Assembly (NCBI GenBank): GCA_020052615.1
Contig: JAGVOT010000128.1
Coordinates: 1 to 64,000, forward strand
Origin: Nitrospirota bacterium
Lineage (GTDB): Bacteria > Nitrospirota > UBA9217
Direction: 5' to 3'
DNA: 64,000 bases
The notes below the pieces were generated by a model. The model saw only the letters and a list, made by a program, of their open reading frames with translations. It did not search any database and was not told the origin of the DNA. The position numbers were made by a program, and so were the translations under genes. Below, piece by piece: positions 1 through 64,000 of this stretch (positions are counted from its first letter, which is position 1; each line of letters begins with the position of its first letter).

Positions 1-1364
1 ATCCCCCCCCCGGCCCTGGGCGGGACGGCCACTTTCGCGGGCGGGGGGATGGCGGAGAGGTCCACCCGGTGGGCTACCCGGTCCCCGATCCCCCTGACCG
101 CCGCGCGGACGGCCTTTTCCCGCTGGATCGCCTCGACCGCGTCCTGGACCATGGCCCTGTTGGCCCTCTCTTCCCGCATTTTCCCTATCCTCTCGGAGAA
201 AGCCCGGGCGTCCTGCCGGGAAACCTCGCGGGCGGGCGCCGCCTTCTGGTAATCGAAGTCCTTGACCGTGCGCCGTTCGATCTTGTCGCCCAGCACGCGT
301 TCGATGCTCCTGACCAGCGGTTCGTCCTCGCGCGTCACGAAGGTGAATGCGTCGCCGGTCTTCGCGGCGCGACCGGTACGGCCGATGCGGTGCGTATAGG
401 CGTCAACCGTGTCGGGGATATCGTAGTTGATGACATGGGAGATGCTCGAGACGTCAATGCCGCGGGCCGCGATGTCCGTGGCCACGAGGATCTGGTATGA
501 ACCGTCCCGGAACCCGTCGAGGGCCTCCTGCCTCCGGTTCTGCGACAGGTTCCCCTGGAGCGACGCTGCCTTGTAGCCGGCCTTCTCCAACTGCTGTCCG
601 ATGCGCTTGGCGCGATGCTTCGTCCGCGTGAAGATCAGGACTGACTCCGTGTTGGTATGACGCAGCAGCTCCATCAGGAGCGCCGTCTTGAGATGCTGCT
701 CCACGGGATAGAGCGCGTGAGAGACCGTGTTCACCGGGGCGGTCATGCCCACCTGCACGGTGACGGGCTTGCGCAGGATCTCGTGGGCCAGGTGCCGGAT
801 ATCATCGGGCATGGTGGCCGAGAACAGCAGGGTCTGGCGCTTCGCGGGCACGTATTTGAGGATCCGCCGGATATCGGGCAGGAATCCCATGTCGAACATG
901 CGGTCCGCCTCGTCCAGCACAAGCACTTCAAGATGGGCAAGGTCCGCCGTGCGCTGGTTGAGGTGGTCGAGCAGACGGCCCGGACAGGCAACGATGATCT
1001 CGACGCCCGTACGCAGCTTCTGGATCTGGGGGTTCAGGCCGACGCCGCCGTAGACCGTCATGCTGCGCAGCTTCGTCTGGCTGCCGAGGGAAACGATCGA
1101 GTCGTTGATCTGCTCGGCCAGTTCCCGTGTCGGTGCGATGATCAGGGCGCGGACCTTGCCGCGCGGCCCGGCCAGCAGGCGTTCCAGGATCGGCAGCACG
1201 AAGGCCGCTGTCTTGCCGGTACCGGTCTGGGCGAGGCCCATGACGTCCTGGCCTTCCATGACCGGCGGGATAGCCTGTTTCTGGATGGGCGTCGGCGTCT
1301 GGTAGCCGGCTGCTTCGACGCCGGCCATGATCTGGGGGTGGAGCTTGAACGAACTGAAATTCAT
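1..1364 (-). CDS. rhlE: DEAD-box ATP-dependent RNA helicase, RhlE type (3' end outside window)
   Basis: RNA helicase of the DEAD-box family, which unwinds structured RNA during ribosome assembly or mRNA turnover in the cytoplasm. The first 454 codons are present. In order I see the Q motif (TPTPIQKQAIPP), Walker A (AQTGTGKT), Ia (PTRELA), DEAD, SAT, an ARGID segment and HRIGRTGR, so both RecA domains are complete and intact by about residue 345. A charged, proline-containing tail continues past the window edge. The start ATG at 1362-1364 opens directly into the family-typical N-terminus (MNFSSFKLHP). Upstream lies a terminator and a tRNA relic, so this is the flanking chromosome gene and not part of the neighbouring sulfation operon. 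The RhlE assignment rests on overall similarity; another E. coli-type DEAD-box paralogue is the alternative. Confidence 0.9.
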   Translation of the reverse strand, partial: MNFSSFKLHPQIMAGVEAAGYQTPTPIQKQAIPPVMEGQDVMGLAQTGTGKTAAFVLPILERLLAGPRGKVRALIIAPTRELAEQINDSIVSLGSQTKLRSMTVYGGVGLNPQIQKLRTGVEIIVACPGRLLDHLNQRTADLAHLEVLVLDEADRMFDMGFLPDIRRILKYVPAKRQTLLFSATMPDDIRHLAHEILRKPVTVQVGMTAPVNTVSHALYPVEQHLKTALLMELLRHTNTESVLIFTRTKHRAKRIGQQLEKAGYKAASLQGNLSQNRRQEALDGFRDGSYQILVATDIAARGIDVSSISHVINYDIPDTVDAYTHRIGRTGRAAKTGDAFTFVTREDEPLVRSIERVLGDKIERRTVKDFDYQKAAPAREVSRQDARAFSERIGKMREERANRAMVQDAVEAIQREKAVRAAVRGIGDRVAHRVDLSAIPPPAKVAVPPRAGGG

Positions 1365-1445
1365 TAAAACCTTCTTTCTTTCTTCGCGACTCGGCTATTT
1401 ACGGTGCGTTCCCGGTCGCAGGGGAACGGCCGCACGGATCAAAGA

Positions 1446-1475
1446 AAAAGGCCCAGGGAGGATGCCCTGAGCCTT
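1446..1475 (-). terminator. Rho-independent terminator beside tRNA relic
   Basis: Inverted repeat ggcccaggg / ccctgagcc (9-bp stem with one mismatch, 6-nt loop). On the minus strand it is followed by a T-rich run (complement of aaagaaaaa). It sits 10 nt past the CCA end of the tRNA-fMet relic, where a tRNA terminator is expected. Confidence 0.65.
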
Positions 1476-1484
1476 TGGATCGGT

Positions 1485-1525
1485 TGTTAGCGGTGGCCGG
1501 ATTTAAACCGACGACTTCGGGTCAC
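1485..1525 (-). pseudogene. Degenerate 3' half of tRNA-fMet
   Basis: About 40 nt match the reverse complement of the 3' half of bacterial initiator tRNA: acceptor 3' strand with a CCA-like end, T arm and variable region up to the anticodon. There are several substitutions and one missing base compared with the clean copy at 21385-21430. No 5' half lies next to it, so it cannot fold as a tRNA. It has the form of the tRNA fragment displaced when an integrative element inserts at the anticodon/T-arm part of a tRNA gene. The decay suggests an old event. A relic of a different tRNA is possible. Confidence 0.55.
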
Positions 1526-1725
1526 AACATTGTTCGAAATCCATCCACCTACCTGAGCAAGCATATAATAACATAAAGAAATCAGAATTGTAAGTGTTTT
1601 TTATACGATTTTTCCCTGCGTGCCTGCGGTTATAGCCATCAGCTTTGGGCGGGAACGCCGCCATCAGAACTGATCGAGAAGCCGGGATCCGGCATCTCGG
1701 CGCGGCGATCTTCCGGGTGTGCGTC

Positions 1726-2817
1726 CTACAGCGTTACTCCTTTCTTCCCGGTTTTGGGTTTGCCCAGATGGTATACAAGAACAGGGTATTTCATTTTCGC
1801 CGCAGCCGTCCTGACCGCCTGCCGTTCCCTGACAGTCATGAGCAGGCCGGCCTGGAGATCGCGGCGCATCTGGTCCGCCGGATCGACAAACTTGCGCAGT
1901 GCCTCCTTCCGCGCCGCATTTTCGGCGTCAAAGGCCCTGATCTCGTCCTCCGTATAGGGCTGTTCCTCTCCCCTCTTCACGAAGGCGCGTTCGTATCCCA
2001 GCGCGTCGAGCACCTGGCCGGCAACGGCTTCGAAAATGCGTATATCCTGCTCCGGGGCCTCGCGCAGGAATTTCCGGCTGTTGCCCGCCATCACAGGGCT
2101 GGTCACATTGACCCACAGTTCGCTTGACGTGGCGGCGCGCTTTGCATCGTCGGTGCGGTAATAATCCAGCATGGACTCGCGGTACGGCAGACCGAGGAAC
2201 CCGCATATGGTCCGGACGGTCCCCGCCGGATCGCCCGTCAGGCCTTCGTAGCTTACGCACAGGAAGCGGTCCGGATCGATCTCGCCCCGGAGCTTGAGGG
2301 CCAGCCGCTGGGTTTCCGCCCATTCCCGGGCGATGTGATAAAAATGCTTCTCGCCCACCACGGCCTTGCGGAACGAGACCGCCACGTCCCGGCCGTCACG
2401 ATAGAGGTAGATATATTTTGGCGCGCGGAAATAGGCCTCGATCTGCCGCACATAGTTGATGTTCGCCAGGCTCTTGCAGCACCACGTTTCCGCCCGTTTC
2501 TCCTCTGCACAGACATCGTACACCGCTCCGTGGATGGCCGCGAGGCTTCGCTCCCTGCAGCGGCGCGCCACGTCCAACCGGTCCAGAACGACCCCTTCCC
2601 AGGGAACCGGGTTCAGCTCCACCAGCCGGCACACATCCTCGACAAGCTGGCTGAAGTTCGCGTCGTCGGCCAGATCTCCGTACACCGGCGCCAGCGGCAT
2701 GAACCGCTGGAGGATGTGCGGCGGATGGGGTGCCGCGATCTCCGGCAGCTGATTCAGCATCAGGCGAAGCAGATTCGACCCGGAGCGCTGGGTCCCTATC
2801 ATGAAGATCGGCATCAT
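1726..2817 (-). CDS. PAPS-dependent sulfotransferase family protein
   Basis: Predicted cytoplasmic sulfotransferase that moves the sulfuryl group from PAPS to an unknown acceptor. The 363-residue protein has the 5'-phosphosulfate loop near its start (IGTQRSGSNLLRLML) and a 3'-phosphate-binding region around residue 140 (YLYRDGRDVAVSFRKAV), with the Arg and Ser expected for PAP contact. The ATG at 2815-2817 follows AAGGAG at good spacing. It is the last gene of a minus-strand operon after CysQ, Sat-CysC and a ChrA-type transporter; the first two make and recycle exactly the cofactor chemistry it needs, which supports function. The acceptor could be a lipid, a glycan or a small metabolite; nothing here decides it. 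Confidence 0.85.
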   Translation of the reverse strand: MMPIFMIGTQRSGSNLLRLMLNQLPEIAAPHPPHILQRFMPLAPVYGDLADDANFSQLVEDVCRLVELNPVPWEGVVLDRLDVARRCRERSLAAIHGAVYDVCAEEKRAETWCCKSLANINYVRQIEAYFRAPKYIYLYRDGRDVAVSFRKAVVGEKHFYHIAREWAETQRLALKLRGEIDPDRFLCVSYEGLTGDPAGTVRTICGFLGLPYRESMLDYYRTDDAKRAATSSELWVNVTSPVMAGNSRKFLREAPEQDIRIFEAVAGQVLDALGYERAFVKRGEEQPYTEDEIRAFDAENAARKEALRKFVDPADQMRRDLQAGLLMTVRERQAVRTAAAKMKYPVLVYHLGKPKTGKKGVTL

Positions 2818-2875
2818 AGTGTATCTCCTTTCCGACGACCTTTCTGCAGAAATATTTCCCTCTCTCTCCTGCGGG

Positions 2876-4144
2876 TCAGTACAGCAGCAACCCCATGATC
2901 CCCGCCGCGGGAATGATCCATGCGGTCTCTATCTTGAACCGGAGCAGCGCAAGAAGGGCCACACCGAATATCAGGAAGGATATGCCGTTGACCGGCGCGG
3001 TCCGCGCCACTGTCACTCCCGCAGCCCCGATCATGCCGATGACCGCCGGGCGGATCCCGCGCAGACCCGCCTTGATGGCCTCCGAGCCCTTGATGCGGTC
3101 CACGAAGCGGGTGCAGAGGATCATCACCAGCGCGGGCGGCGTGAATATGCCGACAGTCGCCGCGGCAGCGCCGGCCAGGCCCGCCGTCTTGTAGCCGATA
3201 AAGGCGGCGCTGATGAGGATGGGCCCCGGCGTCACCTGGCCGAGGGCGATCGCATCGATGAACTCCTGCCGCGTGACCCAGCCATAGCCGTCCACGACGA
3301 TCTGCTGGATCATCGGGATGAACACATAGCCGCCGCCGAAGAGCACCACGCTCATGCCGCCGAAGGTCAAGAGGAGCTGGCCTGTCACCTCCGGATTGAA
3401 GCCCAGGAAGGGAGCGCCGGACAGGGCGCCCGCGGCGATGCTGTACAGCCGGGGCCGGCCGCGACTGCCGGTCCTGTTCCCTGCCGGGCTGCGAGCGGGA
3501 CCGACTTTGCCCGTTGCATTCGCGTTGTCGCTTCCCCGGAACAGCAGCCATCCTGCAAGCCCGCTCGCCGCGATGATGCCGAGGGTGATAAAAAAACCGC
3601 CGATGCCCAGCAGGAGGCCGGCGGCATTGACGGCGATGAGGGCCTCCGGAACCCCCTGGATCGCCTTTTTTCCCATGTTCCAGGCCGCAACAAAGATAAT
3701 GGCCGCCACTGCGGGAATGAATCCCAGAAAGAACCTTCCCACCTCCGGTATCTGGCCGAACCGGAAGTAGGCGAAGCTCAATCCCACGAGGAGCAGGAAG
3801 GACGGCAGGATCACGCCCGCCGCGCTCGCCAGGGCGCCCATGCCCCCTCGCGCCCGGTACCCCACGTAGGCCACCACGTTCACGGCGATCGGGCCCGGCA
3901 GGATAGTTGCCAGCGAGACGCCGTCCAGCATGTCCTCGTGCCTGAGCAGCTTTTTCCTCTCCACGGCGTAATCCTGCACGACCGAGATGAGCGCCATGAA
4001 ACCGCCGAAGGCGGTGCTCCCGATCTTGAGGAAGTTGAGGAACAGGGCTCCCAGCGATACCTTGTCTGATGCGCCCTCTCGGGACTCTTCCTCGGCGGAT
4101 CTCTCCGGTGAGACTGTTTTTGTCTTGCAGTGAATTCGATTCAT
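2876..4144 (-). CDS. chrA: ChrA-family chromate/sulfate-type transporter
   Basis: Inner-membrane protein of the CHR superfamily, 422 residues with the usual two homologous halves. Each half carries the family signature: FGG with a later PGP around residues 40-90 (ATILPGPIAVNVVAYVGY) and again around 265-320 (FGGGYVFIPM, GQVTPGPILISAAFIGY). A hydrophilic insert with Arg/Asn/Ser separates them. ChrA proteins export chromate in resistant bacteria and many paralogues have no chromate role. The ATG at 4142-4144 overlaps the Sat-CysC stop as ATGA, so translation is coupled. Lying between PAPS synthesis and a sulfotransferase, it may move sulfate or another oxyanion for this operon; that role is inference. 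Confidence 0.85.
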   Translation of the reverse strand: MNRIHCKTKTVSPERSAEEESREGASDKVSLGALFLNFLKIGSTAFGGFMALISVVQDYAVERKKLLRHEDMLDGVSLATILPGPIAVNVVAYVGYRARGGMGALASAAGVILPSFLLLVGLSFAYFRFGQIPEVGRFFLGFIPAVAAIIFVAAWNMGKKAIQGVPEALIAVNAAGLLLGIGGFFITLGIIAASGLAGWLLFRGSDNANATGKVGPARSPAGNRTGSRGRPRLYSIAAGALSGAPFLGFNPEVTGQLLLTFGGMSVVLFGGGYVFIPMIQQIVVDGYGWVTRQEFIDAIALGQVTPGPILISAAFIGYKTAGLAGAAAATVGIFTPPALVMILCTRFVDRIKGSEAIKAGLRGIRPAVIGMIGAAGVTVARTAPVNGISFLIFGVALLALLRFKIETAWIIPAAGIMGLLLY

Positions 4145-5928
4145 TGTTTTGCGGCCTGCACTGCTCCCGTGCACGGCGTCCGCGGCTTCGCCCGCTTCTC
4201 CACGAAGTTAAGGAACCCCTTCCCGTGCAGGACCTCCATGATCCGCCGGGCGCTTTCCCCGGCCGTCGCTGAAACGGTATCGATGCGGACCTCGGGCGCA
4301 CAGGGCGGCTCATAGGCGTCGTCCACGCCGGTGAAACCCTTGAGCTTGCCGCGCTTCGCCTGGGTGTACATACCCTTCACGTCCCGCACTTCGCACACAT
4401 CGACGGGCGTGTCCACGAACACCTCTACGAACCGGCCCCCCCCCACCATGGCACGGACCTGGTCACGGGCGGAGGCGAAGGGGCTGATGAGCGCGCAGAT
4501 CGCCACGCCCTCGTGCCGGACCACCTCGGACGCCACGAACCCGACGCGAAGGATGTTCGTGATCCGGTCCTCCTTGCTGAAGCCGAGGCCCTTGGTGAGG
4601 TGCGTCCTCACCACGTCGCCGTCCAGAAGCGTCACCTTCTTGCCCGCGGCCATGAGCAGCGGCGTGAGAATATCGGCTATGGTCGACTTCCCCGAGCTCG
4701 GCAGGCCGGTAAGCCAGACGCAGAATCCCTGTCGGGTCTTCGGCGGGTTGGCCTCGAACAGGATCTGCGCCACTTCCCAGCAGGTGAACCATGCCGGCAG
4801 CCTCTTCCCCTGGAACAGCGAATCCTCGATCACGTTCGTTGCCGATACGCGGATGTATTCTTCAGATCCGTTCACGACCCGGTCGGACACCTCGTAGCGG
4901 TTTCCCCCGGGCACATAGACCATTTCCTTGTGGGGGATCATGCACAGGCCGATCTCGGCCTGGTGGGCGCTGAACAGCTCCTGGACGTCGCAGGAGGAGT
5001 AAAAAGCCCTGCCATGGCAATCCTTGCCCGTGCCGTGGGGGTCGCGGCCGATGATGAAGTGGCTGGCGCCGTAATTCCTGTTGATGATCCCGTGCCATAG
5101 CCCTGCCCGGGGCCCCGCCATGCGCACGGCAAGGGGAATGAGGTTCAACACCGTCTGCCCGGGATCGTAGTACTTCTCGATGAGCGTCTTGTAGCACCGC
5201 ACGCGCGTGTAGTGGTCCAGGTCGCTGTACCCGGTGATGCCGACGACGGGCTGGATAAGGAGTGAACCGTCCACTTCGTTCGCCGCCTCCTTGGTCAGCG
5301 TCTCATGGGCCCGGTGCATGGGATGCCGGGGCTGGTAGGCGATCACGTTTTCCCGGCCCAGGGCCTCGAGTGCCGCGCGGACCCCGGCCGGTGTCTTTCT
5401 CAGGTCCGTGAAGTCGTTGTGGCGCGGCAGGTTCAATACCGTGACCGGCCCGGACAGGCAATACCCGCCCCAGGCATGCATCTCAGATACCAGCGGATGG
5501 CGCGAATCGGTGGTGCCCAGGACCGCGCTGCATTCCCGCTCCAGGTCCCAGGCATAGATCTCTTCCAGCAGCATGACTGCCAGCATGTCGTTCGTCGGAC
5601 TTCGCAGCACCAGCTCCCCGCCGATCTTCAGACCGTCGATGCTGTCCACGGGAAGCGTGACGGGAACGGGCATGAGCGTTCCGTCTGCCATGCGCATGTC
5701 CCGAAGCACGGAACGATAGTCTTTCTCGCCCATGAACCGGTCAAGAGGGGAAAAGGCGCCGATCGCGAGCAGCTCAAGATCGCACACGGAGCGGAACGAT
5801 ATCTGGATCGAGGGCAGGCGTTTCGCCTTCCGCAGGACCCTGTTGCGCTCCTCATCGGAGACGAGGAGGTCCACCAGCCTTCCGCCGTAGGGAGCAATGA
5901 GTTTCACCAGCGATGCTTGTTCAGTCAT
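4141..5928 (-). CDS. Bifunctional sulfate adenylyltransferase / APS kinase (Sat-CysC fusion)
   Basis: Makes APS from sulfate and ATP and then phosphorylates it to PAPS. The 595-residue protein begins with an ATP sulfurylase domain (about 1-390) showing QPRHPMHRAHE, RNYGASHFIIGRD and GTGKDCHGRAFY. An APS kinase domain follows (about 400-590) with P-loop GLPSSGKST, then LLDGDVVRTHL and KEDRITNILRVGFVA. Both active sites look complete. The start at 5928 has GAGGGG upstream. It overlaps the end of cysQ by a few bases on its 5' side and the chrA start by 4 bases on its 3' side. Fused Sat-CysC in this order is common in bacteria that make PAPS for sulfation or assimilation. Confidence 0.95.
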   Translation of the reverse strand: MTEQASLVKLIAPYGGRLVDLLVSDEERNRVLRKAKRLPSIQISFRSVCDLELLAIGAFSPLDRFMGEKDYRSVLRDMRMADGTLMPVPVTLPVDSIDGLKIGGELVLRSPTNDMLAVMLLEEIYAWDLERECSAVLGTTDSRHPLVSEMHAWGGYCLSGPVTVLNLPRHNDFTDLRKTPAGVRAALEALGRENVIAYQPRHPMHRAHETLTKEAANEVDGSLLIQPVVGITGYSDLDHYTRVRCYKTLIEKYYDPGQTVLNLIPLAVRMAGPRAGLWHGIINRNYGASHFIIGRDPHGTGKDCHGRAFYSSCDVQELFSAHQAEIGLCMIPHKEMVYVPGGNRYEVSDRVVNGSEEYIRVSATNVIEDSLFQGKRLPAWFTCWEVAQILFEANPPKTRQGFCVWLTGLPSSGKSTIADILTPLLMAAGKKVTLLDGDVVRTHLTKGLGFSKEDRITNILRVGFVASEVVRHEGVAICALISPFASARDQVRAMVGGGRFVEVFVDTPVDVCEVRDVKGMYTQAKRGKLKGFTGVDDAYEPPCAPEVRIDTVSATAGESARRIMEVLHGKGFLNFVEKRAKPRTPCTGAVQAAKQ

Positions 5929-6688
5929 ACCATCCCCTCCCGGTAACGATAAAATGATGATTCCGCAGATCAGCCTTGTTATAGCGCAGAGGTTTACCGC
6001 TTGCCGCTTCCGTCACCCTGCCCCCGGCCTCCTCCACGATCAGCTGGCCCGCGGCAGTGTCCCACTCCATGGTCGTTCCCAGACGCGGATACACGTCGGC
6101 GGCCCCTTCGGCCACGAGACAGAATTTCAGCGAGCTGCCGGCCGTGATCAGCACCAGATCGTCATACCTGGCCTTGAGCTTCAGCACATATGCTTCGAAC
6201 GCCGGGGATGCGTGGGAACGGCTTCCGACGACCAGGAAGCCCTTTTTCCGCTGATCGACGGGGAGCCGGACGGCAGCACCCTGTGCCGTCCGGTATGCAC
6301 CGCCGCCCTTGATCGCGGTATAGAGCAGGTTCTTCACCGGGGCATAGATGGCGCCCATGACCGGCTGTCCCCGGTGGATGAGCGCCACATTCACCGTGAA
6401 CTCCCCATTTCTGCTGATGAACTCCCTGGTCCCGTCCAGCGGGTCCAGGAGCCAGAAAGTCTCCCAGTGCCTGCGTTCCTCATAGGGGATGTCCCTCCCC
6501 TCCTCGCTCAAGACCGGGAAGTCCGATGTCCGGGCAAGATGATCGGCCAGGATCTCATGAGCGATCCGGTCCGCTGCGGTCACCGGGCTTGCGTCTGCCT
6601 TGCGATCCACTTGCACGGCGCTGCTGCCGTAGACTGCCAGGATCGCCGCCCCTGCCTTTCGCTCCGCTTCCGCCAGAGACGAAAGCAT
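5921..6688 (-). CDS. cysQ: 3'(2'),5'-bisphosphate nucleotidase CysQ
   Basis: Mg-dependent phosphatase of the inositol-monophosphatase fold that hydrolyses PAP, the by-product of PAPS-using sulfotransferases, to AMP. Visible motifs are LSEEG (metal ligands), LDPLDGTREF and WDTAAGQLIVEEAGG, in the right order for a 255-residue protein. I chose the ATG at 6686-6688 because AGGGGA lies just before it and the product then starts MLSSLAEAERKAG, as CysQ proteins do; an ATG at 6724 is the alternative. It is first in the cysQ/sat-cysC/chrA/sulfotransferase operon. A triple palindrome lies 78-123 bases upstream and is the likely control site. Confidence 0.92.
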   Translation of the reverse strand: MLSSLAEAERKAGAAILAVYGSSAVQVDRKADASPVTAADRIAHEILADHLARTSDFPVLSEEGRDIPYEERRHWETFWLLDPLDGTREFISRNGEFTVNVALIHRGQPVMGAIYAPVKNLLYTAIKGGGAYRTAQGAAVRLPVDQRKKGFLVVGSRSHASPAFEAYVLKLKARYDDLVLITAGSSLKFCLVAEGAADVYPRLGTTMEWDTAAGQLIVEEAGGRVTEAASGKPLRYNKADLRNHHFIVTGRGWYD

Positions 6689-6765
6689 GTCCGTATCCCC
6701 TATGTACGTGATCACGTTTGTCATGTATTGATGGTACTGTACACAATTCTTGCGGCGGGCGTAAC

Positions 6766-6811
6766 TACCCAAGCGGGTACCTACCCATGCGGGTACCTAC
6801 CCGTGTGGGCA
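6766..6811. promoter_or_regulatory. Triple palindromic operator (TACCCnnnnGGGTA) before cysQ
   Basis: Three consecutive 14-bp palindromes, TACCCAAGCGGGTA, TACCCATGCGGGTA and TACCCGTGTGGGCA, start at 6766, 6782 and 6798, an exact 16-bp spacing. The same 14-mer recurs singly at 17467, 18005, 19265, 19431 and 21036. Its size and symmetry suit a dimeric NarL/FixJ-family regulator, and such a regulator is encoded at 9966-10799. It lies between the divergent cysQ operon (minus) and the PhnD-type gene (plus) and could serve either. The 365-nt gap 6689-7053 holds nothing else I can identify. Confidence 0.7.
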
Positions 6812-7053
6812 GGTAGTATTGTCAGCGTAAGGGTGTTATATTTTTTGCTGATATTTTCCGCTTTCCTGTCGGCCATGTTCTATCAGGCTCTCCGGACTGT
6901 CGTCTTCTCCGGACCATCGGCGAGGAGCTGGACAAGCGCTGCGCACAAGGACTGCAGGCGACGGCACCGGATAAACGCGGCAAGTCGAACGCAAACCCGT
7001 CTCGAACAAGAACCGAATGTGATTATCCTAAATATCTCAAGGAGGGTTTTTTC

Positions 7054-7917
7054 ATGAAGAAAGGCTTCAGAAGGGCCGTAATGGCAGTGGCAGTTGCTCT
7101 CAGTATTTCAGGCGCATTCAGCCCGGGGCTGGTCGCAGCGGAGATCAAATTCGGGACGGTGCCCCGCCTCAGCGCACCGGAGCTGCAGGCAATGTTCAAT
7201 CCCCTTACGGAATACCTGACCAGGGAGATCGGGGAAAAAGTGACGCTGGTGATACCAAAGAACTTCGATGCGGTCAGGGACATGGTGATAGCGGGCCAGA
7301 TGGACATCGGATTCATCAACCCGCTCCTCTATGTCCAGATAAAGGACAAGGTCGACATTGAACCCCTTGCCCTTTCTTCGGAGGTGAAAAGCGGCACGCG
7401 CCTCCGGGGCATCATCATCGTTCGCAAGGACAGCGGCGTCACGAAACTGCAGGACCTGAAGGGAAAGAAGTTCAGCTTTGTCGATGAGGATTCTCCGGCA
7501 GGTCACATATTCCAGAAACTGCTCCTGAGCAAGGCGGGATTTGACGTCAAGAAGGACATTATCATGATGCCCTATGGGAAGACCCATGAGAACGTTACCA
7601 TGGCCGTGTTCAACAAGACCACCGATGCCGGCGGTGTCCGGGAGGAACAACTGGATAAAATGAAGGGCTCTCTCGATGTGTCCCAGCTGAAGATCGTGGG
7701 GTATACCGATTACTTTCCGAACTGGCCTTTTTTTTCCACGGGGAAACTGAAGAAAGAGACGACCGACAAGATACGGGCCGCCCTGCTCAAACTCAAGCCG
7801 AACGACCCGCAGAATGAAAAGATCCTTGGTCCTGCCCGGCTGACCGGATTCATCCCCGTCACGGACAAGGAATATGACGACCTGCGCGCCGCCGCCAAGC
7901 TCGTCGGTGCGCTCTAG
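7054..7917 (+). CDS. PhnD-type phosphate/phosphonate-like substrate-binding protein
   Basis: Secreted periplasmic binding protein of 287 residues. The first 28 residues form a signal peptide (Lys/Arg start, a hydrophobic core, cleavage after LVAA). The mature part opens KFGTVPRLSAPELQAMF and contains MVIAGQMDIGFINPLLYV and FVDEDSPAGHIFQKLL, the pattern of the PhnD/PtxB-like family that binds phosphonate, phosphite or related oxyanions. The ATG follows AAGGAGG. No permease or ATPase genes lie next to it. The next gene is a chemoreceptor, so it may act as a sensory binding protein and not as part of a transporter. The ligand is unknown. Confidence 0.85.
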   Translation: MKKGFRRAVMAVAVALSISGAFSPGLVAAEIKFGTVPRLSAPELQAMFNPLTEYLTREIGEKVTLVIPKNFDAVRDMVIAGQMDIGFINPLLYVQIKDKVDIEPLALSSEVKSGTRLRGIIIVRKDSGVTKLQDLKGKKFSFVDEDSPAGHIFQKLLLSKAGFDVKKDIIMMPYGKTHENVTMAVFNKTTDAGGVREEQLDKMKGSLDVSQLKIVGYTDYFPNWPFFSTGKLKKETTDKIRAALLKLKPNDPQNEKILGPARLTGFIPVTDKEYDDLRAAAKLVGAL

Positions 7918-8189
7918 ATGACGCCGTACGCACCACGCCCCCGGACCCGCGACGGTCTGCGACATTATTGCTCGCGGCAGGAAGCAGGTACTTCCCGGCG
8001 AGGCACGGCGTACGCAGAGAATAGCTCATGAACTATGCCGGGTCACTGCCGGGGACGTAAGGATTTCATGGTAGCGCTGCGTCCTCCGCGTGCCCTGCAA
8101 GCGATGCCCTTTTGGGTCCCCCGGCATGTCCGGGCTGCGGAGCGGTCGCCGGAAGCTCAGCGTACAGATAGAGAAGAGGAGATAAGAAC

Positions 8190-9767
8190 ATGACCACGGG
8201 TTTGCTGTTCCATTGGACGCTCACCAGGAAATTCCTTGCCAGCATCCTGCTTGCTCTTTTGCTGATCTTCGCCGCAATGGGCCTCATCATCAGCGCGCAT
8301 GAACGGAAGGTGCTCGTGAACGAGCTTGCCGGGAAGGGTGAGAACGTGGCGAGGATACTGGCGGCAATCTCCGCGGAACCGATCCTGAGCTTTAACTTCT
8401 CGGCCTTGGAGAACCAGGTCAGGTACGTCGGCACCGGGGATGAGAACATCATCTTCGCTACTGTTACGGACCGTGACGACAAGGCATTGACGGAGTACCG
8501 GAAGGCCGGAGCGTCAGCGGCGAACGTCATCGAGTTCTCCAGTCCGATCCAGCAGCAGAGCGAGAAGATCGGCGCGGTCAGGATCGGCTATTCCACGACC
8601 AGCATCAGGAACGCCTTGCGGCGGTCGCAGACGATCCTCGCCGGCCTCTCTGTCGGGACAATGATCCTTGTCTCGCTCATCGTTTACCGGCTTTTCCTGT
8701 ACCTTGCGCTGAAGCCCATCGACCGCCTGAACGCCGCGGTCGCGCAGGTGGCCGACGGCGACCTGACCCGTTCCATCACCGCCGAGTCAGGCGACGAGAT
8801 CGGAAAGCTCTTCACCTCCATCGGGACCATGGTGCAGAAGCTGAAAGGCGTCGTGTCGAACGTCAAGAACGCGGCGGATAATGTTGCGTCCGGCAGCCGG
8901 CAGCTCTCCTCCGGGTCCGAGCAGATGTCTCAGGGCACCACGGAGCAGGCGGCCTCGGCGGAAGAAGCTTCCGCATCGATCGAGGAAATGCATGCAACGA
9001 TCAGGCAGAATGCCGACAACGCCATAGCGACCGAAACGATCGCACAAAAAAGCGCCAACGACGCCCTGGAGAGCGGCAAGGCCGTGTCTGAGGCGGTAAA
9101 GGCCATGAAGGACATTGCCGGAAAGATCTCCGTGATCGAGGAGATAGCCCGGCAGACCAACCTGCTGGCATTGAACGCCGCGATCGAGGCCGCGCGCGCC
9201 GGTGAACACGGCAAGGGGTTCGCCGTGGTGGCCGCCGAGGTCCGGAAGCTCGCGGAACGGAGCCAGGCGGCTGCCGGAGAGATCGGCAAATTGTCCGGCT
9301 CAAGCGTCGACGTGGCCGAGAATGCCGGTGCCATGCTGAGCAGGCTCGTCCCCGATATCCAGAAAACATCGGAGCTCGTGCAGGAGATCAGCGCATCCAG
9401 CAAGGAGCAGGCGTCGGGGGCGGACCAGATCAACAGTTCGATCCAGCAGTTGAACAAGGTGATCCAGCAGAACGCCGGGATGGCCGAGGAGATGGCCTCG
9501 ACGGCACAGGAACTTTCGTCCCAGGCGGACCAGCTCTTGGAAGCGGTGGGATTCTTCACGGTCGGGGACAGCAGCGCGGCGATGAAGAACGCCGAGCCCC
9601 GGACCCTGCCCGCTCCCGCCGCACGGGCCCCGATCGCCCGTCTCGCCGCGTCGGGTTCGCGTACGACTCATCGCTCGACCCGGCCTGCCGGCGTGACGCT
9701 CGACCTCGACCGGCATGGGTCGGGCGGGAACGAAGACGCCCGGGACCGGGAATTCGAGAAATTCTGA
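8190..9767 (+). CDS. Methyl-accepting chemotaxis protein
   Basis: Inner-membrane chemoreceptor of 525 residues. It has a first membrane span at about residues 12-34, a roughly 115-residue extracytoplasmic sensor region, a second span near 155-175, a HAMP domain (about 177-230, [17 protein letters not shown]) and a long signalling hairpin. The conserved tip reads [20 protein letters not shown]. No C-terminal CheR-tethering pentapeptide is visible; the protein ends in a basic, Pro/Arg-rich linker and EFEKF. GAGGAG precedes the ATG. It follows a PhnD-type binding protein, which could be its ligand carrier. The 270 bases between them (7918-8189) show no gene. A cheW tail begins right after the stop codon in the same frame. 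Confidence 0.93.
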
Positions 9768-9926
9768 CGCGCACCGGTCTGCGCCGCGGGGGAGCGCTTG
9801 GACACGGAATTCATCCAGGGAATGGGAAGACAGGACGGCCGGTTCATCATCGTCCTTGAGGTCGACAAGGTGTTTTCCGCCGAAGAGACATCGCTGGCGC
9901 GGACGGTCCCGGCGGCGCAGGCCTAA
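9768..9926 (+). pseudogene. cheW C-terminal fragment
   Basis: The codons directly after the chemoreceptor stop continue in the same frame without interruption to a TAA at 9924-9926. They read as the end of a CheW coupling protein: LDTEFIQGMGRQDGR followed by FIIVLEVDKVFSAEE, the hydrophobic strand and D-K-V-F/L-S-AEE tail typical of CheW. Only about the last 45-50 residues of an expected ~160 are present and there is no start codon with a ribosome site, so this is a deletion remnant. A complete cheW probably once followed the receptor gene. Confidence 0.7.
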
Positions 9927-9965
9927 TGACGTTTTTTAAGGTGAGAGCGGCTCATCCCGGTACGA

Positions 9966-10799
9966 TCATGATTCGATGAGCTTATTCTCGATCGCAATGG
10001 CTATGGCCTGCGAGCGGCTGATCGCGCCGAGCTTCTGGAACACGTTCTTCATATGAAATTTCACGGTGTCCTGGCTGATCTTGAGAATGGACGCGATCTC
10101 ACCGGTGCTCTTGCCGTCCTTCACCCAGGCCAGGATCTCCTTTTCCCGCTGCGTCAGGTATACATCCGGTCCTGCGGCAGCTTCCCTCTGCGTGCGGAGA
10201 AGATACGGCAGGATGTGATAGAGGACCATCTGCATGCGCCAGGAATCGGCGCTCTTGCTGCTTGTATGAAGGAGGGAAGCGATCTCTTTCATATCTTTGC
10301 TGCTCTCCAGGAGCTGAAGGATCGCCCGTTCCCGCACCGGCACCTCGGCTAACGGCAAGAGCTCTCCTTTCTGGACGCGGTGAATATACTCCTTGAGAAG
10401 CACGTCCGCGACCTTCGGACTGAGATAAACGCCTTTCGACGCAACGACCCGCACCGCCCGGACCACATCGTCAAAGGCGCATTCCTTCAGGAGATAGCCG
10501 GACGCGCCGGATCTGAACATTTCCAGCACCATCCGCCGTTCCAGATGCATTGACAGGGCCATGATCTTCACAGCGGGGTCGGCCATCAGGATCTGACGCG
10601 TCGCTTCGATGCCGTTCATGCCGGGCATCGAAATATCCATGATCACGACATCTGGCGACAGTTTGGCCGCCAATTGAACAGCGGTTTCGCCGTCTTCCGC
10701 CTCCCCGACCACCGTCATGTCCGACTGCTCGGATATGAGCGATCGAAATCCTTCGCGCAGGACCTGATGATCGTCAACAATGAGTATCCGCGTGCTCAT
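9966..10799 (-). CDS. NarL/FixJ-family response regulator with two LuxR-type HTH regions
   Basis: Cytoplasmic transcription regulator of 277 residues, longer than the usual ~215. The receiver domain (1-125) has the acidic pair in LIVDDHQ, the phosphoacceptor Asp in VVIMDISMPGMNG and a late Lys. Then come two GerE-like segments: a degenerate one near 150-190 (RERAILQLLESSKDMKEIA) and a canonical one near 212-270 (LTQREKEILAWVKDGKST, then TVKFHMKNVFQKLGA). The ATG at 10797-10799 follows GAGGGGGG. The kinase gene ends 104 bases upstream, so they are partners. It is the best candidate for binding the TACCCGnnCGGGTA palindromes seen across 6.7-21.1 kb. Confidence 0.9.
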   Translation of the reverse strand: MSTRILIVDDHQVLREGFRSLISEQSDMTVVGEAEDGETAVQLAAKLSPDVVIMDISMPGMNGIEATRQILMADPAVKIMALSMHLERRMVLEMFRSGASGYLLKECAFDDVVRAVRVVASKGVYLSPKVADVLLKEYIHRVQKGELLPLAEVPVRERAILQLLESSKDMKEIASLLHTSSKSADSWRMQMVLYHILPYLLRTQREAAAGPDVYLTQREKEILAWVKDGKSTGEIASILKISQDTVKFHMKNVFQKLGAISRSQAIAIAIENKLIES

Positions 10800-10903
10800 G
10801 CCACCCCCCTCAGTCGATATTGCGTACCTTCTTTTGTGCAGATCGCCTCTCCGGAACCGCCGGCCATTCCCTGCGTTGGCCATGCATCGATGCGATCGCT
10901 TCC

Positions 10904-12772
10904 CTAGGACACGTTTCGCTGGATGCCCAAATTCACAGGCGCGTCAAGGACCACCTTGGTTCCCGATCCCGGCATGCTCTCGATCTCGCAGGAACCGCCC
11001 AGCTTTTTCATTCGCTCCCTGATGGAGAACAATCCGAACCCGGACCTTTTCCCCGCTGTCGACGCATCGAATCCCGCACCGTCATCGGCAACGGTGATAC
11101 GTATCCGATCGTTGTCCCTTTCCAGGGAAACCGCGACAACCTTCGCCCGAGAATGCTTGACGGCGTTCATGAGCAGTTCGCGCACGCACCGGAAGAGCGG
11201 GCTCCGGACGTCTTCACCGATCAGGTCGGACCTGCCGTCATCCTTGATGGTGACCGGTATTCCATAAACAGCGTCGATCCCCCCCGCAAGGGACTCCACC
11301 GCAGCTTTGAATCCTATCTCCGACAGGACCGGCGGGCTGAGTTCGACGGTCAGCGACCTCGTATACTGGATGATCTGACCGATAAGATCGCGAATGTCCT
11401 CCAGGTGCCTGAGGGCGTCGGGCGCCGATATCCCCTTCTGAAGGAGCCCCAGTTTGAACAACGACGCGACCAGGTTCTGGCCGACGTGATCATGAAGGTC
11501 AGCGGCGATGAGATGCCGCTCCCGTTCCTCGACCCGCGATTCCAGCGATGACATCGTATGCTCCACGGAATGCAGTTCCCGCTGATATTCCTTGACCATC
11601 TCCTCGAGGCTTTTACGGTCGGTAACGTCGCGGGCGATGACCAGCACGGCGTTCCTGCCGTTGAACGTGAAGGGCGCTGCCGCCACCTCAGCGTCCACGA
11701 TCATCCCGCCCGGATGGAGGTACCGGACCGGAAGAAGGGACACGACGGCCCCGTCCTGCTCGATCTGCAGCGACCACTTCATCGCGCTTTCGCGGTCCTC
11801 ATCGTAAATGCGTTCAAGGACAGTCGTCCCCACGATCGCGGCGGGATCGGTCGCGCCGAAGAGGGCCGCTCCGGCGTTGTTGATGAAGACGACCTTTCCC
11901 TCGTGCTGCACGTAGATCGCATCCGGGGAGAGTTCCACGAGCCTCCGGTAGCGGTCTTCGCTCTCGCGCAGGGACCGCTCCCCCTCCCGCCGGGCCGCGA
12001 CCATGTCGTTGAAGGCCGAAGCAAGCCTCCCGATCTCGTCAGCCGTCTCGACCGGCGACGGATCCACCGGCACCCCCCGTTCGAAGTCCCTGACGCTCTC
12101 GGTCAGCCGTTCGAGCGGCCGCGTGACCTTGCGGACGGCGACCCAGACGACAATGCCGCTGACCGCGATGAACACCGCCATCAGGCCCACGTTCCTTCCC
12201 GCGAGCGCGGCGATCTCGCCGCGGTAGCTCTCCTTGCTCATCACGACCAGGACGTGTCCGATCACCCGCTCCGGCGCGGGACCGGCCGACGGTCCGAAAT
12301 AAAGCGTTTCATCGGCCTCGGCGATGGACGCGCTGAGGACCGGCCGTGATATACTGACCGCGTCGGCCTGGTCCGCGATCTGCACCTCAGCCCCGGCTGG
12401 CGAACCCGGCGCGTTTCGCCCCGGCGACTTCCCGTGGCCGGGTCGTCCGACCATTCCGCTGCCCTGGTAGAGTCGCCGTCCCTCGGCATTGAACAGGGAC
12501 ACGGACACCACGTCGGGCAGCTTCAGGACGTCCGCCGCGGCTCGTTTGAGCTCCGCCTCGTTCTCCGTGAAGATGCCCACCACGGCGCCCCGCGCGAGGA
12601 GCGACGTCAGCATGATACCCTGGTCCTCGAGCTTGTGCCTGAGCCTGCCGATCTCATAGACCGCCCATACGACCGTGTAAAGGGTGAAGGACGCGGCGAT
12701 GACGATAATGAACGCCGTGATGACCTTGACGCCGAAACGCTCCTTGAGGACCCTCCTGAAGGGGCTACTCAT
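10904..12772 (-). CDS. Membrane PAS-domain sensor histidine kinase (NarX/DesK class)
   Basis: Sensor kinase of 622 residues. A first membrane span lies at about 17-38, followed by an extracytoplasmic region to about 190, a second span (VGLMAVFIAVSGIVVWVAV), HAMP, a PAS domain near 275-390 (SPDAIYVQHEGKVVFINNAG), a HisKA_3 dimerisation helix with the phosphorylated His in AADLHDHVGQN, and a HATPase_c domain ending near 615 (DDGAGFD, GFGLFSIRERMKKLGG). I take the ATG at 12770-12772; it overlaps the stop of the binding-protein gene upstream, so the two are translationally coupled. The binding protein probably supplies ligand to the external domain, and the downstream NarL-type regulator receives the phosphate. 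Confidence 0.93.
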   Translation of the reverse strand: MSSPFRRVLKERFGVKVITAFIIVIAASFTLYTVVWAVYEIGRLRHKLEDQGIMLTSLLARGAVVGIFTENEAELKRAAADVLKLPDVVSVSLFNAEGRRLYQGSGMVGRPGHGKSPGRNAPGSPAGAEVQIADQADAVSISRPVLSASIAEADETLYFGPSAGPAPERVIGHVLVVMSKESYRGEIAALAGRNVGLMAVFIAVSGIVVWVAVRKVTRPLERLTESVRDFERGVPVDPSPVETADEIGRLASAFNDMVAARREGERSLRESEDRYRRLVELSPDAIYVQHEGKVVFINNAGAALFGATDPAAIVGTTVLERIYDEDRESAMKWSLQIEQDGAVVSLLPVRYLHPGGMIVDAEVAAAPFTFNGRNAVLVIARDVTDRKSLEEMVKEYQRELHSVEHTMSSLESRVEERERHLIAADLHDHVGQNLVASLFKLGLLQKGISAPDALRHLEDIRDLIGQIIQYTRSLTVELSPPVLSEIGFKAAVESLAGGIDAVYGIPVTIKDDGRSDLIGEDVRSPLFRCVRELLMNAVKHSRAKVVAVSLERDNDRIRITVADDGAGFDASTAGKRSGFGLFSIRERMKKLGGSCEIESMPGSGTKVVLDAPVNLGIQRNVS

Positions 12773-13685
12773 CGGCAATCCCCCCCCACGAAGCCGAAGC
12801 GCCGAGCAAGACGCCCATCTTCCCCGCCGCGTTCCGGTTGACGGAGAGCTTCGTTTTCCGCGCGTACACGCGCACAGGCCCGTCCCCGCCTCTCGCGAGC
12901 CGGACCGCTATTTCCGCTGCCTGGACGCCCATGTCGTGGGGGTCCACGTCCAGCGATGCCACAGCGCCCAGTTCCAGGTATTTTCCCGAAAAGGTCATGA
13001 TGGGGATTCGGTGCTGGATGGAGAAGCGGACCAGGTACTCGACGACGGGCGCCGACGCCACCGCGGGATCGGGCAGCATCCAAAGCACATCGACCGAGTC
13101 GCGGAGGGAGTTCAGCGCATTCGGGACCTCATCTGCCCCGCCAAGCTCCGCCGTTCTCAGCGTAAACCCGGCGGCCGGAGCGGCGGCCACTGCTTCCGCA
13201 ACGAAGGGGCCCGTGTTCCGGGGATCGAAGAGCAGTCCGATCCGCTTCGCGCCGGGGAACACGCGCTTGATCGCCGACAACCAGGCCCCGGGATCGATGC
13301 TCATGCTCACGCCCGATAGTTTTTCGGACGGGGAGCGCTCGACCACCGAGGGGATCACCATGACATGAACGACCGGCGCGTCACGGAACGACCTTACCGT
13401 CCGGAAGGCCTCTGTCCCGATCGCGACCACGGCATTGGGCGAGGTCCGGCGGACCCGTTCCAGGACGTCGCCGTCGCGCAGCGCCACCTCCCGCACCGTA
13501 CAGACGGAGGCGTCGCGGATCCCCTGGAGGACCTCCCGGTAGGGCTTCAGGTCTGCGCTCACGACGACCGCCGTCTCGCAGGCGGCCGAAGACGCGTGAA
13601 GAGGGCACGCAAGGACGGCGAGCGCGGCCAGCAGGACAGGGAAGGCCTTGTCGGGTTTTCCTATGAAAGGGTAACGCGTGATCAT
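12765..13685 (-). CDS. ABC-type substrate-binding protein (PF04392-like), sensory partner of kinase
   Basis: Secreted periplasmic binding protein, 306 residues. The ATG at 13683-13685 starts a clear signal peptide (MITRYPFIGKPDK, then a hydrophobic core ending in SSAAC); reading further upstream only adds improbable Arg/Pro-rich sequence. The body matches the ABC_sub_bind family: VVAIGTEAFRTVRSF, AIKRVFPGAKRIGLLFDP and PIMTFSGKYLELGAVASLDVD. It starts 17 bases after the radical SAM stop and overlaps the kinase start. Genes of this family often sit beside histidine kinases with no permease, as here, so a role in signal input is more likely than transport. The ligand is unknown. Confidence 0.85.
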   Translation of the reverse strand: MITRYPFIGKPDKAFPVLLAALAVLACPLHASSAACETAVVVSADLKPYREVLQGIRDASVCTVREVALRDGDVLERVRRTSPNAVVAIGTEAFRTVRSFRDAPVVHVMVIPSVVERSPSEKLSGVSMSIDPGAWLSAIKRVFPGAKRIGLLFDPRNTGPFVAEAVAAAPAAGFTLRTAELGGADEVPNALNSLRDSVDVLWMLPDPAVASAPVVEYLVRFSIQHRIPIMTFSGKYLELGAVASLDVDPHDMGVQAAEIAVRLARGGDGPVRVYARKTKLSVNRNAAGKMGVLLGASASWGGIADE

Positions 13686-13702
13686 GGAGGGACGGACCGG
13701 GA

Positions 13703-14992
13703 CTACAGCCCGTACCGGATGTCCTGGGCCACCAGTTCGGCGAGGACCCGGTCGAGGTACGTTTTTTGGCAATTGACGCCGCCCATGGCGCCCTCGCGCA
13801 CGAGTTTCAGGTACTTGCAGCCCCCGAAGCAGAGCGGCAGGTAGGCGCAGGCCAGGCATTCGTCGTTCTTCCAGTCGTCGAGCCCGTGAGACGTGCGGCA
13901 TTCCCCGGGCCCACTCAGCAGATCGCCTGACCGGCAGCCCTGCCGCCCGATCAGGCCGGGGCATTTGTACAGGACCCCGTCGAGGTTCACCACGAAGCTG
14001 TCGTCATGCTCCATCAGGCAGGGCGAGGGCATGATCTTCGGCGCCTTGTACCCGTGCTTCAGGACTTCCTCGCGCAGGAACACCGAGGCCCCGGCGACCC
14101 AGGGTTCGTCCATTGAATCGCACCCATCACGGAAGTCCGGGAGGGCGAACTCACTGCTCTCGTTCACCACGGGATCGAACTTGATCGCCGCGATCCGCTC
14201 CGGACCGAGCCCCCGATCTATCAAAAGGTCCAGCAGGCGGGGGAATTCGCGGTAGTTGTCCTGCGTGTAATTGCCGCCGACCTGGACCTTGATCAGGCCG
14301 GACACCTCTTCAACGTTCCGGAGGATCGTGTCGAAGGACCCGGCACCGTTCCTGAAGGGCCGGAACGCGTCATGGACCTCCTTCGGTCCGTCGAGCGTCA
14401 CCTTGGCGCTCCTCAGCCCGAGGGGCAGCAGCCGCTTCACCGTCTGCGGGATCAGCAGCACGCCGTTGGTCACCAGGGAGAAAAGATACCGCATCCCCCT
14501 GTTCTCGGCAAAGCTCTTGATCTGTTCCGAAATATCGGCGATCCGGTCCGCCGACAGGAGCGGCTCGCCGCCGTAGAAGGCGATCTTGATATCGTCCTTG
14601 TCCGTGTAGTCACGGGTCTTGACGAAATCGACGAACCTCGCCGCGACCTCTTCGGAAAGATAGTGCTTCCCTTTCCTGGCGCCTTCGAAGCAGTAGCGGC
14701 AGGCGAGGTTGCAGTCCAGGTTCATGACGACGATGAACTTCACGGAACGGGACTGAGCGTTCAGGTCCTGGATATAGGAAAGAAGCTCCTGCCGTTCCTC
14801 GTCGTCGCTCCGCACAATGAGGCCGAGCTCCGCGAGCCCGGCCTGTTCCTCTTCGGAAAGCCTGCCCGCCTCGATGTCCTCGACAAGGTCCTTCGGGACG
14901 AGCACTGCCGAGGCGCGTTTGGTGGAGAACAGAATGACCGACTCAGGGTCTTCCGGGGAAGGATAGGTCTTGGAATAACGGGATAATTTCAT
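13703..14992 (-). CDS. Radical SAM/SPASM peptide maturase (geopeptide maturase type)
   Basis: Iron-sulfur enzyme of 429 residues that modifies a ribosomally made peptide. The radical SAM cluster motif is C-x3-C-x2-C in DCNLACRYCFEG (about residues 93-104), followed by FYGGEPLLS. The C-terminal SPASM/twitch region holds many cysteines for auxiliary clusters (CPGLIGRQGC, then CLACAYLPLCFGGCKYL and a final NC). The N-terminus (MKLSRYSKTYPSPEDPE) resembles a peptide-recognition domain. The gene lies just downstream of a 33-residue peptide gene whose sequence fits the geopeptide family, and that pairing is the main basis for the maturase name. The modification could be a thioether or another carbon crosslink. 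Confidence 0.85.
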   Translation of the reverse strand: MKLSRYSKTYPSPEDPESVILFSTKRASAVLVPKDLVEDIEAGRLSEEEQAGLAELGLIVRSDDEERQELLSYIQDLNAQSRSVKFIVVMNLDCNLACRYCFEGARKGKHYLSEEVAARFVDFVKTRDYTDKDDIKIAFYGGEPLLSADRIADISEQIKSFAENRGMRYLFSLVTNGVLLIPQTVKRLLPLGLRSAKVTLDGPKEVHDAFRPFRNGAGSFDTILRNVEEVSGLIKVQVGGNYTQDNYREFPRLLDLLIDRGLGPERIAAIKFDPVVNESSEFALPDFRDGCDSMDEPWVAGASVFLREEVLKHGYKAPKIMPSPCLMEHDDSFVVNLDGVLYKCPGLIGRQGCRSGDLLSGPGECRTSHGLDDWKNDECLACAYLPLCFGGCKYLKLVREGAMGGVNCQKTYLDRVLAELVAQDIRYGL

Positions 14993-15026
14993 GAGCTATG
15001 GGATGATATCTTGATCCTTTTGAAAT

Positions 15027-15058
15027 AAAAAAAGAGGGAGAGCGGAGTGCTCTCCCTC
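15027..15058 (-). terminator. Strong hairpin terminator between precursor peptide and maturase
   Basis: Perfect 10-bp stem (gagggagagc / gctctccctc, 15034-15043 with 15049-15058) and 5-nt loop. It is followed on the minus strand by seven or more T residues. It starts 12 bases after the geopeptide stop codon and 35 bases before the maturase ATG. The likely effect is a large excess of peptide mRNA over maturase mRNA, with partial read-through. Confidence 0.9.
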
Positions 15059-15069
15059 GAAAGATGGAT

Positions 15070-15171
15070 CTATCCCCACAGGTATGGGACGTATGCTCCT
15101 ATACAGCAGAGACCTTCGACAATCTGCTTCTTCTCTACACCCTTTTTCAGCACAACGATCCGGTTTTTCAT
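15070..15171 (-). CDS. Geopeptide-family RiPP precursor (33 residues)
   Basis: Short gene encoding a 33-residue peptide that begins MKNRIVVLKKGVEKKQ and ends GLCCIGAYVPYLWG. It has a basic leader-like first half and a Cys/Tyr/Trp-rich hydrophobic core at the C-terminus, with a Cys-Cys pair as a natural target for crosslinking. GGGAGGAAG precedes the ATG at 15169-15171. A strong terminator follows immediately, then the radical SAM/SPASM maturase gene. Size, start and position match the geopeptide precursors known next to such maturases in Geobacter-type genomes. The mature product and its role (signal, metallophore or antibiotic) are unknown. The upstream TonB receptor could handle it. Confidence 0.8.
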   Translation of the reverse strand: MKNRIVVLKKGVEKKQIVEGLCCIGAYVPYLWG

Positions 15172-15194
15172 GCTCTTCCTCCCTTTCGTGTAGT

Positions 15195-15210
15195 TGACCC
15201 CTTTGGGTCA
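15195..15210. promoter_or_regulatory. Perfect palindrome upstream of geopeptide gene
   Basis: tgacccctttgggtca: 6-bp arms, 4-bp centre, 24 bases before the geopeptide ATG and just after the TonB receptor stop. It resembles the TACCC-n4-GGGTA sites elsewhere with TG for TA in the outer arms, so it may be a variant operator. A weak intercistronic hairpin is the alternative. Confidence 0.4.
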
Positions 15211-15214
15211 TGGA

Positions 15215-17089
15215 TCAAAATACATATCTGACGCCGGCCTCGAACCATCTTCCGGGGTTCTTATAGATATCGAAAGGATATTGATCGTCATCGCAGAGAT
15301 TATGAACATCGGCAAAGGCTTCGAGGGAATGATCGTTCCGGGCATACAGGGTCTTCATGACATGGGCATCAACGATGAATTCATCGTACTTCCCTTCGAA
15401 GAACGGGTCCGTGTTCCAGTAGATATAATGCCCTTGCACTAAGGCCTTGAACGAACCGTCATCGTACTGCAGGCCGACGTCATAGGTCCTTTGGGCCACG
15501 CTTTTGATCGTCTGGCCCGTGTCCCTATCCTCGGCGCTGATGAAAGCAGTTCCAGCGGTGAGCGTCGTGTGATAGACAGGCGCTGTTCGCAGCTCGACCT
15601 CCAAGCCTTCCCGTCTCTCCCTGCCAGTGTTCACCGTGATGAACGATCCGGGAGTGAGCGCCACGTTCTCAAGAACGTCGTCGAGATCGTGCCTGAAGCC
15701 CGACACTTTGGCCCAGAGATGCTTCATAACGGCGGTTTCCGCTCCTATCTGGTAGGACTTGACCTTTTCCATCTTCAGGTCGGGATTGGAAACATGAAAG
15801 AGATTGTCTCCATAGGTTCCCGCAAGCTGCGGCACACTGAACCCCCGGGCCGCGGAGGCCCGCAGCAGGGTGGTCTCGCCGATCCGGTAGGTCATGCCGA
15901 GGCTCGGGCTCGTGAAATCACCGTTCGTGTTCGTCTTGTCGTACCGCAGGCCCGGCGTGATGGTCAGGCGGCCGTAGGACATGGTGTCATTGATATAAGC
16001 GGCCTGTCTCTCGATCCCCTGCCTGTTGTCGGCGATAGTGTCGGAGTCCAGCGTCCTGGTATCATAGTCGCCGCCCAGAACGACTGCGTGATGCTCTCCT
16101 TTCCAGGACAGCTTCAGGCCCCCGCCATATCCATCATCGAGATAGCTGTCAGCCGAGACCTCTGCACCCGTCGAGATGAGCCTGTTGCTGAAGTCGCTGT
16201 GCTGGCGCAGGTGCCAGGCCGTGATCTGCAGGTCAATGCTCTCGGAGAGGGACGATCGCATCGCGACAGTGGACCGCACATTCTTCACATCATTGTTCAC
16301 GTAGATACCGAAGTCCGGCAGTTCAGCGATCCCTCGGCTGACCTTTTCATAGCTCACTGTGGTAAGTACGGACGTTTTGCTCGTGATATCGTAGTTCAGC
16401 TTCGCATAGGCATTGTTCCCCGAGAAATCATTGTGCGATCGGAAACCGTCGGTCTGCAGCCTGCCGGCAGTGAAGTAAAAGCCGACGCCTGCCTCTTTGC
16501 CTGACGCCTCGGCCCGGAAGTCGCCGGTATCGTGCTTCCCTGAAGTGGCCGACAGCACGCCGCCGAACCCTTCGTCCTGCCCAGCCTTGGTGATGATGTT
16601 GATCACGCCGCCGAGGGCCGATCCCCAGGCCGATGACGCCGGACCCTTGATGATCTCGATCTTCTCGATGTTCTGGACCGGGATCAATCCGAGTTCGGCC
16701 GCATTGTCGGAAAGGTTGTTCAGGGGAACTCCGTCCATGAAGACAGCCACATGCCGGCTCCCCGAACCCTGGATGAAGGCCGACGCGCTGCTGCCGGGCC
16801 CGCCGGTCAGGAAGACCTGCACGCCCGTCACCGTGTTCAGCACCTCGGCGATCGTATGGGCGTTCATGAGCCTGATCTCGTCGGCCGTGACCACGGACAC
16901 GTTCTCCGCGGTCTGGGAAAGGGATTTTCTGGTCCGCGTCGGCGCTTCAACGACCAACTCCTCCTCCTTGAAGTACATGAGGAGATACTGCCTTTCTTCA
17001 GCGGACTGCGCGAAGGCGTTCGTTGTGATAGAGGATAAACAGCAGGTGAAGGAGATGAATGTAAGCAGGATCCTGGAGCGTATCGTCAT
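15215..17089 (-). CDS. TonB-dependent outer-membrane receptor
   Basis: Outer-membrane transporter powered by TonB. From the ATG at 17087-17089 it has 624 residues: a signal peptide of about 28 residues (hydrophobic core, NAFAQ cleavage region), a TonB-box-like segment (EEELVVEAPTRT), a plug domain (VSVVTADEIRLMNAHTIAEV, then VFMDGVPLNN, KIEIIKGPASSAWGSALGG) and a beta-barrel ending in the aromatic C-terminus WFEAGVRYVF. ATGs further upstream exist but would add residues before the signal peptide. The plug/barrel style resembles cobalamin, catecholate or peptide receptors. It precedes the geopeptide gene in the same direction, 43 bases away. A palindrome of the local regulon type lies about 380 bases upstream. 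Confidence 0.9.
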   Translation of the reverse strand: MTIRSRILLTFISFTCCLSSITTNAFAQSAEERQYLLMYFKEEELVVEAPTRTRKSLSQTAENVSVVTADEIRLMNAHTIAEVLNTVTGVQVFLTGGPGSSASAFIQGSGSRHVAVFMDGVPLNNLSDNAAELGLIPVQNIEKIEIIKGPASSAWGSALGGVINIITKAGQDEGFGGVLSATSGKHDTGDFRAEASGKEAGVGFYFTAGRLQTDGFRSHNDFSGNNAYAKLNYDITSKTSVLTTVSYEKVSRGIAELPDFGIYVNNDVKNVRSTVAMRSSLSESIDLQITAWHLRQHSDFSNRLISTGAEVSADSYLDDGYGGGLKLSWKGEHHAVVLGGDYDTRTLDSDTIADNRQGIERQAAYINDTMSYGRLTITPGLRYDKTNTNGDFTSPSLGMTYRIGETTLLRASAARGFSVPQLAGTYGDNLFHVSNPDLKMEKVKSYQIGAETAVMKHLWAKVSGFRHDLDDVLENVALTPGSFITVNTGRERREGLEVELRTAPVYHTTLTAGTAFISAEDRDTGQTIKSVAQRTYDVGLQYDDGSFKALVQGHYIYWNTDPFFEGKYDEFIVDAHVMKTLYARNDHSLEAFADVHNLCDDDQYPFDIYKNPGRWFEAGVRYVF

Positions 17090-17520
17090 AGCGAACAATC
17101 TGCACCCCATGCTGAGAGTCGGGTCCGCGAACATAGAGAACGCGGGATCAAGGCAGGCCATAGTAACATACTTGTTTCATCCAGGCAAACCCTATCGCAT
17201 GTTAACATGCTGCCGTCTCCAAAACGCTCATCAGCGCCTGCCTGCGCGCACAGCCGGACATCTTCTTCACCGCCTCGTTACGGACCTTGACCTCCACGGC
17301 CTATCATTCTGACCTGTGATGATGCCTCCAAAGAAGGGCCTTCCTCCTGCACTGGACCGCTGGGGAGGGCGTCAAGGCTGTGGACCGTCAGGCGCAGCCC
17401 TTTGAACCCAAGCCAAACTGAATATGGTGCAGTAGAAATATACGGTTTTTCCAGCAGAACGGATACTACCCGTTCGGGTAGGTAGGGCTCGACAAAGGAC
17501 CGGGAGCGGAGCGCTCGCCT
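17090..17520. other. Receptor leader region with one operator-type palindrome
   Basis: No convincing gene in 430 bases. A 14-bp palindrome TACCCGTTCGGGTA lies at 17467-17480. A GTG-started frame of 31 codons on the minus strand (17202-17297) exists but has no ribosome site or recognisable similarity. I see no riboswitch core of the cobalamin type. Confidence 0.4.
17467..17480. promoter_or_regulatory. TACCCGTTCGGGTA operator, upstream of TonB receptor
   Basis: 14-mer identical in outline to the cysQ triplet, with a dyad centred between positions 17473 and 17474; the extended form is CTACCCG-TT-CGGGTAG. It is oriented toward the TonB receptor/geopeptide run on the minus strand. Confidence 0.6.
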
Positions 17521-17925
17521 TCAGAGGACCCCGCAATTCTCCCTCTGTGCAGCGCCCCTGTTCCTACCGGAACTCCTCTCGTACCGGCCGAGCCGGTCGA
17601 GCCACCGGTCCAGCAGGCCCATGAGCTCTTGCCACGTCGGAGCGCCCGCCGACGAATCATCTGCCAGATCGGGGCAGAACGACGACCGGAAGCCGGACCG
17701 GGGATCGTGCTCGATGGTGAAGAAAAAGCCCGGCCGCTCCTTCGGATACAGCGTCGCGGCCTGCGCCTGCTCATGCCTCCCCAGCACCCGGCCGGGCAGA
17801 CGGACGTAGCGCGTAACGACCGTGCTCGGCTGCAGACGATAAGCGAAGGCCTCGGGATCGAACCCGTGTACCCGCAGCCGATCGTCGATTTCCTGTCTTT
17901 CCGAACTGATCAACATCGACTCCAT
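17521..17925 (-). CDS. Small protein of unknown function (134 residues)
   Basis: I do not recognise the family. The protein is soluble and starts MESMLISSERQEIDDRLRVH; in the middle are TRYVRLPGRVLGRHEQAQA and a Phe-rich strand (GFFFTIEHDP), and the end is Arg-rich and polar. I prefer the ATG at 17923-17925 to an upstream one at 17991, which would add a hydrophobic stretch without a ribosome site. An operator-type palindrome lies 80 bases upstream, so expression may be tied to the kinase/regulator system. The coding frame has high third-position GC like its neighbours, which supports a real gene. Confidence 0.6.
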   Translation of the reverse strand: MESMLISSERQEIDDRLRVHGFDPEAFAYRLQPSTVVTRYVRLPGRVLGRHEQAQAATLYPKERPGFFFTIEHDPRSGFRSSFCPDLADDSSAGAPTWQELMGLLDRWLDRLGRYERSSGRNRGAAQRENCGVL

Positions 17926-18004
17926 AAACCATCCCGCCTTCCGACAGTTATTTAAAGCCCCAACAAGTATTATTACATTACCACCTCTCACCCTGAAAAG
18001 GTAC

Positions 18005-18018
18005 TACCCGTTCGAGTA
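18005..18018. promoter_or_regulatory. TACCCGTTCGAGTA operator upstream of the 134-residue gene
   Basis: 13 of 14 positions match the perfect palindrome at 17467. It lies 80 bases before the ATG at 17925 on the minus strand and is flanked by CTACCC...GTAGG as at the other sites. Confidence 0.55.
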
Positions 18019-18129
18019 GGTTGAGCTTTTTTTTTGGTTCATCGGTGATAAAGGCCCTTCCAGGCGGGTACGAATTCAAACAGGCTGCAGAAATAGTTTT
18101 CTTGCCGTCGTTGCGAACGCGTCCCTTGG

Positions 18130-18235
18130 TTTGTTATTGCCAGCCGAATGCGAAGCAATCTCACGTTGACCCTCGGGAATAACTTCGCGATCTCAGGTTT
18201 AAGGATCAATAATTACGAGATTGCTTCGTCGCAGC
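18130..18235. repeat. REP-like interspersed inverted repeat (degenerate)
   Basis: cgaagcaatctc (18151-18162) and gagattgcttcg (18217-18228) are 12-bp inverted copies separated by 54 bases. The left arm is preceded by ttgttattgccag, which resembles the widespread 'tcattgcgag...gcgaagcaatctc' palindromic repeats of Deltaproteobacteria/Nitrospirota genomes. No gene lies in it. Confidence 0.55.
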
Positions 18236-18254
18236 AAACGCTCCAGGAGCCTCA

Positions 18255-18690
18255 TGGAGACACAAGAAAGACCATAGGCATGATCGCTGTAGCAGCGGTT
18301 ATGCATCGCGCGTTCGGCACTGATGTATTGGGAAGTGGGCGATACAGTTGAAGACCAAGGGAGGAATCGGCAGCTATCTCGTGGACGGCAGGGGATGATC
18401 CTCCATGCCTTCCTCAAGGACTAAGCGGAATAAGACGGCGCATGCGCGGGTGCGTGCCTTGAAAAATGACCCGTCTTCTTCATGGAAATAGACTGGTGCA
18501 CCTGCGGGGACCGATGCCAAGGCCTTCGGCGTGATCACGAGGGCCGACGGAAAGAAGCAGACAATCTTCGCAGACCGGCCGTTCTACTCCTTTGCCGGTG
18601 ACAAGGCCGCATGCGACACGAGCGGCCAGGGAGCGAAAGAGCCGTGGTACGTCGTGACGCCCGCGAAGATCCAGCCGTCCTTCAAGCACC
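18255..18690 (+). pseudogene. COG4315-type lipoprotein pseudogene (frameshifted)
   Basis: Three frames together read as a secreted COG4315-family protein (Yx(F/W/Y)xxD lipoproteins). A signal-peptide-like start (RKTIGMIAVAAVM) is followed, after a frame change, by GGIGSYLVDGRG, after another by MILHAFLKD, and then by PAGTDAKAFGVITRADGKKQ, FYSFAGDKAA and WYVVTPAKIQPS. At least two frameshifts and in-frame stops separate the pieces, so no full protein can be made. The family binds or moves electrons/cations in some bacteria but its role is poorly known. The remnant is surrounded by small genes that look intact. Confidence 0.7.
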
Positions 18691-18785
18691 TGAACAGGTC
18701 ACGCGCTCGACCATGGGCAGGGATGCAGTATCCCCTTTCCCTTTTACTTAATCGGGAACGCGGGCAACAAATGATCCCGCTGCGA

Positions 18786-19172
18786 TCAATCCATATCCCC
18801 TGTTCGCGACCCGTGCAGTCCCGCGATCCTGTCCACCTCGTCGATATCGAAGGGTTTCAGGAAAAAGGTGTCCGCGCCGGCAGCCAGGAATTCATACTCC
18901 CGGTCCAGGAAGCTCATGCCGATGATGCACGCCCGGGGCATGATTGTGCGGATCGTCTCCGTGATGACGTGCCCCCGGATATCAGGCAGGCTGAAATCTA
19001 TGAGGACAGCTTCAAAGGACCTGGACATAACGCTCCGGATGGCCGAAGATCCGTCCCCGCAAAGCGTCACCGACCAGCCGCCCCGCTCCAGCATCGAGCC
19101 AAGCTCCCTAAGGAGCGGAGCATTGTCGTCAATAACTATGATGGTTTTTTTCGGTTGCTGGTCCATACTCAC
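18786..19172 (-). CDS. Single-domain response regulator (CheY-like receiver)
   Basis: Stand-alone receiver of 128 residues. Acidic residues in IIVIDDNAPLL, the phosphoacceptor Asp in AVLIDFSLPDIRG, a Ser in IGMSFLDREYEF and the Lys in FFLKPFDIDEVDRI complete the active site. There is no output domain, so it acts by protein interaction or as a phosphate sink. A second ATG (19166) lies two codons in. An operator-type palindrome is 93 bases upstream, which puts it in the same putative regulon as the TonB receptor. It could also belong to the chemoreceptor at 8190. Confidence 0.9.
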   Translation of the reverse strand: MSMDQQPKKTIIVIDDNAPLLRELGSMLERGGWSVTLCGDGSSAIRSVMSRSFEAVLIDFSLPDIRGHVITETIRTIMPRACIIGMSFLDREYEFLAAGADTFFLKPFDIDEVDRIAGLHGSRTGDMD

Positions 19173-19264
19173 TAGGCTCCGGGAGTGGGCCCGTTGCCCT
19201 CAGCGGCGAGCGGGCGGTCTGAACGAACTATTGCACTATACAGATTTTCACCGATCGATGTAAC

Positions 19265-19278
19265 TACCTGTTAGGGTA
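19265..19278. promoter_or_regulatory. TACCTGTTAGGGTA operator upstream of receiver gene
   Basis: TACC/GGTA outer arms at the same 14-bp span as the other sites; two central-arm mismatches. It lies 93 bases before the CheY-like start on the minus strand. Confidence 0.5.
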
Positions 19279-19430
19279 GTGCGGACCGACTCGCGGGGCT
19301 GATAGAAATCTTCCGGGGTGGAAGAGGATGATATTGACGACGACGCGTTCAGGGCGTTCATGAGCGGGGACGATCCACCTTCGCCGAGATCAGCATGGTC
19401 CCTGTTCTCCTTCGTGATTCTCTTCATGCC

Positions 19431-19444
19431 TACCCCTTTAGGTA
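19431..19444. promoter_or_regulatory. TACCCCTTTAGGTA operator-like palindrome
   Basis: Same 14-bp span with imperfect symmetry, flanked by CTACC...GGTAG as at the other sites. No gene start is suitably placed downstream, so its target is unclear. A short plus-strand transcript ending at the hairpin near 19550 is one possibility. Confidence 0.4.
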
Positions 19445-19675
19445 GTTACATAATTGCCTCCGTATTTATATACTTTTTCTATTTCCAGCACCAAGGAGGC
19501 GTAAGGAAAGAACGAACAAGATACATACTTCGGCAGGGGTCTCTTCTCCTGCCCAAATCTTTCGGCCGTTGTTTTTTTCGAGTTTATGTCGCCTTCTCGC
19601 TGTTGTCACCGCGCAGATCCACAATCCGTAATTGAAGAGGAGCTTTCCAACTACTGACCCTCACTATAATTCCGC

Positions 19676-19975
19676 TCATGACATGCTTGTATGGTCGTTT
19701 CGCTGTTCCTTCAATCCGCCTTCAAAGTCCAGAAATTGACGTTTGAGCTCGGATAGGGAGCGTCCGAGCGCGTCTTCCTGTGACCAGACCTGCATACGCT
19801 CCAATTCGGCGAGCAGATGCCGGATCTCGGCCGCATAGCTGATCATTTGCTCCAATTCGGCCGGTGACTGGTCCATCGTTTTCACGCCGCGTGTCTGTCT
19901 CAGCAGGGAACAGAGCCCCTCATGTATCTCCGACAGCACCAGTTCGTATCGTTCAATACATAGCTTTCTGTTCAT
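19676..19975 (-). CDS. Small helical protein of unknown function (99 residues)
   Basis: Not recognised. The ATG at 19973-19975 is preceded by AGGAGGA at ideal spacing, which strongly supports the gene. The product is almost wholly helical and amphipathic (ERYELVLSEIHEGLCSLL, then AAEIRHLLAELERMQVW, then LSELKRQFLDFEGGLKEQ), with no membrane span or signal peptide. It could be a small dimeric scaffold or regulator. It lies alone between the receiver gene and the hydrolase-like gene, all on the minus strand. Confidence 0.65.
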   Translation of the reverse strand: MNRKLCIERYELVLSEIHEGLCSLLRQTRGVKTMDQSPAELEQMISYAAEIRHLLAELERMQVWSQEDALGRSLSELKRQFLDFEGGLKEQRNDHTSMS

Positions 19976-20091
19976 ATTCCTCCTCCCTACTCCCTGCACG
20001 GGAGCGACTCAATGCCTTCCCGCTCTCTGACCGCTAAAACATGTATCCTTCAAGGTTCACTGGTGTGCTATCCGCCAACGGCGCCCGATGT

Positions 20092-20931
20092 TCATATCGA
20101 GACCCCGCATCTCGACATCATCCAGCGAAGCGTGAAACCCACGTCAGAGCTGTTCCAATAACCTGTATGCGCGGCCAGGTGGCCTGAGCCCGCGATAATG
20201 ACCCTGGTCCGGACGTCCCATCCCAGGTAATAGGGCCTGTCTCCGAATTTCCTGTCAAACTGTTCCGCGTCCGAAGAAAGGCCGGCCAGGCTCCCCGCGA
20301 CGATGGGATCGGCCGGGTCCCAGCAGTTTATCCAGGGGAAAAGCATCGTGTCGTCGTCCACCTTCATGCGTGCCGGCACCAGGTCCGTCATCGACCGCCA
20401 GTCACGGCCGAAAAGATCGAGGGCGATGGGAGACCCGAGCGTAATGAGGCCCTGGACAGGGCGCGTCTCCCGCCGGTTCCATTGGAACAGGCCGAACTGT
20501 TTCATCAGATCATTGACCGCATCGAAGGCGTAGATGGTCCCGGGACCATGGGCGACGATGATGAGCGGTTCCCGCCGGTCGTAGCTTTCCATGATCCTCG
20601 CCTTGAACCGCTCCTTGATCAATTCGTAAGTGGGCCCCTTGAGGAAGGCGATCGCCACGTCGCCGGCGACATCGACGGCTTGTTCGACGATCCAGCCGGC
20701 GATCCTGTTCCCCGTCAGAGCGGCAAGCGCTTTTTTTACGACAAGGGCGGCCTCATTGTTGATATCCTCATACTTGAAGACGTCCATTTCGAAGGGCATG
20801 GCAAAGCCCCCCAGATGTCTTCTTACGTTCTTCCGGATCGCCTCATGCTGCCGCAGGTCGTTAACGCCGCCTGCCGGGACGCCGTGGATGACCAGGACCT
20901 GCTTCTTCCTCGTGAAATCGATGCTTACCAT
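20092..20931 (-). CDS. Alpha/beta-hydrolase-like protein lacking the nucleophile serine
   Basis: A 279-residue soluble protein with lipase-like features: an N-terminal strand and oxyanion region (VLVIHGVPAGG), a nucleophile-elbow position (PLIIVAHGPGTIYAF), GLITLGSPIAL and a C-terminal His region (GSGHLAAHTGYW). At the elbow, where hydrolases carry G-x-S-x-G, the sequence is H-G-P-G, so the serine is replaced by glycine. The fold is probably kept while esterase chemistry is lost, or the alignment hides another nucleophile. A perfect TACCCGTACGGGTA palindrome lies 105 bases upstream. Alternative: a PGAP1/lipase-like regulatory protein. Confidence 0.65.
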   Translation of the reverse strand: MVSIDFTRKKQVLVIHGVPAGGVNDLRQHEAIRKNVRRHLGGFAMPFEMDVFKYEDINNEAALVVKKALAALTGNRIAGWIVEQAVDVAGDVAIAFLKGPTYELIKERFKARIMESYDRREPLIIVAHGPGTIYAFDAVNDLMKQFGLFQWNRRETRPVQGLITLGSPIALDLFGRDWRSMTDLVPARMKVDDDTMLFPWINCWDPADPIVAGSLAGLSSDAEQFDRKFGDRPYYLGWDVRTRVIIAGSGHLAAHTGYWNSSDVGFTLRWMMSRCGVSI

Positions 20932-21035
20932 GGATCCGCCGTCGCCTGCCGGTCTTGGCCTTCATCAGTAATTACGGGCCAGACACATTTTTCTTTGTTC
21001 GATGAAATATACACATATTGCAAAAAAATGAGAAC

Positions 21036-21049
21036 TACCCGTACGGGTA
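21036..21049. promoter_or_regulatory. TACCCGTACGGGTA perfect operator upstream of hydrolase-like gene
   Basis: Perfect 14-bp palindrome within CTACCCGTACGGGTAG (16 bp, fully symmetric), 105 bases before the minus-strand start at 20931. It is the best-conserved copy in the window. The rest of 20932-21342 shows no gene. Confidence 0.65.
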
Positions 21050-21342
21050 GGTGGCGAAGATTTCGTCGATGATCGCTCCGGCATACAGGATCTCGATACT
21101 TTAGCGGAGGGTCAGGAGAAGCGTACATTGCATGTATCAACTTCAGCAGGAATGAAGAATGACTGGAAGAAAACGGGGATAGAATCTACTCCTCAGAAGA
21201 GAGTGGGTTTCATGAGCGAGGGGGTCAACGTCACTCACGTTCGAAGGGTGGTTAAGAGCCAGCCCACAAATGATTCCATCGAGGTAGGTAATGTCAGTTG
21301 CATCGCACCGGTAAAGTAATGTACAACACCTGCCCGGAGGAC

Positions 21343-21375
21343 AAAAAATGGGTTCCAGCATGTGCTGGAACCCAT
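21343..21375 (-). terminator. Terminator following tRNA-fMet 3' half
   Basis: Perfect 13-bp inverted repeat (atgggttccagca / tgctggaacccat, 21348-21360 with 21363-21375), followed on the minus strand by six T residues. It begins 10 bases past the CCA end of the tRNA fragment, like the terminator at 1446-1475, but the sequence is different. Confidence 0.85.
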
Positions 21376-21384
21376 TGAAATGAT

Positions 21385-21430
21385 TGGTAGCGGGGGCCGG
21401 ATTTGAACCGACGACCTTCGGGTTATGAGC
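21385..21430 (-). pseudogene. 3' half of tRNA-fMet (probable attachment-site relic)
   Basis: 46 bases are identical, as far as I can recall the consensus, to bacterial initiator tRNA from the CCA end through the T arm and variable loop to the CAT anticodon (complement at 21425-21427). The match stops just past the anticodon and the expected 5' half is absent. This is what integration by a tyrosine recombinase into a tRNA anticodon region leaves at the far end of an element. Base composition drops sharply on its right side, where the recombinase genes begin. The intact tRNA-fMet is not in this window and should lie to the right if this reading is correct. Confidence 0.75.
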
Positions 21431-21846
21431 TCGGGAGAAACACTTACGCATTTCCTTATCAAACAGCATGTTACATGAATTCATACCATATTGCAAGACC
21501 ATTTGAAACCATTCAATATACAGTTTCGCTAGCAAGACAGAGGGTGAAAATCTGGTTAAATTTTACATGCCACTTACAGCCACCCCCTTGCAGCAAGAGA
21601 ACCAGAGAGAATGTAATATACCAGCCAAATTCAGTAATTTATCCTATTAAAGATTGACCATTTACTTAGCATTTTCAAGTAGTTGGTGACAGTTGACACC
21701 ATTATATATCGGATTCGTTCTTTGTAATTACTTTAAACTTTCTGATGTTTCACATGCCAACCGTGAAACATTAATCCCGCTTATTCGCTACACTTATTCG
21801 CTACTGTCAGTAGGCGAAGCTCTGACAGAGTACCAAGTGCAATGCT
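21431..21846. other. AT-rich junction region, no gene seen
   Basis: 415 bases without a supportable gene, more AT-rich than the DNA to the left. It lies between the tRNA relic and the transposase-like gene and should contain the arm-binding sites of the recombinase if the junction reading is right. A short repeated phrase, cttattcgcta, occurs twice near 21780. Confidence 0.4.
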
Positions 21847-22752
21847 CTAGCCATCTTTGATTTGGCCAAACTCATTCTTTGATTTATCGAGCACATCTCC
21901 TTTTGGCTCATTCGATTCTTTCTTGGTCATGAATATCCGGCAATTTAACGGCGAGAGAAGGGTATTGAATCTCCGGGTTTCATATACGGGATGCCAATCT
22001 ACGAACACTACAAAATATTTATTTGCCTCTTTTGACAGCCGCTTCAGATAATCAATAATTTGCGTTGCAACCAACCGCCCTCTATAAACCATGAACTGGT
22101 TTTCGCCTTTCGTACTCACAGAATAGAGCATATTGAAGCCCCCTCGTAACGCCACCGTAGAATCCCTACTTTTTCGCAAAGCAGAATTTATTTTTAACTG
22201 ACTAGAAGAAATGCTTTTGTGAAACCCCCAAAATATTCTAATTTCCTTTTTCCCAACAATCGTCATAAAATTTGGGTCATTTTTCACTCTATTACGAAAA
22301 TCCTGTTTAGCGTAATCAATATGATATTTATAATCCTCCCGGGAGAATTGCTGAGTTAGCCCTAATCCTAATTCTTTTAGCGTTCTATCCACCGTCGTCT
22401 TGCTTATTCGGATGTCAAATCGCTCTCGAATTATCTGCGCGATCAACTTAATGGTCCAAAGCTGTCCGGAGAGATTAAAGTCGCTCGGTTTTTTCGTTGC
22501 CACTGTCTTAAATACCCATTTTCGCGCCTTCTCATCCAGTAGCGGTGTACGACCACCTCGCTTTCTTGATTGAAGAGCCTTCCATCCACCCTCCCGATAC
22601 ATTTTTAACCAATTGTAAATACTCACACGATTGATGCTCATATTTCGCGCGACTGATTCCGGACTCTGCCCACTCATAATGCTTTTTATAGCTGAAATTC
22701 GTTTTTCTGTGAGATCACGACTAGTCAGTTTTCTTGCATCGTTTGCTTTCAT
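21847..22752 (-). CDS. IS630-type transposase, probably inactive
   Basis: Resembles IS630/Tc1-type transposases: an N-terminal helix-turn-helix (QSPESVARNMSINRVSIYNW), a basic linker (KRGGRTPLLDEKARKWV), a winged-helix region (IRERFDIRISKTTVDRTLKE) and a DDE-like core. At the first catalytic position, where the family has an Asp in a strand like FxDE, this protein reads RIFWGFHKSIS, with no acid. The second acid may be the Asp in YFVVFVDWHPV. The third is unclear near its 301-residue end. I infer loss of transposition. It sits divergently from the recombinase genes (140-base gap) and could be a passenger relic or a co-opted DNA-binding protein. Confidence 0.75.
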   Translation of the reverse strand: MKANDARKLTSRDLTEKRISAIKSIMSGQSPESVARNMSINRVSIYNWLKMYREGGWKALQSRKRGGRTPLLDEKARKWVFKTVATKKPSDFNLSGQLWTIKLIAQIIRERFDIRISKTTVDRTLKELGLGLTQQFSREDYKYHIDYAKQDFRNRVKNDPNFMTIVGKKEIRIFWGFHKSISSSQLKINSALRKSRDSTVALRGGFNMLYSVSTKGENQFMVYRGRLVATQIIDYLKRLSKEANKYFVVFVDWHPVYETRRFNTLLSPLNCRIFMTKKESNEPKGDVLDKSKNEFGQIKDG

Positions 22753-22892
22753 AGTGACTTACACATTACCATATACAGCTTTTATGTAAATACTATTTTG
22801 CGCCTCAAACAATCGTTTTAGAAAAATAATTAGGCCTTTTTGAGGGGGGTTTTCCTATTGCCATGTCCGTAGCTTATCAGTAATTATGTGCC

Positions 22893-23696
22893 ATGATCAC
22901 GAAACCAGCCACCCAATCGCCGCAAGTCTTGTCGTACATTGATGCCCGCGAAATCCAAATAGATCTGCATCCTGATTTACTTATCGGTGATAATGACCAG
23001 CTAAATAGGTTCGCAGAATTGACCGCTATGTATCCTGATCTTCTTTCAAATATGGCGCCCGTGATTCTTCTAAAACAGCACGGAAAACATATTATGATAG
23101 CACGCTACATTACATATTTTGTTTACCTTCATGCGAGGAAAACACAAGCTTTACCTGCTAAATTAATCACCGACAAGTCGGAGGCACGTAATATCATGCG
23201 ATGGGAAGCTGAAGAACATCGAGTTATCTGCGGCCTGAACAACCTAATTCTTCCGTTGCCTCTGCCAGTCGACAATAACTCGACAATATCTACCAACTCC
23301 AGGGGCAAAATAACCAGGATAAATCACATCATGGCCGGTCGGCTATGTCCATTCTGCCTCGAAAACGGTAAATCAACCGCACTTCAAGCATCGTCAGGAA
23401 AGCCGAACATGATAAATTCAAAGAGCGGTCTCATACAATGTTTTAAACTTGTCAATAAACGCAATTGTGATTTTTTCATAATCGTCCCCCCACTTCAATA
23501 CAAATTGATCTACGAAAGAAAACTGCCTATTCGCGATTGGATAATACCTATTCCAGACGATTCATGCCCCATCTGCGGTAGTCACCTTTATGAAATGACT
23601 GAATATTACTCTGATGACATTATCCACATATTTTGGCGCTGCAGAAATTACTTTTCCAAAAAAAGAAACTGTTCATATTCAAAGGACATACGGTGA
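22893..23696 (+). CDS. ParB-like / zinc-ribbon protein of the recombinase operon
   Basis: A 267-residue protein. Residues 15-85 recall the ParB N-terminal fold (IDAREIQIDLHPDLLIGDND, later MAPVILLKQHGKHIMIARYI). The second half has two cysteine clusters: CPFC near 150, and a C-terminal one with CPICG, a later C near WRC and NCS, the pattern of topoisomerase-type zinc ribbons. The stop is one base before the ATG of the next gene, so they are co-transcribed. I have not seen this combination as a named family; a DNA-binding accessory factor for the recombinases is the natural inference. AT-rich composition matches the next two genes. Confidence 0.55.
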   Translation: MITKPATQSPQVLSYIDAREIQIDLHPDLLIGDNDQLNRFAELTAMYPDLLSNMAPVILLKQHGKHIMIARYITYFVYLHARKTQALPAKLITDKSEARNIMRWEAEEHRVICGLNNLILPLPLPVDNNSTISTNSRGKITRINHIMAGRLCPFCLENGKSTALQASSGKPNMINSKSGLIQCFKLVNKRNCDFFIIVPPLQYKLIYERKLPIRDWIIPIPDDSCPICGSHLYEMTEYYSDDIIHIFWRCRNYFSKKRNCSYSKDIR

Positions 23697-23697
23697 C

Positions 23698-26208
23698 ATG
23701 GACAAGATATTAGAGTCACTTCACAAATTGACTTATACCACATTGGAAAATCATGTCGATCCCCAATCAAGCCCATATTTTCAAAATCGTGCAGGAAATA
23801 ATCTACTCCAGTTGCTGCACTCTAAAGTAATATCAGCCGCTCTACTTACCTCCGAGCAATTATACATCTGCGATCAGACAGTAGTTTTTTTATTGGACCT
23901 GATAAAAACACCTGATAACCTCAAGGGATCGTTGGCGTCTGAAAAGTGCGTTTTTCATCTCCTGGATGTTGCATTTAAGAGCATTGATCTCGCGCAAAAC
24001 GAGCATCGCCTGATCACTGCCATTACCTCAAACTGGTTTAACGTATTACATGCTGCACCGCTCTCGGCACTCTATTTACGAAAACCGCATTTTGACGAGT
24101 CGCTTTTTACTGCAATGCATTTGGAACTTTGGAAACACTCCATTCCGTCAGACGGCAATATACCATCACTCTATTTCGCCTATGGTTTCTTATTTCACCA
24201 AACACTCCGTCGTCAACTTGTTAAAGAAAATACGATGCATGATTATGTCCGCGCAGTACGCTATCTGTTTGAGTGCATGCCTGATGACATCAAGATGACT
24301 CCAACGGCACAGCACCCACACAGAATGCCGATTGAATATGTGAGACGGGCTTTTGATTTTTTTCGTCATTCAAAACAGCGGCCTGATTCCGATCAAGGAG
24401 ATCGCTATGAAAATATAATTAAGTTTCTGCTTCGTTTCGGCGTCGCCAAGCCGAAAAGGAGCTCACCTCGCGGTGACAAGACAGATTCCGATGAGATACA
24501 GCCTCCGGACGGTGTCGTAAGAACGGGTATTTCCGACTTCCACAATGTCCACAACATTGAACTGATGGATATCGTTAACGATGAGGAACTCGACGATAAT
24601 TTCGAGTCGCCATTAGCTCATGACGCAGTAATTCTTGACGGGCACCAGATAACGTCAAGTCATCGTCCCTATCTGAATACCGCTTTAGGTTCTCACATCA
24701 AGACAATTCGATTGAATTTGCCTTTTTCTCCGCAGCTTGATGTTTTTCATTTATCAATTGTTTATTCAGCCATGTTTCGTCAATGGAAACATGACTTTAG
24801 CCCTGATTTAACGCATTACATAAAGTCGGTTTGGACTTTCATTTTTATTTTGATACATACAGGCATTGATTGTTATTCACTTCTCGACATGGTACATGAC
24901 AAGTCTCTTAATGAGGCCGAGCTTTGTCTTGAAAAAGAGGCTGGTCGTTACTATCTTTGTCAGCGTTCATTCTTAAAACGCAACCTGCCTGAACATAATC
25001 CTAGGTGTCACCGGGCCGACATATTAGTCCGTATTCCGATGCCCGTTCCGATTTGCAGAATGCTTGCGGAGATTGACTCTGACAGTGGCTTCGTATTCAG
25101 CTACTTGAGCGGAAGATTAAGACATCAGTTGACTGTAGACGATGTACAACGTTTCCTTGAAAAAGAGGTTAATGCATCTCCCGAAGGATTTGGCTTCAAG
25201 CTAAATATTAAACTGGCTCATTTTAAATGGGGATTTCGTTATCTCTATGAACGTCAGGGCTTGAGCTCAACGATCTGCAGCTATATTTCAGGGAAAGATG
25301 TTCTTAACAGTGCATCAACAAGGGCTCATTATATAAACATTAAACACGCTGAATTGGAACGAAGTTATCTGAATGCTTTTCATAGTATTCACCAGTCTAT
25401 CATTGGCAATCTAAAGCAAGCTGCCGTTTCACGATACATAATATCTTGGGACGGCAATATACCGTCTATTTTCCTTCCCGCTGAAGCCCCGGATATATCC
25501 TCAAGTGATTTAATTGGAGTTGGATACGGATCACCCGCCGTTCCGAAGGAGGAAGAGGTGCGCGATCTTATCAACAAACTGCTTGTCGCAATGACAAACG
25601 AGAAAACAACGTACGACCGGCATAATCTATACACAATCTATGTGGTTATTGTTTTGCAACTCGTTACCGGGTTGCGGCCCAGGAATAAGCCGGACATCCG
25701 CGCCTGTCACTTTGATGACGTTTGTGGAACTATTACCATTTCGGACAAGCAAAGCGCATCCTATTTTGAAAGCAGAACACTGCCATTGCCGCCTGTTGTA
25801 AACGATTTATTGCGATCACTTATCTCGGGAAGCAACCGGTTAATCAACTTTATTGCGCGCACTAGCCCTGCTATATTGTTTGACACAAGGGAACATCCAG
25901 TCTTTTTCTTTTTGGTAAATGGCAAGTTTGATAATTTCATGTTGCGCGACATGAAATCGATTATGTCCAAATATGATTTGAATCTGGAACTCCCTGACAA
26001 CTTCGCCCGACAATTTTTGCGAAATGAACTTTGGCTGAAAGGCATTTTCGACGATGCTGCTGATATCTTTCTCGGTCATCAGCGTGGAGGCAAAGAAATG
26101 CTCGGCGCGGCTTCATCGACTGTCCCATCTGCCGGTTGCGAATGGGGGTTCGAAGTGATCTGCGCTATGCTCGAAAGGATTGGGGTCAAATATGCCTCCT
26201 ACGAATGA
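23698..26208 (+). CDS. Large tyrosine-recombinase-like protein without visible nucleophile Tyr
   Basis: An 836-residue protein whose last 200 residues resemble the integrase catalytic domain: the first Arg in TGLRPRNKPDI (about 658), a Lys in ISDKQSASYF, an Arg-rich helix FARQFLRNELW and LGHQRGGKEM near 793. After that point the usual Tyr is missing; the tail reads ASSTVPSAGCEWGFEV. The N-terminal 600 residues are mostly helical and unassigned. The ATG at 23698 follows the previous stop by one base. It overlaps the start of the next, fully equipped recombinase. The two may act together with unequal roles, as in multi-recombinase elements such as Tn554. Confidence 0.7.
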   Translation: MDKILESLHKLTYTTLENHVDPQSSPYFQNRAGNNLLQLLHSKVISAALLTSEQLYICDQTVVFLLDLIKTPDNLKGSLASEKCVFHLLDVAFKSIDLAQNEHRLITAITSNWFNVLHAAPLSALYLRKPHFDESLFTAMHLELWKHSIPSDGNIPSLYFAYGFLFHQTLRRQLVKENTMHDYVRAVRYLFECMPDDIKMTPTAQHPHRMPIEYVRRAFDFFRHSKQRPDSDQGDRYENIIKFLLRFGVAKPKRSSPRGDKTDSDEIQPPDGVVRTGISDFHNVHNIELMDIVNDEELDDNFESPLAHDAVILDGHQITSSHRPYLNTALGSHIKTIRLNLPFSPQLDVFHLSIVYSAMFRQWKHDFSPDLTHYIKSVWTFIFILIHTGIDCYSLLDMVHDKSLNEAELCLEKEAGRYYLCQRSFLKRNLPEHNPRCHRADILVRIPMPVPICRMLAEIDSDSGFVFSYLSGRLRHQLTVDDVQRFLEKEVNASPEGFGFKLNIKLAHFKWGFRYLYERQGLSSTICSYISGKDVLNSASTRAHYINIKHAELERSYLNAFHSIHQSIIGNLKQAAVSRYIISWDGNIPSIFLPAEAPDISSSDLIGVGYGSPAVPKEEEVRDLINKLLVAMTNEKTTYDRHNLYTIYVVIVLQLVTGLRPRNKPDIRACHFDDVCGTITISDKQSASYFESRTLPLPPVVNDLLRSLISGSNRLINFIARTSPAILFDTREHPVFFFLVNGKFDNFMLRDMKSIMSKYDLNLELPDNFARQFLRNELWLKGIFDDAADIFLGHQRGGKEMLGAASSTVPSAGCEWGFEVICAMLERIGVKYASYE

Positions 26209-28732
26209 AATGCCAAAGCTCGATGCGACGATCGACGGCATCAACACGATCGCCAACAATTTGAAATTTTGTCACCGACAATACGGGTTCGGAACTACGG
26301 TCATCTTTCAGGTCGCAACAGCACTCGTTAATATGCTGCAGACGAAAGGCGTTCCGCACTTTACCAAATCCGACATTAAAATGCTGGCAGACCGTCTGAC
26401 CGTAGACAGCAATCCCCGTTCCCGCCAGTCATTCCTCCGCCATGACTGCTTGAACCAGTTTATTTTTAATCTGCTCGAAAATGGTCTTATCATCAGCCCT
26501 TTTCATAAGACACCGCTCCAGATTCCGAGAAAACTCATCGTGATCCAGAACGACCACCTGCTCGAGCATGCCCGGTACGCTAATTTGCTTTGCCGGGACA
26601 CACTGGATATTTCACCGTTTACCAGTAGCGACAAACGGGAAGCGGAAATCGACATCATCTGCAAATTCATTACTTCAGCCGCCGTTCATTCGATAATATT
26701 ATACCCGCAATTCTACAAAGATCTCCTGAGCCTCCGGACACATCAGATCGTTGACTATCCTCTGCCCCACGGAGTAACGATTCCGCTTCCTGAGATGAAA
26801 TCTTTCTATCGTTTCTTCTTTTCCTTTCCAACGTCATTCTACTTTTATCAATACTTGTATTTTCGTAGTAAGCACACCACCAAGTTGCCGCTTAATAAGC
26901 ATTTGAATGGCGATGACATAGTTACAGCACCCCTCTATTTTGAATCAAATGATTTTGAGAAGATATACAGGACATGGTCTTCCAAGCGCTTGAAAGCCTA
27001 TGGAGTTTCGCTTCCGTTTGGAATAAATATTCGGAAGCTTCCTGAATACGTAAGAATGGCGTCTACTCTGAATTTGACGGGAAACACGGACACTATTCAA
27101 TCGCACCCGCCCTATATTCTGTCAATACAATCAAGGATGGTAAAAAATACGAGTTTCAAACAGCCATTTCTCGAATCATCCATCTGGGCACCTTTTCTAT
27201 ATCGTAATTACGCTAATTCCGATGAACCTTATAAGAAGTACGGTCTTTATTACTCAAGCATTCGGCTAAAAATGCTGAATGATGAAATTGTAGATGTCAG
27301 GACATCGTTGATGAATTTGAAGCCCTGTGGGCCGATTGTCAAGTCCGGCGCAGGAGACAGGATATTCGACATCGTCATGTCCGCGAGAAATACCTTATCT
27401 GATGTCGATTTTAACAATTTTCTGTTGTATGCTCAGTGGATCCAGGACATGCTGCTTCAAAAGAGAAGAAAGCTGTCTATTAAGAGCGTAAATGATTACG
27501 CTTCCGGCGTTCCACATCTGCTTTACCAACTTTCTAATATCGGAGCTGTACATTCCGTTTCGCCGGACGAACTGGTCGAGACACTTGGCAAGGTCTTGGC
27601 AAAATTTACGGTAAAGCAGATACGAACTTCGCTCAAGGATTTTCTCGCCTTTGTGGAATCTGTATATCCCGATCAATTTCAAATGCCGAACTGGCGATGC
27701 AGGGAACTTCGCAAACGGGACAATCTGCCGCAGAAGCCCTTTATTATTTTTCCGGATCTGACCGATGCGCTCGATCGGTGTTTCAGCGTCTTCAGCGCGT
27801 ACATACGCCGATACAAAGATGAGCGTTTACGTTTCATATTGATGGATCGCGCGCGCAAAAAAGCGCGAATTATCCGCCTGATGATACAATTGTCGTTCTA
27901 TGGAGGGTTGCGGATAGGAGAAATCGTCAACTTGAAGCTGGAAAACATCATCTACAACAATGGAATGACACTTTGCATTCGGTGGACAAAATCCAGAAAC
28001 GGCGTCAGAAACATTCCTATTGAGATTCTGTCTACAAGCGATTTCATGCTTGATTTTACGAACTACTACAAAGAGCGATTGTCAGAGGCCGAGAGCTATG
28101 GAGAGTATCTCTTTGTAAATATCCCGGTATTCGAAGGTTCTCAAAATAGCGAAAACAGCAATGCGTATAAATGTCGTTGGGACAGCAGCCATGTGTCATC
28201 GGAGGTCAGCAGAGTCTTTGAAGCTATTGGCATAGCCGGAATCCGATTTCATGAACTGCGACATGCTTTTGCTAATCTGCTGATCCTCCGGCTATATTGC
28301 ATATTTTATAAGAGTGACATTCCGGCCGATGTTCCCCTCTTTCAGCATGCGCTTTTTCAGCCGAATCATTTGGAGAAGCTGAGACTCCTGATTCTGGGGC
28401 ATGATGACCAAAGATTTGGAAGAGAATCTTTTGTGTATTTGATAGAAACCCTGAGCCAGGCGCTCGGACATGGGAGCACCGACGTCACTATTGAGCGGTA
28501 TCTTCACGTTTCCGATGTTATTTTTTACTTTATTTTAAAGAGAAGGTTCCAGAAATACGTTAAGTTGTACGCAAGGGATCTGCAGAACATCTTAAATATC
28601 AGCTATCCCACTTTGCCGAGATTCATGAAAGGGCCGGGTAAAAAAACACTTAATACTGAAGATGTCCTGGAATGTATGAGGGAAAGACTGTTCAAAGTGA
28701 AAAAGGGTAAGCGGATAGTACGGTTGGCTTAA
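26192..28732 (+). CDS. Large tyrosine recombinase/integrase with complete active site
   Basis: An 846-residue integrase. The catalytic residues are all visible near the C-terminus: Arg in YGGLRIGEIVNLKLE (about 572), Lys in RWTKSRNGVRN, HxxR in FHELRHAFANLL (about 687), His in ALGHGSTDVT (about 759) and the nucleophile Tyr in TIERYLHVSD (about 769). The preceding 570 residues, far more than the ~170 of phage integrases, must hold core-binding and extra domains. I use the ATG at 26192, which lies 17 bases inside the previous gene; an upstream TTG is less likely. It is the probable enzyme that inserted this element at tRNA-fMet. Confidence 0.88.
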   Translation: MPPTNEMPKLDATIDGINTIANNLKFCHRQYGFGTTVIFQVATALVNMLQTKGVPHFTKSDIKMLADRLTVDSNPRSRQSFLRHDCLNQFIFNLLENGLIISPFHKTPLQIPRKLIVIQNDHLLEHARYANLLCRDTLDISPFTSSDKREAEIDIICKFITSAAVHSIILYPQFYKDLLSLRTHQIVDYPLPHGVTIPLPEMKSFYRFFFSFPTSFYFYQYLYFRSKHTTKLPLNKHLNGDDIVTAPLYFESNDFEKIYRTWSSKRLKAYGVSLPFGINIRKLPEYVRMASTLNLTGNTDTIQSHPPYILSIQSRMVKNTSFKQPFLESSIWAPFLYRNYANSDEPYKKYGLYYSSIRLKMLNDEIVDVRTSLMNLKPCGPIVKSGAGDRIFDIVMSARNTLSDVDFNNFLLYAQWIQDMLLQKRRKLSIKSVNDYASGVPHLLYQLSNIGAVHSVSPDELVETLGKVLAKFTVKQIRTSLKDFLAFVESVYPDQFQMPNWRCRELRKRDNLPQKPFIIFPDLTDALDRCFSVFSAYIRRYKDERLRFILMDRARKKARIIRLMIQLSFYGGLRIGEIVNLKLENIIYNNGMTLCIRWTKSRNGVRNIPIEILSTSDFMLDFTNYYKERLSEAESYGEYLFVNIPVFEGSQNSENSNAYKCRWDSSHVSSEVSRVFEAIGIAGIRFHELRHAFANLLILRLYCIFYKSDIPADVPLFQHALFQPNHLEKLRLLILGHDDQRFGRESFVYLIETLSQALGHGSTDVTIERYLHVSDVIFYFILKRRFQKYVKLYARDLQNILNISYPTLPRFMKGPGKKTLNTEDVLECMRERLFKVKKGKRIVRLA

Positions 28733-28791
28733 GCGGCCGCCTGGCACTCTACATTTTTTTTTTGCATTTGCTATGATTTTGATGATTTTCC

Positions 28792-28881
28792 CTAGTCATT
28801 GAGCGCCGTTTCACCGCAGTCGAACGCCTTGCGGTCATGACTCTCACCATCCAGCAGGCAAATGATCAAATCCCCCGCCAT
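28792..28881 (-). pseudogene. TacT-type GNAT toxin, N-terminal stub
   Basis: Starts one base after the antitoxin stop (TGAcATG), as tacAT pairs do. It reads LLDGESHDRKAFDCGETALN, the hallmark opening of TacT acetyltransferase toxins (x-HDR-x-x-F-x-CG-x-x-x-LN). It stops at a TAG after 29 codons, with none of the acetyl-CoA-binding domain. The break falls within 60 bases of the integrase gene end, so insertion or deletion of the recombinase block probably removed the rest. Confidence 0.75.
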
Positions 28882-28882
28882 G

Positions 28883-29185
28883 TCAATCCCGGGATTCAAC
28901 CAGGCGGCCATGGGCACGAACGGCGCCCAGCAACCTTTTGTTCGGTTTCGGCGGTTTTGCCAAGGCGTCAAGGAAGGTCCTCGCGTCACGCGCGGAGAGT
29001 TTTACCACCTCTATGTTTTGCAATACCTCGTTTGCACGTTCAACAGCAGCCTGAACGATAAATTGATTGATGGTGGACCCGTAGATCGCTGCTGCTCGCT
29101 CAATTATTGAGCGGGTCGAGGTCGGCACCCTGGCTGTTACCCGTTCGTCGACGGGCTTTAATTCTTTGGCATGTGTCGTCCTCAT
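28883..29185 (-). CDS. TacA-type (DUF1778) antitoxin
   Basis: A 100-residue antitoxin of the DUF1778/ribbon-helix-helix family. The DNA-binding start is ERVTARVPTSTRSIIERAAA, followed by INQFIVQAAVERANEVL and a C-terminal toxin-binding tail. I take the ATG at 29183-29185 (MRTTHAKELKPVD). In complete systems it represses its operon and neutralises a GNAT toxin that acetylates aminoacyl-tRNA. Here the toxin is only a 29-codon stub, so the antitoxin is an orphan. Orphans can still regulate or cross-neutralise other toxins; which applies is unknown. Confidence 0.8.
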   Translation of the reverse strand: MRTTHAKELKPVDERVTARVPTSTRSIIERAAAIYGSTINQFIVQAAVERANEVLQNIEVVKLSARDARTFLDALAKPPKPNKRLLGAVRAHGRLVESRD

Positions 29186-29312
29186 GGTTAACGTCCTCCG
29201 TTTGTTATACGCTACTCTTATCATGCTGGTGCCATTTTGGCAACAATAATAACGGAGGCTTTACGCGCATTTTCGAACGTAGCGTTTTTTGCCGCCCTTT
29301 TGCATCTCGTCG

Positions 29313-30551
29313 CTACAGTATATCGATGATATTCTCGTCCTCCGGCTGTTCACTGCCCGAAGACCTGTTCCCCTGCGATCGTTCGCCGGCCCGCTGGATA
29401 GAAAGCGATCCCTGAGTGGCAAGAGGAACGATCTTCTCCAGGGGCTTGAACGCTCCGTCCTCCCGGCTGCTGAGAAATACCCACTTTGTCGCCCGGGTAA
29501 TGCCTACGAACAGCAACCGCTCGATGTCCGGCCATTTTGCCCGGGGGAACCAGTCCTTCCCAAGATTGGGCAGAAGAACGCTGTCAAAGGTCAATCCTTT
29601 GGCGCTGTGGTAGGTCATCACCTTCGGCCGGTCGCTGCTGAAATCGAGAGGCATGAACGCAGCACCTTCCCTCGCCCGCTGCACTTCCAGGTCGATTCCC
29701 CGCTTCTTGAGCTCACTTGCATAGGAATATACCAGCTGGTTCGTAGGTAGGAAGACCGCGATGCGGTCGCCTCCTGTCTGTCGGGTCCTGATAGCCGCGG
29801 CCAGCCGGTCCAATTCATCGTGGCGGTCGCTGGCGTAATAAAGGAGCGGAGTCTGGCGTTCTGTCTGGTCTGTATGCGATTGGCTCAGGTAGGAGTCCCG
29901 CTCCTCCCCCTCTGGCAGGAGCGTTGACGCGAGCTTTACGATATAGGGACAGCACCGGTAGGCACCCAGAACCGTCATATTCCGCTTGTTCAGCCCCAGT
30001 TCCCGCATGATCGTCTCTTCCGAAGCCCCGTTGTCGTAGATCTGTTGCTTATGATCCATGGAGACTGTCACATGGCGGGATACAAGCTTCATTGTCTCGA
30101 ATGAGACCGGGTCGAGGTCCTGGCCCTCGTCCACGAGAATGAAGTCATAGGCAGGCGTAGCAGCGCCATTCATTTGGGCGTGCCGAAAGACCTCGTTTCG
30201 TATCGCCCCGTAGTCCGGCCCCCGTCCATTCCAGGGAAGCCGTCCTCCGATGTGCTCCGTGTAATAGAGGTTGCACCAATGGTCGTAGGTCAGGATACAG
30301 TCCTCCGACAGGCCCAACAGCTCCAGGGCCGAACGGATGTACTCCTTCAGCACGTTCGTGAACACGAAGATCCGGAATCTTCCGGGCGCGACGTGCCGCT
30401 CGCGGACAAGCTGCGCCGCCCGGTGCAGGAGGATCATGGTCTTTCCCGACCCAGGCCCGCCGAAGATCACCCGGTGACGGTCCGGCGTAAACAGGACCGC
30501 CCGCTGCTGCTCCGGCGTCAGGTCCCCATAGGGCATAAGCCATGTGGACAC
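29313..30551 (-). CDS. UvrD/PcrA-like superfamily 1 helicase (short)
   Basis: A 412-residue ATPase with SF1A helicase motifs: Q-like LTPEQQRAVL, Walker A GGPGSGKT (about 30), Walker B LVDEGQDLD (about 138), a QQIYD segment, motif V-like YHSAKGLTFDSVLLPN and VGITRATKWVFLSS (motif VI). It lacks the large 1B/2B inserts of UvrD (~720 residues), so it is a compact version like those in defence loci. It starts 2 bases after the Hsp70 stop and is last in a five-gene operon. Substrate could be DNA or RNA; processivity without 2B is doubtful. Confidence 0.88.
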   Translation of the reverse strand: MSTWLMPYGDLTPEQQRAVLFTPDRHRVIFGGPGSGKTMILLHRAAQLVRERHVAPGRFRIFVFTNVLKEYIRSALELLGLSEDCILTYDHWCNLYYTEHIGGRLPWNGRGPDYGAIRNEVFRHAQMNGAATPAYDFILVDEGQDLDPVSFETMKLVSRHVTVSMDHKQQIYDNGASEETIMRELGLNKRNMTVLGAYRCCPYIVKLASTLLPEGEERDSYLSQSHTDQTERQTPLLYYASDRHDELDRLAAAIRTRQTGGDRIAVFLPTNQLVYSYASELKKRGIDLEVQRAREGAAFMPLDFSSDRPKVMTYHSAKGLTFDSVLLPNLGKDWFPRAKWPDIERLLFVGITRATKWVFLSSREDGAFKPLEKIVPLATQGSLSIQRAGERSQGNRSSGSEQPEDENIIDIL

Positions 30552-30553
30552 CT

Positions 30554-32971
30554 CTACCTCCTCGCCGGCGTGGGATCCAGGATCGGCAGTATACCTCCAA
30601 GCTCAGCGGAATTTCCGGCAACCCGCCGCCTTCTCTGCTCGGCCAGTGCCTCTTCTTCTTTCACACTCTTTCCTGCCATCCGGGCAGCCGTCAGGTACCA
30701 TCCCAGTTCCCAATCGTTCAATGATGCGGCCGGCTTAAACTTGATCATTGCCTGATCGAGCGCAGCGGACTTGGCAGTCGTATTTGTCAGGGACTCCTCG
30801 ATCATCGCCTTGAGCGTGTAGCCCGGCCCATCGTCATCGGCGGTAATAGCCTTTTCAATGGACTCCCTGGCCTCGGTGTACTTCTTCCGGCGGCGCTGGG
30901 CCAGCGCCAGGTTGAACCACGGCCCGCCCCAGGCAGTGTTTCGGGCAGCCTCGAGGTAGAGTTTCTCCTCCCGATTTGCGTCGCCCATGGTCCCGCAGAT
31001 CATCGCCATCTTATTCAGGATAAAGGCGTCGGGGCAGTTCTTGCTCCTGAGTACCCGGCCCAGGTACTCGAGCGCCTTCTCGTTCTGGCTGAGCTGTGTA
31101 TATTCGTCGGCAAGTTTCACGATAGCGTCGGCCTGCTTCTCCTTCGGCACCCGGCCGGTCCTGAGGTTCTCCTCAGCCTCATCGATCCGGATCTTCGCGG
31201 CCTGGGGATTCACCACGTTCGTAAGAGGGTTCTGGAGGGTCGCGGTGAACACCTCCGCGTCGGGCGCGCCCGAGAGGCGCATACGCATTTCCAGGACCTG
31301 GTTTTCGTCGAGACGGTATTCGAGGTAAAGCCGGTCACCCCTGTTCACCGGCGCAGGTACCTGCCAGAGGGTCCTAAGGAGCGACCTTCCGTCCTGCTTA
31401 GCCGTTATCTCGACCCGAAGGTCAACAGGCCTGATCAGCGATGAGTCAGGAACAGAAAGCCCCTGCGCCTTGGCAAATGAGCCGTCTGCCGGATAAGGCA
31501 GTTCAGCGCCCTGCGGTATCAGGTCAATGGGTCCGGACTGGGTGTTTATCGAGATGGTGTCGTGACAGACCGGTCTGACCATGGGCTTCCCGGTGAGCGC
31601 CAGGGACAGCGCGTGGTACGCTGCACCGCGGGCAACAGAGGTCTGGAGCGCCTCTGCATCGTCATAGGTGAGCATTTCCGCGTTCGGGAAGAACTCACGC
31701 ACAGCATCGGCCACCTGCGGGATGAGGCATGAGCCGCCCGTGAGCAGGCAGTAGTCGATCTCTGTCCGTTCCAGACGACTCCTTTCGAGCGCGTCCTGGA
31801 GCGGGGCGAAGACCGTGCAGGTCAGGCGGTACTCTGTCTCCCGGGCATACAGAAGGTCCTTCTCAAGAAATGGCACAAGGAGTGTCTCGAACTGTTCGAG
31901 AGACAGAGATGGGTCTATGAGTTTGAGTGTCCTGCCGTCGGTCAGGGTGCATGCATGGGTCCCCGGCTGGCGTTTGAATACATCCTTTTTGGGCATTTTC
32001 TCTAGCGTGCCAAATTTCTTCAGGCGTGTCACCGTGTTACATAGCCCGGTCTTGAGCGCCTCGGCCAAACCGATAAAAGCAGGCTCGATGGAACGCTTCT
32101 TCTCGGCGTACCCGAGGCTGAACTCGTCGAGACCGTTTTGCGACAGGATCTGCGGCAGGAGCACTTCGTAGAGAATGGCGGCATCGATGTCACCGCCGCC
32201 CAGACGATGGTAGCGCGATACGGCTTTTGGGGAAATGCCGGGACGGCCGGAATCCATAGCAGGAGTGAGGGTGAAAACCGCAACGTCGCAGGTCCCTCCG
32301 CCGAAGTCAAAGACGACGAGATTGCTGCTCCTGCCGGGTTCCGGTTTAAAGGCTCCTTCGTTCGTAACAAGATAGTCTATGAAGGCGGCCACAGGCTCGT
32401 CCAGAAGATCATTGGCCGTTATTTTGATACCCGCAAGTTCCGCTGCCCTGAGCGTGTCGGCCCGCTGCCCCGCCTGGAACGACGCTGGGACCGTCACGAC
32501 GATCCTGCTGGCAGGACCATGGCCGTTCGACTCGGCTGCCTGCTTGAGGAAGGAAAGGACTTTTCCGCCGATCTCCGAGGCGCTCCGGAACCCTTCCGGA
32601 GCCTTGTGGTAGGTGCGAAGGACGCCAATGTCGTTCTTGCATTCGTAGAAAATGTTCTTGTTCTGCTCCATACCGACTGCAGCTGAACGTCGAAGCAGTT
32701 GCTTCGCCCCTTCGCCGACGGTTTCCTTGCCATTGTGCAAAGCAACGACCGAGGGCACGAGCACATGGGTATAGGTTCCCTCGGACGTGTCCTGTTTGAC
32801 CTCAAGGCATCGCGCTGACAGCGGAGGCTTCAGCATCGGGTTATAGATCGTCTCTGCGATCGTGGAGTTCGTCGTGCCGAGATCGATGCCAAGAACGCGG
32901 ACCGGACCTTTAGAGTGAAGTATCTGTCTATTATTAGGTAAGAGACTCAGCATGCCGGACATCGAAGTCAC
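30554..32971 (-). CDS. Hsp70-family ATPase with C-terminal TPR repeats
   Basis: An 805-residue chaperone-like protein. The actin-fold ATPase shows phosphate-1 (VLGIDLGTTNSTIAE), phosphate-2 (LVVFDFGGGTCDVAVF) and the adenosine motif (YCLLTGGSCLIPQVADAV) within about 400 residues. A beta-rich substrate-binding-like region follows. Residues about 570-720 form tetratricopeptide helices (EYTQLSQNEKALEYLGRVL, PWFNLALAQRRRKKYTEARE), which normal DnaK lacks. No DnaJ or GrpE gene is near. Hsp70-TPR proteins with small partner proteins occur in defence islands and may sense or sequester a protein partner. It lies 41 bases after an 83-residue gene in the same operon. Confidence 0.9.
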   Translation of the reverse strand: MTSMSGMLSLLPNNRQILHSKGPVRVLGIDLGTTNSTIAETIYNPMLKPPLSARCLEVKQDTSEGTYTHVLVPSVVALHNGKETVGEGAKQLLRRSAAVGMEQNKNIFYECKNDIGVLRTYHKAPEGFRSASEIGGKVLSFLKQAAESNGHGPASRIVVTVPASFQAGQRADTLRAAELAGIKITANDLLDEPVAAFIDYLVTNEGAFKPEPGRSSNLVVFDFGGGTCDVAVFTLTPAMDSGRPGISPKAVSRYHRLGGGDIDAAILYEVLLPQILSQNGLDEFSLGYAEKKRSIEPAFIGLAEALKTGLCNTVTRLKKFGTLEKMPKKDVFKRQPGTHACTLTDGRTLKLIDPSLSLEQFETLLVPFLEKDLLYARETEYRLTCTVFAPLQDALERSRLERTEIDYCLLTGGSCLIPQVADAVREFFPNAEMLTYDDAEALQTSVARGAAYHALSLALTGKPMVRPVCHDTISINTQSGPIDLIPQGAELPYPADGSFAKAQGLSVPDSSLIRPVDLRVEITAKQDGRSLLRTLWQVPAPVNRGDRLYLEYRLDENQVLEMRMRLSGAPDAEVFTATLQNPLTNVVNPQAAKIRIDEAEENLRTGRVPKEKQADAIVKLADEYTQLSQNEKALEYLGRVLRSKNCPDAFILNKMAMICGTMGDANREEKLYLEAARNTAWGGPWFNLALAQRRRKKYTEARESIEKAITADDDGPGYTLKAMIEESLTNTTAKSAALDQAMIKFKPAASLNDWELGWYLTAARMAGKSVKEEEALAEQRRRRVAGNSAELGGILPILDPTPARR

Positions 32972-33012
32972 CTCTTTTCAAAAACATTTGATCCTACGGT
33001 CACGTCACGATT

Positions 33013-33264
33013 CTAAAGGCCAAATTGCTTCTTCATTTCGCTGAACTCACGCTGGTCATCATCCAGAGAGACTCCGACCCAGTCACCGTCGATGAGCGCC
33101 TCGACGATCTTATCTACATATATACTCCCGGTTTCCGTGAATGTACCGTATACCGTAGCTTTCCGAATGTTTTCTCCTTTCGGCTCGTCAACCAGGACTG
33201 CTTCCCATCCATTGCTCATCAGGACTCGCGTGCCCTTCTTTAGCTCGTTCGCCATGATCGCCAT
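33013..33264 (-). CDS. Small conserved-type protein of the ARPP-1/Hsp70 operon (83 residues)
   Basis: Family not recognised. An SH3-like beta fold is suggested by KKGTRVLMSNGWEAVLVDEP and the strands that follow (KATVYGTFTETGSIYVDKI). It ends with an acidic, helical tail (DDDQREFSEMKKQFGL). GGAGG precedes the ATG at 33264. It lies between the 156-residue gene (29 bases) and Hsp70 (41 bases), so it is co-expressed with both and could be a client or adaptor. Confidence 0.75.
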   Translation of the reverse strand: MAIMANELKKGTRVLMSNGWEAVLVDEPKGENIRKATVYGTFTETGSIYVDKIVEALIDGDWVGVSLDDDQREFSEMKKQFGL

Positions 33265-33293
33265 GTTAAACCTCCATTAGAAAGTTTTACGGA

Positions 33294-33764
33294 TTACTCT
33301 AAATCGTCCAGCTGTCCGTCTCTCAGAAGCCTCTTCAGCACCTCAGTGGGCTTCTTATTCTTGGAGTAGGTGACGACCTCAAGGTCCTTCCTGAGGCCGA
33401 CGTTTTCCGCATCCCACTCATCAAGCCATGTCTGAAGCTCGTAGTAGAAGAGCGAGTGCAGCATGTCGCGCTTGGCCTCAAGCTGCCGGACCAGCCGAAA
33501 GTCCTCTTTCGCCCCTTCCCATGTCGATCCGCCCCAGGGTTGAGCGGCCATGCGACGCTCAACGGTCGCCCTGGACGAGTGGATCGCACGGACGGTCATA
33601 TCGATCAGGAGCAGAAGCGCCATCAGCCTCGGGTTGTTCCGTAAATTCCCAATGACCGTGTCCCGCGTGCCGACAGGGGTATACATCTCCGGCTCCCTGC
33701 CAGACGCGGCAAGTTCATCCACTTCCTTCAGTATCATCTCGATTGAGAGCTTGTCCTCTGCCAT
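33294..33764 (-). CDS. Helical protein of unknown function (156 residues)
   Basis: Family not recognised. Mostly alpha-helical: LSIEMILKEVDELAAS, a hydrophobic helix near residue 50 (PRLMALLLLIDMTVRAIH), then KEDFRLVRQLEAKRDML and LQTWLDEWDAENVGL. The hydrophobic helix is short and interrupted by Asp, so it is probably buried rather than membrane-spanning. AAAGGAG precedes the ATG. Its place between ARPP-1 and Hsp70 suggests a structural partner in the same complex. Confidence 0.75.
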   Translation of the reverse strand: MAEDKLSIEMILKEVDELAASGREPEMYTPVGTRDTVIGNLRNNPRLMALLLLIDMTVRAIHSSRATVERRMAAQPWGGSTWEGAKEDFRLVRQLEAKRDMLHSLFYYELQTWLDEWDAENVGLRKDLEVVTYSKNKKPTEVLKRLLRDGQLDDLE

Positions 33765-33888
33765 GGCCGGCTCCTTTCGTTTGCCTGCAAAAAGAGATAA
33801 AGGGCGACGGGGAATCTGTCCCCGCCACCCTGCTGAATGTCGTATATCAAAACAGAGTTACACCCATCAGGCTCCCCGGTCAGCCGCG

Positions 33889-34875
33889 TTACTCATGGAA
33901 CGCTGCCAGGTGTACAACCTGGTCACCGTCCAGTGCAGCGAACCCGTTAGAGGACTTGCCCTCAAAGCGGATGTTCATGCCCTTGCCTGTCGAGGGGAAC
34001 ACTTCCGGTTTAAGCTTCCCGACGCCGGCAAGGAATGCAGCAGCCTTTTTCCGGGAATCGCCGACCGGCGACTTCTTATTCTTGTCGGAGGACTTTTCGA
34101 TGGCGTCCAGGATGTAGGAACGTATCCCCTTGCCGAAGGCCCGGTTCAGGACGCCGGGATTTCCGAAGATGTCGCATCCCGCCACCTTGCCGTCGATCAG
34201 TACCACAAACCCGACCTGGCCGACTTTGGGTTTAAATGAACCCTCGTATGCCTTGATCCTGTCCTCGTAGGAGGCATACATCTCGTTGGCGGCTTCGGTA
34301 CCGCTTGCCTTATAGTTCTCGTCTTCCAGACTGAACCTCGTCGACTTCTCGTTGATATCGTCCCAGACCTTCCCCTGGTCGGCAGCGTAGGATTTATTTT
34401 CTCTCAGGCTGTAGTTGACCGAGCGGGACTTGGATGCCCGGGCGCGAGAGAACATCGGTTTGTCGCTGGCGGTAAAATTGCTGCCTTTATAATGCCAGCG
34501 GCCGCGCTCCACGCAGTTCACATCGATGACGCTCTTGCTCTTTCTGCCGATGATGATCGTCGTCGTAACCGAGCGGTTTTGCTTCGCCCCGATCAGAATG
34601 TCGCCGTCCAGGATCAGCACGTCCTGGTCCAGTCCGTTCTCGACCTTCAGGTTCGGCACGCTACCGCCCTCGGTAACCTCGGTGACTGAGAACTTCCCGG
34701 TTTTGACCGCTTCATCCAGAAGCGAATAGCCGTTCTTCTGCGGCGTTGTCGTGAAGACTGGGAATATCGTCAAATTGTCGTGGGTTTCGAGCTCACCCAC
34801 TGTAAGTGTTTTCAGGAACTCGCCGAATACCTTCGCTGTTTCGTCGATCTGCACTGCCTGTTTTTTCTCGCTCAT
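33889..34875 (-). CDS. ARPP-1 (DUF6569)-type protein
   Basis: A 328-residue protein whose first 200 residues match my recollection of the ARPP-1 domain: NLTIFPVFTT, YSLLDEAVKTGKFSVTEV, GSVPNLKVENGLDQDVLI, DGDILIGAKQNR and VNCVERGRW. ARPP domains were described from genome-context studies linking them to ADP-ribosylglycohydrolase and rhodanese/phosphatase genes; the biochemical role is not established. AGGAGG precedes the ATG at 34875. It is the first gene of the five-gene operon (then 156 aa, 83 aa, Hsp70-TPR, UvrD-like). The C-terminal part (LIDGKVAGCDIFGNPGVL) continues the same family. Confidence 0.75.
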   Translation of the reverse strand: MSEKKQAVQIDETAKVFGEFLKTLTVGELETHDNLTIFPVFTTTPQKNGYSLLDEAVKTGKFSVTEVTEGGSVPNLKVENGLDQDVLILDGDILIGAKQNRSVTTTIIIGRKSKSVIDVNCVERGRWHYKGSNFTASDKPMFSRARASKSRSVNYSLRENKSYAADQGKVWDDINEKSTRFSLEDENYKASGTEAANEMYASYEDRIKAYEGSFKPKVGQVGFVVLIDGKVAGCDIFGNPGVLNRAFGKGIRSYILDAIEKSSDKNKKSPVGDSRKKAAAFLAGVGKLKPEVFPSTGKGMNIRFEGKSSNGFAALDGDQVVHLAAFHE

Positions 34876-35131
34876 CTGTTGCCTCCTTTGTGGATCCCCG
34901 GGCTGGTTAACCTGGCTCGGCCTGGATGCTTTCAATATATATAGGGGCCTCGACAACAGCCTGTCAGTGGGGGAAATCGTGTTGTTTATTCTTTTTTGGG
35001 GTGTATTTCGAGAGCCACTATTCATCGTACCTGCTATCTGAAAGGCACATTATGTGGTATGTATCGGTATGGAGGTTATGACCTAACGGAAATATGGCTC
35101 GGGTTGAATAGAGGCAGTAAGCAGTACAGAT

Positions 35132-35178
35132 AAAAAAAGGAGGGGGCTGGCGAGAATAGCTCCAGCCCCCTTTGTTTT
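35132..35178. terminator. Bidirectional hairpin terminator
   Basis: gggggctgg (35142-35150) pairs with ccagccccc (35162-35170), with an 11-nt loop. A run of seven A precedes it and tttgtttt follows it, so it can stop transcription from either side. It separates the ARPP-1 operon promoter region from the structured RNA and the 105-residue gene. Bases 34876-35131 show no gene. Confidence 0.75.
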
Positions 35179-35279
35179 ACGACAATAAAGCGAATAGAAT
35201 AGCGACGAACTTAAGGACCTTCGCCAAGTCTACGTTTAGCTCTATTGTCATGTGGCACTTAATCATGGTATTTCTCCAT

Positions 35280-35600
35280 AGAGTAAGCCCACGCCGGCGT
35301 GGGCGGTTAACCCACCTGCATTTATATTCGCGCCCTGGCTGGCGCTAGCCCATTGATGTCGCGTACATCGCCGGGCGGGCGGACAGATTGGTAGGGAGGT
35401 TATCCTGACAGTCACGGTCTTGCTTGTACGATCCCAGCTCGCACCGGAGTATTGGGGTACTAGCAGCCGAACGACGGTTCAGGGCCTTCAATCGCTCTGC
35501 CCTTTAGCCGGAGTCATCAGCTCCGACAGCGGGGGTGATGCACCCCCTACTCACAGAGGACCAATGATCCTCTGCGAATCCTTCTGACTTTTAAATGATC
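35280..35600 (+). ncRNA. HEARO / omega-RNA-like structured RNA without IscB
   Basis: About 320 bases with dense stems and no open frame. Stems include cccacgccggcgtggg (35288-35303), cggag/ctccg (35509-35525), gggggtgatgcaccccc (35531-35547) and cagagga/tcctctg (35554-35574). The single-stranded phrases ggcggttaac, ggacagattggtaggg, gacagtcacggtcttgc, ggggtactagcagc and tctgccctttagcc match my memory of the HEARO family, which is the omega RNA guiding IscB nucleases. No IscB, IsrB or TnpB gene lies downstream on this strand or elsewhere in the window. In an omega RNA the guide would be the ~16 bases just 5' of the scaffold. Unverified by covariance search. Confidence 0.55.
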
Positions 35601-35708
35601 AGCTGCCGAAATCCGCTGGAATGACTGGATGTAATATTCCAAGGCAAGGGTCAGCGGCCGGGCGTAGCCTTGTCCGACTCGACCTTTGGTGATGGCTTCA
35701 TGTTGCAT

Positions 35709-36026
35709 TCAATGAACTTCGGGTGGCGTACCTTGTGTCGGAGGTGTAATTCTTTTGAGCAAGCCTTCTTTCTCCATAACGCCCAGAAATTGCTGCAATT
35801 GGTTGACAATCTCAAGGGTGAGTTGAGGAGTAAGAACTAATCGACATGCGGTATATTTTCTTCCTGTAATTGCTTTAGGTGGTTTTATTTCATCTAATCT
35901 TGTAACACACAATTCAATCCTTACGTCATGACCATCAAAGGTTGACGTAGGACCCAAGGAGTCTGCAAAAGTCTCGAAAACATCCGTCCTCTCAATATAT
36001 CTCAGTTGCTTATCCGGTAGCTTCAT
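35709..36026 (-). CDS. Small protein of unknown function (105 residues)
   Basis: Not recognised. It starts MKLPDKQLRYIERTDVFETF after AGGAGGA at good spacing, which supports the start at 36026. It has an alternating beta section (DVRIELCVTRLDEIKP) and a helix near the end (LEIVNQLQQFLGVMEKEG), a size and pattern like small DUF3467-type proteins. It lies between the structured RNA and the long defence operon, with its own ribosome site. Its relation to either is unclear. It may be transcribed separately and end at the hairpin at 35132-35178. Confidence 0.65.
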   Translation of the reverse strand: MKLPDKQLRYIERTDVFETFADSLGPTSTFDGHDVRIELCVTRLDEIKPPKAITGRKYTACRLVLTPQLTLEIVNQLQQFLGVMEKEGLLKRITPPTQGTPPEVH

Positions 36027-36445
36027 ACGTTTCCTCCTGTAAAACAAATTATCGCCAGCTCCTGGCGGCAAAACGCGTAAGGTAAATCAATACGAGAATC
36101 GGACTGGATTTAACGAGTGAATGATACAGGAAGAGGCTGACAACTGCCTGTCGGCGAGAATAAACATTATTTTCTATATGATTACAGGGGATTATATACC
36201 AGAAGGTGAAGGAAAAGACGGAAGGAACTGCTTTAGACGAGCATATTTTAAGTCTATGGTAAATGGCGTGAGATGGGGTAACCTTTAGACAACACTCGGG
36301 CTCTCAGCATCGTTCAGGACCAAATAACCTCCACTTCCGAGGAATATATTTCGTATTCGTTCATTAAAAGCGACTATCTTCGCTATAATCTGGTCGACAT
36401 TGTTCATAGTATCGCCCGCAACATACCTCCATCCATGGCTGACAA
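36027..36445. other. Intergenic gap after the long operon, no gene seen
   Basis: About 420 AT-rich bases between the ribosome site of the 105-residue gene and the stop of the last gene of the long operon. I see no gene, no clear terminator hairpin with a T run and no repeat. A promoter for the 105-residue gene must lie here. Confidence 0.4.
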
Positions 36446-39400
36446 TTATTCTGCGTTCGTACGCGTCAAGACTCTTATATCATCCTGATAACCCTGTACC
36501 GGTGTACGGTCGTGTATCTGATCATGGGGATTCAGAAAATACAGCAACGCCTTTATGGAATCCATCTTTTGCTTATCTGAACTTGTACTCCTGACAATTT
36601 TCACGTGCCGCTTCACCTCACGCTCCAACTCCGAATAGTCCTTTCGAGACCGCAACGACCTCAAGAGATCGTATGCATCCTTAATCAGGAGCTGCCAGCG
36701 ATCAGATAGCTTCATTTTCTGAAACAGTCGATCTTCGACGATGGCACTATTATACGGAAACAGGTCGAGCGTCACCGCACTCGGACCTATCCTGCTGAGG
36801 TATGTGTTATCCTTTAACTTCTCCATGAATTCCGTTTGATTAGGTTGGCCAAGAGTTAAGCGATAGAACGTGAGATCACTCATCAATGCATGATACCGGG
36901 GGAACTCCTCGGTTCCGGGCATGGCCAAGATATGCCGGACATAGCCCCTATTACCAACCTTGGCACGAGATGAATAGGTCCAGTGCGGCGACATGCCAAG
37001 GTTTAACCTGTCGTTCCTTTCCGAATAATTTAGAGCATCCTTGTACAAATGGTCCCAATAGAAACCGGAGGGCGTTGCCCCATTATGATTTGCTGCGCTC
37101 ACGATCTCACTGCGCACCCACTGAGAATTGAACCTATTGATCCTTCCCTCTCTCTGCTCGAAATCGACGGGGCTTGATGGCAGATTCCAATGATAGATGT
37201 CCTTACAATATAGATGAAAATCCAGTCCTTCCTGACCAACGGAGGTAGTCACGAGTACGAAGGGCCAAAAAGGCGAATTGAAGGCCTCGCGAATGGAGTT
37301 GCGCGAACTCGTCATCTCGTCAGTCTTCCCGAACAAGGATACTTGCTCGGTCTGTACTATTTTTGGCTTCTTTTTGGCTGTTCGTATCTTGAGTCCGCCG
37401 CCCCTGGGGCCGAAGACGTATGAGAGTTTTAGCAGGATCTTCCTTAGTGACTCTTCGCCCTTGCCGGTCCTTATGTGAAAAATGTATTCATCCAGGACTG
37501 CCTGGATATTTCCGTCCCGACAATACTCCTGCATCTTTCTCGAATAGCTCGATCTCGTGCGTGAACTGGCCAGAACAGCGCGAGCCGTCCCCTCACGATT
37601 AAAGTATGCCTTCCAGTTCCTTAAACAGAAATCTGACAACATCATAAGCAGTTCATCGCTCATTTCTTCGGCCGTGACCACGGGGATCGAGATCAACGAG
37701 CGCAGCAGGCAGACCGCGGGAGATGTCAGTGCGATTGTGGCCAGATCCTCGACCGTTTTCTTTGAAAACGTCCTGCTGGGGCTGCATTGCTCAAGGCGAC
37801 GGATTATATCGAGCGGCATGGCACTGCCGCGCTCCATGACAGAGAGAGAGAACTTGCCTCTGCGCTTCTTGTGTGTGCCAATAATGCTACGAATCAGGCT
37901 GTCATTTTTCGCCAGGTCCATGGCAAAAAGCACTTCCCATGCCTTCGTACCTCCCTTGCCCAGTTTCCAGCCGTTCTGCTCTAGCGAAGTTCTGATCCGC
38001 GTTCTTCCCAGGCTATGCAGCTTATCATACGTTTGGTCTTTCGCTGTAAGGTCGGCGTGCTCTATCAGTCCAGCCAGCCATAAGCTCGGATGCCAGAATC
38101 GTCCCCAGCCGATCAGGCTGTCCTTAAGCGGATGATTGACGAACCATCCCTTCCGCTTCGAAATCTTGCACGCGGACAGCTCGGCTGCGACAAAGCGGGG
38201 AACAAAGCTCCAAGAGGAAAAGACCAGCCCCTTCTTGACCTTCACCTTGTTAAGTTTTTCCAGTGAATAGATGCCGCCTCCGGAGTAATAGGGGCGGGTC
38301 GGAGGGATCCACAGGTATTTCTCAATAGTTCCATCTGCAAGCAGGTCTGATTTCAAGTATTCCAGTTTGCTGTGGATCATGGTCGGCTTCAACGTAGTGT
38401 ACAACGTACGGTCTTTCAATAGTTCTTTGTTCGCCGGTGCCTTCAGACCGTCAAACACCTTGTATTCTTTGTTCATGTACGAGAGCGGTGAATGACCTGA
38501 TCTCCAGAGATGCAGAAAAGACCGTCTGCTGGTCACCGCATTCCGCAGCTTCAGCCACTCCGTCAGATGACAGCTTGTGATGGGATGGATTTCTGACTTC
38601 AGGTATTGCACGGTGAACGACCGTTTGTACGCATCCTCAAAATTGACCCGCTCCGTGCGCGTCATATAACGCATCAACACATGCTCTAGTTCCTTTTTGT
38701 CCCCCAGAACCTTCTCAAGTGTTCCCTCTTTTACATCACGCACAGAATCAGCATATATGGCGATCCTTCTCGCCAGGCCGTCTGCTTCCACCGCCGATCC
38801 GGCCAGAAACACAAGGATCCTTTTTAACTCCTCCACGTGGGCCTCTGCAGCGCCGGGCTGATTGCTTCCCACAAAGCTCCGGTACGGCGTTGCCGTAAGC
38901 AGCAGCGTGGGAATATCTGTCGTCAACACCTCCTTCGCAACTTTATGCGTTAGGCCTTTGGTCTCATCAACTTCGATCAATTTGGGATACTTCTGCACCT
39001 CGTCCAGGATCACCAGGTCAGGTCGGAGGTTCCCAAGGATTGCTTTGGCCATCTGGCGCCGGAGATTGGAAACAAGCTTTCCTCTCTTTACGTTTCCGCT
39101 GCCGTAGGATTTTAATTGCCGCACTAGGTCCCCGTCAGGAGAGCTGGTCCATGTCCTGTCTATCGCTCGACAGACAGACTTCGGCGGCATGTGGGCATTA
39201 TCTTTCGTTCGCACATATGCATCTTCAAAACTGTCGGGGTTAGCCGCCCCCCTAAGCACTTCGAGCAGGATCGGCCGGGGTACCTGATGACGCCGCGCCA
39301 GATACCGTGCGATATAGGCGCGTTCCCGGATATTTCCGGTGCCCCGTTCCAGGTCAAAGGATGTTGCCGGCGTGAGGCTTATGATCTTCAGGCCCTGACG

Positions 39401-39706
39401 TCTGTATCCGTCCGAATAAAGAAGACAGACTCGATCAACGTGCACGACCTCCTTTTCCGGATTGGAACACAGCACGTAGCGGTTCTGTTCAGAGATGTCC
39501 AGACTTGACGACACATAAATGACGCTGAGACTGCCGGTCCCTTTCTGAAGCCCGGCGATGACCTGCGATGCTATCCTCGTCTTTCCGAGACCCACCTCGT
39601 CGGCGACAAGGAACCGCTTGGGGGCCCGCAAACGGTCCCTGAACTGCTTCAGCACCCATGCCACGGTGCACTCCTGGAACGGCAACAGTCCGTTATTCGT
39701 TTGCAT
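36446..39706 (-). CDS. SNF2-like superfamily 2 helicase, last gene of long operon
   Basis: A 1086-residue ATPase. The helicase core shows VADEVGLGKTRIA (Walker A, about 40), LVILDEVQKYPKL (DEVQ box, about 234), LLLTATPYRS (motif III), then a C-terminal RecA domain with VTTSVGQEGLDFHLYCKD and FEQREGRINRFNSQW (motif VI, about 850). An insert of roughly 250 residues separates the two halves. It overlaps the PLD gene (stop at 39693), so the two are coupled. Helicases with a PLD partner occur in several defence systems (DISARM DrmC, Dpd DpdK). DEVQ instead of DEAH is allowed in this group. Confidence 0.88.
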   Translation of the reverse strand: MQTNNGLLPFQECTVAWVLKQFRDRLRAPKRFLVADEVGLGKTRIASQVIAGLQKGTGSLSVIYVSSSLDISEQNRYVLCSNPEKEVVHVDRVCLLYSDGYRRQGLKIISLTPATSFDLERGTGNIRERAYIARYLARRHQVPRPILLEVLRGAANPDSFEDAYVRTKDNAHMPPKSVCRAIDRTWTSSPDGDLVRQLKSYGSGNVKRGKLVSNLRRQMAKAILGNLRPDLVILDEVQKYPKLIEVDETKGLTHKVAKEVLTTDIPTLLLTATPYRSFVGSNQPGAAEAHVEELKRILVFLAGSAVEADGLARRIAIYADSVRDVKEGTLEKVLGDKKELEHVLMRYMTRTERVNFEDAYKRSFTVQYLKSEIHPITSCHLTEWLKLRNAVTSRRSFLHLWRSGHSPLSYMNKEYKVFDGLKAPANKELLKDRTLYTTLKPTMIHSKLEYLKSDLLADGTIEKYLWIPPTRPYYSGGGIYSLEKLNKVKVKKGLVFSSWSFVPRFVAAELSACKISKRKGWFVNHPLKDSLIGWGRFWHPSLWLAGLIEHADLTAKDQTYDKLHSLGRTRIRTSLEQNGWKLGKGGTKAWEVLFAMDLAKNDSLIRSIIGTHKKRRGKFSLSVMERGSAMPLDIIRRLEQCSPSRTFSKKTVEDLATIALTSPAVCLLRSLISIPVVTAEEMSDELLMMLSDFCLRNWKAYFNREGTARAVLASSRTRSSYSRKMQEYCRDGNIQAVLDEYIFHIRTGKGEESLRKILLKLSYVFGPRGGGLKIRTAKKKPKIVQTEQVSLFGKTDEMTSSRNSIREAFNSPFWPFVLVTTSVGQEGLDFHLYCKDIYHWNLPSSPVDFEQREGRINRFNSQWVRSEIVSAANHNGATPSGFYWDHLYKDALNYSERNDRLNLGMSPHWTYSSRAKVGNRGYVRHILAMPGTEEFPRYHALMSDLTFYRLTLGQPNQTEFMEKLKDNTYLSRIGPSAVTLDLFPYNSAIVEDRLFQKMKLSDRWQLLIKDAYDLLRSLRSRKDYSELEREVKRHVKIVRSTSSDKQKMDSIKALLYFLNPHDQIHDRTPVQGYQDDIRVLTRTNAE

Positions 39707-41516
39707 GTATCCCGACCTCATGAAGCGCAGTCTGGAGTCGACGCCAGAATCGCTGCAGCATCAGTGCCTCCTTATTCCCTCTCTTTGCATAGACGCTTAT
39801 CGTCCTTTCGATCATCTCGCGCTGGTGGGAGCTGTCCAGGTCCGACAGCAACAGAGCTTCTACGTAGCTCTCGATCTTTTTGTGTCTCTTCGGTTTCCCG
39901 TTCCCCGGAAGACTCTGACGACTCTCATTGCCGTCCTCTCCAACCGGAGGTATGGGATCCTTCGTAACAAATAGCCTGCCGGGCGACTCGCGCAGCACCG
40001 ATCGGAGCATCTCCCCGAACTTCGTCGCTCTTGCAATCTCCTGGAATACCTCTTCACCGCGTTTTTTGGATCCCCCAATGACCTCTGCGACACTACCAAA
40101 CTCTATAGGAGAAACCCCGACCATCTCAGCACGGACCAAGATGAACGCCGAGGGGGCCTTGGACCGCACCTGCACCCGGGCATACACGTTGATGAAGCTG
40201 CGGAGATCATACACCGTGTCGTCATCGCTGACCTGCAACGTGACCCGGACCTTCGGGTCCCAAGGGCCCACGCTGCCGTTCCATCTCAGCTTCCACACCC
40301 GCCCTGTACGCTTAAGGACGAATGTCCCCGAAGCGAGGTCTGCACGAACCATCTCCAGAGGGAGGCGCTTCTTCTCATCGTCCTGTACATGCAACGAATC
40401 TTCTAGATCGCTATCGTTTAGCCGCCTCAGCCACGGGTACAGCTTGCTTTTACTTCTATCGCGCTTCTTTTCCTGGTAAATAAACTTGTTCTCAAAGTCG
40501 CCAAGCAGGTCCTTGCCGCAGCTCAGCTTGAGCATCGCTTCCACGTTCTTTCCTTCTGACAGCATTCCCGCATTGGTTAGGTTCGCTGACCCGAGATATA
40601 CATCCGTCCCTTTCCCGTCCTTCCGGAGGCATAAGTATAGCTTGGCGTGAAAGTCCATTCCTTCAAGCTTGAAAAGATATGTGTTTTCTTTGATCTTTGG
40701 CAGTGACTCAAGCAGCTGCACATCCTTTATCCCGGCGATCATGGCAGCATCGGTCACGTTGTTCAATTTTTTGAGCGCCTTCATGGCAAGGAACGGGCTG
40801 ACCGCAATGATCTTTTTATACCGCACATTGTCCAGAACAGGAAAACTCGCCCCTTTTCCTCGTTTAGCAATAAAAGCCGCAGTATTGAACGGCTTTGGAG
40901 GTACAAACTCTACAGAAGACAAGTCACGCAATGCCTTGTCGATCAATTGTTTTGCCTTGATACCACTTTTATCCTTGAGCTGTGAGAAAAATCTTTTTAG
41001 GTCTTTGTTCCTCGAGTCGCTGTGCCCACTCCGAGAGCCAACAAGCTCAGCGCAGATCTCCCAAGTCTGTGCCTCAGTCAGGTTCCGGCTCGCAATGAGA
41101 ATCTTCCAAACCGGATCTCCGCTGCGTTCCACGGGATCGAAACGGAACAGCCAGACCTTGGGATGGAACGTCCCTTCCACTTCGTTCGTACTGATCGGGG
41201 TAATGATAGCATCGAGCAGGCTCAGGAGTCGCTGACGCGGCGTCTTTTCAGGTCGGAAGAACTCCTTAGGAAGCTTCATGATGCGGCAGGACTGGCAGAA
41301 CACGATGGCCCGCGCTCCGAATGAATATAGCTTCTGGTAAGAGTCCGCTATATCCAGGGTTTCCTCAGACCGTTGTTCTCCCTGCGTCGCAAGAGCAAGC
41401 GCAATGAGAGCGCTGAAGTCAAGCGTAAATGTCGTGCCGATACAGTAGGTAAGCCGCATGTTCAGCGGCGGCCGCGCGATCTCCAGGAAGGAGCGCTGTT
41501 CTCGGTCAGTGATCAT
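39693..41516 (-). CDS. Phospholipase D-like nuclease-family protein
   Basis: A 607-residue protein with two HKD-like half-sites: GTFHPKVWLFRFD followed by ILIASRNLTEA (about residue 117), and MDFHAKLYLCLRKD followed by DVYLGSANLTNAG (about 287). The H-x-K and following Ser/Asn of the PLD family are kept in both. The C-terminal half is not assigned. The ATG at 41516 overlaps the DUF6361 stop as ATGA. PLD proteins in defence loci act as nucleases or helicase partners; this one is probably coupled to the SNF2-like helicase downstream. Confidence 0.85.
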   Translation of the reverse strand: MITDREQRSFLEIARPPLNMRLTYCIGTTFTLDFSALIALALATQGEQRSEETLDIADSYQKLYSFGARAIVFCQSCRIMKLPKEFFRPEKTPRQRLLSLLDAIITPISTNEVEGTFHPKVWLFRFDPVERSGDPVWKILIASRNLTEAQTWEICAELVGSRSGHSDSRNKDLKRFFSQLKDKSGIKAKQLIDKALRDLSSVEFVPPKPFNTAAFIAKRGKGASFPVLDNVRYKKIIAVSPFLAMKALKKLNNVTDAAMIAGIKDVQLLESLPKIKENTYLFKLEGMDFHAKLYLCLRKDGKGTDVYLGSANLTNAGMLSEGKNVEAMLKLSCGKDLLGDFENKFIYQEKKRDRSKSKLYPWLRRLNDSDLEDSLHVQDDEKKRLPLEMVRADLASGTFVLKRTGRVWKLRWNGSVGPWDPKVRVTLQVSDDDTVYDLRSFINVYARVQVRSKAPSAFILVRAEMVGVSPIEFGSVAEVIGGSKKRGEEVFQEIARATKFGEMLRSVLRESPGRLFVTKDPIPPVGEDGNESRQSLPGNGKPKRHKKIESYVEALLLSDLDSSHQREMIERTISVYAKRGNKEALMLQRFWRRLQTALHEVGIHANE

Positions 41517-42811
41517 TTTCTGACCAATCCCTCCAATATGGCCAAGGCATTTGCCTTCCCCCAGAACCAACGGTAAGTGTACAGATATCGTTCCTTTTGA
41601 ACATCATTGCTGGGCCGCACGTTCTCTGGTACCGCGATGGATCGGTCCCTGAATCGAGATCTGTTGCCCTTCATATTCTCCTCACGGTCCCTCGCGAGCC
41701 TGCCAAGCTTCTTCAATTTATCTTGATCCAGTTTCTCCTCAAACATGGCCGTATGAACGTTTCGGCAAAAAGTGGTCAGTTTGTCATCCATAAGACTGAA
41801 GCTTTTCAGGTTTTCAGAAAAAGCTTTCGCCACGGATTCACTGAGGTCGTCCACGTTCCAGTTTTTCAGTCGCCCTGCGTGTTCTCTCCACTCGAGGTAC
41901 AGCTCCTCGTTCTTCTCCATAAAATGCTTCCAATCATCCTTTACCTTCGGACTTTTACTGGTGTCCGCCCTGTCCCGGCACAGTTCCCACCGGTACGCCA
42001 AAGTCGCCCCCATCGCAAACAGGGAATAACGTTCAGCCTGCTTGAGCAGCGCTGCAAGATCTTTGCTTTCCGGCTTAAGGTCGAAGAGAGACTCCTGCGC
42101 TTTAAGGCGGGAAATACCCAGGTTGAGCAATTCTATGTACAATGAGCGGGGATATTTCGTGTGAAGCCTTTTCTTGAGAAAGTCAGCCTCTTTCTTCTTA
42201 AGCTTGAAATCCATCTTATCCGGCCAGCGGATGTCTTTGATGTCCTTAAACAGGCTTAGAGCAATCGCGCGGTACTCCGGATCGCTGACAAACGCCTCAT
42301 CCCTGACAACCGTGGCATCCCCGTCATCGGAAACAAGCTCGATATCCATGCTGCTCGACAGCTTTTCCAATACCTGACCGCGGTCGTAGTAGCCGCTTCC
42401 TAGCGTCTCAAAAGCATTGAAGGCTGTCCAGTACGTTATGGAGGGCCAATACCGCAGCTCTTCGCCGCGGGTCCTGCCGATGACCCCAGTTGTTTCTCCG
42501 CCTTTTTGCAGACTGATGATGAGTTCCGCCTCTTTTCGCTTCAGCATCCCGAACGGGTCAGGGACACCCCCCTTTTCCTTCATCGCGTACAGGATCGCAG
42601 GTGTAAATATCACATATCGCAGTTCCGTGTGCAGCGTCGATGTGCCCGGAAATAAGAGGTCTGATATCTTCTCGGCCGGATTTCCGAGACCCAGGACATC
42701 AACAGTGGAATCCGGACCAGCGGCAGCAATGATCTCGCGAGCCTTCCGCATATCCTCCTGGGAGAGATACAGCCAGTTCACCTGTGATATTAGTGCAGTA
42801 TTTCGGGACAT
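41513..42811 (-). CDS. DUF6361-family protein
   Basis: A 432-residue protein that I recognise as DUF6361 from its start (QVNWLYLSQEDMRKAREII) and the phrase TLHTELRYVIFTPAILYAM. The middle has GRTRGEELRYWPSITYW. The function of the family is unknown; it is repeatedly found with PLD-like proteins and helicases in defence islands. No nuclease or ATPase motif is visible. GGAGAT precedes the ATG. Its 3' end overlaps the PLD gene by 4 bases, which argues for a fixed-ratio complex. Confidence 0.75.
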   Translation of the reverse strand: MSRNTALISQVNWLYLSQEDMRKAREIIAAAGPDSTVDVLGLGNPAEKISDLLFPGTSTLHTELRYVIFTPAILYAMKEKGGVPDPFGMLKRKEAELIISLQKGGETTGVIGRTRGEELRYWPSITYWTAFNAFETLGSGYYDRGQVLEKLSSSMDIELVSDDGDATVVRDEAFVSDPEYRAIALSLFKDIKDIRWPDKMDFKLKKKEADFLKKRLHTKYPRSLYIELLNLGISRLKAQESLFDLKPESKDLAALLKQAERYSLFAMGATLAYRWELCRDRADTSKSPKVKDDWKHFMEKNEELYLEWREHAGRLKNWNVDDLSESVAKAFSENLKSFSLMDDKLTTFCRNVHTAMFEEKLDQDKLKKLGRLARDREENMKGNRSRFRDRSIAVPENVRPSNDVQKERYLYTYRWFWGKANALAILEGLVRK

Positions 42812-42847
42812 CTATCGTATCTCCATCCAAAAACGCCAATTGACTGT

Positions 42848-43324
42848 CTATTCACTTCCCGCAGCCCATCCTGGACGCTCTAGTATTGCCATCCCGTTTG
42901 CATCATAGTATTTCTTATAATCTCGGCGAGGTCCTGGTTTTCCGTTCGTAAATGTCGCAGGTTCGCACCGATACCCTCGTGAATGTTTTTTTATCCTGGA
43001 GAAAGGCATGTAGGCGACAAACAGGGGTGATCCTATTTCAGCGGCAGCAAAGAACGGGATGGCGAGCACCATCTCGGGATGGATCTGGTTAAGCTTACCG
43101 ACATAACCATAGACGGTTTTATTCGATTTGTCAGAGGTGGGATATTTACCTTTGACTTGGACAGGACGTATAATTTCTCGGCCATCAGGTCCTGTCTTGG
43201 AGATGATGAAGTCCATCCCCTTGTCGCGGTGCGGGAAGTAGACGTTCCATCCTGCATTGGCAAGTAAGCCGGCCACATGAAGCTCGGCAAAATAGTCTTG
43301 AGTAACATGTTTGCTCTCCGGCAT
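42848..43324 (-). CDS. PD-(D/E)XK-like (DUF4365-type) nuclease candidate
   Basis: A 158-residue protein with the layout of small restriction-endonuclease-fold proteins: helix DYFAELHVAGLLANAGWNVY, then DKGMDFIISK (acid in the D position) and RPVQVKGKY (Q-V-K of the core). A Glu in YFAEL could complete the site. The C-terminal part is basic (RIKKHSRGYR). GGAGTAACT precedes the ATG. Gaps to the neighbours are 25 and 37 bases. Function as a nuclease is inferred from the motif only. Confidence 0.65.
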   Translation of the reverse strand: MPESKHVTQDYFAELHVAGLLANAGWNVYFPHRDKGMDFIISKTGPDGREIIRPVQVKGKYPTSDKSNKTVYGYVGKLNQIHPEMVLAIPFFAAAEIGSPLFVAYMPFSRIKKHSRGYRCEPATFTNGKPGPRRDYKKYYDANGMAILERPGWAAGSE

Positions 43325-43348
43325 AGTTACTCCTATTCTAAAGGTAAT

Positions 43349-43963
43349 TTACTTACCAGTTGAGGATTGTTTCATCAAGATGATCTGTTCGAATTTCGCC
43401 TCTTCCGCATCACGCAAAACGGCCAACTTAAACCATCCTTCCGTATTTCCACCCCAGCAGTAGACTTTCTCAAACACATTCCCCGAGTGGGATCTTCTGT
43501 GTGTCTCATACTTTATCGATATTAATGTGTACGCCTGGTTAATACTTATTGCCTCTTGACCTGGCAATGCACTAATAGTGCAGCGGCACTCACATAGTTC
43601 GCCCCTTTTCGTTCCTCGGAGTCTTAATCTCAATGGCTCCTGTAGAACGATCTCGATCAGTTGACCCTGGCCATCAAAGATTCCCTTAGGTTCAATTAGA
43701 TATTTTCTAATTTCATCTGAAATGGAATCTTTTATATTGATCAAGGCTCCCAGACGCCCCCCCGCTGGAATGATTTCAACAGTTTCCCCCATCTCCAATT
43801 TCTCAAGAACCGCTTCGTCTAAAACGGCATATCGTGGCACCCTCAGATCGCCAACTACACCTTCTTTTAGAACCGGAAGCGGTCCGCCATAGAAGAATTC
43901 GACCTTGCCTTCTACGATCTTTACTGGAATAAGCACCGTCTTCTCTAGCGGATCCGGGATCAT
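43349..43963 (-). CDS. Protein of unknown function (204 residues)
   Basis: Not recognised. It is beta-rich at the start (TVLIPVKIVEGKVEFFYGG), with a central VEIIPAGGRLGALINIKD and a second beta section containing LCECRCTISALPGQ. The ATG at 43963 is preceded by GAGGTG; a GTG two codons earlier is possible. It lies 49 bases after the 1977-residue helicase stop and 25 before the nuclease candidate, in the same operon. Its composition is more AT-rich than the helicase upstream. Confidence 0.7.
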   Translation of the reverse strand: MIPDPLEKTVLIPVKIVEGKVEFFYGGPLPVLKEGVVGDLRVPRYAVLDEAVLEKLEMGETVEIIPAGGRLGALINIKDSISDEIRKYLIEPKGIFDGQGQLIEIVLQEPLRLRLRGTKRGELCECRCTISALPGQEAISINQAYTLISIKYETHRRSHSGNVFEKVYCWGGNTEGWFKLAVLRDAEEAKFEQIILMKQSSTGK

Positions 43964-44012
43964 GTTCACCTCGCATTTCTACGCATTTCCATCCTGGGCC
44001 GCGCCGAATCAT

Positions 44013-47000
44013 CTATCCCAGCACTGCCTCCACTTTTGCCACTACCTGAACCTGGCCTTCGTCCTCTGCTGTTATTTCGATCGGTTTGAACTCTGGGTTC
44101 TTCGGTTTCAGCGTGATCTTTATATGTCTCCAGCCGTCAGCTGTTTCGGCCTTTTCACTTTCATAGAACTTGACGGTATATCGCTCTTTGCTCTCCGGAT
44201 CAACCTGATCCCGTAGCAGAACAAGCACTTTCAATCCCTGCCTGCTGCCACCTACTGGGGACGAGAAAAGGCAATACGCGCCGTCCGGGATGATCGGTTC
44301 CATGGAGCGTCCCTTAACCTGAGCCACAAACATGCCTTTAGCCAAATTCCGCTTCGCATCAACCTCCACCCATGTCCAATCATCTCTTTCCAACTCGTTG
44401 ATATACTGCGGATCGCCAAACGCCCCTGCTGCGGCTTTGAGCGGCACGAGCGGTACGCACGACACGTACTTTTCTGCTTCTATCGGCTGAACGATCTTGA
44501 GCACGAAACGCTTTGCTGACTCTGCGCCGCTCCTTGCCTTCTCGAACCAGGAAGTATCACTCCTCAACTTGTCCCGCAGCTCTTTGGCATCAAGATACCC
44601 GGCAAGCCGTCGAAAGTGCCGCTGCATAGCCCCCGGATCGTCGAGGTCCACCTTCGTTATTTCGATGATCTCGTAGCCGTTGCTCCTTAGCCAGTCACGG
44701 ATTCGGCGGTCCTGCTCCGCGTGCTCAGGGTTGCCGTGGATATGGCCGCTCAGGCCGTCGAGGTAAATGCATACGCCCTCGTTCTCATCGTGGTGAGGCG
44801 CCCGATAGATCACATCCGGCGTTGTCGTGCCGATGGTCCTGTCGAGCCGGATCTGCTGTCCCCGGATACCCTCCTCGAATCCCGCTGCGAGAAGCAGATG
44901 CCTCAGTTTTCGCTCAGCCTCGTTGACGGGTTGGGCTCCGCCGTCGGCAGCGGCCTGCTGCGGCTGCACCGGAGGGATCGGATGTGACACGGTTAGTCGT
45001 GGCCCCCAAGCATCAAAACGCTCTTTTGCCGCGTTCCGATCAAGGAACTTATGATAGAAACCGTTCCTGAACGTCTGAAGGCAATCGATGCACGAGGTCT
45101 CGCATGCCGCAGGACAGTCCTCGACGATCTGCTTTGCCGCAGCCACTATCTCCTCGAACCGCTCGCAGATCAGGTCCAGCAAGCCCGATCCTCCGGGCAT
45201 GGGATCCCAGAGCAGTGCGTCCACATCTTCCCGGTCAACGTGGCCTATCACAAGCACCTGCAGATCATCCATGTGCATATCCAGTACTCGCGTGGCTGCG
45301 GATCGCAGCGTCTCCAAAACACTGTACGCGGTGGTCTGGTCCTGACACGCAGGCAGCGAGATCACATCAGCCGTGATGTCGGCGTAGAACCCCACAGGCA
45401 CTACGTCCTTCCCGCACCGCTCCAGGTGGCCTGTGTTAAAAGAGTCCCTCTGCCGTTCAGAAGAGAGCGGCGAGATGCTCTGACCGCAGACCGTGCAGAC
45501 CGGATACCCGAATATCGCCTCTTCCCGCCTGATGGCACTTGAGGCGCCAACATTCACCAGCCTTAGTCTAACACCTCGCCGATGGTGCACACTCTGGCTT
45601 CCCCACGTATAGGCTTTCCCACCATTGTGCTGGTTCCGTTCCAGGCCGTACACGGCGACACCCATCTGGAACCGCAGCTCCTCCTCGTCGGAAATATGCG
45701 ATTGGTGCAGCAGGTCCACATCGCAGACAGAGATCGCCTGCAGGACCGTTGTGCCCAGTGCTCCGGCCGCAACTCCCAGCCGCGTCTCCTTGACCGCCTG
45801 ATGCTCCGTGGATACCTCGAAGACCGGCATCTCGATCCGCTTTTCGTCAATGTCGCGGTGGAACCTGCGGGCCACGAACTTGTTGCCGTTTGCGTAGATG
45901 AGGTTACCCGGCACGTACTCGCGCAAGGCAACGCTCGGTGTGCGCGGCAGAGTGAACTCCATTGCTCCGGTGCGCCAATAGGGGATCTCGGCAGTTCCTA
46001 GCACTGCTCCCACTTCCAGACCGTAGCCCGGCAGGAAACCCTCGGCAGCCAGCACGCCAAAGGTATTCACGTCGTCGTACCCCTCTGCTTCGCGCCTGGC
46101 CCTCGGCGCAGTGCCCTTCAGCCGCTTCACCAATGAATTGCACCGTCGGAAAAGGGATTCGTCCTCCTGGTCAAGGTCGCCCTGTCGTTCCCGCAAGGCG
46201 TTCAGGCGTTTGATCTGGTCCATTGCCCAGCTCAGCCGCCGCTCAAGCCGTGCAACGACCTCTTCGAGGCCATGCACAAAGCCTTCGATGTGGCTCCGAA
46301 GAACCTCCGGTGCGGTGACCTCAGCATCCCCCGCAGGCCATCCCTGGCAGAACGCCCCTTCAACGTAGGTGCAGAGGTCTCCCAGATTACGCTCGATCAC
46401 GGCCTGCAGCGGACTAAAATCAAAGGGCCTTTCGCGAACCATTCCTTCCTCGAACAGATAGGATGACACGCGGTCAGGCAGGCACTTGCGCAGGACATCG
46501 TCGATCTGTGTGCGATCAGCTTCCGCTCTCTTTACGTCGTTCACGTACTGGTGCATTCGCGTCATCACGGTCGCGTGCACGTGCTTCGAGATCATGAGGT
46601 CGTTCCGCAGGTTGAATGCCGGGGGATCTACCCGTCCGGCAAGTAGCTTGAGCGGATCGGCGAAGTAAGAGCGGTCGTGAGAGACCGGGCGGCAGTAGGT
46701 CATATCTACCGCCATGCGGTGGCGTCTGCCTGCCCGCCCGGCCCGCTGCCAGTAGTTTGCAGGCAGCGGCGGCACATTACGCATGAGGACAGCGTCCAGT
46801 TGACCGATGTCCACGCCCAACTCCAGCGTGGGCGTGCAAACGAATGCGTTGACCGCGTCCGATTCTCCCTTGAAGAGGTTCTCAAGCCGCTCCCGTTCCT
46901 CATGTGGCACCATGGCAGTGTGCTCTTCCGGCCTGAGCATGGAGTATTTCTGATCAAGGATCTGCAGGTTGTAATTGTCCGGATCCTCTCGCACGAACTC

Positions 47001-49946
47001 CAGCTCCCCGTCGCACCGCCAAGCCATGCACTTCTGGAGCGGCGTGCGTCTCGTGTTCAGCCGACGGCAGCTTCTGCAACGCCAGACCCCGTGGCTCGCC
47101 TGAAGTCTCAGTTTATCAGCATCGACCTGATAGACCTCGCTCACATTGGGGAGCGGGTTTCCCCTTGATCCCTTGAGCCGGACAGGCTTGAGGAATTCCT
47201 GATCGACCAGGAACTTAAAGAGCCCCGTCAGGAACACTTCGCAATCATCGGTCCCAATGCCCCACTTCTTTGCAATCTGACGTATGGTGGTATCACCGCG
47301 GTCGCTTAGCCATTGGGTCACCAGTTCCGGCTTTTCATTCGGATCACGGCGGAGCTTCGTTCCCACAGGCGCTCCGAACTGGGGCAAATAACCCTGCTGC
47401 ACTTCAAGGTCGCCGTCCATCCAGTATTTAGTGAATATCTCTCGATCCTGGTCATGCAGGACCCGTCTGCGCCGGAAGTAATCAAGTAGGCTCGCCACGC
47501 CGTCGCGCAGATCCTCCCCGGGCATGCCGAGAGCACCGGAATTCTTCTGGAACCAGGGAAGCGCCGCGTCCAGGCCCAGATAGTCCACCTTCAACCGGCC
47601 CCAGGGTTCGAGACCAATCGCCTGCCGCGACGAAAGCGTCACCTCACGCAGCACCTGGATTCGCAGGAATTTCCGCCGCTCCTGTTCGTGCCTGCCCCCA
47701 CCGCCCTCGCGCCGCACCACCTGCCACACCTCAGGTACCAGGGCGCGGGAGAGCGCTTCGTCCCGTTCGAGTAGCTCATCAACGTGCATCGTCAGGTCCC
47801 CAACGGAAACAGGTCCGTTCTGGAGGCCCTCGGCCATCAGCGCCCGCAGCCGAAAGCGTCGTGCGTGGTCTTTCATCCAGCCAGCCTGGAACGCCGCGTC
47901 CTGCCGGTTGTCGCAGAAAACGAGCAGCCTCGGCCGCTCCGAGTGGTGGACCATGTCCTGCGCCAGCACGTGCACATCGGCCACGTTCGTGGCACGCACA
48001 GGACGGGCAGGCTCGCGGTACCGGCTGATCATGATCCTGCCGTTCGCCCCGCAAGACAGGCAGCTCGTAAGGTATCCGGGATTGTCCTTTTTCTGCTTGA
48101 TAGCGTAAAGCTCGACCGGTTCTTCCGACACTCCGCAATGCAAGCACCTGGCGACCTTTTCCGGATGTGCTGCGCCGCAGTGGCGGCAGAAGTACAATGC
48201 TGCCGTCCTCTCATGCTCCGCAATATCCTCGTCATCGCTCCCGCCCACGATGCTGTCAGTGAGCACAACCCGGCAGCCGCCCAGAGTCTCTTCAAGCGGC
48301 TCCCAGCAAGAGCTGTTCTCCTTGGCCTCTCCGCCTTCAGGCGCTTTGCCTGTGAATCTGAAGTCCTTCAGGAAAGTGATGAAGTAGTGCTGACCGCAGG
48401 TGGTGCAGCTTGTGACCGGGAAGTGTGCGTACTTGTCCTCATTTTCCCTCTTCTCTATCTCGTCCTCTGCAGCCAGCCAAAGCTGCGGGTCCTTTTCGCC
48501 TGCCGGGAAGCTGACCACAGCGCCGCTGATCCCGCGGATGAAGCCGTGGACCACCGGTCGGACAAGCGGCCTGCTCTCCGACCTCGCTGCCGCTCCCAGG
48601 GTAAGCCAGGCCAGTATCTCCGCTTCCGTGACAGGACGGCCTATCTTCTTCTCCAGTTCCTGCGGCAGATCGGTGAGGGGCTTGGGCGTTGCCAGTATCT
48701 CGCTCAACTGGTACATCAGTTCGTTCTTCGACAGCGCAGTGTGAAGCGACAGTGCCCACTCTCCAGATGGAAGATCTGCGCCGGCGAGGTCGCGGTAGAC
48801 CGCCCGCACAGCGGCATCGGGATTCTCTTTTTCATCAACTGCCTTTACACATGCTGCCAGCAGTGAATTGGGATCCTTTGCGGGCTTTGCCGGCACGGAC
48901 CTTCCAGACACCCAAACCGCAGCCTCGTAAGCCTCCCCCACTGTGACAACGTCTTCCTTGTTTACGCCGAAGAATCGGGAGGCAAAGTCCCGAGCAGCGT
49001 CAGGATTCTCCTTGTCAACGATGGTGGCCGACGTGGCAACGCAGACCGTGTCCTGCGAGCTCTTTCCGCAGAAACTTCTGAGCCGTCGGATCAAGCAGGC
49101 CGTCTCAGCGCCCTGCGCCCCGGTAAACGTGTGCGCTTCGTCGAACACAAGGAAATCCAGCCGGGCATCTGTGAACAGCTCAACATCCTTCTGGCGGGTG
49201 AGCAGGAGTTCGAGCTGCTTCGCGTTGGTGAGCAATATCCTCGGCTGTTTCCCTGCCGTGCGCATGATCTCCCGGGAACAGACCTCCTCGGGCGGATAGA
49301 CAGTCTCTCCGCTTCGCTTCTGTTTGATCTCTACAACCTTCGCTTCGTAATCCGCTCGGGACGCTCCAACAGGCAGCCTGATGCCCGTGACCTCTGCCTC
49401 GCGCTCAGGTGTCTTTCCCACGTACATGCCGAAGGTGATGCCGGTGCCTGCCAGAAGAGACCGAAGACGCAACAACTGGTCCTCGGCAAGGGCGTTCATG
49501 GGATAGACGATGACCGCACAGATGCCTGCCGGTACGCCTGCGTCCCGAAGCTCCAGGCACTTGCTGATAATGGGATAGAGGAAGCATTCGGTCTTGCCGG
49601 AGCCCGTGCCTGTGGATATGAGCGTCGTCTTGCCACCATGAATAGCACGGATGGCATCTTCCTGATGGCCGTATACGTGGGTTATCTCAGCAGGGATCCG
49701 CTGACGCATGTGCGGATGGAAGATCTTTCCAGTCACAAGAGCATCGACAGAGGACCCCTGCCTGAAAGGACGGGAAAGGCTGATGTAAGGACCCTTGAGG
49801 AGCGGAGACTGGCGCGTCTCGTCAAGAGACAAGAGTCGCCGCATCTGCGAATGCAAACGGGCATCGGCAAAAGGATAGGCCGTTAGTTGATACCGCAGAA
49901 AGCTGCGGACGACCTTTTCGGTAAATACAATGGGATTAAGCGCCAT
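44013..49946 (-). CDS. DUF1998 helicase fused to nuclease-like and S24 peptidase domains
   Basis: A 1977-residue SF2 helicase of the DruE/DrmA/MrfA kind. In order: HVYGHQEDAIRAI and Walker A STGTGSGKTE (about 113), DEAH in FDEAHTF (about 269), SATIVD, several zinc-ribbon pairs (CTTCG about 515, CRHCG and CLHCG about 590, CLSCG about 630, CRSC about 957), C-terminal helicase motifs TPTLELGVDIG and QRAGRAGRR (about 1069), and the DUF1998 cysteines CETSCIDCLQTF (about 1620). Then comes a Vsr/DUF559-like segment (VCIYLDGLSGHIHGNPEH, about 1732) and a LexA/S24 domain with Ser in KGRSMEPIIPDGA (about 1880) and Lys in RYTVKFYESE (about 1925). The methyltransferase stop is 11 bases upstream. Confidence 0.85.
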   Translation of the reverse strand: MALNPIVFTEKVVRSFLRYQLTAYPFADARLHSQMRRLLSLDETRQSPLLKGPYISLSRPFRQGSSVDALVTGKIFHPHMRQRIPAEITHVYGHQEDAIRAIHGGKTTLISTGTGSGKTECFLYPIISKCLELRDAGVPAGICAVIVYPMNALAEDQLLRLRSLLAGTGITFGMYVGKTPEREAEVTGIRLPVGASRADYEAKVVEIKQKRSGETVYPPEEVCSREIMRTAGKQPRILLTNAKQLELLLTRQKDVELFTDARLDFLVFDEAHTFTGAQGAETACLIRRLRSFCGKSSQDTVCVATSATIVDKENPDAARDFASRFFGVNKEDVVTVGEAYEAAVWVSGRSVPAKPAKDPNSLLAACVKAVDEKENPDAAVRAVYRDLAGADLPSGEWALSLHTALSKNELMYQLSEILATPKPLTDLPQELEKKIGRPVTEAEILAWLTLGAAARSESRPLVRPVVHGFIRGISGAVVSFPAGEKDPQLWLAAEDEIEKRENEDKYAHFPVTSCTTCGQHYFITFLKDFRFTGKAPEGGEAKENSSCWEPLEETLGGCRVVLTDSIVGGSDDEDIAEHERTAALYFCRHCGAAHPEKVARCLHCGVSEEPVELYAIKQKKDNPGYLTSCLSCGANGRIMISRYREPARPVRATNVADVHVLAQDMVHHSERPRLLVFCDNRQDAAFQAGWMKDHARRFRLRALMAEGLQNGPVSVGDLTMHVDELLERDEALSRALVPEVWQVVRREGGGGRHEQERRKFLRIQVLREVTLSSRQAIGLEPWGRLKVDYLGLDAALPWFQKNSGALGMPGEDLRDGVASLLDYFRRRRVLHDQDREIFTKYWMDGDLEVQQGYLPQFGAPVGTKLRRDPNEKPELVTQWLSDRGDTTIRQIAKKWGIGTDDCEVFLTGLFKFLVDQEFLKPVRLKGSRGNPLPNVSEVYQVDADKLRLQASHGVWRCRSCRRLNTRRTPLQKCMAWRCDGELEFVREDPDNYNLQILDQKYSMLRPEEHTAMVPHEERERLENLFKGESDAVNAFVCTPTLELGVDIGQLDAVLMRNVPPLPANYWQRAGRAGRRHRMAVDMTYCRPVSHDRSYFADPLKLLAGRVDPPAFNLRNDLMISKHVHATVMTRMHQYVNDVKRAEADRTQIDDVLRKCLPDRVSSYLFEEGMVRERPFDFSPLQAVIERNLGDLCTYVEGAFCQGWPAGDAEVTAPEVLRSHIEGFVHGLEEVVARLERRLSWAMDQIKRLNALRERQGDLDQEDESLFRRCNSLVKRLKGTAPRARREAEGYDDVNTFGVLAAEGFLPGYGLEVGAVLGTAEIPYWRTGAMEFTLPRTPSVALREYVPGNLIYANGNKFVARRFHRDIDEKRIEMPVFEVSTEHQAVKETRLGVAAGALGTTVLQAISVCDVDLLHQSHISDEEELRFQMGVAVYGLERNQHNGGKAYTWGSQSVHHRRGVRLRLVNVGASSAIRREEAIFGYPVCTVCGQSISPLSSERQRDSFNTGHLERCGKDVVPVGFYADITADVISLPACQDQTTAYSVLETLRSAATRVLDMHMDDLQVLVIGHVDREDVDALLWDPMPGGSGLLDLICERFEEIVAAAKQIVEDCPAACETSCIDCLQTFRNGFYHKFLDRNAAKERFDAWGPRLTVSHPIPPVQPQQAAADGGAQPVNEAERKLRHLLLAAGFEEGIRGQQIRLDRTIGTTTPDVIYRAPHHDENEGVCIYLDGLSGHIHGNPEHAEQDRRIRDWLRSNGYEIIEITKVDLDDPGAMQRHFRRLAGYLDAKELRDKLRSDTSWFEKARSGAESAKRFVLKIVQPIEAEKYVSCVPLVPLKAAAGAFGDPQYINELERDDWTWVEVDAKRNLAKGMFVAQVKGRSMEPIIPDGAYCLFSSPVGGSRQGLKVLVLLRDQVDPESKERYTVKFYESEKAETADGWRHIKITLKPKNPEFKPIEITAEDEGQVQVVAKVEAVLG

Positions 49947-49957
49947 ATCGATTCCTT

Positions 49958-52900
49958 TTATAGCAGCTTTGGCTGGTATCCAGGCGTATCTTCCTTCACC
50001 ATGTCAGCCTTCTTTTCTTCCGTCGGCGGTTTCTCACCACGCTTTTCAGCTTCGATCTCTTCGAGCAGTTTCTTATATCCATCTTCACCCAGCAGGTTCC
50101 GCGCATGAAGATGACATTCTTTCCATGATTCCTCAGGACTCTGGGCTAGCTGCCAATCGTAGAAACGTGGGCCGAGCCGGCTGGCAACAGGTTGATGCTC
50201 TTTCGCACGCTCATCATGGCCCAAGCCGTAGTCAGCAAGCCGCAATGTCAAGGGCAACATCCACCCTTCGCCATTATTTTGCTCAAGGAATGCCTCGATG
50301 CCCCTGTCACGATCCCCGTCACAAGCTCGGATGTTTTCTTCGAGGTCATGGAAAGCAATCATCGTTAAAACCGTGTGGCGCAGTTCCGGATCCTTATCCT
50401 TATCTACACGCCAGAATCCTTTTGGATCTACATTCCCATCTTTCTCTACATTACTAATAGGCCAATCAGTGTTTAGTAGAATATGATGAAGGTCATTAAA
50501 GTCCATGCCATAGGTTGCCGCCACAATTGCGTCGAGTTCCGCATCCAAGCGCAGTCTCTCGTGACTCATTAGCGCCCATTTGCAGGCCCCTTTTGTCCCA
50601 AGCATTAGTGCAGCAGGAGAAGTAGTACAATTTGTTAGCGCCAGCTTCGAAATCGATCCAATTAACGTAGCTCGTATTACGGGACCAGGTACAGACGATT
50701 CTGTAAGGAAATTCCACGTAACATTCGTACCCACTATCCGCATTCGCATCAGCCAGTCAAAGGTCAGCGATGAAGTGATTCCAAATAGGTTCGCTGAAGC
50801 TATATCGCCTTCACGTGGCTGCATAAAGTTTATCGAGTGCCCAGCCGGTAAGTCGGGCAGCAATGCGCTAATGATGGTACGTTCATTCGTAGAGTTCGAT
50901 AGTGACCTGAGGGCTAGTTTCAATCCATGTGCTGCTCGCGTATTCGAATTATAGTCGTCTTGCCTCATAAGAAATTGTGGCACAATCGGACTATTCGACA
51001 ATGCGATTTTCTGCCATTTTGCGTGGTGACCTGCGCCAGACACGTGAGCGGCAACATTTAGGCGCCTATCATAGAACATCAGGCCCTGATACAATGGTTG
51101 TGCTAAATCGTCGATGCGGCTCTCTCTTATCCACGCATCCGCCCTGCGTGACAGAACAATTCCAGCAGGAATATCAGCCCGCAGTATAGGCAGCGTATCA
51201 TACGGCGGCTGGGCACAGCACTTTTCGCCTTCTGCTAACGGCTTCACTCCCAGCTCAGCCCAAAGCTCGTTGATCGGCCGCCAATCTCCTTTGAGCCAGC
51301 GGCTATACTCGTCCGGCCTATAGCCCTGCTCCTCCCACTTCGGACGCGGCGGGAATAGTTTGGAGTCGTTCGTCATGTGAAACTCAGTCGCATACTTGAT
51401 ACCCCATCCGTCAGGGCCTTCGTCTCCCAGAAGCACTGAGTTGGAGTAAATCTTTTCGAGTATCTCAAGATCACGGGCAGACTGAATCTCAAGAATCGCC
51501 TTTGATCTTGGACTGAATCGCTCGACCTGCTTACGCGAATAGAGCGTCACCAGTTCTTCGGCCTGCTCCCAATCCTCCAGCTTCCGCCGCATGAAAGCAG
51601 TCTTGATCGCCGCTGTGGAGCCGCTTTTCTGGATAATCACAGGGTTGAACTTAAAGCGGCTGTCGATCTCGAACACTTTTTCTCTGTTCTCAAAACCGAA
51701 TAGCCACTCCCACTGGCATTTATCAAGAAAAAGCGTTCGCAGTCCGCCGGTACCGTGATCGGAGTAGAGTCCTGACGGAACAATAAAGGCCATTCGCCCG
51801 TTCAACCGCAACAACGAGTGCGCCTGTTCAAGGAAGGTTTTGTAGAGATTAATATCAGCAGATCCCTGATGCCGGAACGGATGTATCGCATCTGCATAGC
51901 CGCGGCTCTTCTTACGCTCCGTGCGCCAGCGGTCATGCAGTACGTCATTATTTCGTCCACGGGCGATAGTGAAGCGATCTCCGCTGCTCTGGTTCTCTAC
52001 CGGGTCGCCGTAGGGGCTTGCTGCATAGGCAAGATAATTCGACTGCGCCCGAAAATCCGCACTATAGTCGAGCCAGCCGCGCTCAACAGTCTCATTTCCA
52101 AAATAGTCCGTTTGATACCGCAGCGCTTCTTGCTTGCCATAGGAACGGTAGAGCGGATCTATATTGGAAAAGAACTCCTTGGAGTTCGGCTTTGCAATAT
52201 CCCAGGGAGGATTTCCGAGCATTGCATCGAATCCGGATACTTCTGTTCGATACACATCCGGAAACTCCAGCTCCCAATGAAAGAACGTCTTCTGCCCGAC
52301 AATGCGCGCGGCAACTGTCCTTGTGTCAGCAGACGGATTGGCAAAGGTCGTGGGGAGGGGGGCTTTGTCTAGTTCGTCCGTAGGCCAGAACCAGCAGGCG
52401 CACCAGAGATCCATGGCTTCTTTGAGCGAACGATACTCGGGCGAACCTAATAGTTCGCTTCGATATAGTCTTGACCGTTGCGCAGCATCCTGTACCGGCA
52501 TGTTGTGCAACCGATCAAGCAGCGCAAGCGATTTATCGTGCACACCCTGAGGCGTTGTAGCAGGCGGCGTGAAGAGCGGAAGCCCTCCGGGGATGGCGTT
52601 CAGTAGATCAGGCGTCAGGACGTCCTTTACAAACGCCTTGATCGCCTTTGTCCGCGTTTCCTTCTCAAAGTGCACACCGTTCGTATGGCCTTTGTCCCCG
52701 CCATCGCGGTTTTTCCAAGCCATTGCCGGGTAATGCTGGAACTGATCAAACCACGCGCCAACGAGCGAATTGCCGCACTTTACCTTATGATCAAGGAACG
52801 AGAACGGCAAGGTTTTGTCCATTGTCTCGACCCAGAGTGCAAGACGGCAAAGTTCAACCGCAAGCGGATCAAGATCGACTCCATAGATACACCTCTCAAC

Positions 52901-55066
52901 AACATAGCGCCGAAGTACTGCTTTGGTTGTCTTCTCAAAGTCATCATCCTCAGGCCTCCTCGGCAGACGTATTGCTTTTAAGTCATCGTCTGCGGTACCA
53001 GGCGCTATCAAACCCAGAATCTCATCCAAAGGACGACCGCTGTCTCCGGCGAGCCTGCCGTGGTAATAAAGAGCGTCATAAACAGCACCCGTAAGGAAAC
53101 GCAATGCGGCCACATCGAAGCTGCCCGAGCCGCAGCCTGGGTCGCAAACTTTGAGCGCGAGGATTTCCTCCGGTTTTTTGGGAGTCCATTTGGCCGCTGG
53201 TGCCTCGCAATCCGGTTTTCCATTGGCGCCTGCTGGTGGATTGTATGCTAACGGTCGAAGAGTTCGGTGAACAGTAGGCACAGCAAGGCCAGGCCGCGTA
53301 TAGAACGTTCCCGATCCTTTCCGCGTTCCTCCCCAGCGAACCAGGTACCATTCTCCGGGAAGGATCACGCGGGTAACAAGCAGGCGCGCCTTGCTGGCCA
53401 CGGACTCCTCATACCGGAGCCGCTTTTCAGGCGTCATAGCGCCACGCGGTTTGTTCACGAGCTTCCCTACCTCGACAGCACGACGCGCCCATACTTCAGC
53501 CCGCGTCCTTGTTGTATGGCGTTCATCACCCGGTTCTTCAGTAACTTCTTGCGGTTCCGGCTCGGTTTCGTCGCCTTCATTTGCAGCTTGCTGCTCAGGT
53601 GAGTCCTCCTGCGCCTCATCTTCCTCTCCTGCATCTTCTTCGTCTTTACTGCTCGTATCCTTCATGTTCTCGAGGAGGTTCTTAAGCGCGGCATCGTCCA
53701 TGGCCTCGAGCCGGGAAAGCGGAAGGGCCGGCTGATTCCCCACGGCGAGGAACACGACCGGATCCCCGGCCGGAGCGGTTTTGAGCTCGAAGTCGAGCAA
53801 TCCCTCGTATAGGATACCGATGTACTCGCTCGAGAGGTCGGAGAAATCCACCGGAGCCGGTACCCAGGTGCTGGACCGTCCCTGGCGTATCTTTATTTTA
53901 GTGCGGGTTATGAGTTCGAGAATGCGGTAGACTTCACGATCAGGTAGAAGTTCACGGTCATAGCTGGCAGTCTCAAACACTGCAAGCGCTTTAGAGAGAC
54001 CTTCCTCAGCAATATCTCCCGGAGCGAAAAGCTCACCACCATAGGCCGGAACGGGAATTGCCGGGTGGTGCGATCCCTGATGGACAAGGCGAAACAGCGA
54101 TAAGATTCGTGGGTACGCATTCCAGGAGCGGGCCAGCCTGTTGCCTCCGCGAGCTGCCACCTTCTCCAGCTCTTCAAGCAGGCCAGTGAGACCATACGAA
54201 CCATGGTAGAGCGAGTTGTCCCGCGGTAGGAGCTCACGGGACTCTGCAAACAGCACAACAACCATACGCATGACCATACGAACAGCAGCCCGATAGATGT
54301 CCGCCGGTTCGACGCCGGCACAATGCTCCCTGAGCGCCTCGCCGTGTCCTTGAACCAGCAACTCGACAGCCTCACGAACGCGTTCGCCCAGAACAGCTGA
54401 AAGCTCTGCCTGACCTTTTCGGCTGTCCAGGATCGCCTGAAGGAGCGGCGATGCGGCGCCCTTCCGCGCCGGGGTCCAGAGAACAGGCGACAGAAGCGTG
54501 CGAAGCGCCATCACCTGAGGAGACAAAGCTCCCTCCTCAAACCAAAGCTCAAGCTCCCACTCGCACCAGGCGTCGAAGTCCAGTCCTGCGAAGACAAGCC
54601 GCCACTGGTGGCCATTCGTTATGAGAGCAAGCTTCTCGCTCGACGCTCGCAGCCACTGCAGTACCTGGCTCGTGATCCTTCGGCCTCGGCCGATGCCGAT
54701 CTTCTTCTCTTTTTCTACAACAAACACCGGCAGCAGCCCGGCCGTGCCTCCGCGCCAAAGCTGGCGTGGCTTGACAGTCTCGCCGGTGACGGCAATCCGC
54801 CCCCACTCCGCGGGAACACTGTTTCCGCGCTGCCAAGTTCCGCTCTCAGCAATGAAACCACAGATGTTCTCAAGTACAAATGAAACGAATGCGGGCACAT
54901 CTCCACTGTTGTCCTGGATCCCCGCTGCAAGACGGCGCAGTTCGCGCTCATGGTAAGCTGACAAGGATCCGGGCTGATGAGCTGAAATATCGCGCAGCCG
55001 TTGGGCGTCAAGCAGCATGCCGCCATGACGAAGCCGGTCCCAGCCAAAGAGCTCCAGGCCGTTCAT
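49958..55066 (-). CDS. Large adenine-specific DNA methyltransferase (DISARM/BREX type)
   Basis: A 1702-residue protein of the Eco57I/PglX/DrmMI sort. The SAM-binding motif I is KVCDPGCGSGSFDVAALRFL (about 638) and motif IV is MLGNPPWDIA (about 950), the NPPW of N6-adenine enzymes. About 600 N-terminal residues precede them (AFVSFVLENICGF, then KKIGIGRGRRI), and an acidic, low-complexity insert rich in Glu lies near 460-520. A long C-terminal region may recognise the target. Its ATG overlaps the DrmD-like stop as ATGA. It should mark self DNA for the helicases flanking it; an intact nuclease site within it is not evident. Confidence 0.88.
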   Translation of the reverse strand: MNGLELFGWDRLRHGGMLLDAQRLRDISAHQPGSLSAYHERELRRLAAGIQDNSGDVPAFVSFVLENICGFIAESGTWQRGNSVPAEWGRIAVTGETVKPRQLWRGGTAGLLPVFVVEKEKKIGIGRGRRITSQVLQWLRASSEKLALITNGHQWRLVFAGLDFDAWCEWELELWFEEGALSPQVMALRTLLSPVLWTPARKGAASPLLQAILDSRKGQAELSAVLGERVREAVELLVQGHGEALREHCAGVEPADIYRAAVRMVMRMVVVLFAESRELLPRDNSLYHGSYGLTGLLEELEKVAARGGNRLARSWNAYPRILSLFRLVHQGSHHPAIPVPAYGGELFAPGDIAEEGLSKALAVFETASYDRELLPDREVYRILELITRTKIKIRQGRSSTWVPAPVDFSDLSSEYIGILYEGLLDFELKTAPAGDPVVFLAVGNQPALPLSRLEAMDDAALKNLLENMKDTSSKDEEDAGEEDEAQEDSPEQQAANEGDETEPEPQEVTEEPGDERHTTRTRAEVWARRAVEVGKLVNKPRGAMTPEKRLRYEESVASKARLLVTRVILPGEWYLVRWGGTRKGSGTFYTRPGLAVPTVHRTLRPLAYNPPAGANGKPDCEAPAAKWTPKKPEEILALKVCDPGCGSGSFDVAALRFLTGAVYDALYYHGRLAGDSGRPLDEILGLIAPGTADDDLKAIRLPRRPEDDDFEKTTKAVLRRYVVERCIYGVDLDPLAVELCRLALWVETMDKTLPFSFLDHKVKCGNSLVGAWFDQFQHYPAMAWKNRDGGDKGHTNGVHFEKETRTKAIKAFVKDVLTPDLLNAIPGGLPLFTPPATTPQGVHDKSLALLDRLHNMPVQDAAQRSRLYRSELLGSPEYRSLKEAMDLWCACWFWPTDELDKAPLPTTFANPSADTRTVAARIVGQKTFFHWELEFPDVYRTEVSGFDAMLGNPPWDIAKPNSKEFFSNIDPLYRSYGKQEALRYQTDYFGNETVERGWLDYSADFRAQSNYLAYAASPYGDPVENQSSGDRFTIARGRNNDVLHDRWRTERKKSRGYADAIHPFRHQGSADINLYKTFLEQAHSLLRLNGRMAFIVPSGLYSDHGTGGLRTLFLDKCQWEWLFGFENREKVFEIDSRFKFNPVIIQKSGSTAAIKTAFMRRKLEDWEQAEELVTLYSRKQVERFSPRSKAILEIQSARDLEILEKIYSNSVLLGDEGPDGWGIKYATEFHMTNDSKLFPPRPKWEEQGYRPDEYSRWLKGDWRPINELWAELGVKPLAEGEKCCAQPPYDTLPILRADIPAGIVLSRRADAWIRESRIDDLAQPLYQGLMFYDRRLNVAAHVSGAGHHAKWQKIALSNSPIVPQFLMRQDDYNSNTRAAHGLKLALRSLSNSTNERTIISALLPDLPAGHSINFMQPREGDIASANLFGITSSLTFDWLMRMRIVGTNVTWNFLTESSVPGPVIRATLIGSISKLALTNCTTSPAALMLGTKGACKWALMSHERLRLDAELDAIVAATYGMDFNDLHHILLNTDWPISNVEKDGNVDPKGFWRVDKDKDPELRHTVLTMIAFHDLEENIRACDGDRDRGIEAFLEQNNGEGWMLPLTLRLADYGLGHDERAKEHQPVASRLGPRFYDWQLAQSPEESWKECHLHARNLLGEDGYKKLLEEIEAEKRGEKPPTEEKKADMVKEDTPGYQPKLL

Positions 55067-58000
55067 GCAGCACCTCCGGGAAGAAGTATTTCAACAACCA
55101 CCGGAAATACCTGCACTGTTCCTGACAGGGAATGGCGTTTTGGCAGCAGATTCTTGATTATGCGCTCGCGCTCACGCTCGAGCTGTCCTCGTACTTCTTC
55201 ATAGTGTTTCGTCCTGCGGGTGATCTCTGCTGACTTCTCCTCAATGGATCGTTCGATAGCCTCCATCCGCTCCGCCTCTTCAAAGAGCAGGCCCTGCTGC
55301 CGCTCCTTCATCAGCTTTTCCACCTCACGTTCGAGCTTCGCGAGCGTGTTCTCAGCAATAAGGCTCGACACCTCAGCCTGGCGACTGCGGTAACGTGCGT
55401 CTTCATTTTTTCGTGCGAGAACGCCGTCCGTCTCGAGTTGTTTTTGCATATCAGCGGTGATCTGTTCCGCGTGGTTTCTCAGGAATGCCTTCAAGTCCGG
55501 TTCTACGTCCTCAAATATGTCTCGGGCACGTCCATATTGATCAGGTTCGAGTATGGATCCCGCTGCGCGGAACTCGATTGCCGGGCGATGCGGAAGCTGA
55601 TCACGGAGCTTGCCTTGTTTAACGGGAAAAACCATCGTTCGCACCCAGTGATGAAAAGACTCCCTCAGGTCGTTAACAGCAAGTTCCTCAACGCTGAGCA
55701 GAATGAGGGCATCGGATCCCTTCGGAACGTCGCCAAACCGCGCTGTCCAGCGCGACACGGACTCACCAGTCCCGGGGAAGCGCCTTCGGGTGAGCGAACC
55801 GATGGACTTTTGCATCATGGGATGGGAGAGGTGCACCATCTGCACGTCCTTGCGGGGTGAGAAGACTGTCCTGCCACCAACGTTTTCAAGAAAGGGATTC
55901 GCACTAAAGGCCAGCCGCTTTACCGCGCCCCCGCCGGTTCTCCCGGTCCTCTGTCGTAGCGAATCGTCTATAACGTCAGTCCAGCCCGGTAAACCGGGAT
56001 TAAGCAGCTTGCAGGTTTGTTCTTCTTCCGAACATTCGAGTTGGGGCCTGCCTGCGCGTATAGACATGGCAGCCTCGAGCGTGTCCCGAAGCGCTCCTGG
56101 GTCATGGTCGATCTCGGCTGCTATGGCCTTGATCGCCTTCTCCGCTCCCGCCTCATCAGCTCCGGCATGGATAGTGGCGTCTGCGTCGATTGCCGCCCGC
56201 CCCCTGGCCCTTTCAACACGGCGGTCAAGGTCCGCTTTAACCACTGCGAGATCTTCGCCGTTTACAAGCCTCCGATGGGTAGCCTCGTCGAAAAGTTCGT
56301 TGGCTGATCCGAGGTCCTCGCGGATCTCGTCGGCTTTGCGAATGACGTGGGACAGGAAGTTGAGGTCCTGGTCCTGATCGCTCACGAAGTGGTGGATCGT
56401 CACATCCCGCGCTTGGCCGTGACGGTCGATGCGACCGTTACGCTGCTCGAGCCGGGAGGGGTTCCAGGGGCAATCGTAGTGGAGCATGTAGCGTGCAGTC
56501 CTCTGCAGGTTGAGACCCTCCGCAGCAGCATCTGTGGCGAGCAAGATGCGGACTTTGTGCACGGGATCGTTGAAAGCCAGTTTAATATTGTCGCGGTCAA
56601 CGTCGTCCATTCCACCGTAGAGCGTCAGGATCCGGTCTTCCTCGAATCTGCCCCGAAGGCGCCTCGCGAGGTAATCGAGGGTAGTCTTGTATTCGGTGAA
56701 GACGACCAGCCTTTCGTCGTCGCGCCACTTTCCCTTTGCGAGTAGCAGCTCACCAATGAGCGAAACAAATGCTTCGAACCGAGCGTCAGAAGCAGGTTCC
56801 TGGTCGACTATTTCATTGCGTCTCAGGTCGAAGCCCAGCGATGACACAGCATCGTCTATGGCCGTGATCGGGCCTTGCAACTCTCTGGCGACCGTCATGA
56901 GCCATGCGCCCACAATGCCAGCTGCCGTGGCTTCCCGCGATTGTGTCTCGCGGTCGTCCCCCGTCTCCTGCCGCAAGCTGCGCTCGGCAGCAGAAACCTC
57001 GCCTTCAGTCGCAGCCTCCATCGCCGCGAGGCCCTCCTTGCAGCGCCGCCAGGATTCGGCAAATGCCGTGGGACAGCTCAATAGCCTCTTTCCAAGGATC
57101 TCTACCGCAAAGCTGCCGGACCGGCGCTTCCTGCGCTCGCCCCCGGCTATGAGCGTCTTCACTTCCTTGCGAAATACATCGAATGCGGCACCCAAGGCCG
57201 CCTCAGCAGGCGTCATTTGGAGCAGGAGTGCTTTGGGTGCAAGGCGCGTGCAGAACTTTGGTGGATTCGTGCGAGCGTTGATCTCTCGCTTCAGCCGCCT
57301 GATAACAACCTGCTGGATGCGTTCCCTCTCGGCAGGTTTGAGCTCGCTCGTTTGGCTGAAACGAACCGGGTCAAGAATCTCAAGAAGCCCGGTGAAGCAC
57401 CGAGTGTGCCCGTTGTGAGGTGTGGCGCTCAGGAAGAGCCGATGTTCGAACTGAGGGGTGAGAAGCCGCAGCATGCGGCAGAGGTCGCTGTCGTCCCCGA
57501 AGGCCGAGGGCATGAGGTTGTGGCACTCGTCAACGATGAGCAGGTCCCATGGCAGACGCGGCGAGCCCTCCGGCGTACGGCATGCCGCGAGGAATTGTTC
57601 CAGAACATCCTCCTGTCGCAGGTAGTGGTACGACGCGATGATGCGGCTGAAGGACCGCCACGGATTGGCGTCCATTCCCAGCCGCTTGCGCAGGTTGTGG
57701 GTCTCTGACCTGTCAACGAAGTCAAAGGGCAGCGAGAAGCAGCCCCACATCTCGTCACGCCACTGCAATTTTAGCGACGCGGGAGTGAGGATCAGCACTC
57801 GCTGGATTCGGCGACGGAGCAGGAGCTCGCTCAAGATCAGCCCAGCCTCGATGGTTTTGCCCAACCCTACGTCGTCGGCGATCATCAGATTGACCCGCGG
57901 CATGCGGAGAGCCTTGAGGAGCGGAACGAGTTGATAGTCCTCTATCTGGATGGCTCCATGAAAAGGGCTCGATACTGGAAGCCGGTCCAGCGGGCCTTCT

Positions 58001-58314
58001 TTGTCAGGGTCAAGATAAGGAAGTGCCGCGCTCCAGCGTGCAGCACGCAGAATTGCATCAAAATCGGCCCCTGGCATTGCATCTGCCGCAATGTCCGGCA
58101 GGGTTGTCGGCTCAAGTAGTTTTGCACGCGGCTCAAGCTCCCACAGGAGTTGTTCGCTGTTCGGAAGTTGTTCATCCTTGTATTCGAGGTGAACGAGATG
58201 AAGCCTTCCGGAGTCACCGTCATAGGGTTCCACCGCCGTGACAATGCCGCGTCGATTGCGAACAGTGGCGAACATGCCAATGCGGGGAATCTGAAATGGT
58301 TGAGTTTCTGGCAT
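55063..58314 (-). CDS. DrmD-like SNF2 helicase (DISARM class 1 type)
   Basis: A 1083-residue SNF2/RapA-like ATPase. The N-terminal small beta domain (PRIGMFATVRNRRGIVTAVE) and overall length match DrmD of class 1 DISARM. Motifs are DDVGLGKTIEAGLILSELL (about 148), LIVDECHNLMPSAF (about 263), LFLSATPHNG, TDAAAEGLNLQ (about 595) and QRNGRIDRHGQ (about 627). The last 120 residues are a coiled coil (KLEREVEKLMKERQQGLLFE). It is co-transcribed with the methyltransferase (4-base overlap). It probably translocates on unmodified invading DNA; the biochemical role is inferred from family. Confidence 0.88.
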   Translation of the reverse strand: MPETQPFQIPRIGMFATVRNRRGIVTAVEPYDGDSGRLHLVHLEYKDEQLPNSEQLLWELEPRAKLLEPTTLPDIAADAMPGADFDAILRAARWSAALPYLDPDKEGPLDRLPVSSPFHGAIQIEDYQLVPLLKALRMPRVNLMIADDVGLGKTIEAGLILSELLLRRRIQRVLILTPASLKLQWRDEMWGCFSLPFDFVDRSETHNLRKRLGMDANPWRSFSRIIASYHYLRQEDVLEQFLAACRTPEGSPRLPWDLLIVDECHNLMPSAFGDDSDLCRMLRLLTPQFEHRLFLSATPHNGHTRCFTGLLEILDPVRFSQTSELKPAERERIQQVVIRRLKREINARTNPPKFCTRLAPKALLLQMTPAEAALGAAFDVFRKEVKTLIAGGERRKRRSGSFAVEILGKRLLSCPTAFAESWRRCKEGLAAMEAATEGEVSAAERSLRQETGDDRETQSREATAAGIVGAWLMTVARELQGPITAIDDAVSSLGFDLRRNEIVDQEPASDARFEAFVSLIGELLLAKGKWRDDERLVVFTEYKTTLDYLARRLRGRFEEDRILTLYGGMDDVDRDNIKLAFNDPVHKVRILLATDAAAEGLNLQRTARYMLHYDCPWNPSRLEQRNGRIDRHGQARDVTIHHFVSDQDQDLNFLSHVIRKADEIREDLGSANELFDEATHRRLVNGEDLAVVKADLDRRVERARGRAAIDADATIHAGADEAGAEKAIKAIAAEIDHDPGALRDTLEAAMSIRAGRPQLECSEEEQTCKLLNPGLPGWTDVIDDSLRQRTGRTGGGAVKRLAFSANPFLENVGGRTVFSPRKDVQMVHLSHPMMQKSIGSLTRRRFPGTGESVSRWTARFGDVPKGSDALILLSVEELAVNDLRESFHHWVRTMVFPVKQGKLRDQLPHRPAIEFRAAGSILEPDQYGRARDIFEDVEPDLKAFLRNHAEQITADMQKQLETDGVLARKNEDARYRSRQAEVSSLIAENTLAKLEREVEKLMKERQQGLLFEEAERMEAIERSIEEKSAEITRRTKHYEEVRGQLERERERIIKNLLPKRHSLSGTVQVFPVVVEILLPGGAA

Positions 58315-58341
58315 CAGCTGATACCTCTTTGAACCATTGGT

Positions 58342-60768
58342 TTAAGAAAGCATAATCCTGTTACCACCAAGTAATTCAGCATGATTTGGGTGGCAGGTAA
58401 AGATCAATATTTGTTTGCTTTTCGAATATTCTTTAATAAAATCGGATGCCTTTTTCTGTCTCACCGGATCCATATTCACCAAAGGATCATCCATAACGAG
58501 AAAGCCTTTCGACTCTTTCAAAAAATGGTTCGCCATGGCCAACCTGAGCGCGATCGAGAACACGTCCTTAGTCCCTGCTGAAAGGTAATCATACGGAAGC
58601 GTCTTCCCGTCCTTTCGAACGAACCCTTGGGGCAGGGTCTCATTCATTGCAACTGTCTCATACTTCTTTCCTGTTAAGTGCGAGACGTACTCTTCCACGT
58701 CTTTTTTGATTCCGCCATCAGACCCGGAGTCAAGATCTCCAAGCACCTTTTCGGTCATCTCGATAACTCTCGCAATAGCCTCGCCTTTTCTCTTCACACG
58801 AATGAACCCAGCCTCTGCTTCGGCAAGCTGCTTTTCCAGCTCTTCCGCCGAGACCTCAGGCATTTCCCCTTCCATTCTTGCCCGTTCGATCATGAGTCCA
58901 TCGCGTTTTTCCTTCGTTTCAGACCAAATTAGAAGCGCTTCGTCATATTTACCAGTAAACGTATCGAGATCGTCAACTCCTGGCGGAGGTGCAGGGAGTT
59001 TTCCAAGCTTTTCTTCTATATTGTTCACCTTTGCAACGCATTGGGCAAGTTCAAGAAGAAGCTTTGTCTTATCGCCATATTTTATCTGGTACTGACCCAC
59101 CGTTTGTTTGTGGGCTTGGAAATCTATCTCTAACTGCTTCATTTCTGCCTTTGTCTGCTCCAGGTCAGTAATAATATCTACGAGAGATCTCAGATTTTCC
59201 TCTTTACCCAGAGCATCTGCCTGCGATTTAAGCTCCTCAAATGCAACCTCACCCAGCTCAGCTGTCAAAATATTGGCGTGTTTTTCGACTTCCTTAACCT
59301 GCTGTTCATAGATGCGGCTAACATCCCGAGCATCACCGACATTTGCGACTCCGTGCTGCTGCAACAGATTCAGGAATTGCTGTTCCGCTTTGGTGAAATC
59401 ATCAAGAAGTGTCTGTATGCTGCCCTTGCCGGAAGTGATCTCCATGCGCCAATCAGGATGGACCAGCCTGACGAGGCCTCCGGCGTCTATCGAATGATTG
59501 TTGCCCTGCGCTATGCTGATTGCAGATTCAGCATCCAGATCCTTAGTTATAGACAATCCCAGGTCATTAAGCGCCGTAATGGTCACAGATAGTTTTCCTG
59601 CTGTGATCCCGGCCTTAATGCGCTCAACCGTTGTTTGCGTATCGACGATCTCCTCAAACTCTTTTTTCCCGAGTTTTTTCGTTTTCAGAAGTGCTTTCTG
59701 CGCTTCGTCATGCTTCTCATTCATCTCCGACACCTTCTTGAAACGGTCCCGGAGCTTGCGATTCATTTCTTCTTTTTCCGCCGCGATTTTCTCCTGTTCG
59801 AGCTTCTCTGATTCCTTCGTTAATAACGGGGATTTTGCAGTAAGTTCCTGCATTTTGCTCTCTCGGACAGGCCAATCTGAATTTACCTGTATAATGACAT
59901 CCATCTTCGCCTGATTACCGTCTTTTTCCGCATTCAGCGTGCGCCGCTCCTTTACCCCTTCCACAATCTTGGAATTATCCTGGATATAAAGATCCTTCTC
60001 GCTGATAGCCTTCGATAGTTCGATGATCTTTCCGTTGATGCGGTCAAACTCTTCCTCAAGACGCATCGTTTCGGCAAGCCTTGACGCTATCTTTTCCTTG
60101 TCGTAAAAGGCCTGTAGGATCAGGCCGACTTCCTTTGCCCATTCATTTTCGATTCCCCTACCCTTTTCGGGATACTGAGCGACTTTGTCCCAATGGCTGA
60201 AATACTCGTGATGGGATACTAATATCTTCTCTTTGAACTGCTCGATAGAAACACCATCAGTCTCGAACACCGCTTTTCGGAGGATATCACCAAGTCCCTG
60301 GACCGTCTCAGCATGATCGGTCTTCAGTTCCTCAAGCGTCCTGCCTAAGCCTGACTGATAAGTCATGAGAATAGCTTTAAATGTCCCCGGTGTTGCAGGA
60401 AAGAGCTTGTCCAATTCCTCTGCGATCTGCGAGTCATCGGTCAACATAGAACCGCCGGGTGATATGAGCTTAGCCGATTTCGTTCCACCCCATGTCTTGC
60501 TCAAGGTATAGGCATTCCCATTCAGAGCAAAAGAAAGCTCGACGTGCATGGTATCACCCCCCAGGGGGCAAAAACGCTCCATCTTTTCACTTTTGTACTG
60601 GGGTTTCGTCAGCTTAGAGGCTGTGAACAGGACCTTCTGGAGCCCGTGGAAAGCTGTGGACTTGCCTGCCTCATTCGGCCCCAGAATTACATTTAGGCCC
60701 TCATTGAAAGCGATTTCCTTATTGCTGAAGAAACCAAAGGGATCAAGCTTTAATCGGGTGATGATCAT
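58342..60768 (-). CDS. SMC/Rad50-like ATPase (YhaN type)
   Basis: An 808-residue ABC-type ATPase with a head, long coiled coil, head layout. The N-terminal head reads LDPFGFFSNKEIAFNEGLNV, then GPNEAGKST (Walker A). Coiled coils of Glu/Lys-rich helices run from about 200 to 640. The C-terminal head has LSAGTKDVFSIALRLAMANH (signature, about 726) and GFLVMDDPLVNMDP (Walker B and D-loop, about 757). No CxxC zinc hook is visible at the coil apex, unlike SbcC/Rad50, so YhaN is the nearer model. It overlaps the Mre11-like gene as ATGA, so the two form a nuclease complex. Confidence 0.9.
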   Translation of the reverse strand: MIITRLKLDPFGFFSNKEIAFNEGLNVILGPNEAGKSTAFHGLQKVLFTASKLTKPQYKSEKMERFCPLGGDTMHVELSFALNGNAYTLSKTWGGTKSAKLISPGGSMLTDDSQIAEELDKLFPATPGTFKAILMTYQSGLGRTLEELKTDHAETVQGLGDILRKAVFETDGVSIEQFKEKILVSHHEYFSHWDKVAQYPEKGRGIENEWAKEVGLILQAFYDKEKIASRLAETMRLEEEFDRINGKIIELSKAISEKDLYIQDNSKIVEGVKERRTLNAEKDGNQAKMDVIIQVNSDWPVRESKMQELTAKSPLLTKESEKLEQEKIAAEKEEMNRKLRDRFKKVSEMNEKHDEAQKALLKTKKLGKKEFEEIVDTQTTVERIKAGITAGKLSVTITALNDLGLSITKDLDAESAISIAQGNNHSIDAGGLVRLVHPDWRMEITSGKGSIQTLLDDFTKAEQQFLNLLQQHGVANVGDARDVSRIYEQQVKEVEKHANILTAELGEVAFEELKSQADALGKEENLRSLVDIITDLEQTKAEMKQLEIDFQAHKQTVGQYQIKYGDKTKLLLELAQCVAKVNNIEEKLGKLPAPPPGVDDLDTFTGKYDEALLIWSETKEKRDGLMIERARMEGEMPEVSAEELEKQLAEAEAGFIRVKRKGEAIARVIEMTEKVLGDLDSGSDGGIKKDVEEYVSHLTGKKYETVAMNETLPQGFVRKDGKTLPYDYLSAGTKDVFSIALRLAMANHFLKESKGFLVMDDPLVNMDPVRQKKASDFIKEYSKSKQILIFTCHPNHAELLGGNRIMLS

Positions 60769-61880
60769 TCCTTCACCTCCCCGATCAAGTTATAGGCCAT
60801 TTGAAGCGCGTCTCGGTCCCCGGTCCCGGACAATTCCAAGAGAAGTCGATGGGGAAATGACCCTTCTGTGAATTCGGCATTAATCACATCAGCTGTGATT
60901 TGCTCGGAAACGTCGTCGCCATCCCACTCAAGATACAAGAGCCGTTCTTTCAGCACTTTTCTAACTTCCTGGATGTTGGCGAAATCGTCCTTCGGTATGC
61001 TACCGCTAAGCTTTACCTTCAGCAATGCCATTTTGCTGCTGTCTTGGTCGTATTTCTGCTTAAGCACATTGGTATCGACTATACCATTGACTTCGATATT
61101 CTCATGTATGAAGGAGTAGATACCGCATGATATTGGTTCTGCCTTGATCTTCTTATCATCACCAATTTCTAGTAACCAGGCTGCGCCCTGATGGTCACAG
61201 TCAAATCCATCTGGCTCCGGCGTACCGGGATAAAAGATCCTATCCGAAGCTCCTGGTGCGGCTGGAAATCGAATATGAGTATGGCCGAGCAACCAGAGAT
61301 CAAGACCCGAAGCATGCAATTCCGCTTCGGTCATAGGATAATACTTACCATCAAAGTCCGGAGAGAAGCCAGCAAGACTGCCGTGTGCCACACCTATATG
61401 ATGCAGTATGCTCTTGTCTTTCTCTGTTCCTGCGATCCATCCAACTGCATTCTCGCTTGAGTGTTTTTTCGTGCATGGCGCCGGATATAAGAATGCATTC
61501 AGATCGTAGGCGTGGAGTGAATATGGTTCATCCTTGTCGAGCAAGAGAATATTATCTATTCCGCTCCCTTTGAAGTATGACCATAGGTCGTCTTGCATGC
61601 CGGTTTTGAAATCATGATTGCCGGGAAGGACGGCTACGAGCTTGCCTTCAAATTCCTTAAGTGCTTGAACCGCACGTAGTACATCCTTTTTCGCGACCTT
61701 TACCTGGTTAAAAAGATCTCCTGCAACAACAAAAAGGTCGCAGCTCTTCTCATTTGCCACCGCAACCAGCCGTTTCAATGTCGCAAACCTAGCCTCAATG
61801 AGTTCCGCCTGAACCTCAGGATAGCCGGAGAACTTCATCCCTAGATGGAGGTCGGAGGTGTGGAAGATTCTTAACGACAT
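60765..61880 (-). CDS. Mre11/SbcD/YhaO-like calcineurin-fold nuclease
   Basis: A 371-residue metallophosphoesterase. All metal-binding motifs are present: FHTSDLHLGMKF, VVAGDLFNQ, VLPGNHDFK, IGVAHGSLAGF and LLGHTHIRFP. The start at 61880 (MSLRIFHTSD) has GGAG upstream and gives the family-typical N-terminus. The C-terminal part carries the Rad50-binding tail. Its stop overlaps the ATPase start by 4 bases. The pair should process DNA ends or hairpins. It is not near sbcCD in size or in its partner's hook, so this is a specialised copy. Confidence 0.93.
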   Translation of the reverse strand: MSLRIFHTSDLHLGMKFSGYPEVQAELIEARFATLKRLVAVANEKSCDLFVVAGDLFNQVKVAKKDVLRAVQALKEFEGKLVAVLPGNHDFKTGMQDDLWSYFKGSGIDNILLLDKDEPYSLHAYDLNAFLYPAPCTKKHSSENAVGWIAGTEKDKSILHHIGVAHGSLAGFSPDFDGKYYPMTEAELHASGLDLWLLGHTHIRFPAAPGASDRIFYPGTPEPDGFDCDHQGAAWLLEIGDDKKIKAEPISCGIYSFIHENIEVNGIVDTNVLKQKYDQDSSKMALLKVKLSGSIPKDDFANIQEVRKVLKERLLYLEWDGDDVSEQITADVINAEFTEGSFPHRLLLELSGTGDRDALQMAYNLIGEVKE

Positions 61881-61982
61881 GATTTCTCCATGATTTCCCG
61901 TAGATTGCTGATAGCGCGTATTTGATGCGATCAAAACATATATTAGGCCCTGCGTACAAAGAGCCGTGAGATATTTCAACAC

Positions 61983-63323
61983 CTACATCTCATCAAAGGG
62001 CACGAACGACCTTTCCATCTGGAACGGCGGCGGTATTGTTCTTATCTCACTCGGGTTCTTTACTTCGCTAATCGATAGTCTGTTATTTGATAGACCATAT
62101 GCGACGAGCAAAAATGGCAGGTCTTTATCCACTAACGATGCTCCCGATGCCGTCAGCAAGTCGCTCGGCTTATCCAACGCTATAATTTTGATCACCTGTT
62201 CCGCTGCAGAAAGACAGTTTCTGTTCACATAGGGATGCACAGTCATTTTATTCCTCACTTGCGTCACCTGGCTGCCGCCGCCGAAGACGAAGATATTGAG
62301 TGTCTTCCACTGATTAACATCCTTCTGTTTGGAATAAGCGATACCCCATGCTGTTTCCACCGCTTCATGCATTAGATTAACATATTTCCCGCATTCTACA
62401 GAAAGATCGGGGTGACTTATCAACATGCTATCCTCATTACTACGAAAATCCAGCAACCCATGTTTTTGCATAATTTCGTCGATACAGTCCATTCCAACGG
62501 CATCAGAAGTGGCTCCAAAAAAAGCAAATCCATCTTTCTGCCATCGACCCGTTGTGGCGTCGTGTCGCTCAGTGATGCGGAAGATGCTGGCGTTGGTCGT
62601 ACCAGCACCGATGTCAGCTTTCGCATAAAGACCCTGTTTTATATTGGGCGACGTGAATGCCCATGTAAGCGCGGACTCAGCCTCAGTCCGCAACCAATCG
62701 CGCACCGAATTGGTATCTGGCACGCGTTTTTTTTGTACCTCGTTTCTCGCCTGCTCCGACAGTTCTTGCAGTCGATCAATAGACAGAAGACCTCCACGAA
62801 TAATTTTCCCATCTTGGTGTTTGAGCAGCCAATACGCGCTACGAATCACTTCAAGGAAACCTTCTCGCAACACTGTGTCACTGAAAAAGCTCATCGGGAT
62901 TCCCATGGTGATTTGCAGCTTAATATCGTTGCGGCTGGCACCATAGAACTTCTCTATCCTCAGATGGGCTAATTCAGCTAGATACCAAACAGTGGCAATT
63001 GCGATGTCACGTGCACTTACACCATCTGGGAACGAGATGATCTCGCCGTAATAATATTTTTTATCATGCTGTTTGATCTCCTCTGCCAGCCTCATTTTTA
63101 TGCTGTAATACACATCCCAATCATCGGTTCCTGTTGCCTCGTGACCGCCGAACACAAATTCACGTGTCTTCTTATTAAATGCAACATTGGTAGGCACACG
63201 ATAATCCCCATTGATATCGTCGATCACATAGGACCGCTCCCCGCCGACCGCCTGATAGTCGCGGAAGACCATTTTTGCAGAACTAGTGCCATAATCCAGA
63301 CCGAGCTGTATATACTTGATCAT
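61983..63323 (-). CDS. Actin/Hsp70-fold ATPase
   Basis: A 446-residue protein of the actin/Hsp70/ParM superfamily. Phosphate-1 is LGLDYGTSSAKMVF (residues 7-20), phosphate-2 is KADIGAGTTNASIFRI and the adenosine motif is IFVFGGGSQVTQVRNKM. It has no peptide-binding domain, so it is nearer to ParM/MreB-like or stand-alone Hsp70-like ATPases than to DnaK. The ATG overlaps the stop of the upstream gene as ATGA. A 102-base gap follows before the Mre11-like gene. It could polymerise or act as a switch that licenses the complex; unknown. Confidence 0.85.
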   Translation of the reverse strand: MIKYIQLGLDYGTSSAKMVFRDYQAVGGERSYVIDDINGDYRVPTNVAFNKKTREFVFGGHEATGTDDWDVYYSIKMRLAEEIKQHDKKYYYGEIISFPDGVSARDIAIATVWYLAELAHLRIEKFYGASRNDIKLQITMGIPMSFFSDTVLREGFLEVIRSAYWLLKHQDGKIIRGGLLSIDRLQELSEQARNEVQKKRVPDTNSVRDWLRTEAESALTWAFTSPNIKQGLYAKADIGAGTTNASIFRITERHDATTGRWQKDGFAFFGATSDAVGMDCIDEIMQKHGLLDFRSNEDSMLISHPDLSVECGKYVNLMHEAVETAWGIAYSKQKDVNQWKTLNIFVFGGGSQVTQVRNKMTVHPYVNRNCLSAAEQVIKIIALDKPSDLLTASGASLVDKDLPFLLVAYGLSNNRLSISEVKNPSEIRTIPPPFQMERSFVPFDEM

Positions 63324-64000
63324 GCAGTGCGTTCCTCCACGATAAGAATGCCTGCAGCCACCTCTTCGCTTTCTGGCTCCTTCCATTTTAGAAGACTAAT
63401 ACTGCGTTCCATGGCGGTCGAGAGCTCATCATTCGCCTTCCTGATTTTTGCTTCCGCGAGCCGCAGAGGCAAAGGAAGTTTGTTGCCTTCTAAAAGTTTC
63501 TGGTGCCTCTCCTTCGCCTTTTTGAGTCTTAACTCCAGCGTGGCTCTCAACGTAGCCGATTGTTGTTCGTATCGGATTTCATCTAACTTTCGTTCCCTTT
63601 CGCTTGACTCATGCCTCAATCTTTCTAACTCGCTTATTAGACGTTTTTTGACCTCTGCCACACCGTGTCCATCAATCGAAGGCTCAGGTGAACTTATTCC
63701 ATTTTCTAACATATGGAGCAATATGGGGATAGTCTTCTCATGATCGGATATTGCTGAACCTCCTCGGAATGGAACAAGTACAATGATCATCCTGGTACTC
63801 GGACGCCGCGAAGCGATCTCCAAGTTCATTATTAGGAATCCATATATTCCTTGTTCTAGTAGTCCAGGTATGCTCGGCACCGAGAGACAAAACGCAGCCT
63901 GTCTGCGTTCGTTTGTTTTTTCGTATTTTGAAACTGCGAAAAGGACCAACGGATGGCGGAAGTGTACGAGATCAGAATTCACATGTCGATGAGCTATTTC
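63320..64000 (-). CDS. Coiled-coil protein (5' end outside window)
   Basis: The frame stays open to the right edge. A GTG at 63982 exists but the codons before it remain sensible, so the true start is probably outside. The 220+ visible residues have a beta-rich first part (HPLVLFAVSKYEK, GIYGFLIMNLEIA, STRMIIVLVPF) and a charged coiled coil (LISELERLRHESSERERKLD, LRLKKAKERHQKL). The family is not recognised. The stop overlaps the actin-like ATPase start, which makes them likely partners. Confidence 0.7.
   Translation of the reverse strand, partial: EIAHRHVNSDLVHFRHPLVLFAVSKYEKTNERRQAAFCLSVPSIPGLLEQGIYGFLIMNLEIASRRPSTRMIIVLVPFRGGSAISDHEKTIPILLHMLENGISSPEPSIDGHGVAEVKKRLISELERLRHESSERERKLDEIRYEQQSATLRATLELRLKKAKERHQKLLEGNKLPLPLRLAEAKIRKANDELSTAMERSISLLKWKEPESEEVAAGILIVEERTA

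Follow-up and report, generated by a model that had tools for sequence, protein, structure and literature searches.

The 64,000-nt stretch of Nitrospirota DNA analysed here (the window) ends in a long row of defence-type genes that all point the same way, which raises the question of whether they form a single new system, several systems joined into one expression unit or chance neighbours in a defence island. We favour the second reading, with a probability of roughly 0.75: the run would be a composite anti-phage super-operon in which independently mobile modules are stacked under shared expression. It holds four modules and two small orphan genes, in the order SNF2–ASKHA, Mre11/Rad50-like pair, ArmA–ArmB–ArmC, orphan and PD-(D/E)XK-like protein, and ZacA–ZacB–ZacC (Table 1).

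Table 1. Genes, domains and signals of the run, in order of transcription; window and contig positions coincide.
Feature	Position	Strand	Evidence
SNF2/DrmD-like helicase, 1032 aa	63320..64000 in window; full gene contig 63320-66418	-	SNF2-rel_dom, Helicase_C 5.7e-21; PADLOC DrmD PDLC02623 1.3e-138
ASKHA (actin/Hsp70-fold) ATPase, 446 aa	61983..63323	-	conserved motifs and profile matches
Mre11/SbcD-like metallophosphoesterase, 371 aa (405 aa from GTG 61982)	60765..61880	-	Metallophos 8.5e-16; SbcD/Mre11 in PDB
Rad50/SMC-like ATPase, 808 aa	58342..60768	-	AAA_27/SMC_N 1e-12; Rad50 in PDB 2.3e-13
ArmA, BrxHII/DrmD-like SNF2 helicase, 1083 aa	55063..58314	-	PADLOC DrmD 7e-199, BrxHII 1.4e-75
ArmB, PglX/type-IIG-like adenine methyltransferase, 1702 aa	49958..55066	-	Eco57I 3e-20; PADLOC REase_MTase_IIG 1381 bits, DrmMI 415 bits
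ArmC, YprA-like helicase + DUF1998/MZB + Vsr-type nuclease region + LexA-like tail, 1977 aa	44013..49946	-	DEAD, Helicase_C, MZB, Peptidase_S24; DruE 1.2e-104
ArmC residues 1690-1821, candidate Vsr-type PD-(D/E)XK nuclease region	44484..44879	-	TTPD...YLDG...HxHG conserved in relatives
ArmC residues 1822-1977, LexA/UmuD-like S24 domain	44016..44483	-	PF00717 2.7e-6; AlphaFold2 + Foldseek
Orphan gene, 206 aa	43349..43969	-	no Pfam, PADLOC or NCBIfam match
Small PD-(D/E)XK-like protein, 158 aa	42848..43324	-	E...DFI...VQVK pattern; weak PADLOC PDC-M02A 5.7e-4
ZacA (DUF6361), 432 aa	41513..42811	-	PADLOC ZacA 6.7e-65; DUF6361 3.2e-25
ZacB, PLD nuclease, two HxK...NLT motifs, 607 aa	39693..41516	-	PADLOC ZacB 6.9e-72
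ZacC helicase, 1091 aa, last gene of the run	36446..39721	-	PADLOC ZacC 4.7e-188, nearly whole model
Terminator-like hairpin after ZacC	36067-36053	-	consensus match only

Every large open reading frame between 36446 and the right edge of the window lies on the minus strand, as a sequence-only reading had stated. That reading also described a twelve-gene operon of ~27.5 kb; the gene count stands, but the extent does not, because the gene cut by the window edge, of which the window holds the C-terminus, continues to contig position 66418, 2.4 kb past the edge, with a 334-base gap upstream. The run therefore spans ~30 kb with 12 complete genes and minimal gaps. Re-measurement recovered all five stop/start overlaps listed earlier, four of them of 4 bases (63320, 60765, 55063 and 41513) and the fifth, at 39693, of 14 or 29 bases. 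Other gaps measure 27, 11, 43, 24 and 36 bases, the first at the border between Rad50 and ArmA and the last three between ArmC and ZacA; the largest gap previously given, 102 bases between ASKHA and Mre11, holds only if Mre11 starts at ATG 61880 and becomes 0 with GTG 61982. The listed defence content (actin-fold, Mre11/Rad50-like, DrmD-like, methylase, DUF1998, DUF6361, PD-(D/E)XK and PLD genes) was borne out, and every gene checked for catalytic motifs has them intact. What had been called a second SNF2 helicase at the left end is ZacC, and the run contains three SNF2/RapA-like helicases and one YprA-like helicase.

By domain content, the middle genes are an ARMADA Type I system in reversed gene order, ARMADA having been described in 2025 (Bell et al. 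2025, PMC12458937). They comprise a BrxHII-like helicase, a PglX-like methylase (motifs DPGCGSG and NPPW present) and a YprA-like helicase with the fused DUF1998/MZB of Type I and a candidate C-terminal Vsr-type nuclease; ArmD, the GajB-like helicase with a RelE-like domain found in Type II, does not follow ArmC anywhere in the run. The reversed order is reported for many archaea and cyanobacteria (PMC12458937), and the clade of ArmABC found here includes both. Unlike Type I as the main text of that paper presents it, the block carries a LexA/UmuD-like domain after the ArmC nuclease region and is embedded between other modules. The sequence-only reading had instead matched parts of the run to DISARM class 1 and Hma-type systems. 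A DISARM class 1 system with extra genes would account for the DrmD-like helicase and DrmMI-like methylase, but there is no DrmA/DrmB split and no adjoining DrmC PLD protein, and helicase and DUF1998 form one protein, most like DruE, to which a nuclease region and LexA-like tail are fused. For Hma, the best candidate scores 226 bits with HmaA against 661 bits with DrmD, with no partner among the matches listed. Either assignment is highly improbable; Druantia membership was also considered and dropped.

By profile and gene order, ZacA, ZacB and ZacC make up a complete Azaca system, of a kind reportedly introduced by Millman and colleagues in 2022: the DUF6361, PLD and helicase genes share its order, and the profile matches are near full-length. 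It differs from described Azaca in forming the tail of a larger operon, with the two small orphan genes in front. No relative of the 206-aa orphan occurs among 73 ARMADA loci.

The Mre11/Rad50-like pair resembles SbcCD and Mre11–Rad50 in being a gene pair with nuclease motifs (DxH, GD, GNHD and GHTH retained) and ABC-ATPase motifs (Walker A and signature present), and departs from them in a short Rad50 that lacks the zinc-hook CxxC and in its place among defence genes. Three other genomes of the phylum encode the pair (identities 51–56% and 41–49%), without ARMADA in the stretches examined, and in one other genome it adjoins genes that read as BREX-like. An initial Rad50 search in a sample of another phylum came back empty and is uninformative on distribution.

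The ASKHA protein shows the phosphate-1, phosphate-2 and adenosine motifs of actin/Hsp70 ATPases, with GxDxGT, DxGxxT, GGG and AYGL kept in 13 relatives and profile matches to Hsp70/BiP (3e-5), DnaK and ParM; an AlphaFold model built from two sequences (pLDDT 30.5) was too poor to use. Relatives were reached through their SNF2 neighbours and then by profile; of 10 new non-seed ASKHA loci, one of which nearly duplicates a seed, 8 have SNF2 next to ASKHA. The pairs occur in cyanobacteria and proteobacteria, beside varying neighbours: McrBC, PLD/helicase, MmeI-type and other genes, and ARMADA in one locus (L043). A sample of its own phylum held no close ASKHA relative, single-sequence tblastn returned none from plasmids, and scanning viral contigs for single-sequence patterns of the ASKHA, ArmB and SNF2 proteins gave no matches. 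Our literature search on SNF2 with Hsp70/actin-like proteins in defence found no paper describing the pair, which seems to be a portable and as yet unnamed helper shared by many restriction-type systems. In McrBC/CoCoNuT systems, too, Hsp70-like ATPases are linked with restriction genes, either as fusions with McrB/McrC homologues or encoded together with them (PMC11090510); here, by contrast, ASKHA is a separate gene with an SNF2-helicase partner, beside several unrelated effectors.

Several lines of evidence bear on whether these modules act as one. First, they recur apart. Dozens of loci, spread over many phyla, keep ArmABC as a block (38–78% identity) in runs that include neither Azaca nor Mre11/Rad50, and nearly all of the 73 ARMADA loci lack the other modules; Azaca stands alone on the three plasmids examined (L007–L009). 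Second, the full module set was found at no other locus compared, and our literature search on ASKHA, Mre11 and DISARM found no paper describing it. Third, GC3 steps at module borders, from 0.45–0.53 to 0.57–0.70, 0.47–0.49 and 0.62–0.64, although it also varies inside modules (ArmB 0.565). Because the modules recur apart and the full set was seen only here, we read the run as a composite super-operon. These observations, together with the same-phylum Mre11/Rad50-like pairs that lack ARMADA, make a single integrated 12-gene system quite unlikely; in such a system the helicases, ASKHA and Mre11/Rad50-like proteins would feed the ARMADA and Azaca nucleases under one trigger, the LexA-like domain of ArmC. 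In its favour, stops and starts overlap or nearly touch even across module borders, and co-directional pairs recur: SNF2–ASKHA with ARMADA (L043), an Azaca-like trio with ARMADA (L032, L070) and SNF2–ASKHA with an Azaca-like trio (L113). A profile test did not establish ZacA-like identity for a 444-aa protein of L113 and a 557-aa protein of L014. With a ZacC gene beside ARMADA in L047, these recurring pairs indicate that the association is not pure accident, and they could reflect functional coupling beyond simple stacking. Of the two options in the sequence-only reading, fused systems fares better than a single new one; separate recurrence, which it took as refuting a joint unit, is largely what we see, yet pairs recur.

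The remaining alternative is ordinary defence-island clustering, in which neighbours would face the same way by chance and be served by several promoters. Defence-type genes with an integrase gene nearby fit it, as do the different genes that relatives carry at the ArmB/ArmC junction and in the flanks and the convergent orientation of ZacC to ARMADA in L047. Against it, the 4-base overlaps and 0–43-base gaps across module borders are too tight to accommodate promoters or terminators easily, and none of the gaps between run genes contains a minus-strand terminator-like site. Promoter-like matches are no commoner than in shuffled sequence (9 versus 8.4; 6 versus 9.5); terminator-like matches exceed shuffles within 35–50 kb (23 versus 12.8). 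We infer from the spacing that the run is probably one transcript, and consider island clustering unlikely.

As a composite super-operon, the run would have each module act largely alone against invading DNA. ArmB may mark self DNA or read marks; ArmA and ArmC would translocate on unmarked DNA, the Vsr-type domain would cut and the cell would survive, by homology to Type II, which is non-abortive and requires all four genes (PMC12458937). The Mre11/Rad50-like pair may process DNA ends, Azaca may cut with its PLD nuclease and helicase, and SNF2–ASKHA may serve any effector next to it by remodelling DNA or protein complexes.

The tail of ArmC shares with the S24 proteins LexA, UmuD and lambda repressor a predicted fold, an Ala-Gly pair (Ala1840-Gly1841), Ser1881 and Lys1926 at comparable spacing, but sits at the C-terminus of a helicase-nuclease rather than on a DNA-binding repressor or polymerase subunit. 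These residues are invariant across all alignment rows that cover them. Foldseek with an AlphaFold2 model matched lambda repressor, LexA and UmuD' (E 5.5e-5; UmuD' TM-score 0.72, target length); within the modelled C-terminus the LexA half alone matched, not the Vsr-type half. The domain clusters on the ArmC tree and is typical of one multi-phylum clade; it is absent from ArmC in L059 and a cyanobacterial clade, and is therefore not essential to ARMADA. The same genome encodes RecA and two other S24 proteins. Signal peptidases have the same fold as LexA and UmuD, and the role of an S24 domain may be limited to dimerisation. The modelled fold and conserved residues fall short of proof of cleavage and suggest that an immune helicase-nuclease is under RecA/SOS-triggered control, the tail most likely acting as a switch in ArmC proteins of this clade. 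Tentatively, RecA filaments assembled on phage DNA or on damaged DNA would set off cleavage at Ala1840-Gly1841; this would, with similar reservation, detach the last 137 residues and alter helicase-nuclease activity, activating or silencing it. That a widespread ARMADA clade has a working LexA-type self-cleavage switch, by which RecA filaments control an immune nuclease and, here, govern the core of the super-operon, is a possibility to which we give somewhat less than even odds.

The main text of the ARMADA paper makes no mention of a LexA-like domain on ArmC (PMC12458937), and we found no description of such in-polypeptide SOS control for ARMADA, DISARM or Druantia. Should the tail prove functional, a single polypeptide would couple the SOS response to an immune effector that targets DNA. 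The recurrence of SNF2–ASKHA beside McrBC, ARMADA, PLD/helicase and MmeI-type effectors looks like a helper role across many restriction-type systems, and the locus as a whole would plainly illustrate how several phage-defence systems can be joined as one expression unit.

The run combines known parts with portable ones. Every large open reading frame from 36446 to the right edge of the window, which covers positions 1–64000 of a 239,927-base contig, lies on the minus strand. The gene cut by that edge encodes a 1032-aa SNF2/DrmD-like helicase and extends to contig position 66418, so that the run spans 36446–66418 and holds twelve complete genes. Overlaps of 4 bases join SNF2/ASKHA (an actin/Hsp70-fold ATPase), Mre11/Rad50, ArmA/ArmB and ZacA/ZacB; the ZacB/ZacC overlap is 14 or 29 bases, ASKHA and Mre11 lie 0 or 102 bases apart according to the choice of Mre11 start, and the remaining gaps are 27, 11, 43, 24 and 36 bases. 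No minus-strand terminator-like site was found in any gap within the run, and the neighbouring minus-strand group, which includes an FtsZ-like gene, lies beyond a 334-base gap.

The last three genes, ZacA, ZacB and ZacC, give near full-length PADLOC matches (6.7e-65, 6.9e-72 and 4.7e-188) and together make up a whole Azaca system. Two small orphan genes separate them from three others: a helicase like DrmD and BrxHII, an adenine methylase matching IIG and DrmMI profiles, and a helicase like DruE that has DEAD, Helicase_C and MZB/DUF1998 domains. By gene set and order, these middle genes match ARMADA Type I in reversed order, an arrangement reported from archaea and cyanobacteria (PMC12458937). 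ARMADA Type II, unlike this run, has ArmD; it protects without cell killing and requires all its genes and the ArmB NPPW motif (PMC12458937). The sequence-only reading had likened parts of the run to DISARM class 1 and Hma-type systems, but DISARM fails because the run lacks a DrmA/DrmB split and has no DrmC, and Hma fails on score.

Its call of an actin-fold ATPase is right at the family level, since the 446-aa protein contains all three ASKHA motifs and the PDB matches of its family profile include Hsp70, DnaK and ParM. The SNF2–ASKHA pair was seen first on plasmids and later found by profile, which gave ASKHA matches in 8 of 244 genomes of cyanobacteria and, within the phylum of the host of L043 (an ARMADA locus), in 5 of 399; both counts include the seeds. 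A full-length SNF2 homologue adjoins ASKHA in 8 of the 10 non-seed loci examined, one of the eight being a near copy of a seed; the other two, G514 and G592, have only shorter genes of weak similarity. Neighbours of the pair vary among comparison loci: McrB/McrC (L114, L115), an MmeI-type methylase and helicases (L107), RecD-like and HKD-SNF2 genes (L112), PLD and helicase genes (L113; ZacB profile 3.8e-16), a PLD gene (L014) and ARMADA (L043, where the pair adjoins ArmA on its upstream side). The pair (L106, L107, L112–L115) is possibly an unnamed portable defence module.

The run also encodes Rad50-like and Mre11-like proteins upstream of ARMADA. This pair is present in three further genomes of the phylum (identities 56/49, 56/43 and 51/41%), in one of which it is followed by genes for a 1267-aa P-loop protein, an AlbA-like protein, a methylase, SNF2 and a PglZ-like protein, which by motif reading look BREX-like.

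An ArmB-based scan of GTDB contigs gave 73 loci, with at least 2.5 kb of flank covered upstream in 46 and downstream in 14. The ArmA–ArmB–ArmC block recurs at 38–78% identity in archaea and many phyla (Acidobacteriota, Pseudomonadota, Myxococcota, Thermodesulfobacteriota, Cyanobacteriota, Binatota, Gemmatimonadota, Verrucomicrobiota and Planctomycetota). Within the flanks covered, the Mre11/Rad50-like pair is absent from all 73 loci, and in no locus does Azaca share a run with ARMADA; behind ArmC this absence is based on the 14 loci with downstream flank. ZacC lies behind ArmC in convergent orientation in L047, ZacC-like genes occur in 7 of the 44 ARMADA genomes searched, and three plasmids carry Azaca alone. 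Immediately upstream of ARMADA, L032 (a trio including a 443-aa gene) and L070 carry PLD and helicase genes homologous to the trio that follows SNF2–ASKHA in L113. In many relatives (L016–L088) the ArmB/ArmC interval is an insertion slot for varied defence genes: PIF1/RecD-like, kinase-UPF1 with PLD, UvrD with Fic, AbiEii, reverse transcriptase, or MTase with GmrSD.

Features around the run and on two plasmids (L002, stretch of the source contig running past the window's right edge; L005 and L006, comparison loci)
Location	Strand	Content
Window 22893-28732	+	Three overlapping genes, low GC (41-44%), last with phage-integrase domain; resemble a recombinase trio at a defence-island edge
Window 29313-32971	-	Hsp70-TPR protein, then directly UvrD/GajB-like helicase; second ASKHA-plus-helicase pair of the same island
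Window 33889-35025	-	ARPP-1 domain protein (PF20208, 3.6e-88), close downstream of operon
L002:6754-11456 (contig 66753-71455)	-	Immediately upstream of operon: FtsZ-like gene (238.9 bits; equivalog cut-off for FtsZ higher, 295.2), AIG2-like gene, 159-aa gene, double AAA ATPase (IetA-like)
L002:13188-14870	+	NERD nuclease-helicase protein (PADLOC RTasNERD-Hel, 2.5e-60), near WYL regulator
L005:17296-40769		Mesorhizobium conjugative plasmid; Azaca, AbiE genes and YprA-first operon (YprA, SNF2, methylase, SMC, HNH) in a single stretch, all reading the same way
L006:13802-31242		Synechocystis plasmid ARMADA, fragmented into numerous frames and interrupted by an IS701-type transposase gene

Base composition supports assembly of the run from parts of different history, because steps in GC3 fall at the module borders defined by homology: 0.45–0.53 in SNF2, ASKHA, Mre11 and Rad50, 0.57–0.70 in ArmA–C, 0.47–0.49 in the two orphans and 0.62–0.64 in ZacA–C. 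As no step lies between SNF2–ASKHA and Mre11/Rad50, these may have arrived together.

At the C-terminus of ArmC, Pfam places a LexA/UmuD-like Peptidase_S24 domain (residues 1860–1972), which is present in 12 relatives; its Ala-Gly pair, GxSMEP serine and [YF]TxK lysine are invariant in every relative covering them. The best PDB matches of an AlphaFold2 model of residues 1690–1977 (13 sequences, pLDDT 77.9) are a cleavable lambda repressor fragment (E 5.5e-5), LexA and UmuD'. The Gly-Ser and Ser-Lys spacings, 40 and 45 residues, are close to those of lambda CI, about 37 and about 43. Rows with S24 group together on the tree of ArmC, needing 5 changes where shuffling averaged 10.6 and never came as low in 500 rounds, and one 15-row clade (SH-aLRT 99) includes 12 of the 13. 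Its rows lacking S24 are L035 and L036, cut by the contig or locus end, and L059, where the domain appears truly absent; L047 is a separate case. The genome encodes RecA and two further S24 proteins, each about the size of LexA. In its main text, PMC12458937 makes no mention of S24, LexA, peptidase, protease or SOS and, as far as could be checked, the tail is an element not described before in a known kind of system.

Gene content, recurrence, conserved residues and fold are what the analysis shows. We infer that the modules share a transcript but work largely on their own. The ArmC tail would sense RecA filaments and then cleave itself, releasing 137 residues; cleavage may turn the nuclease either on or off.
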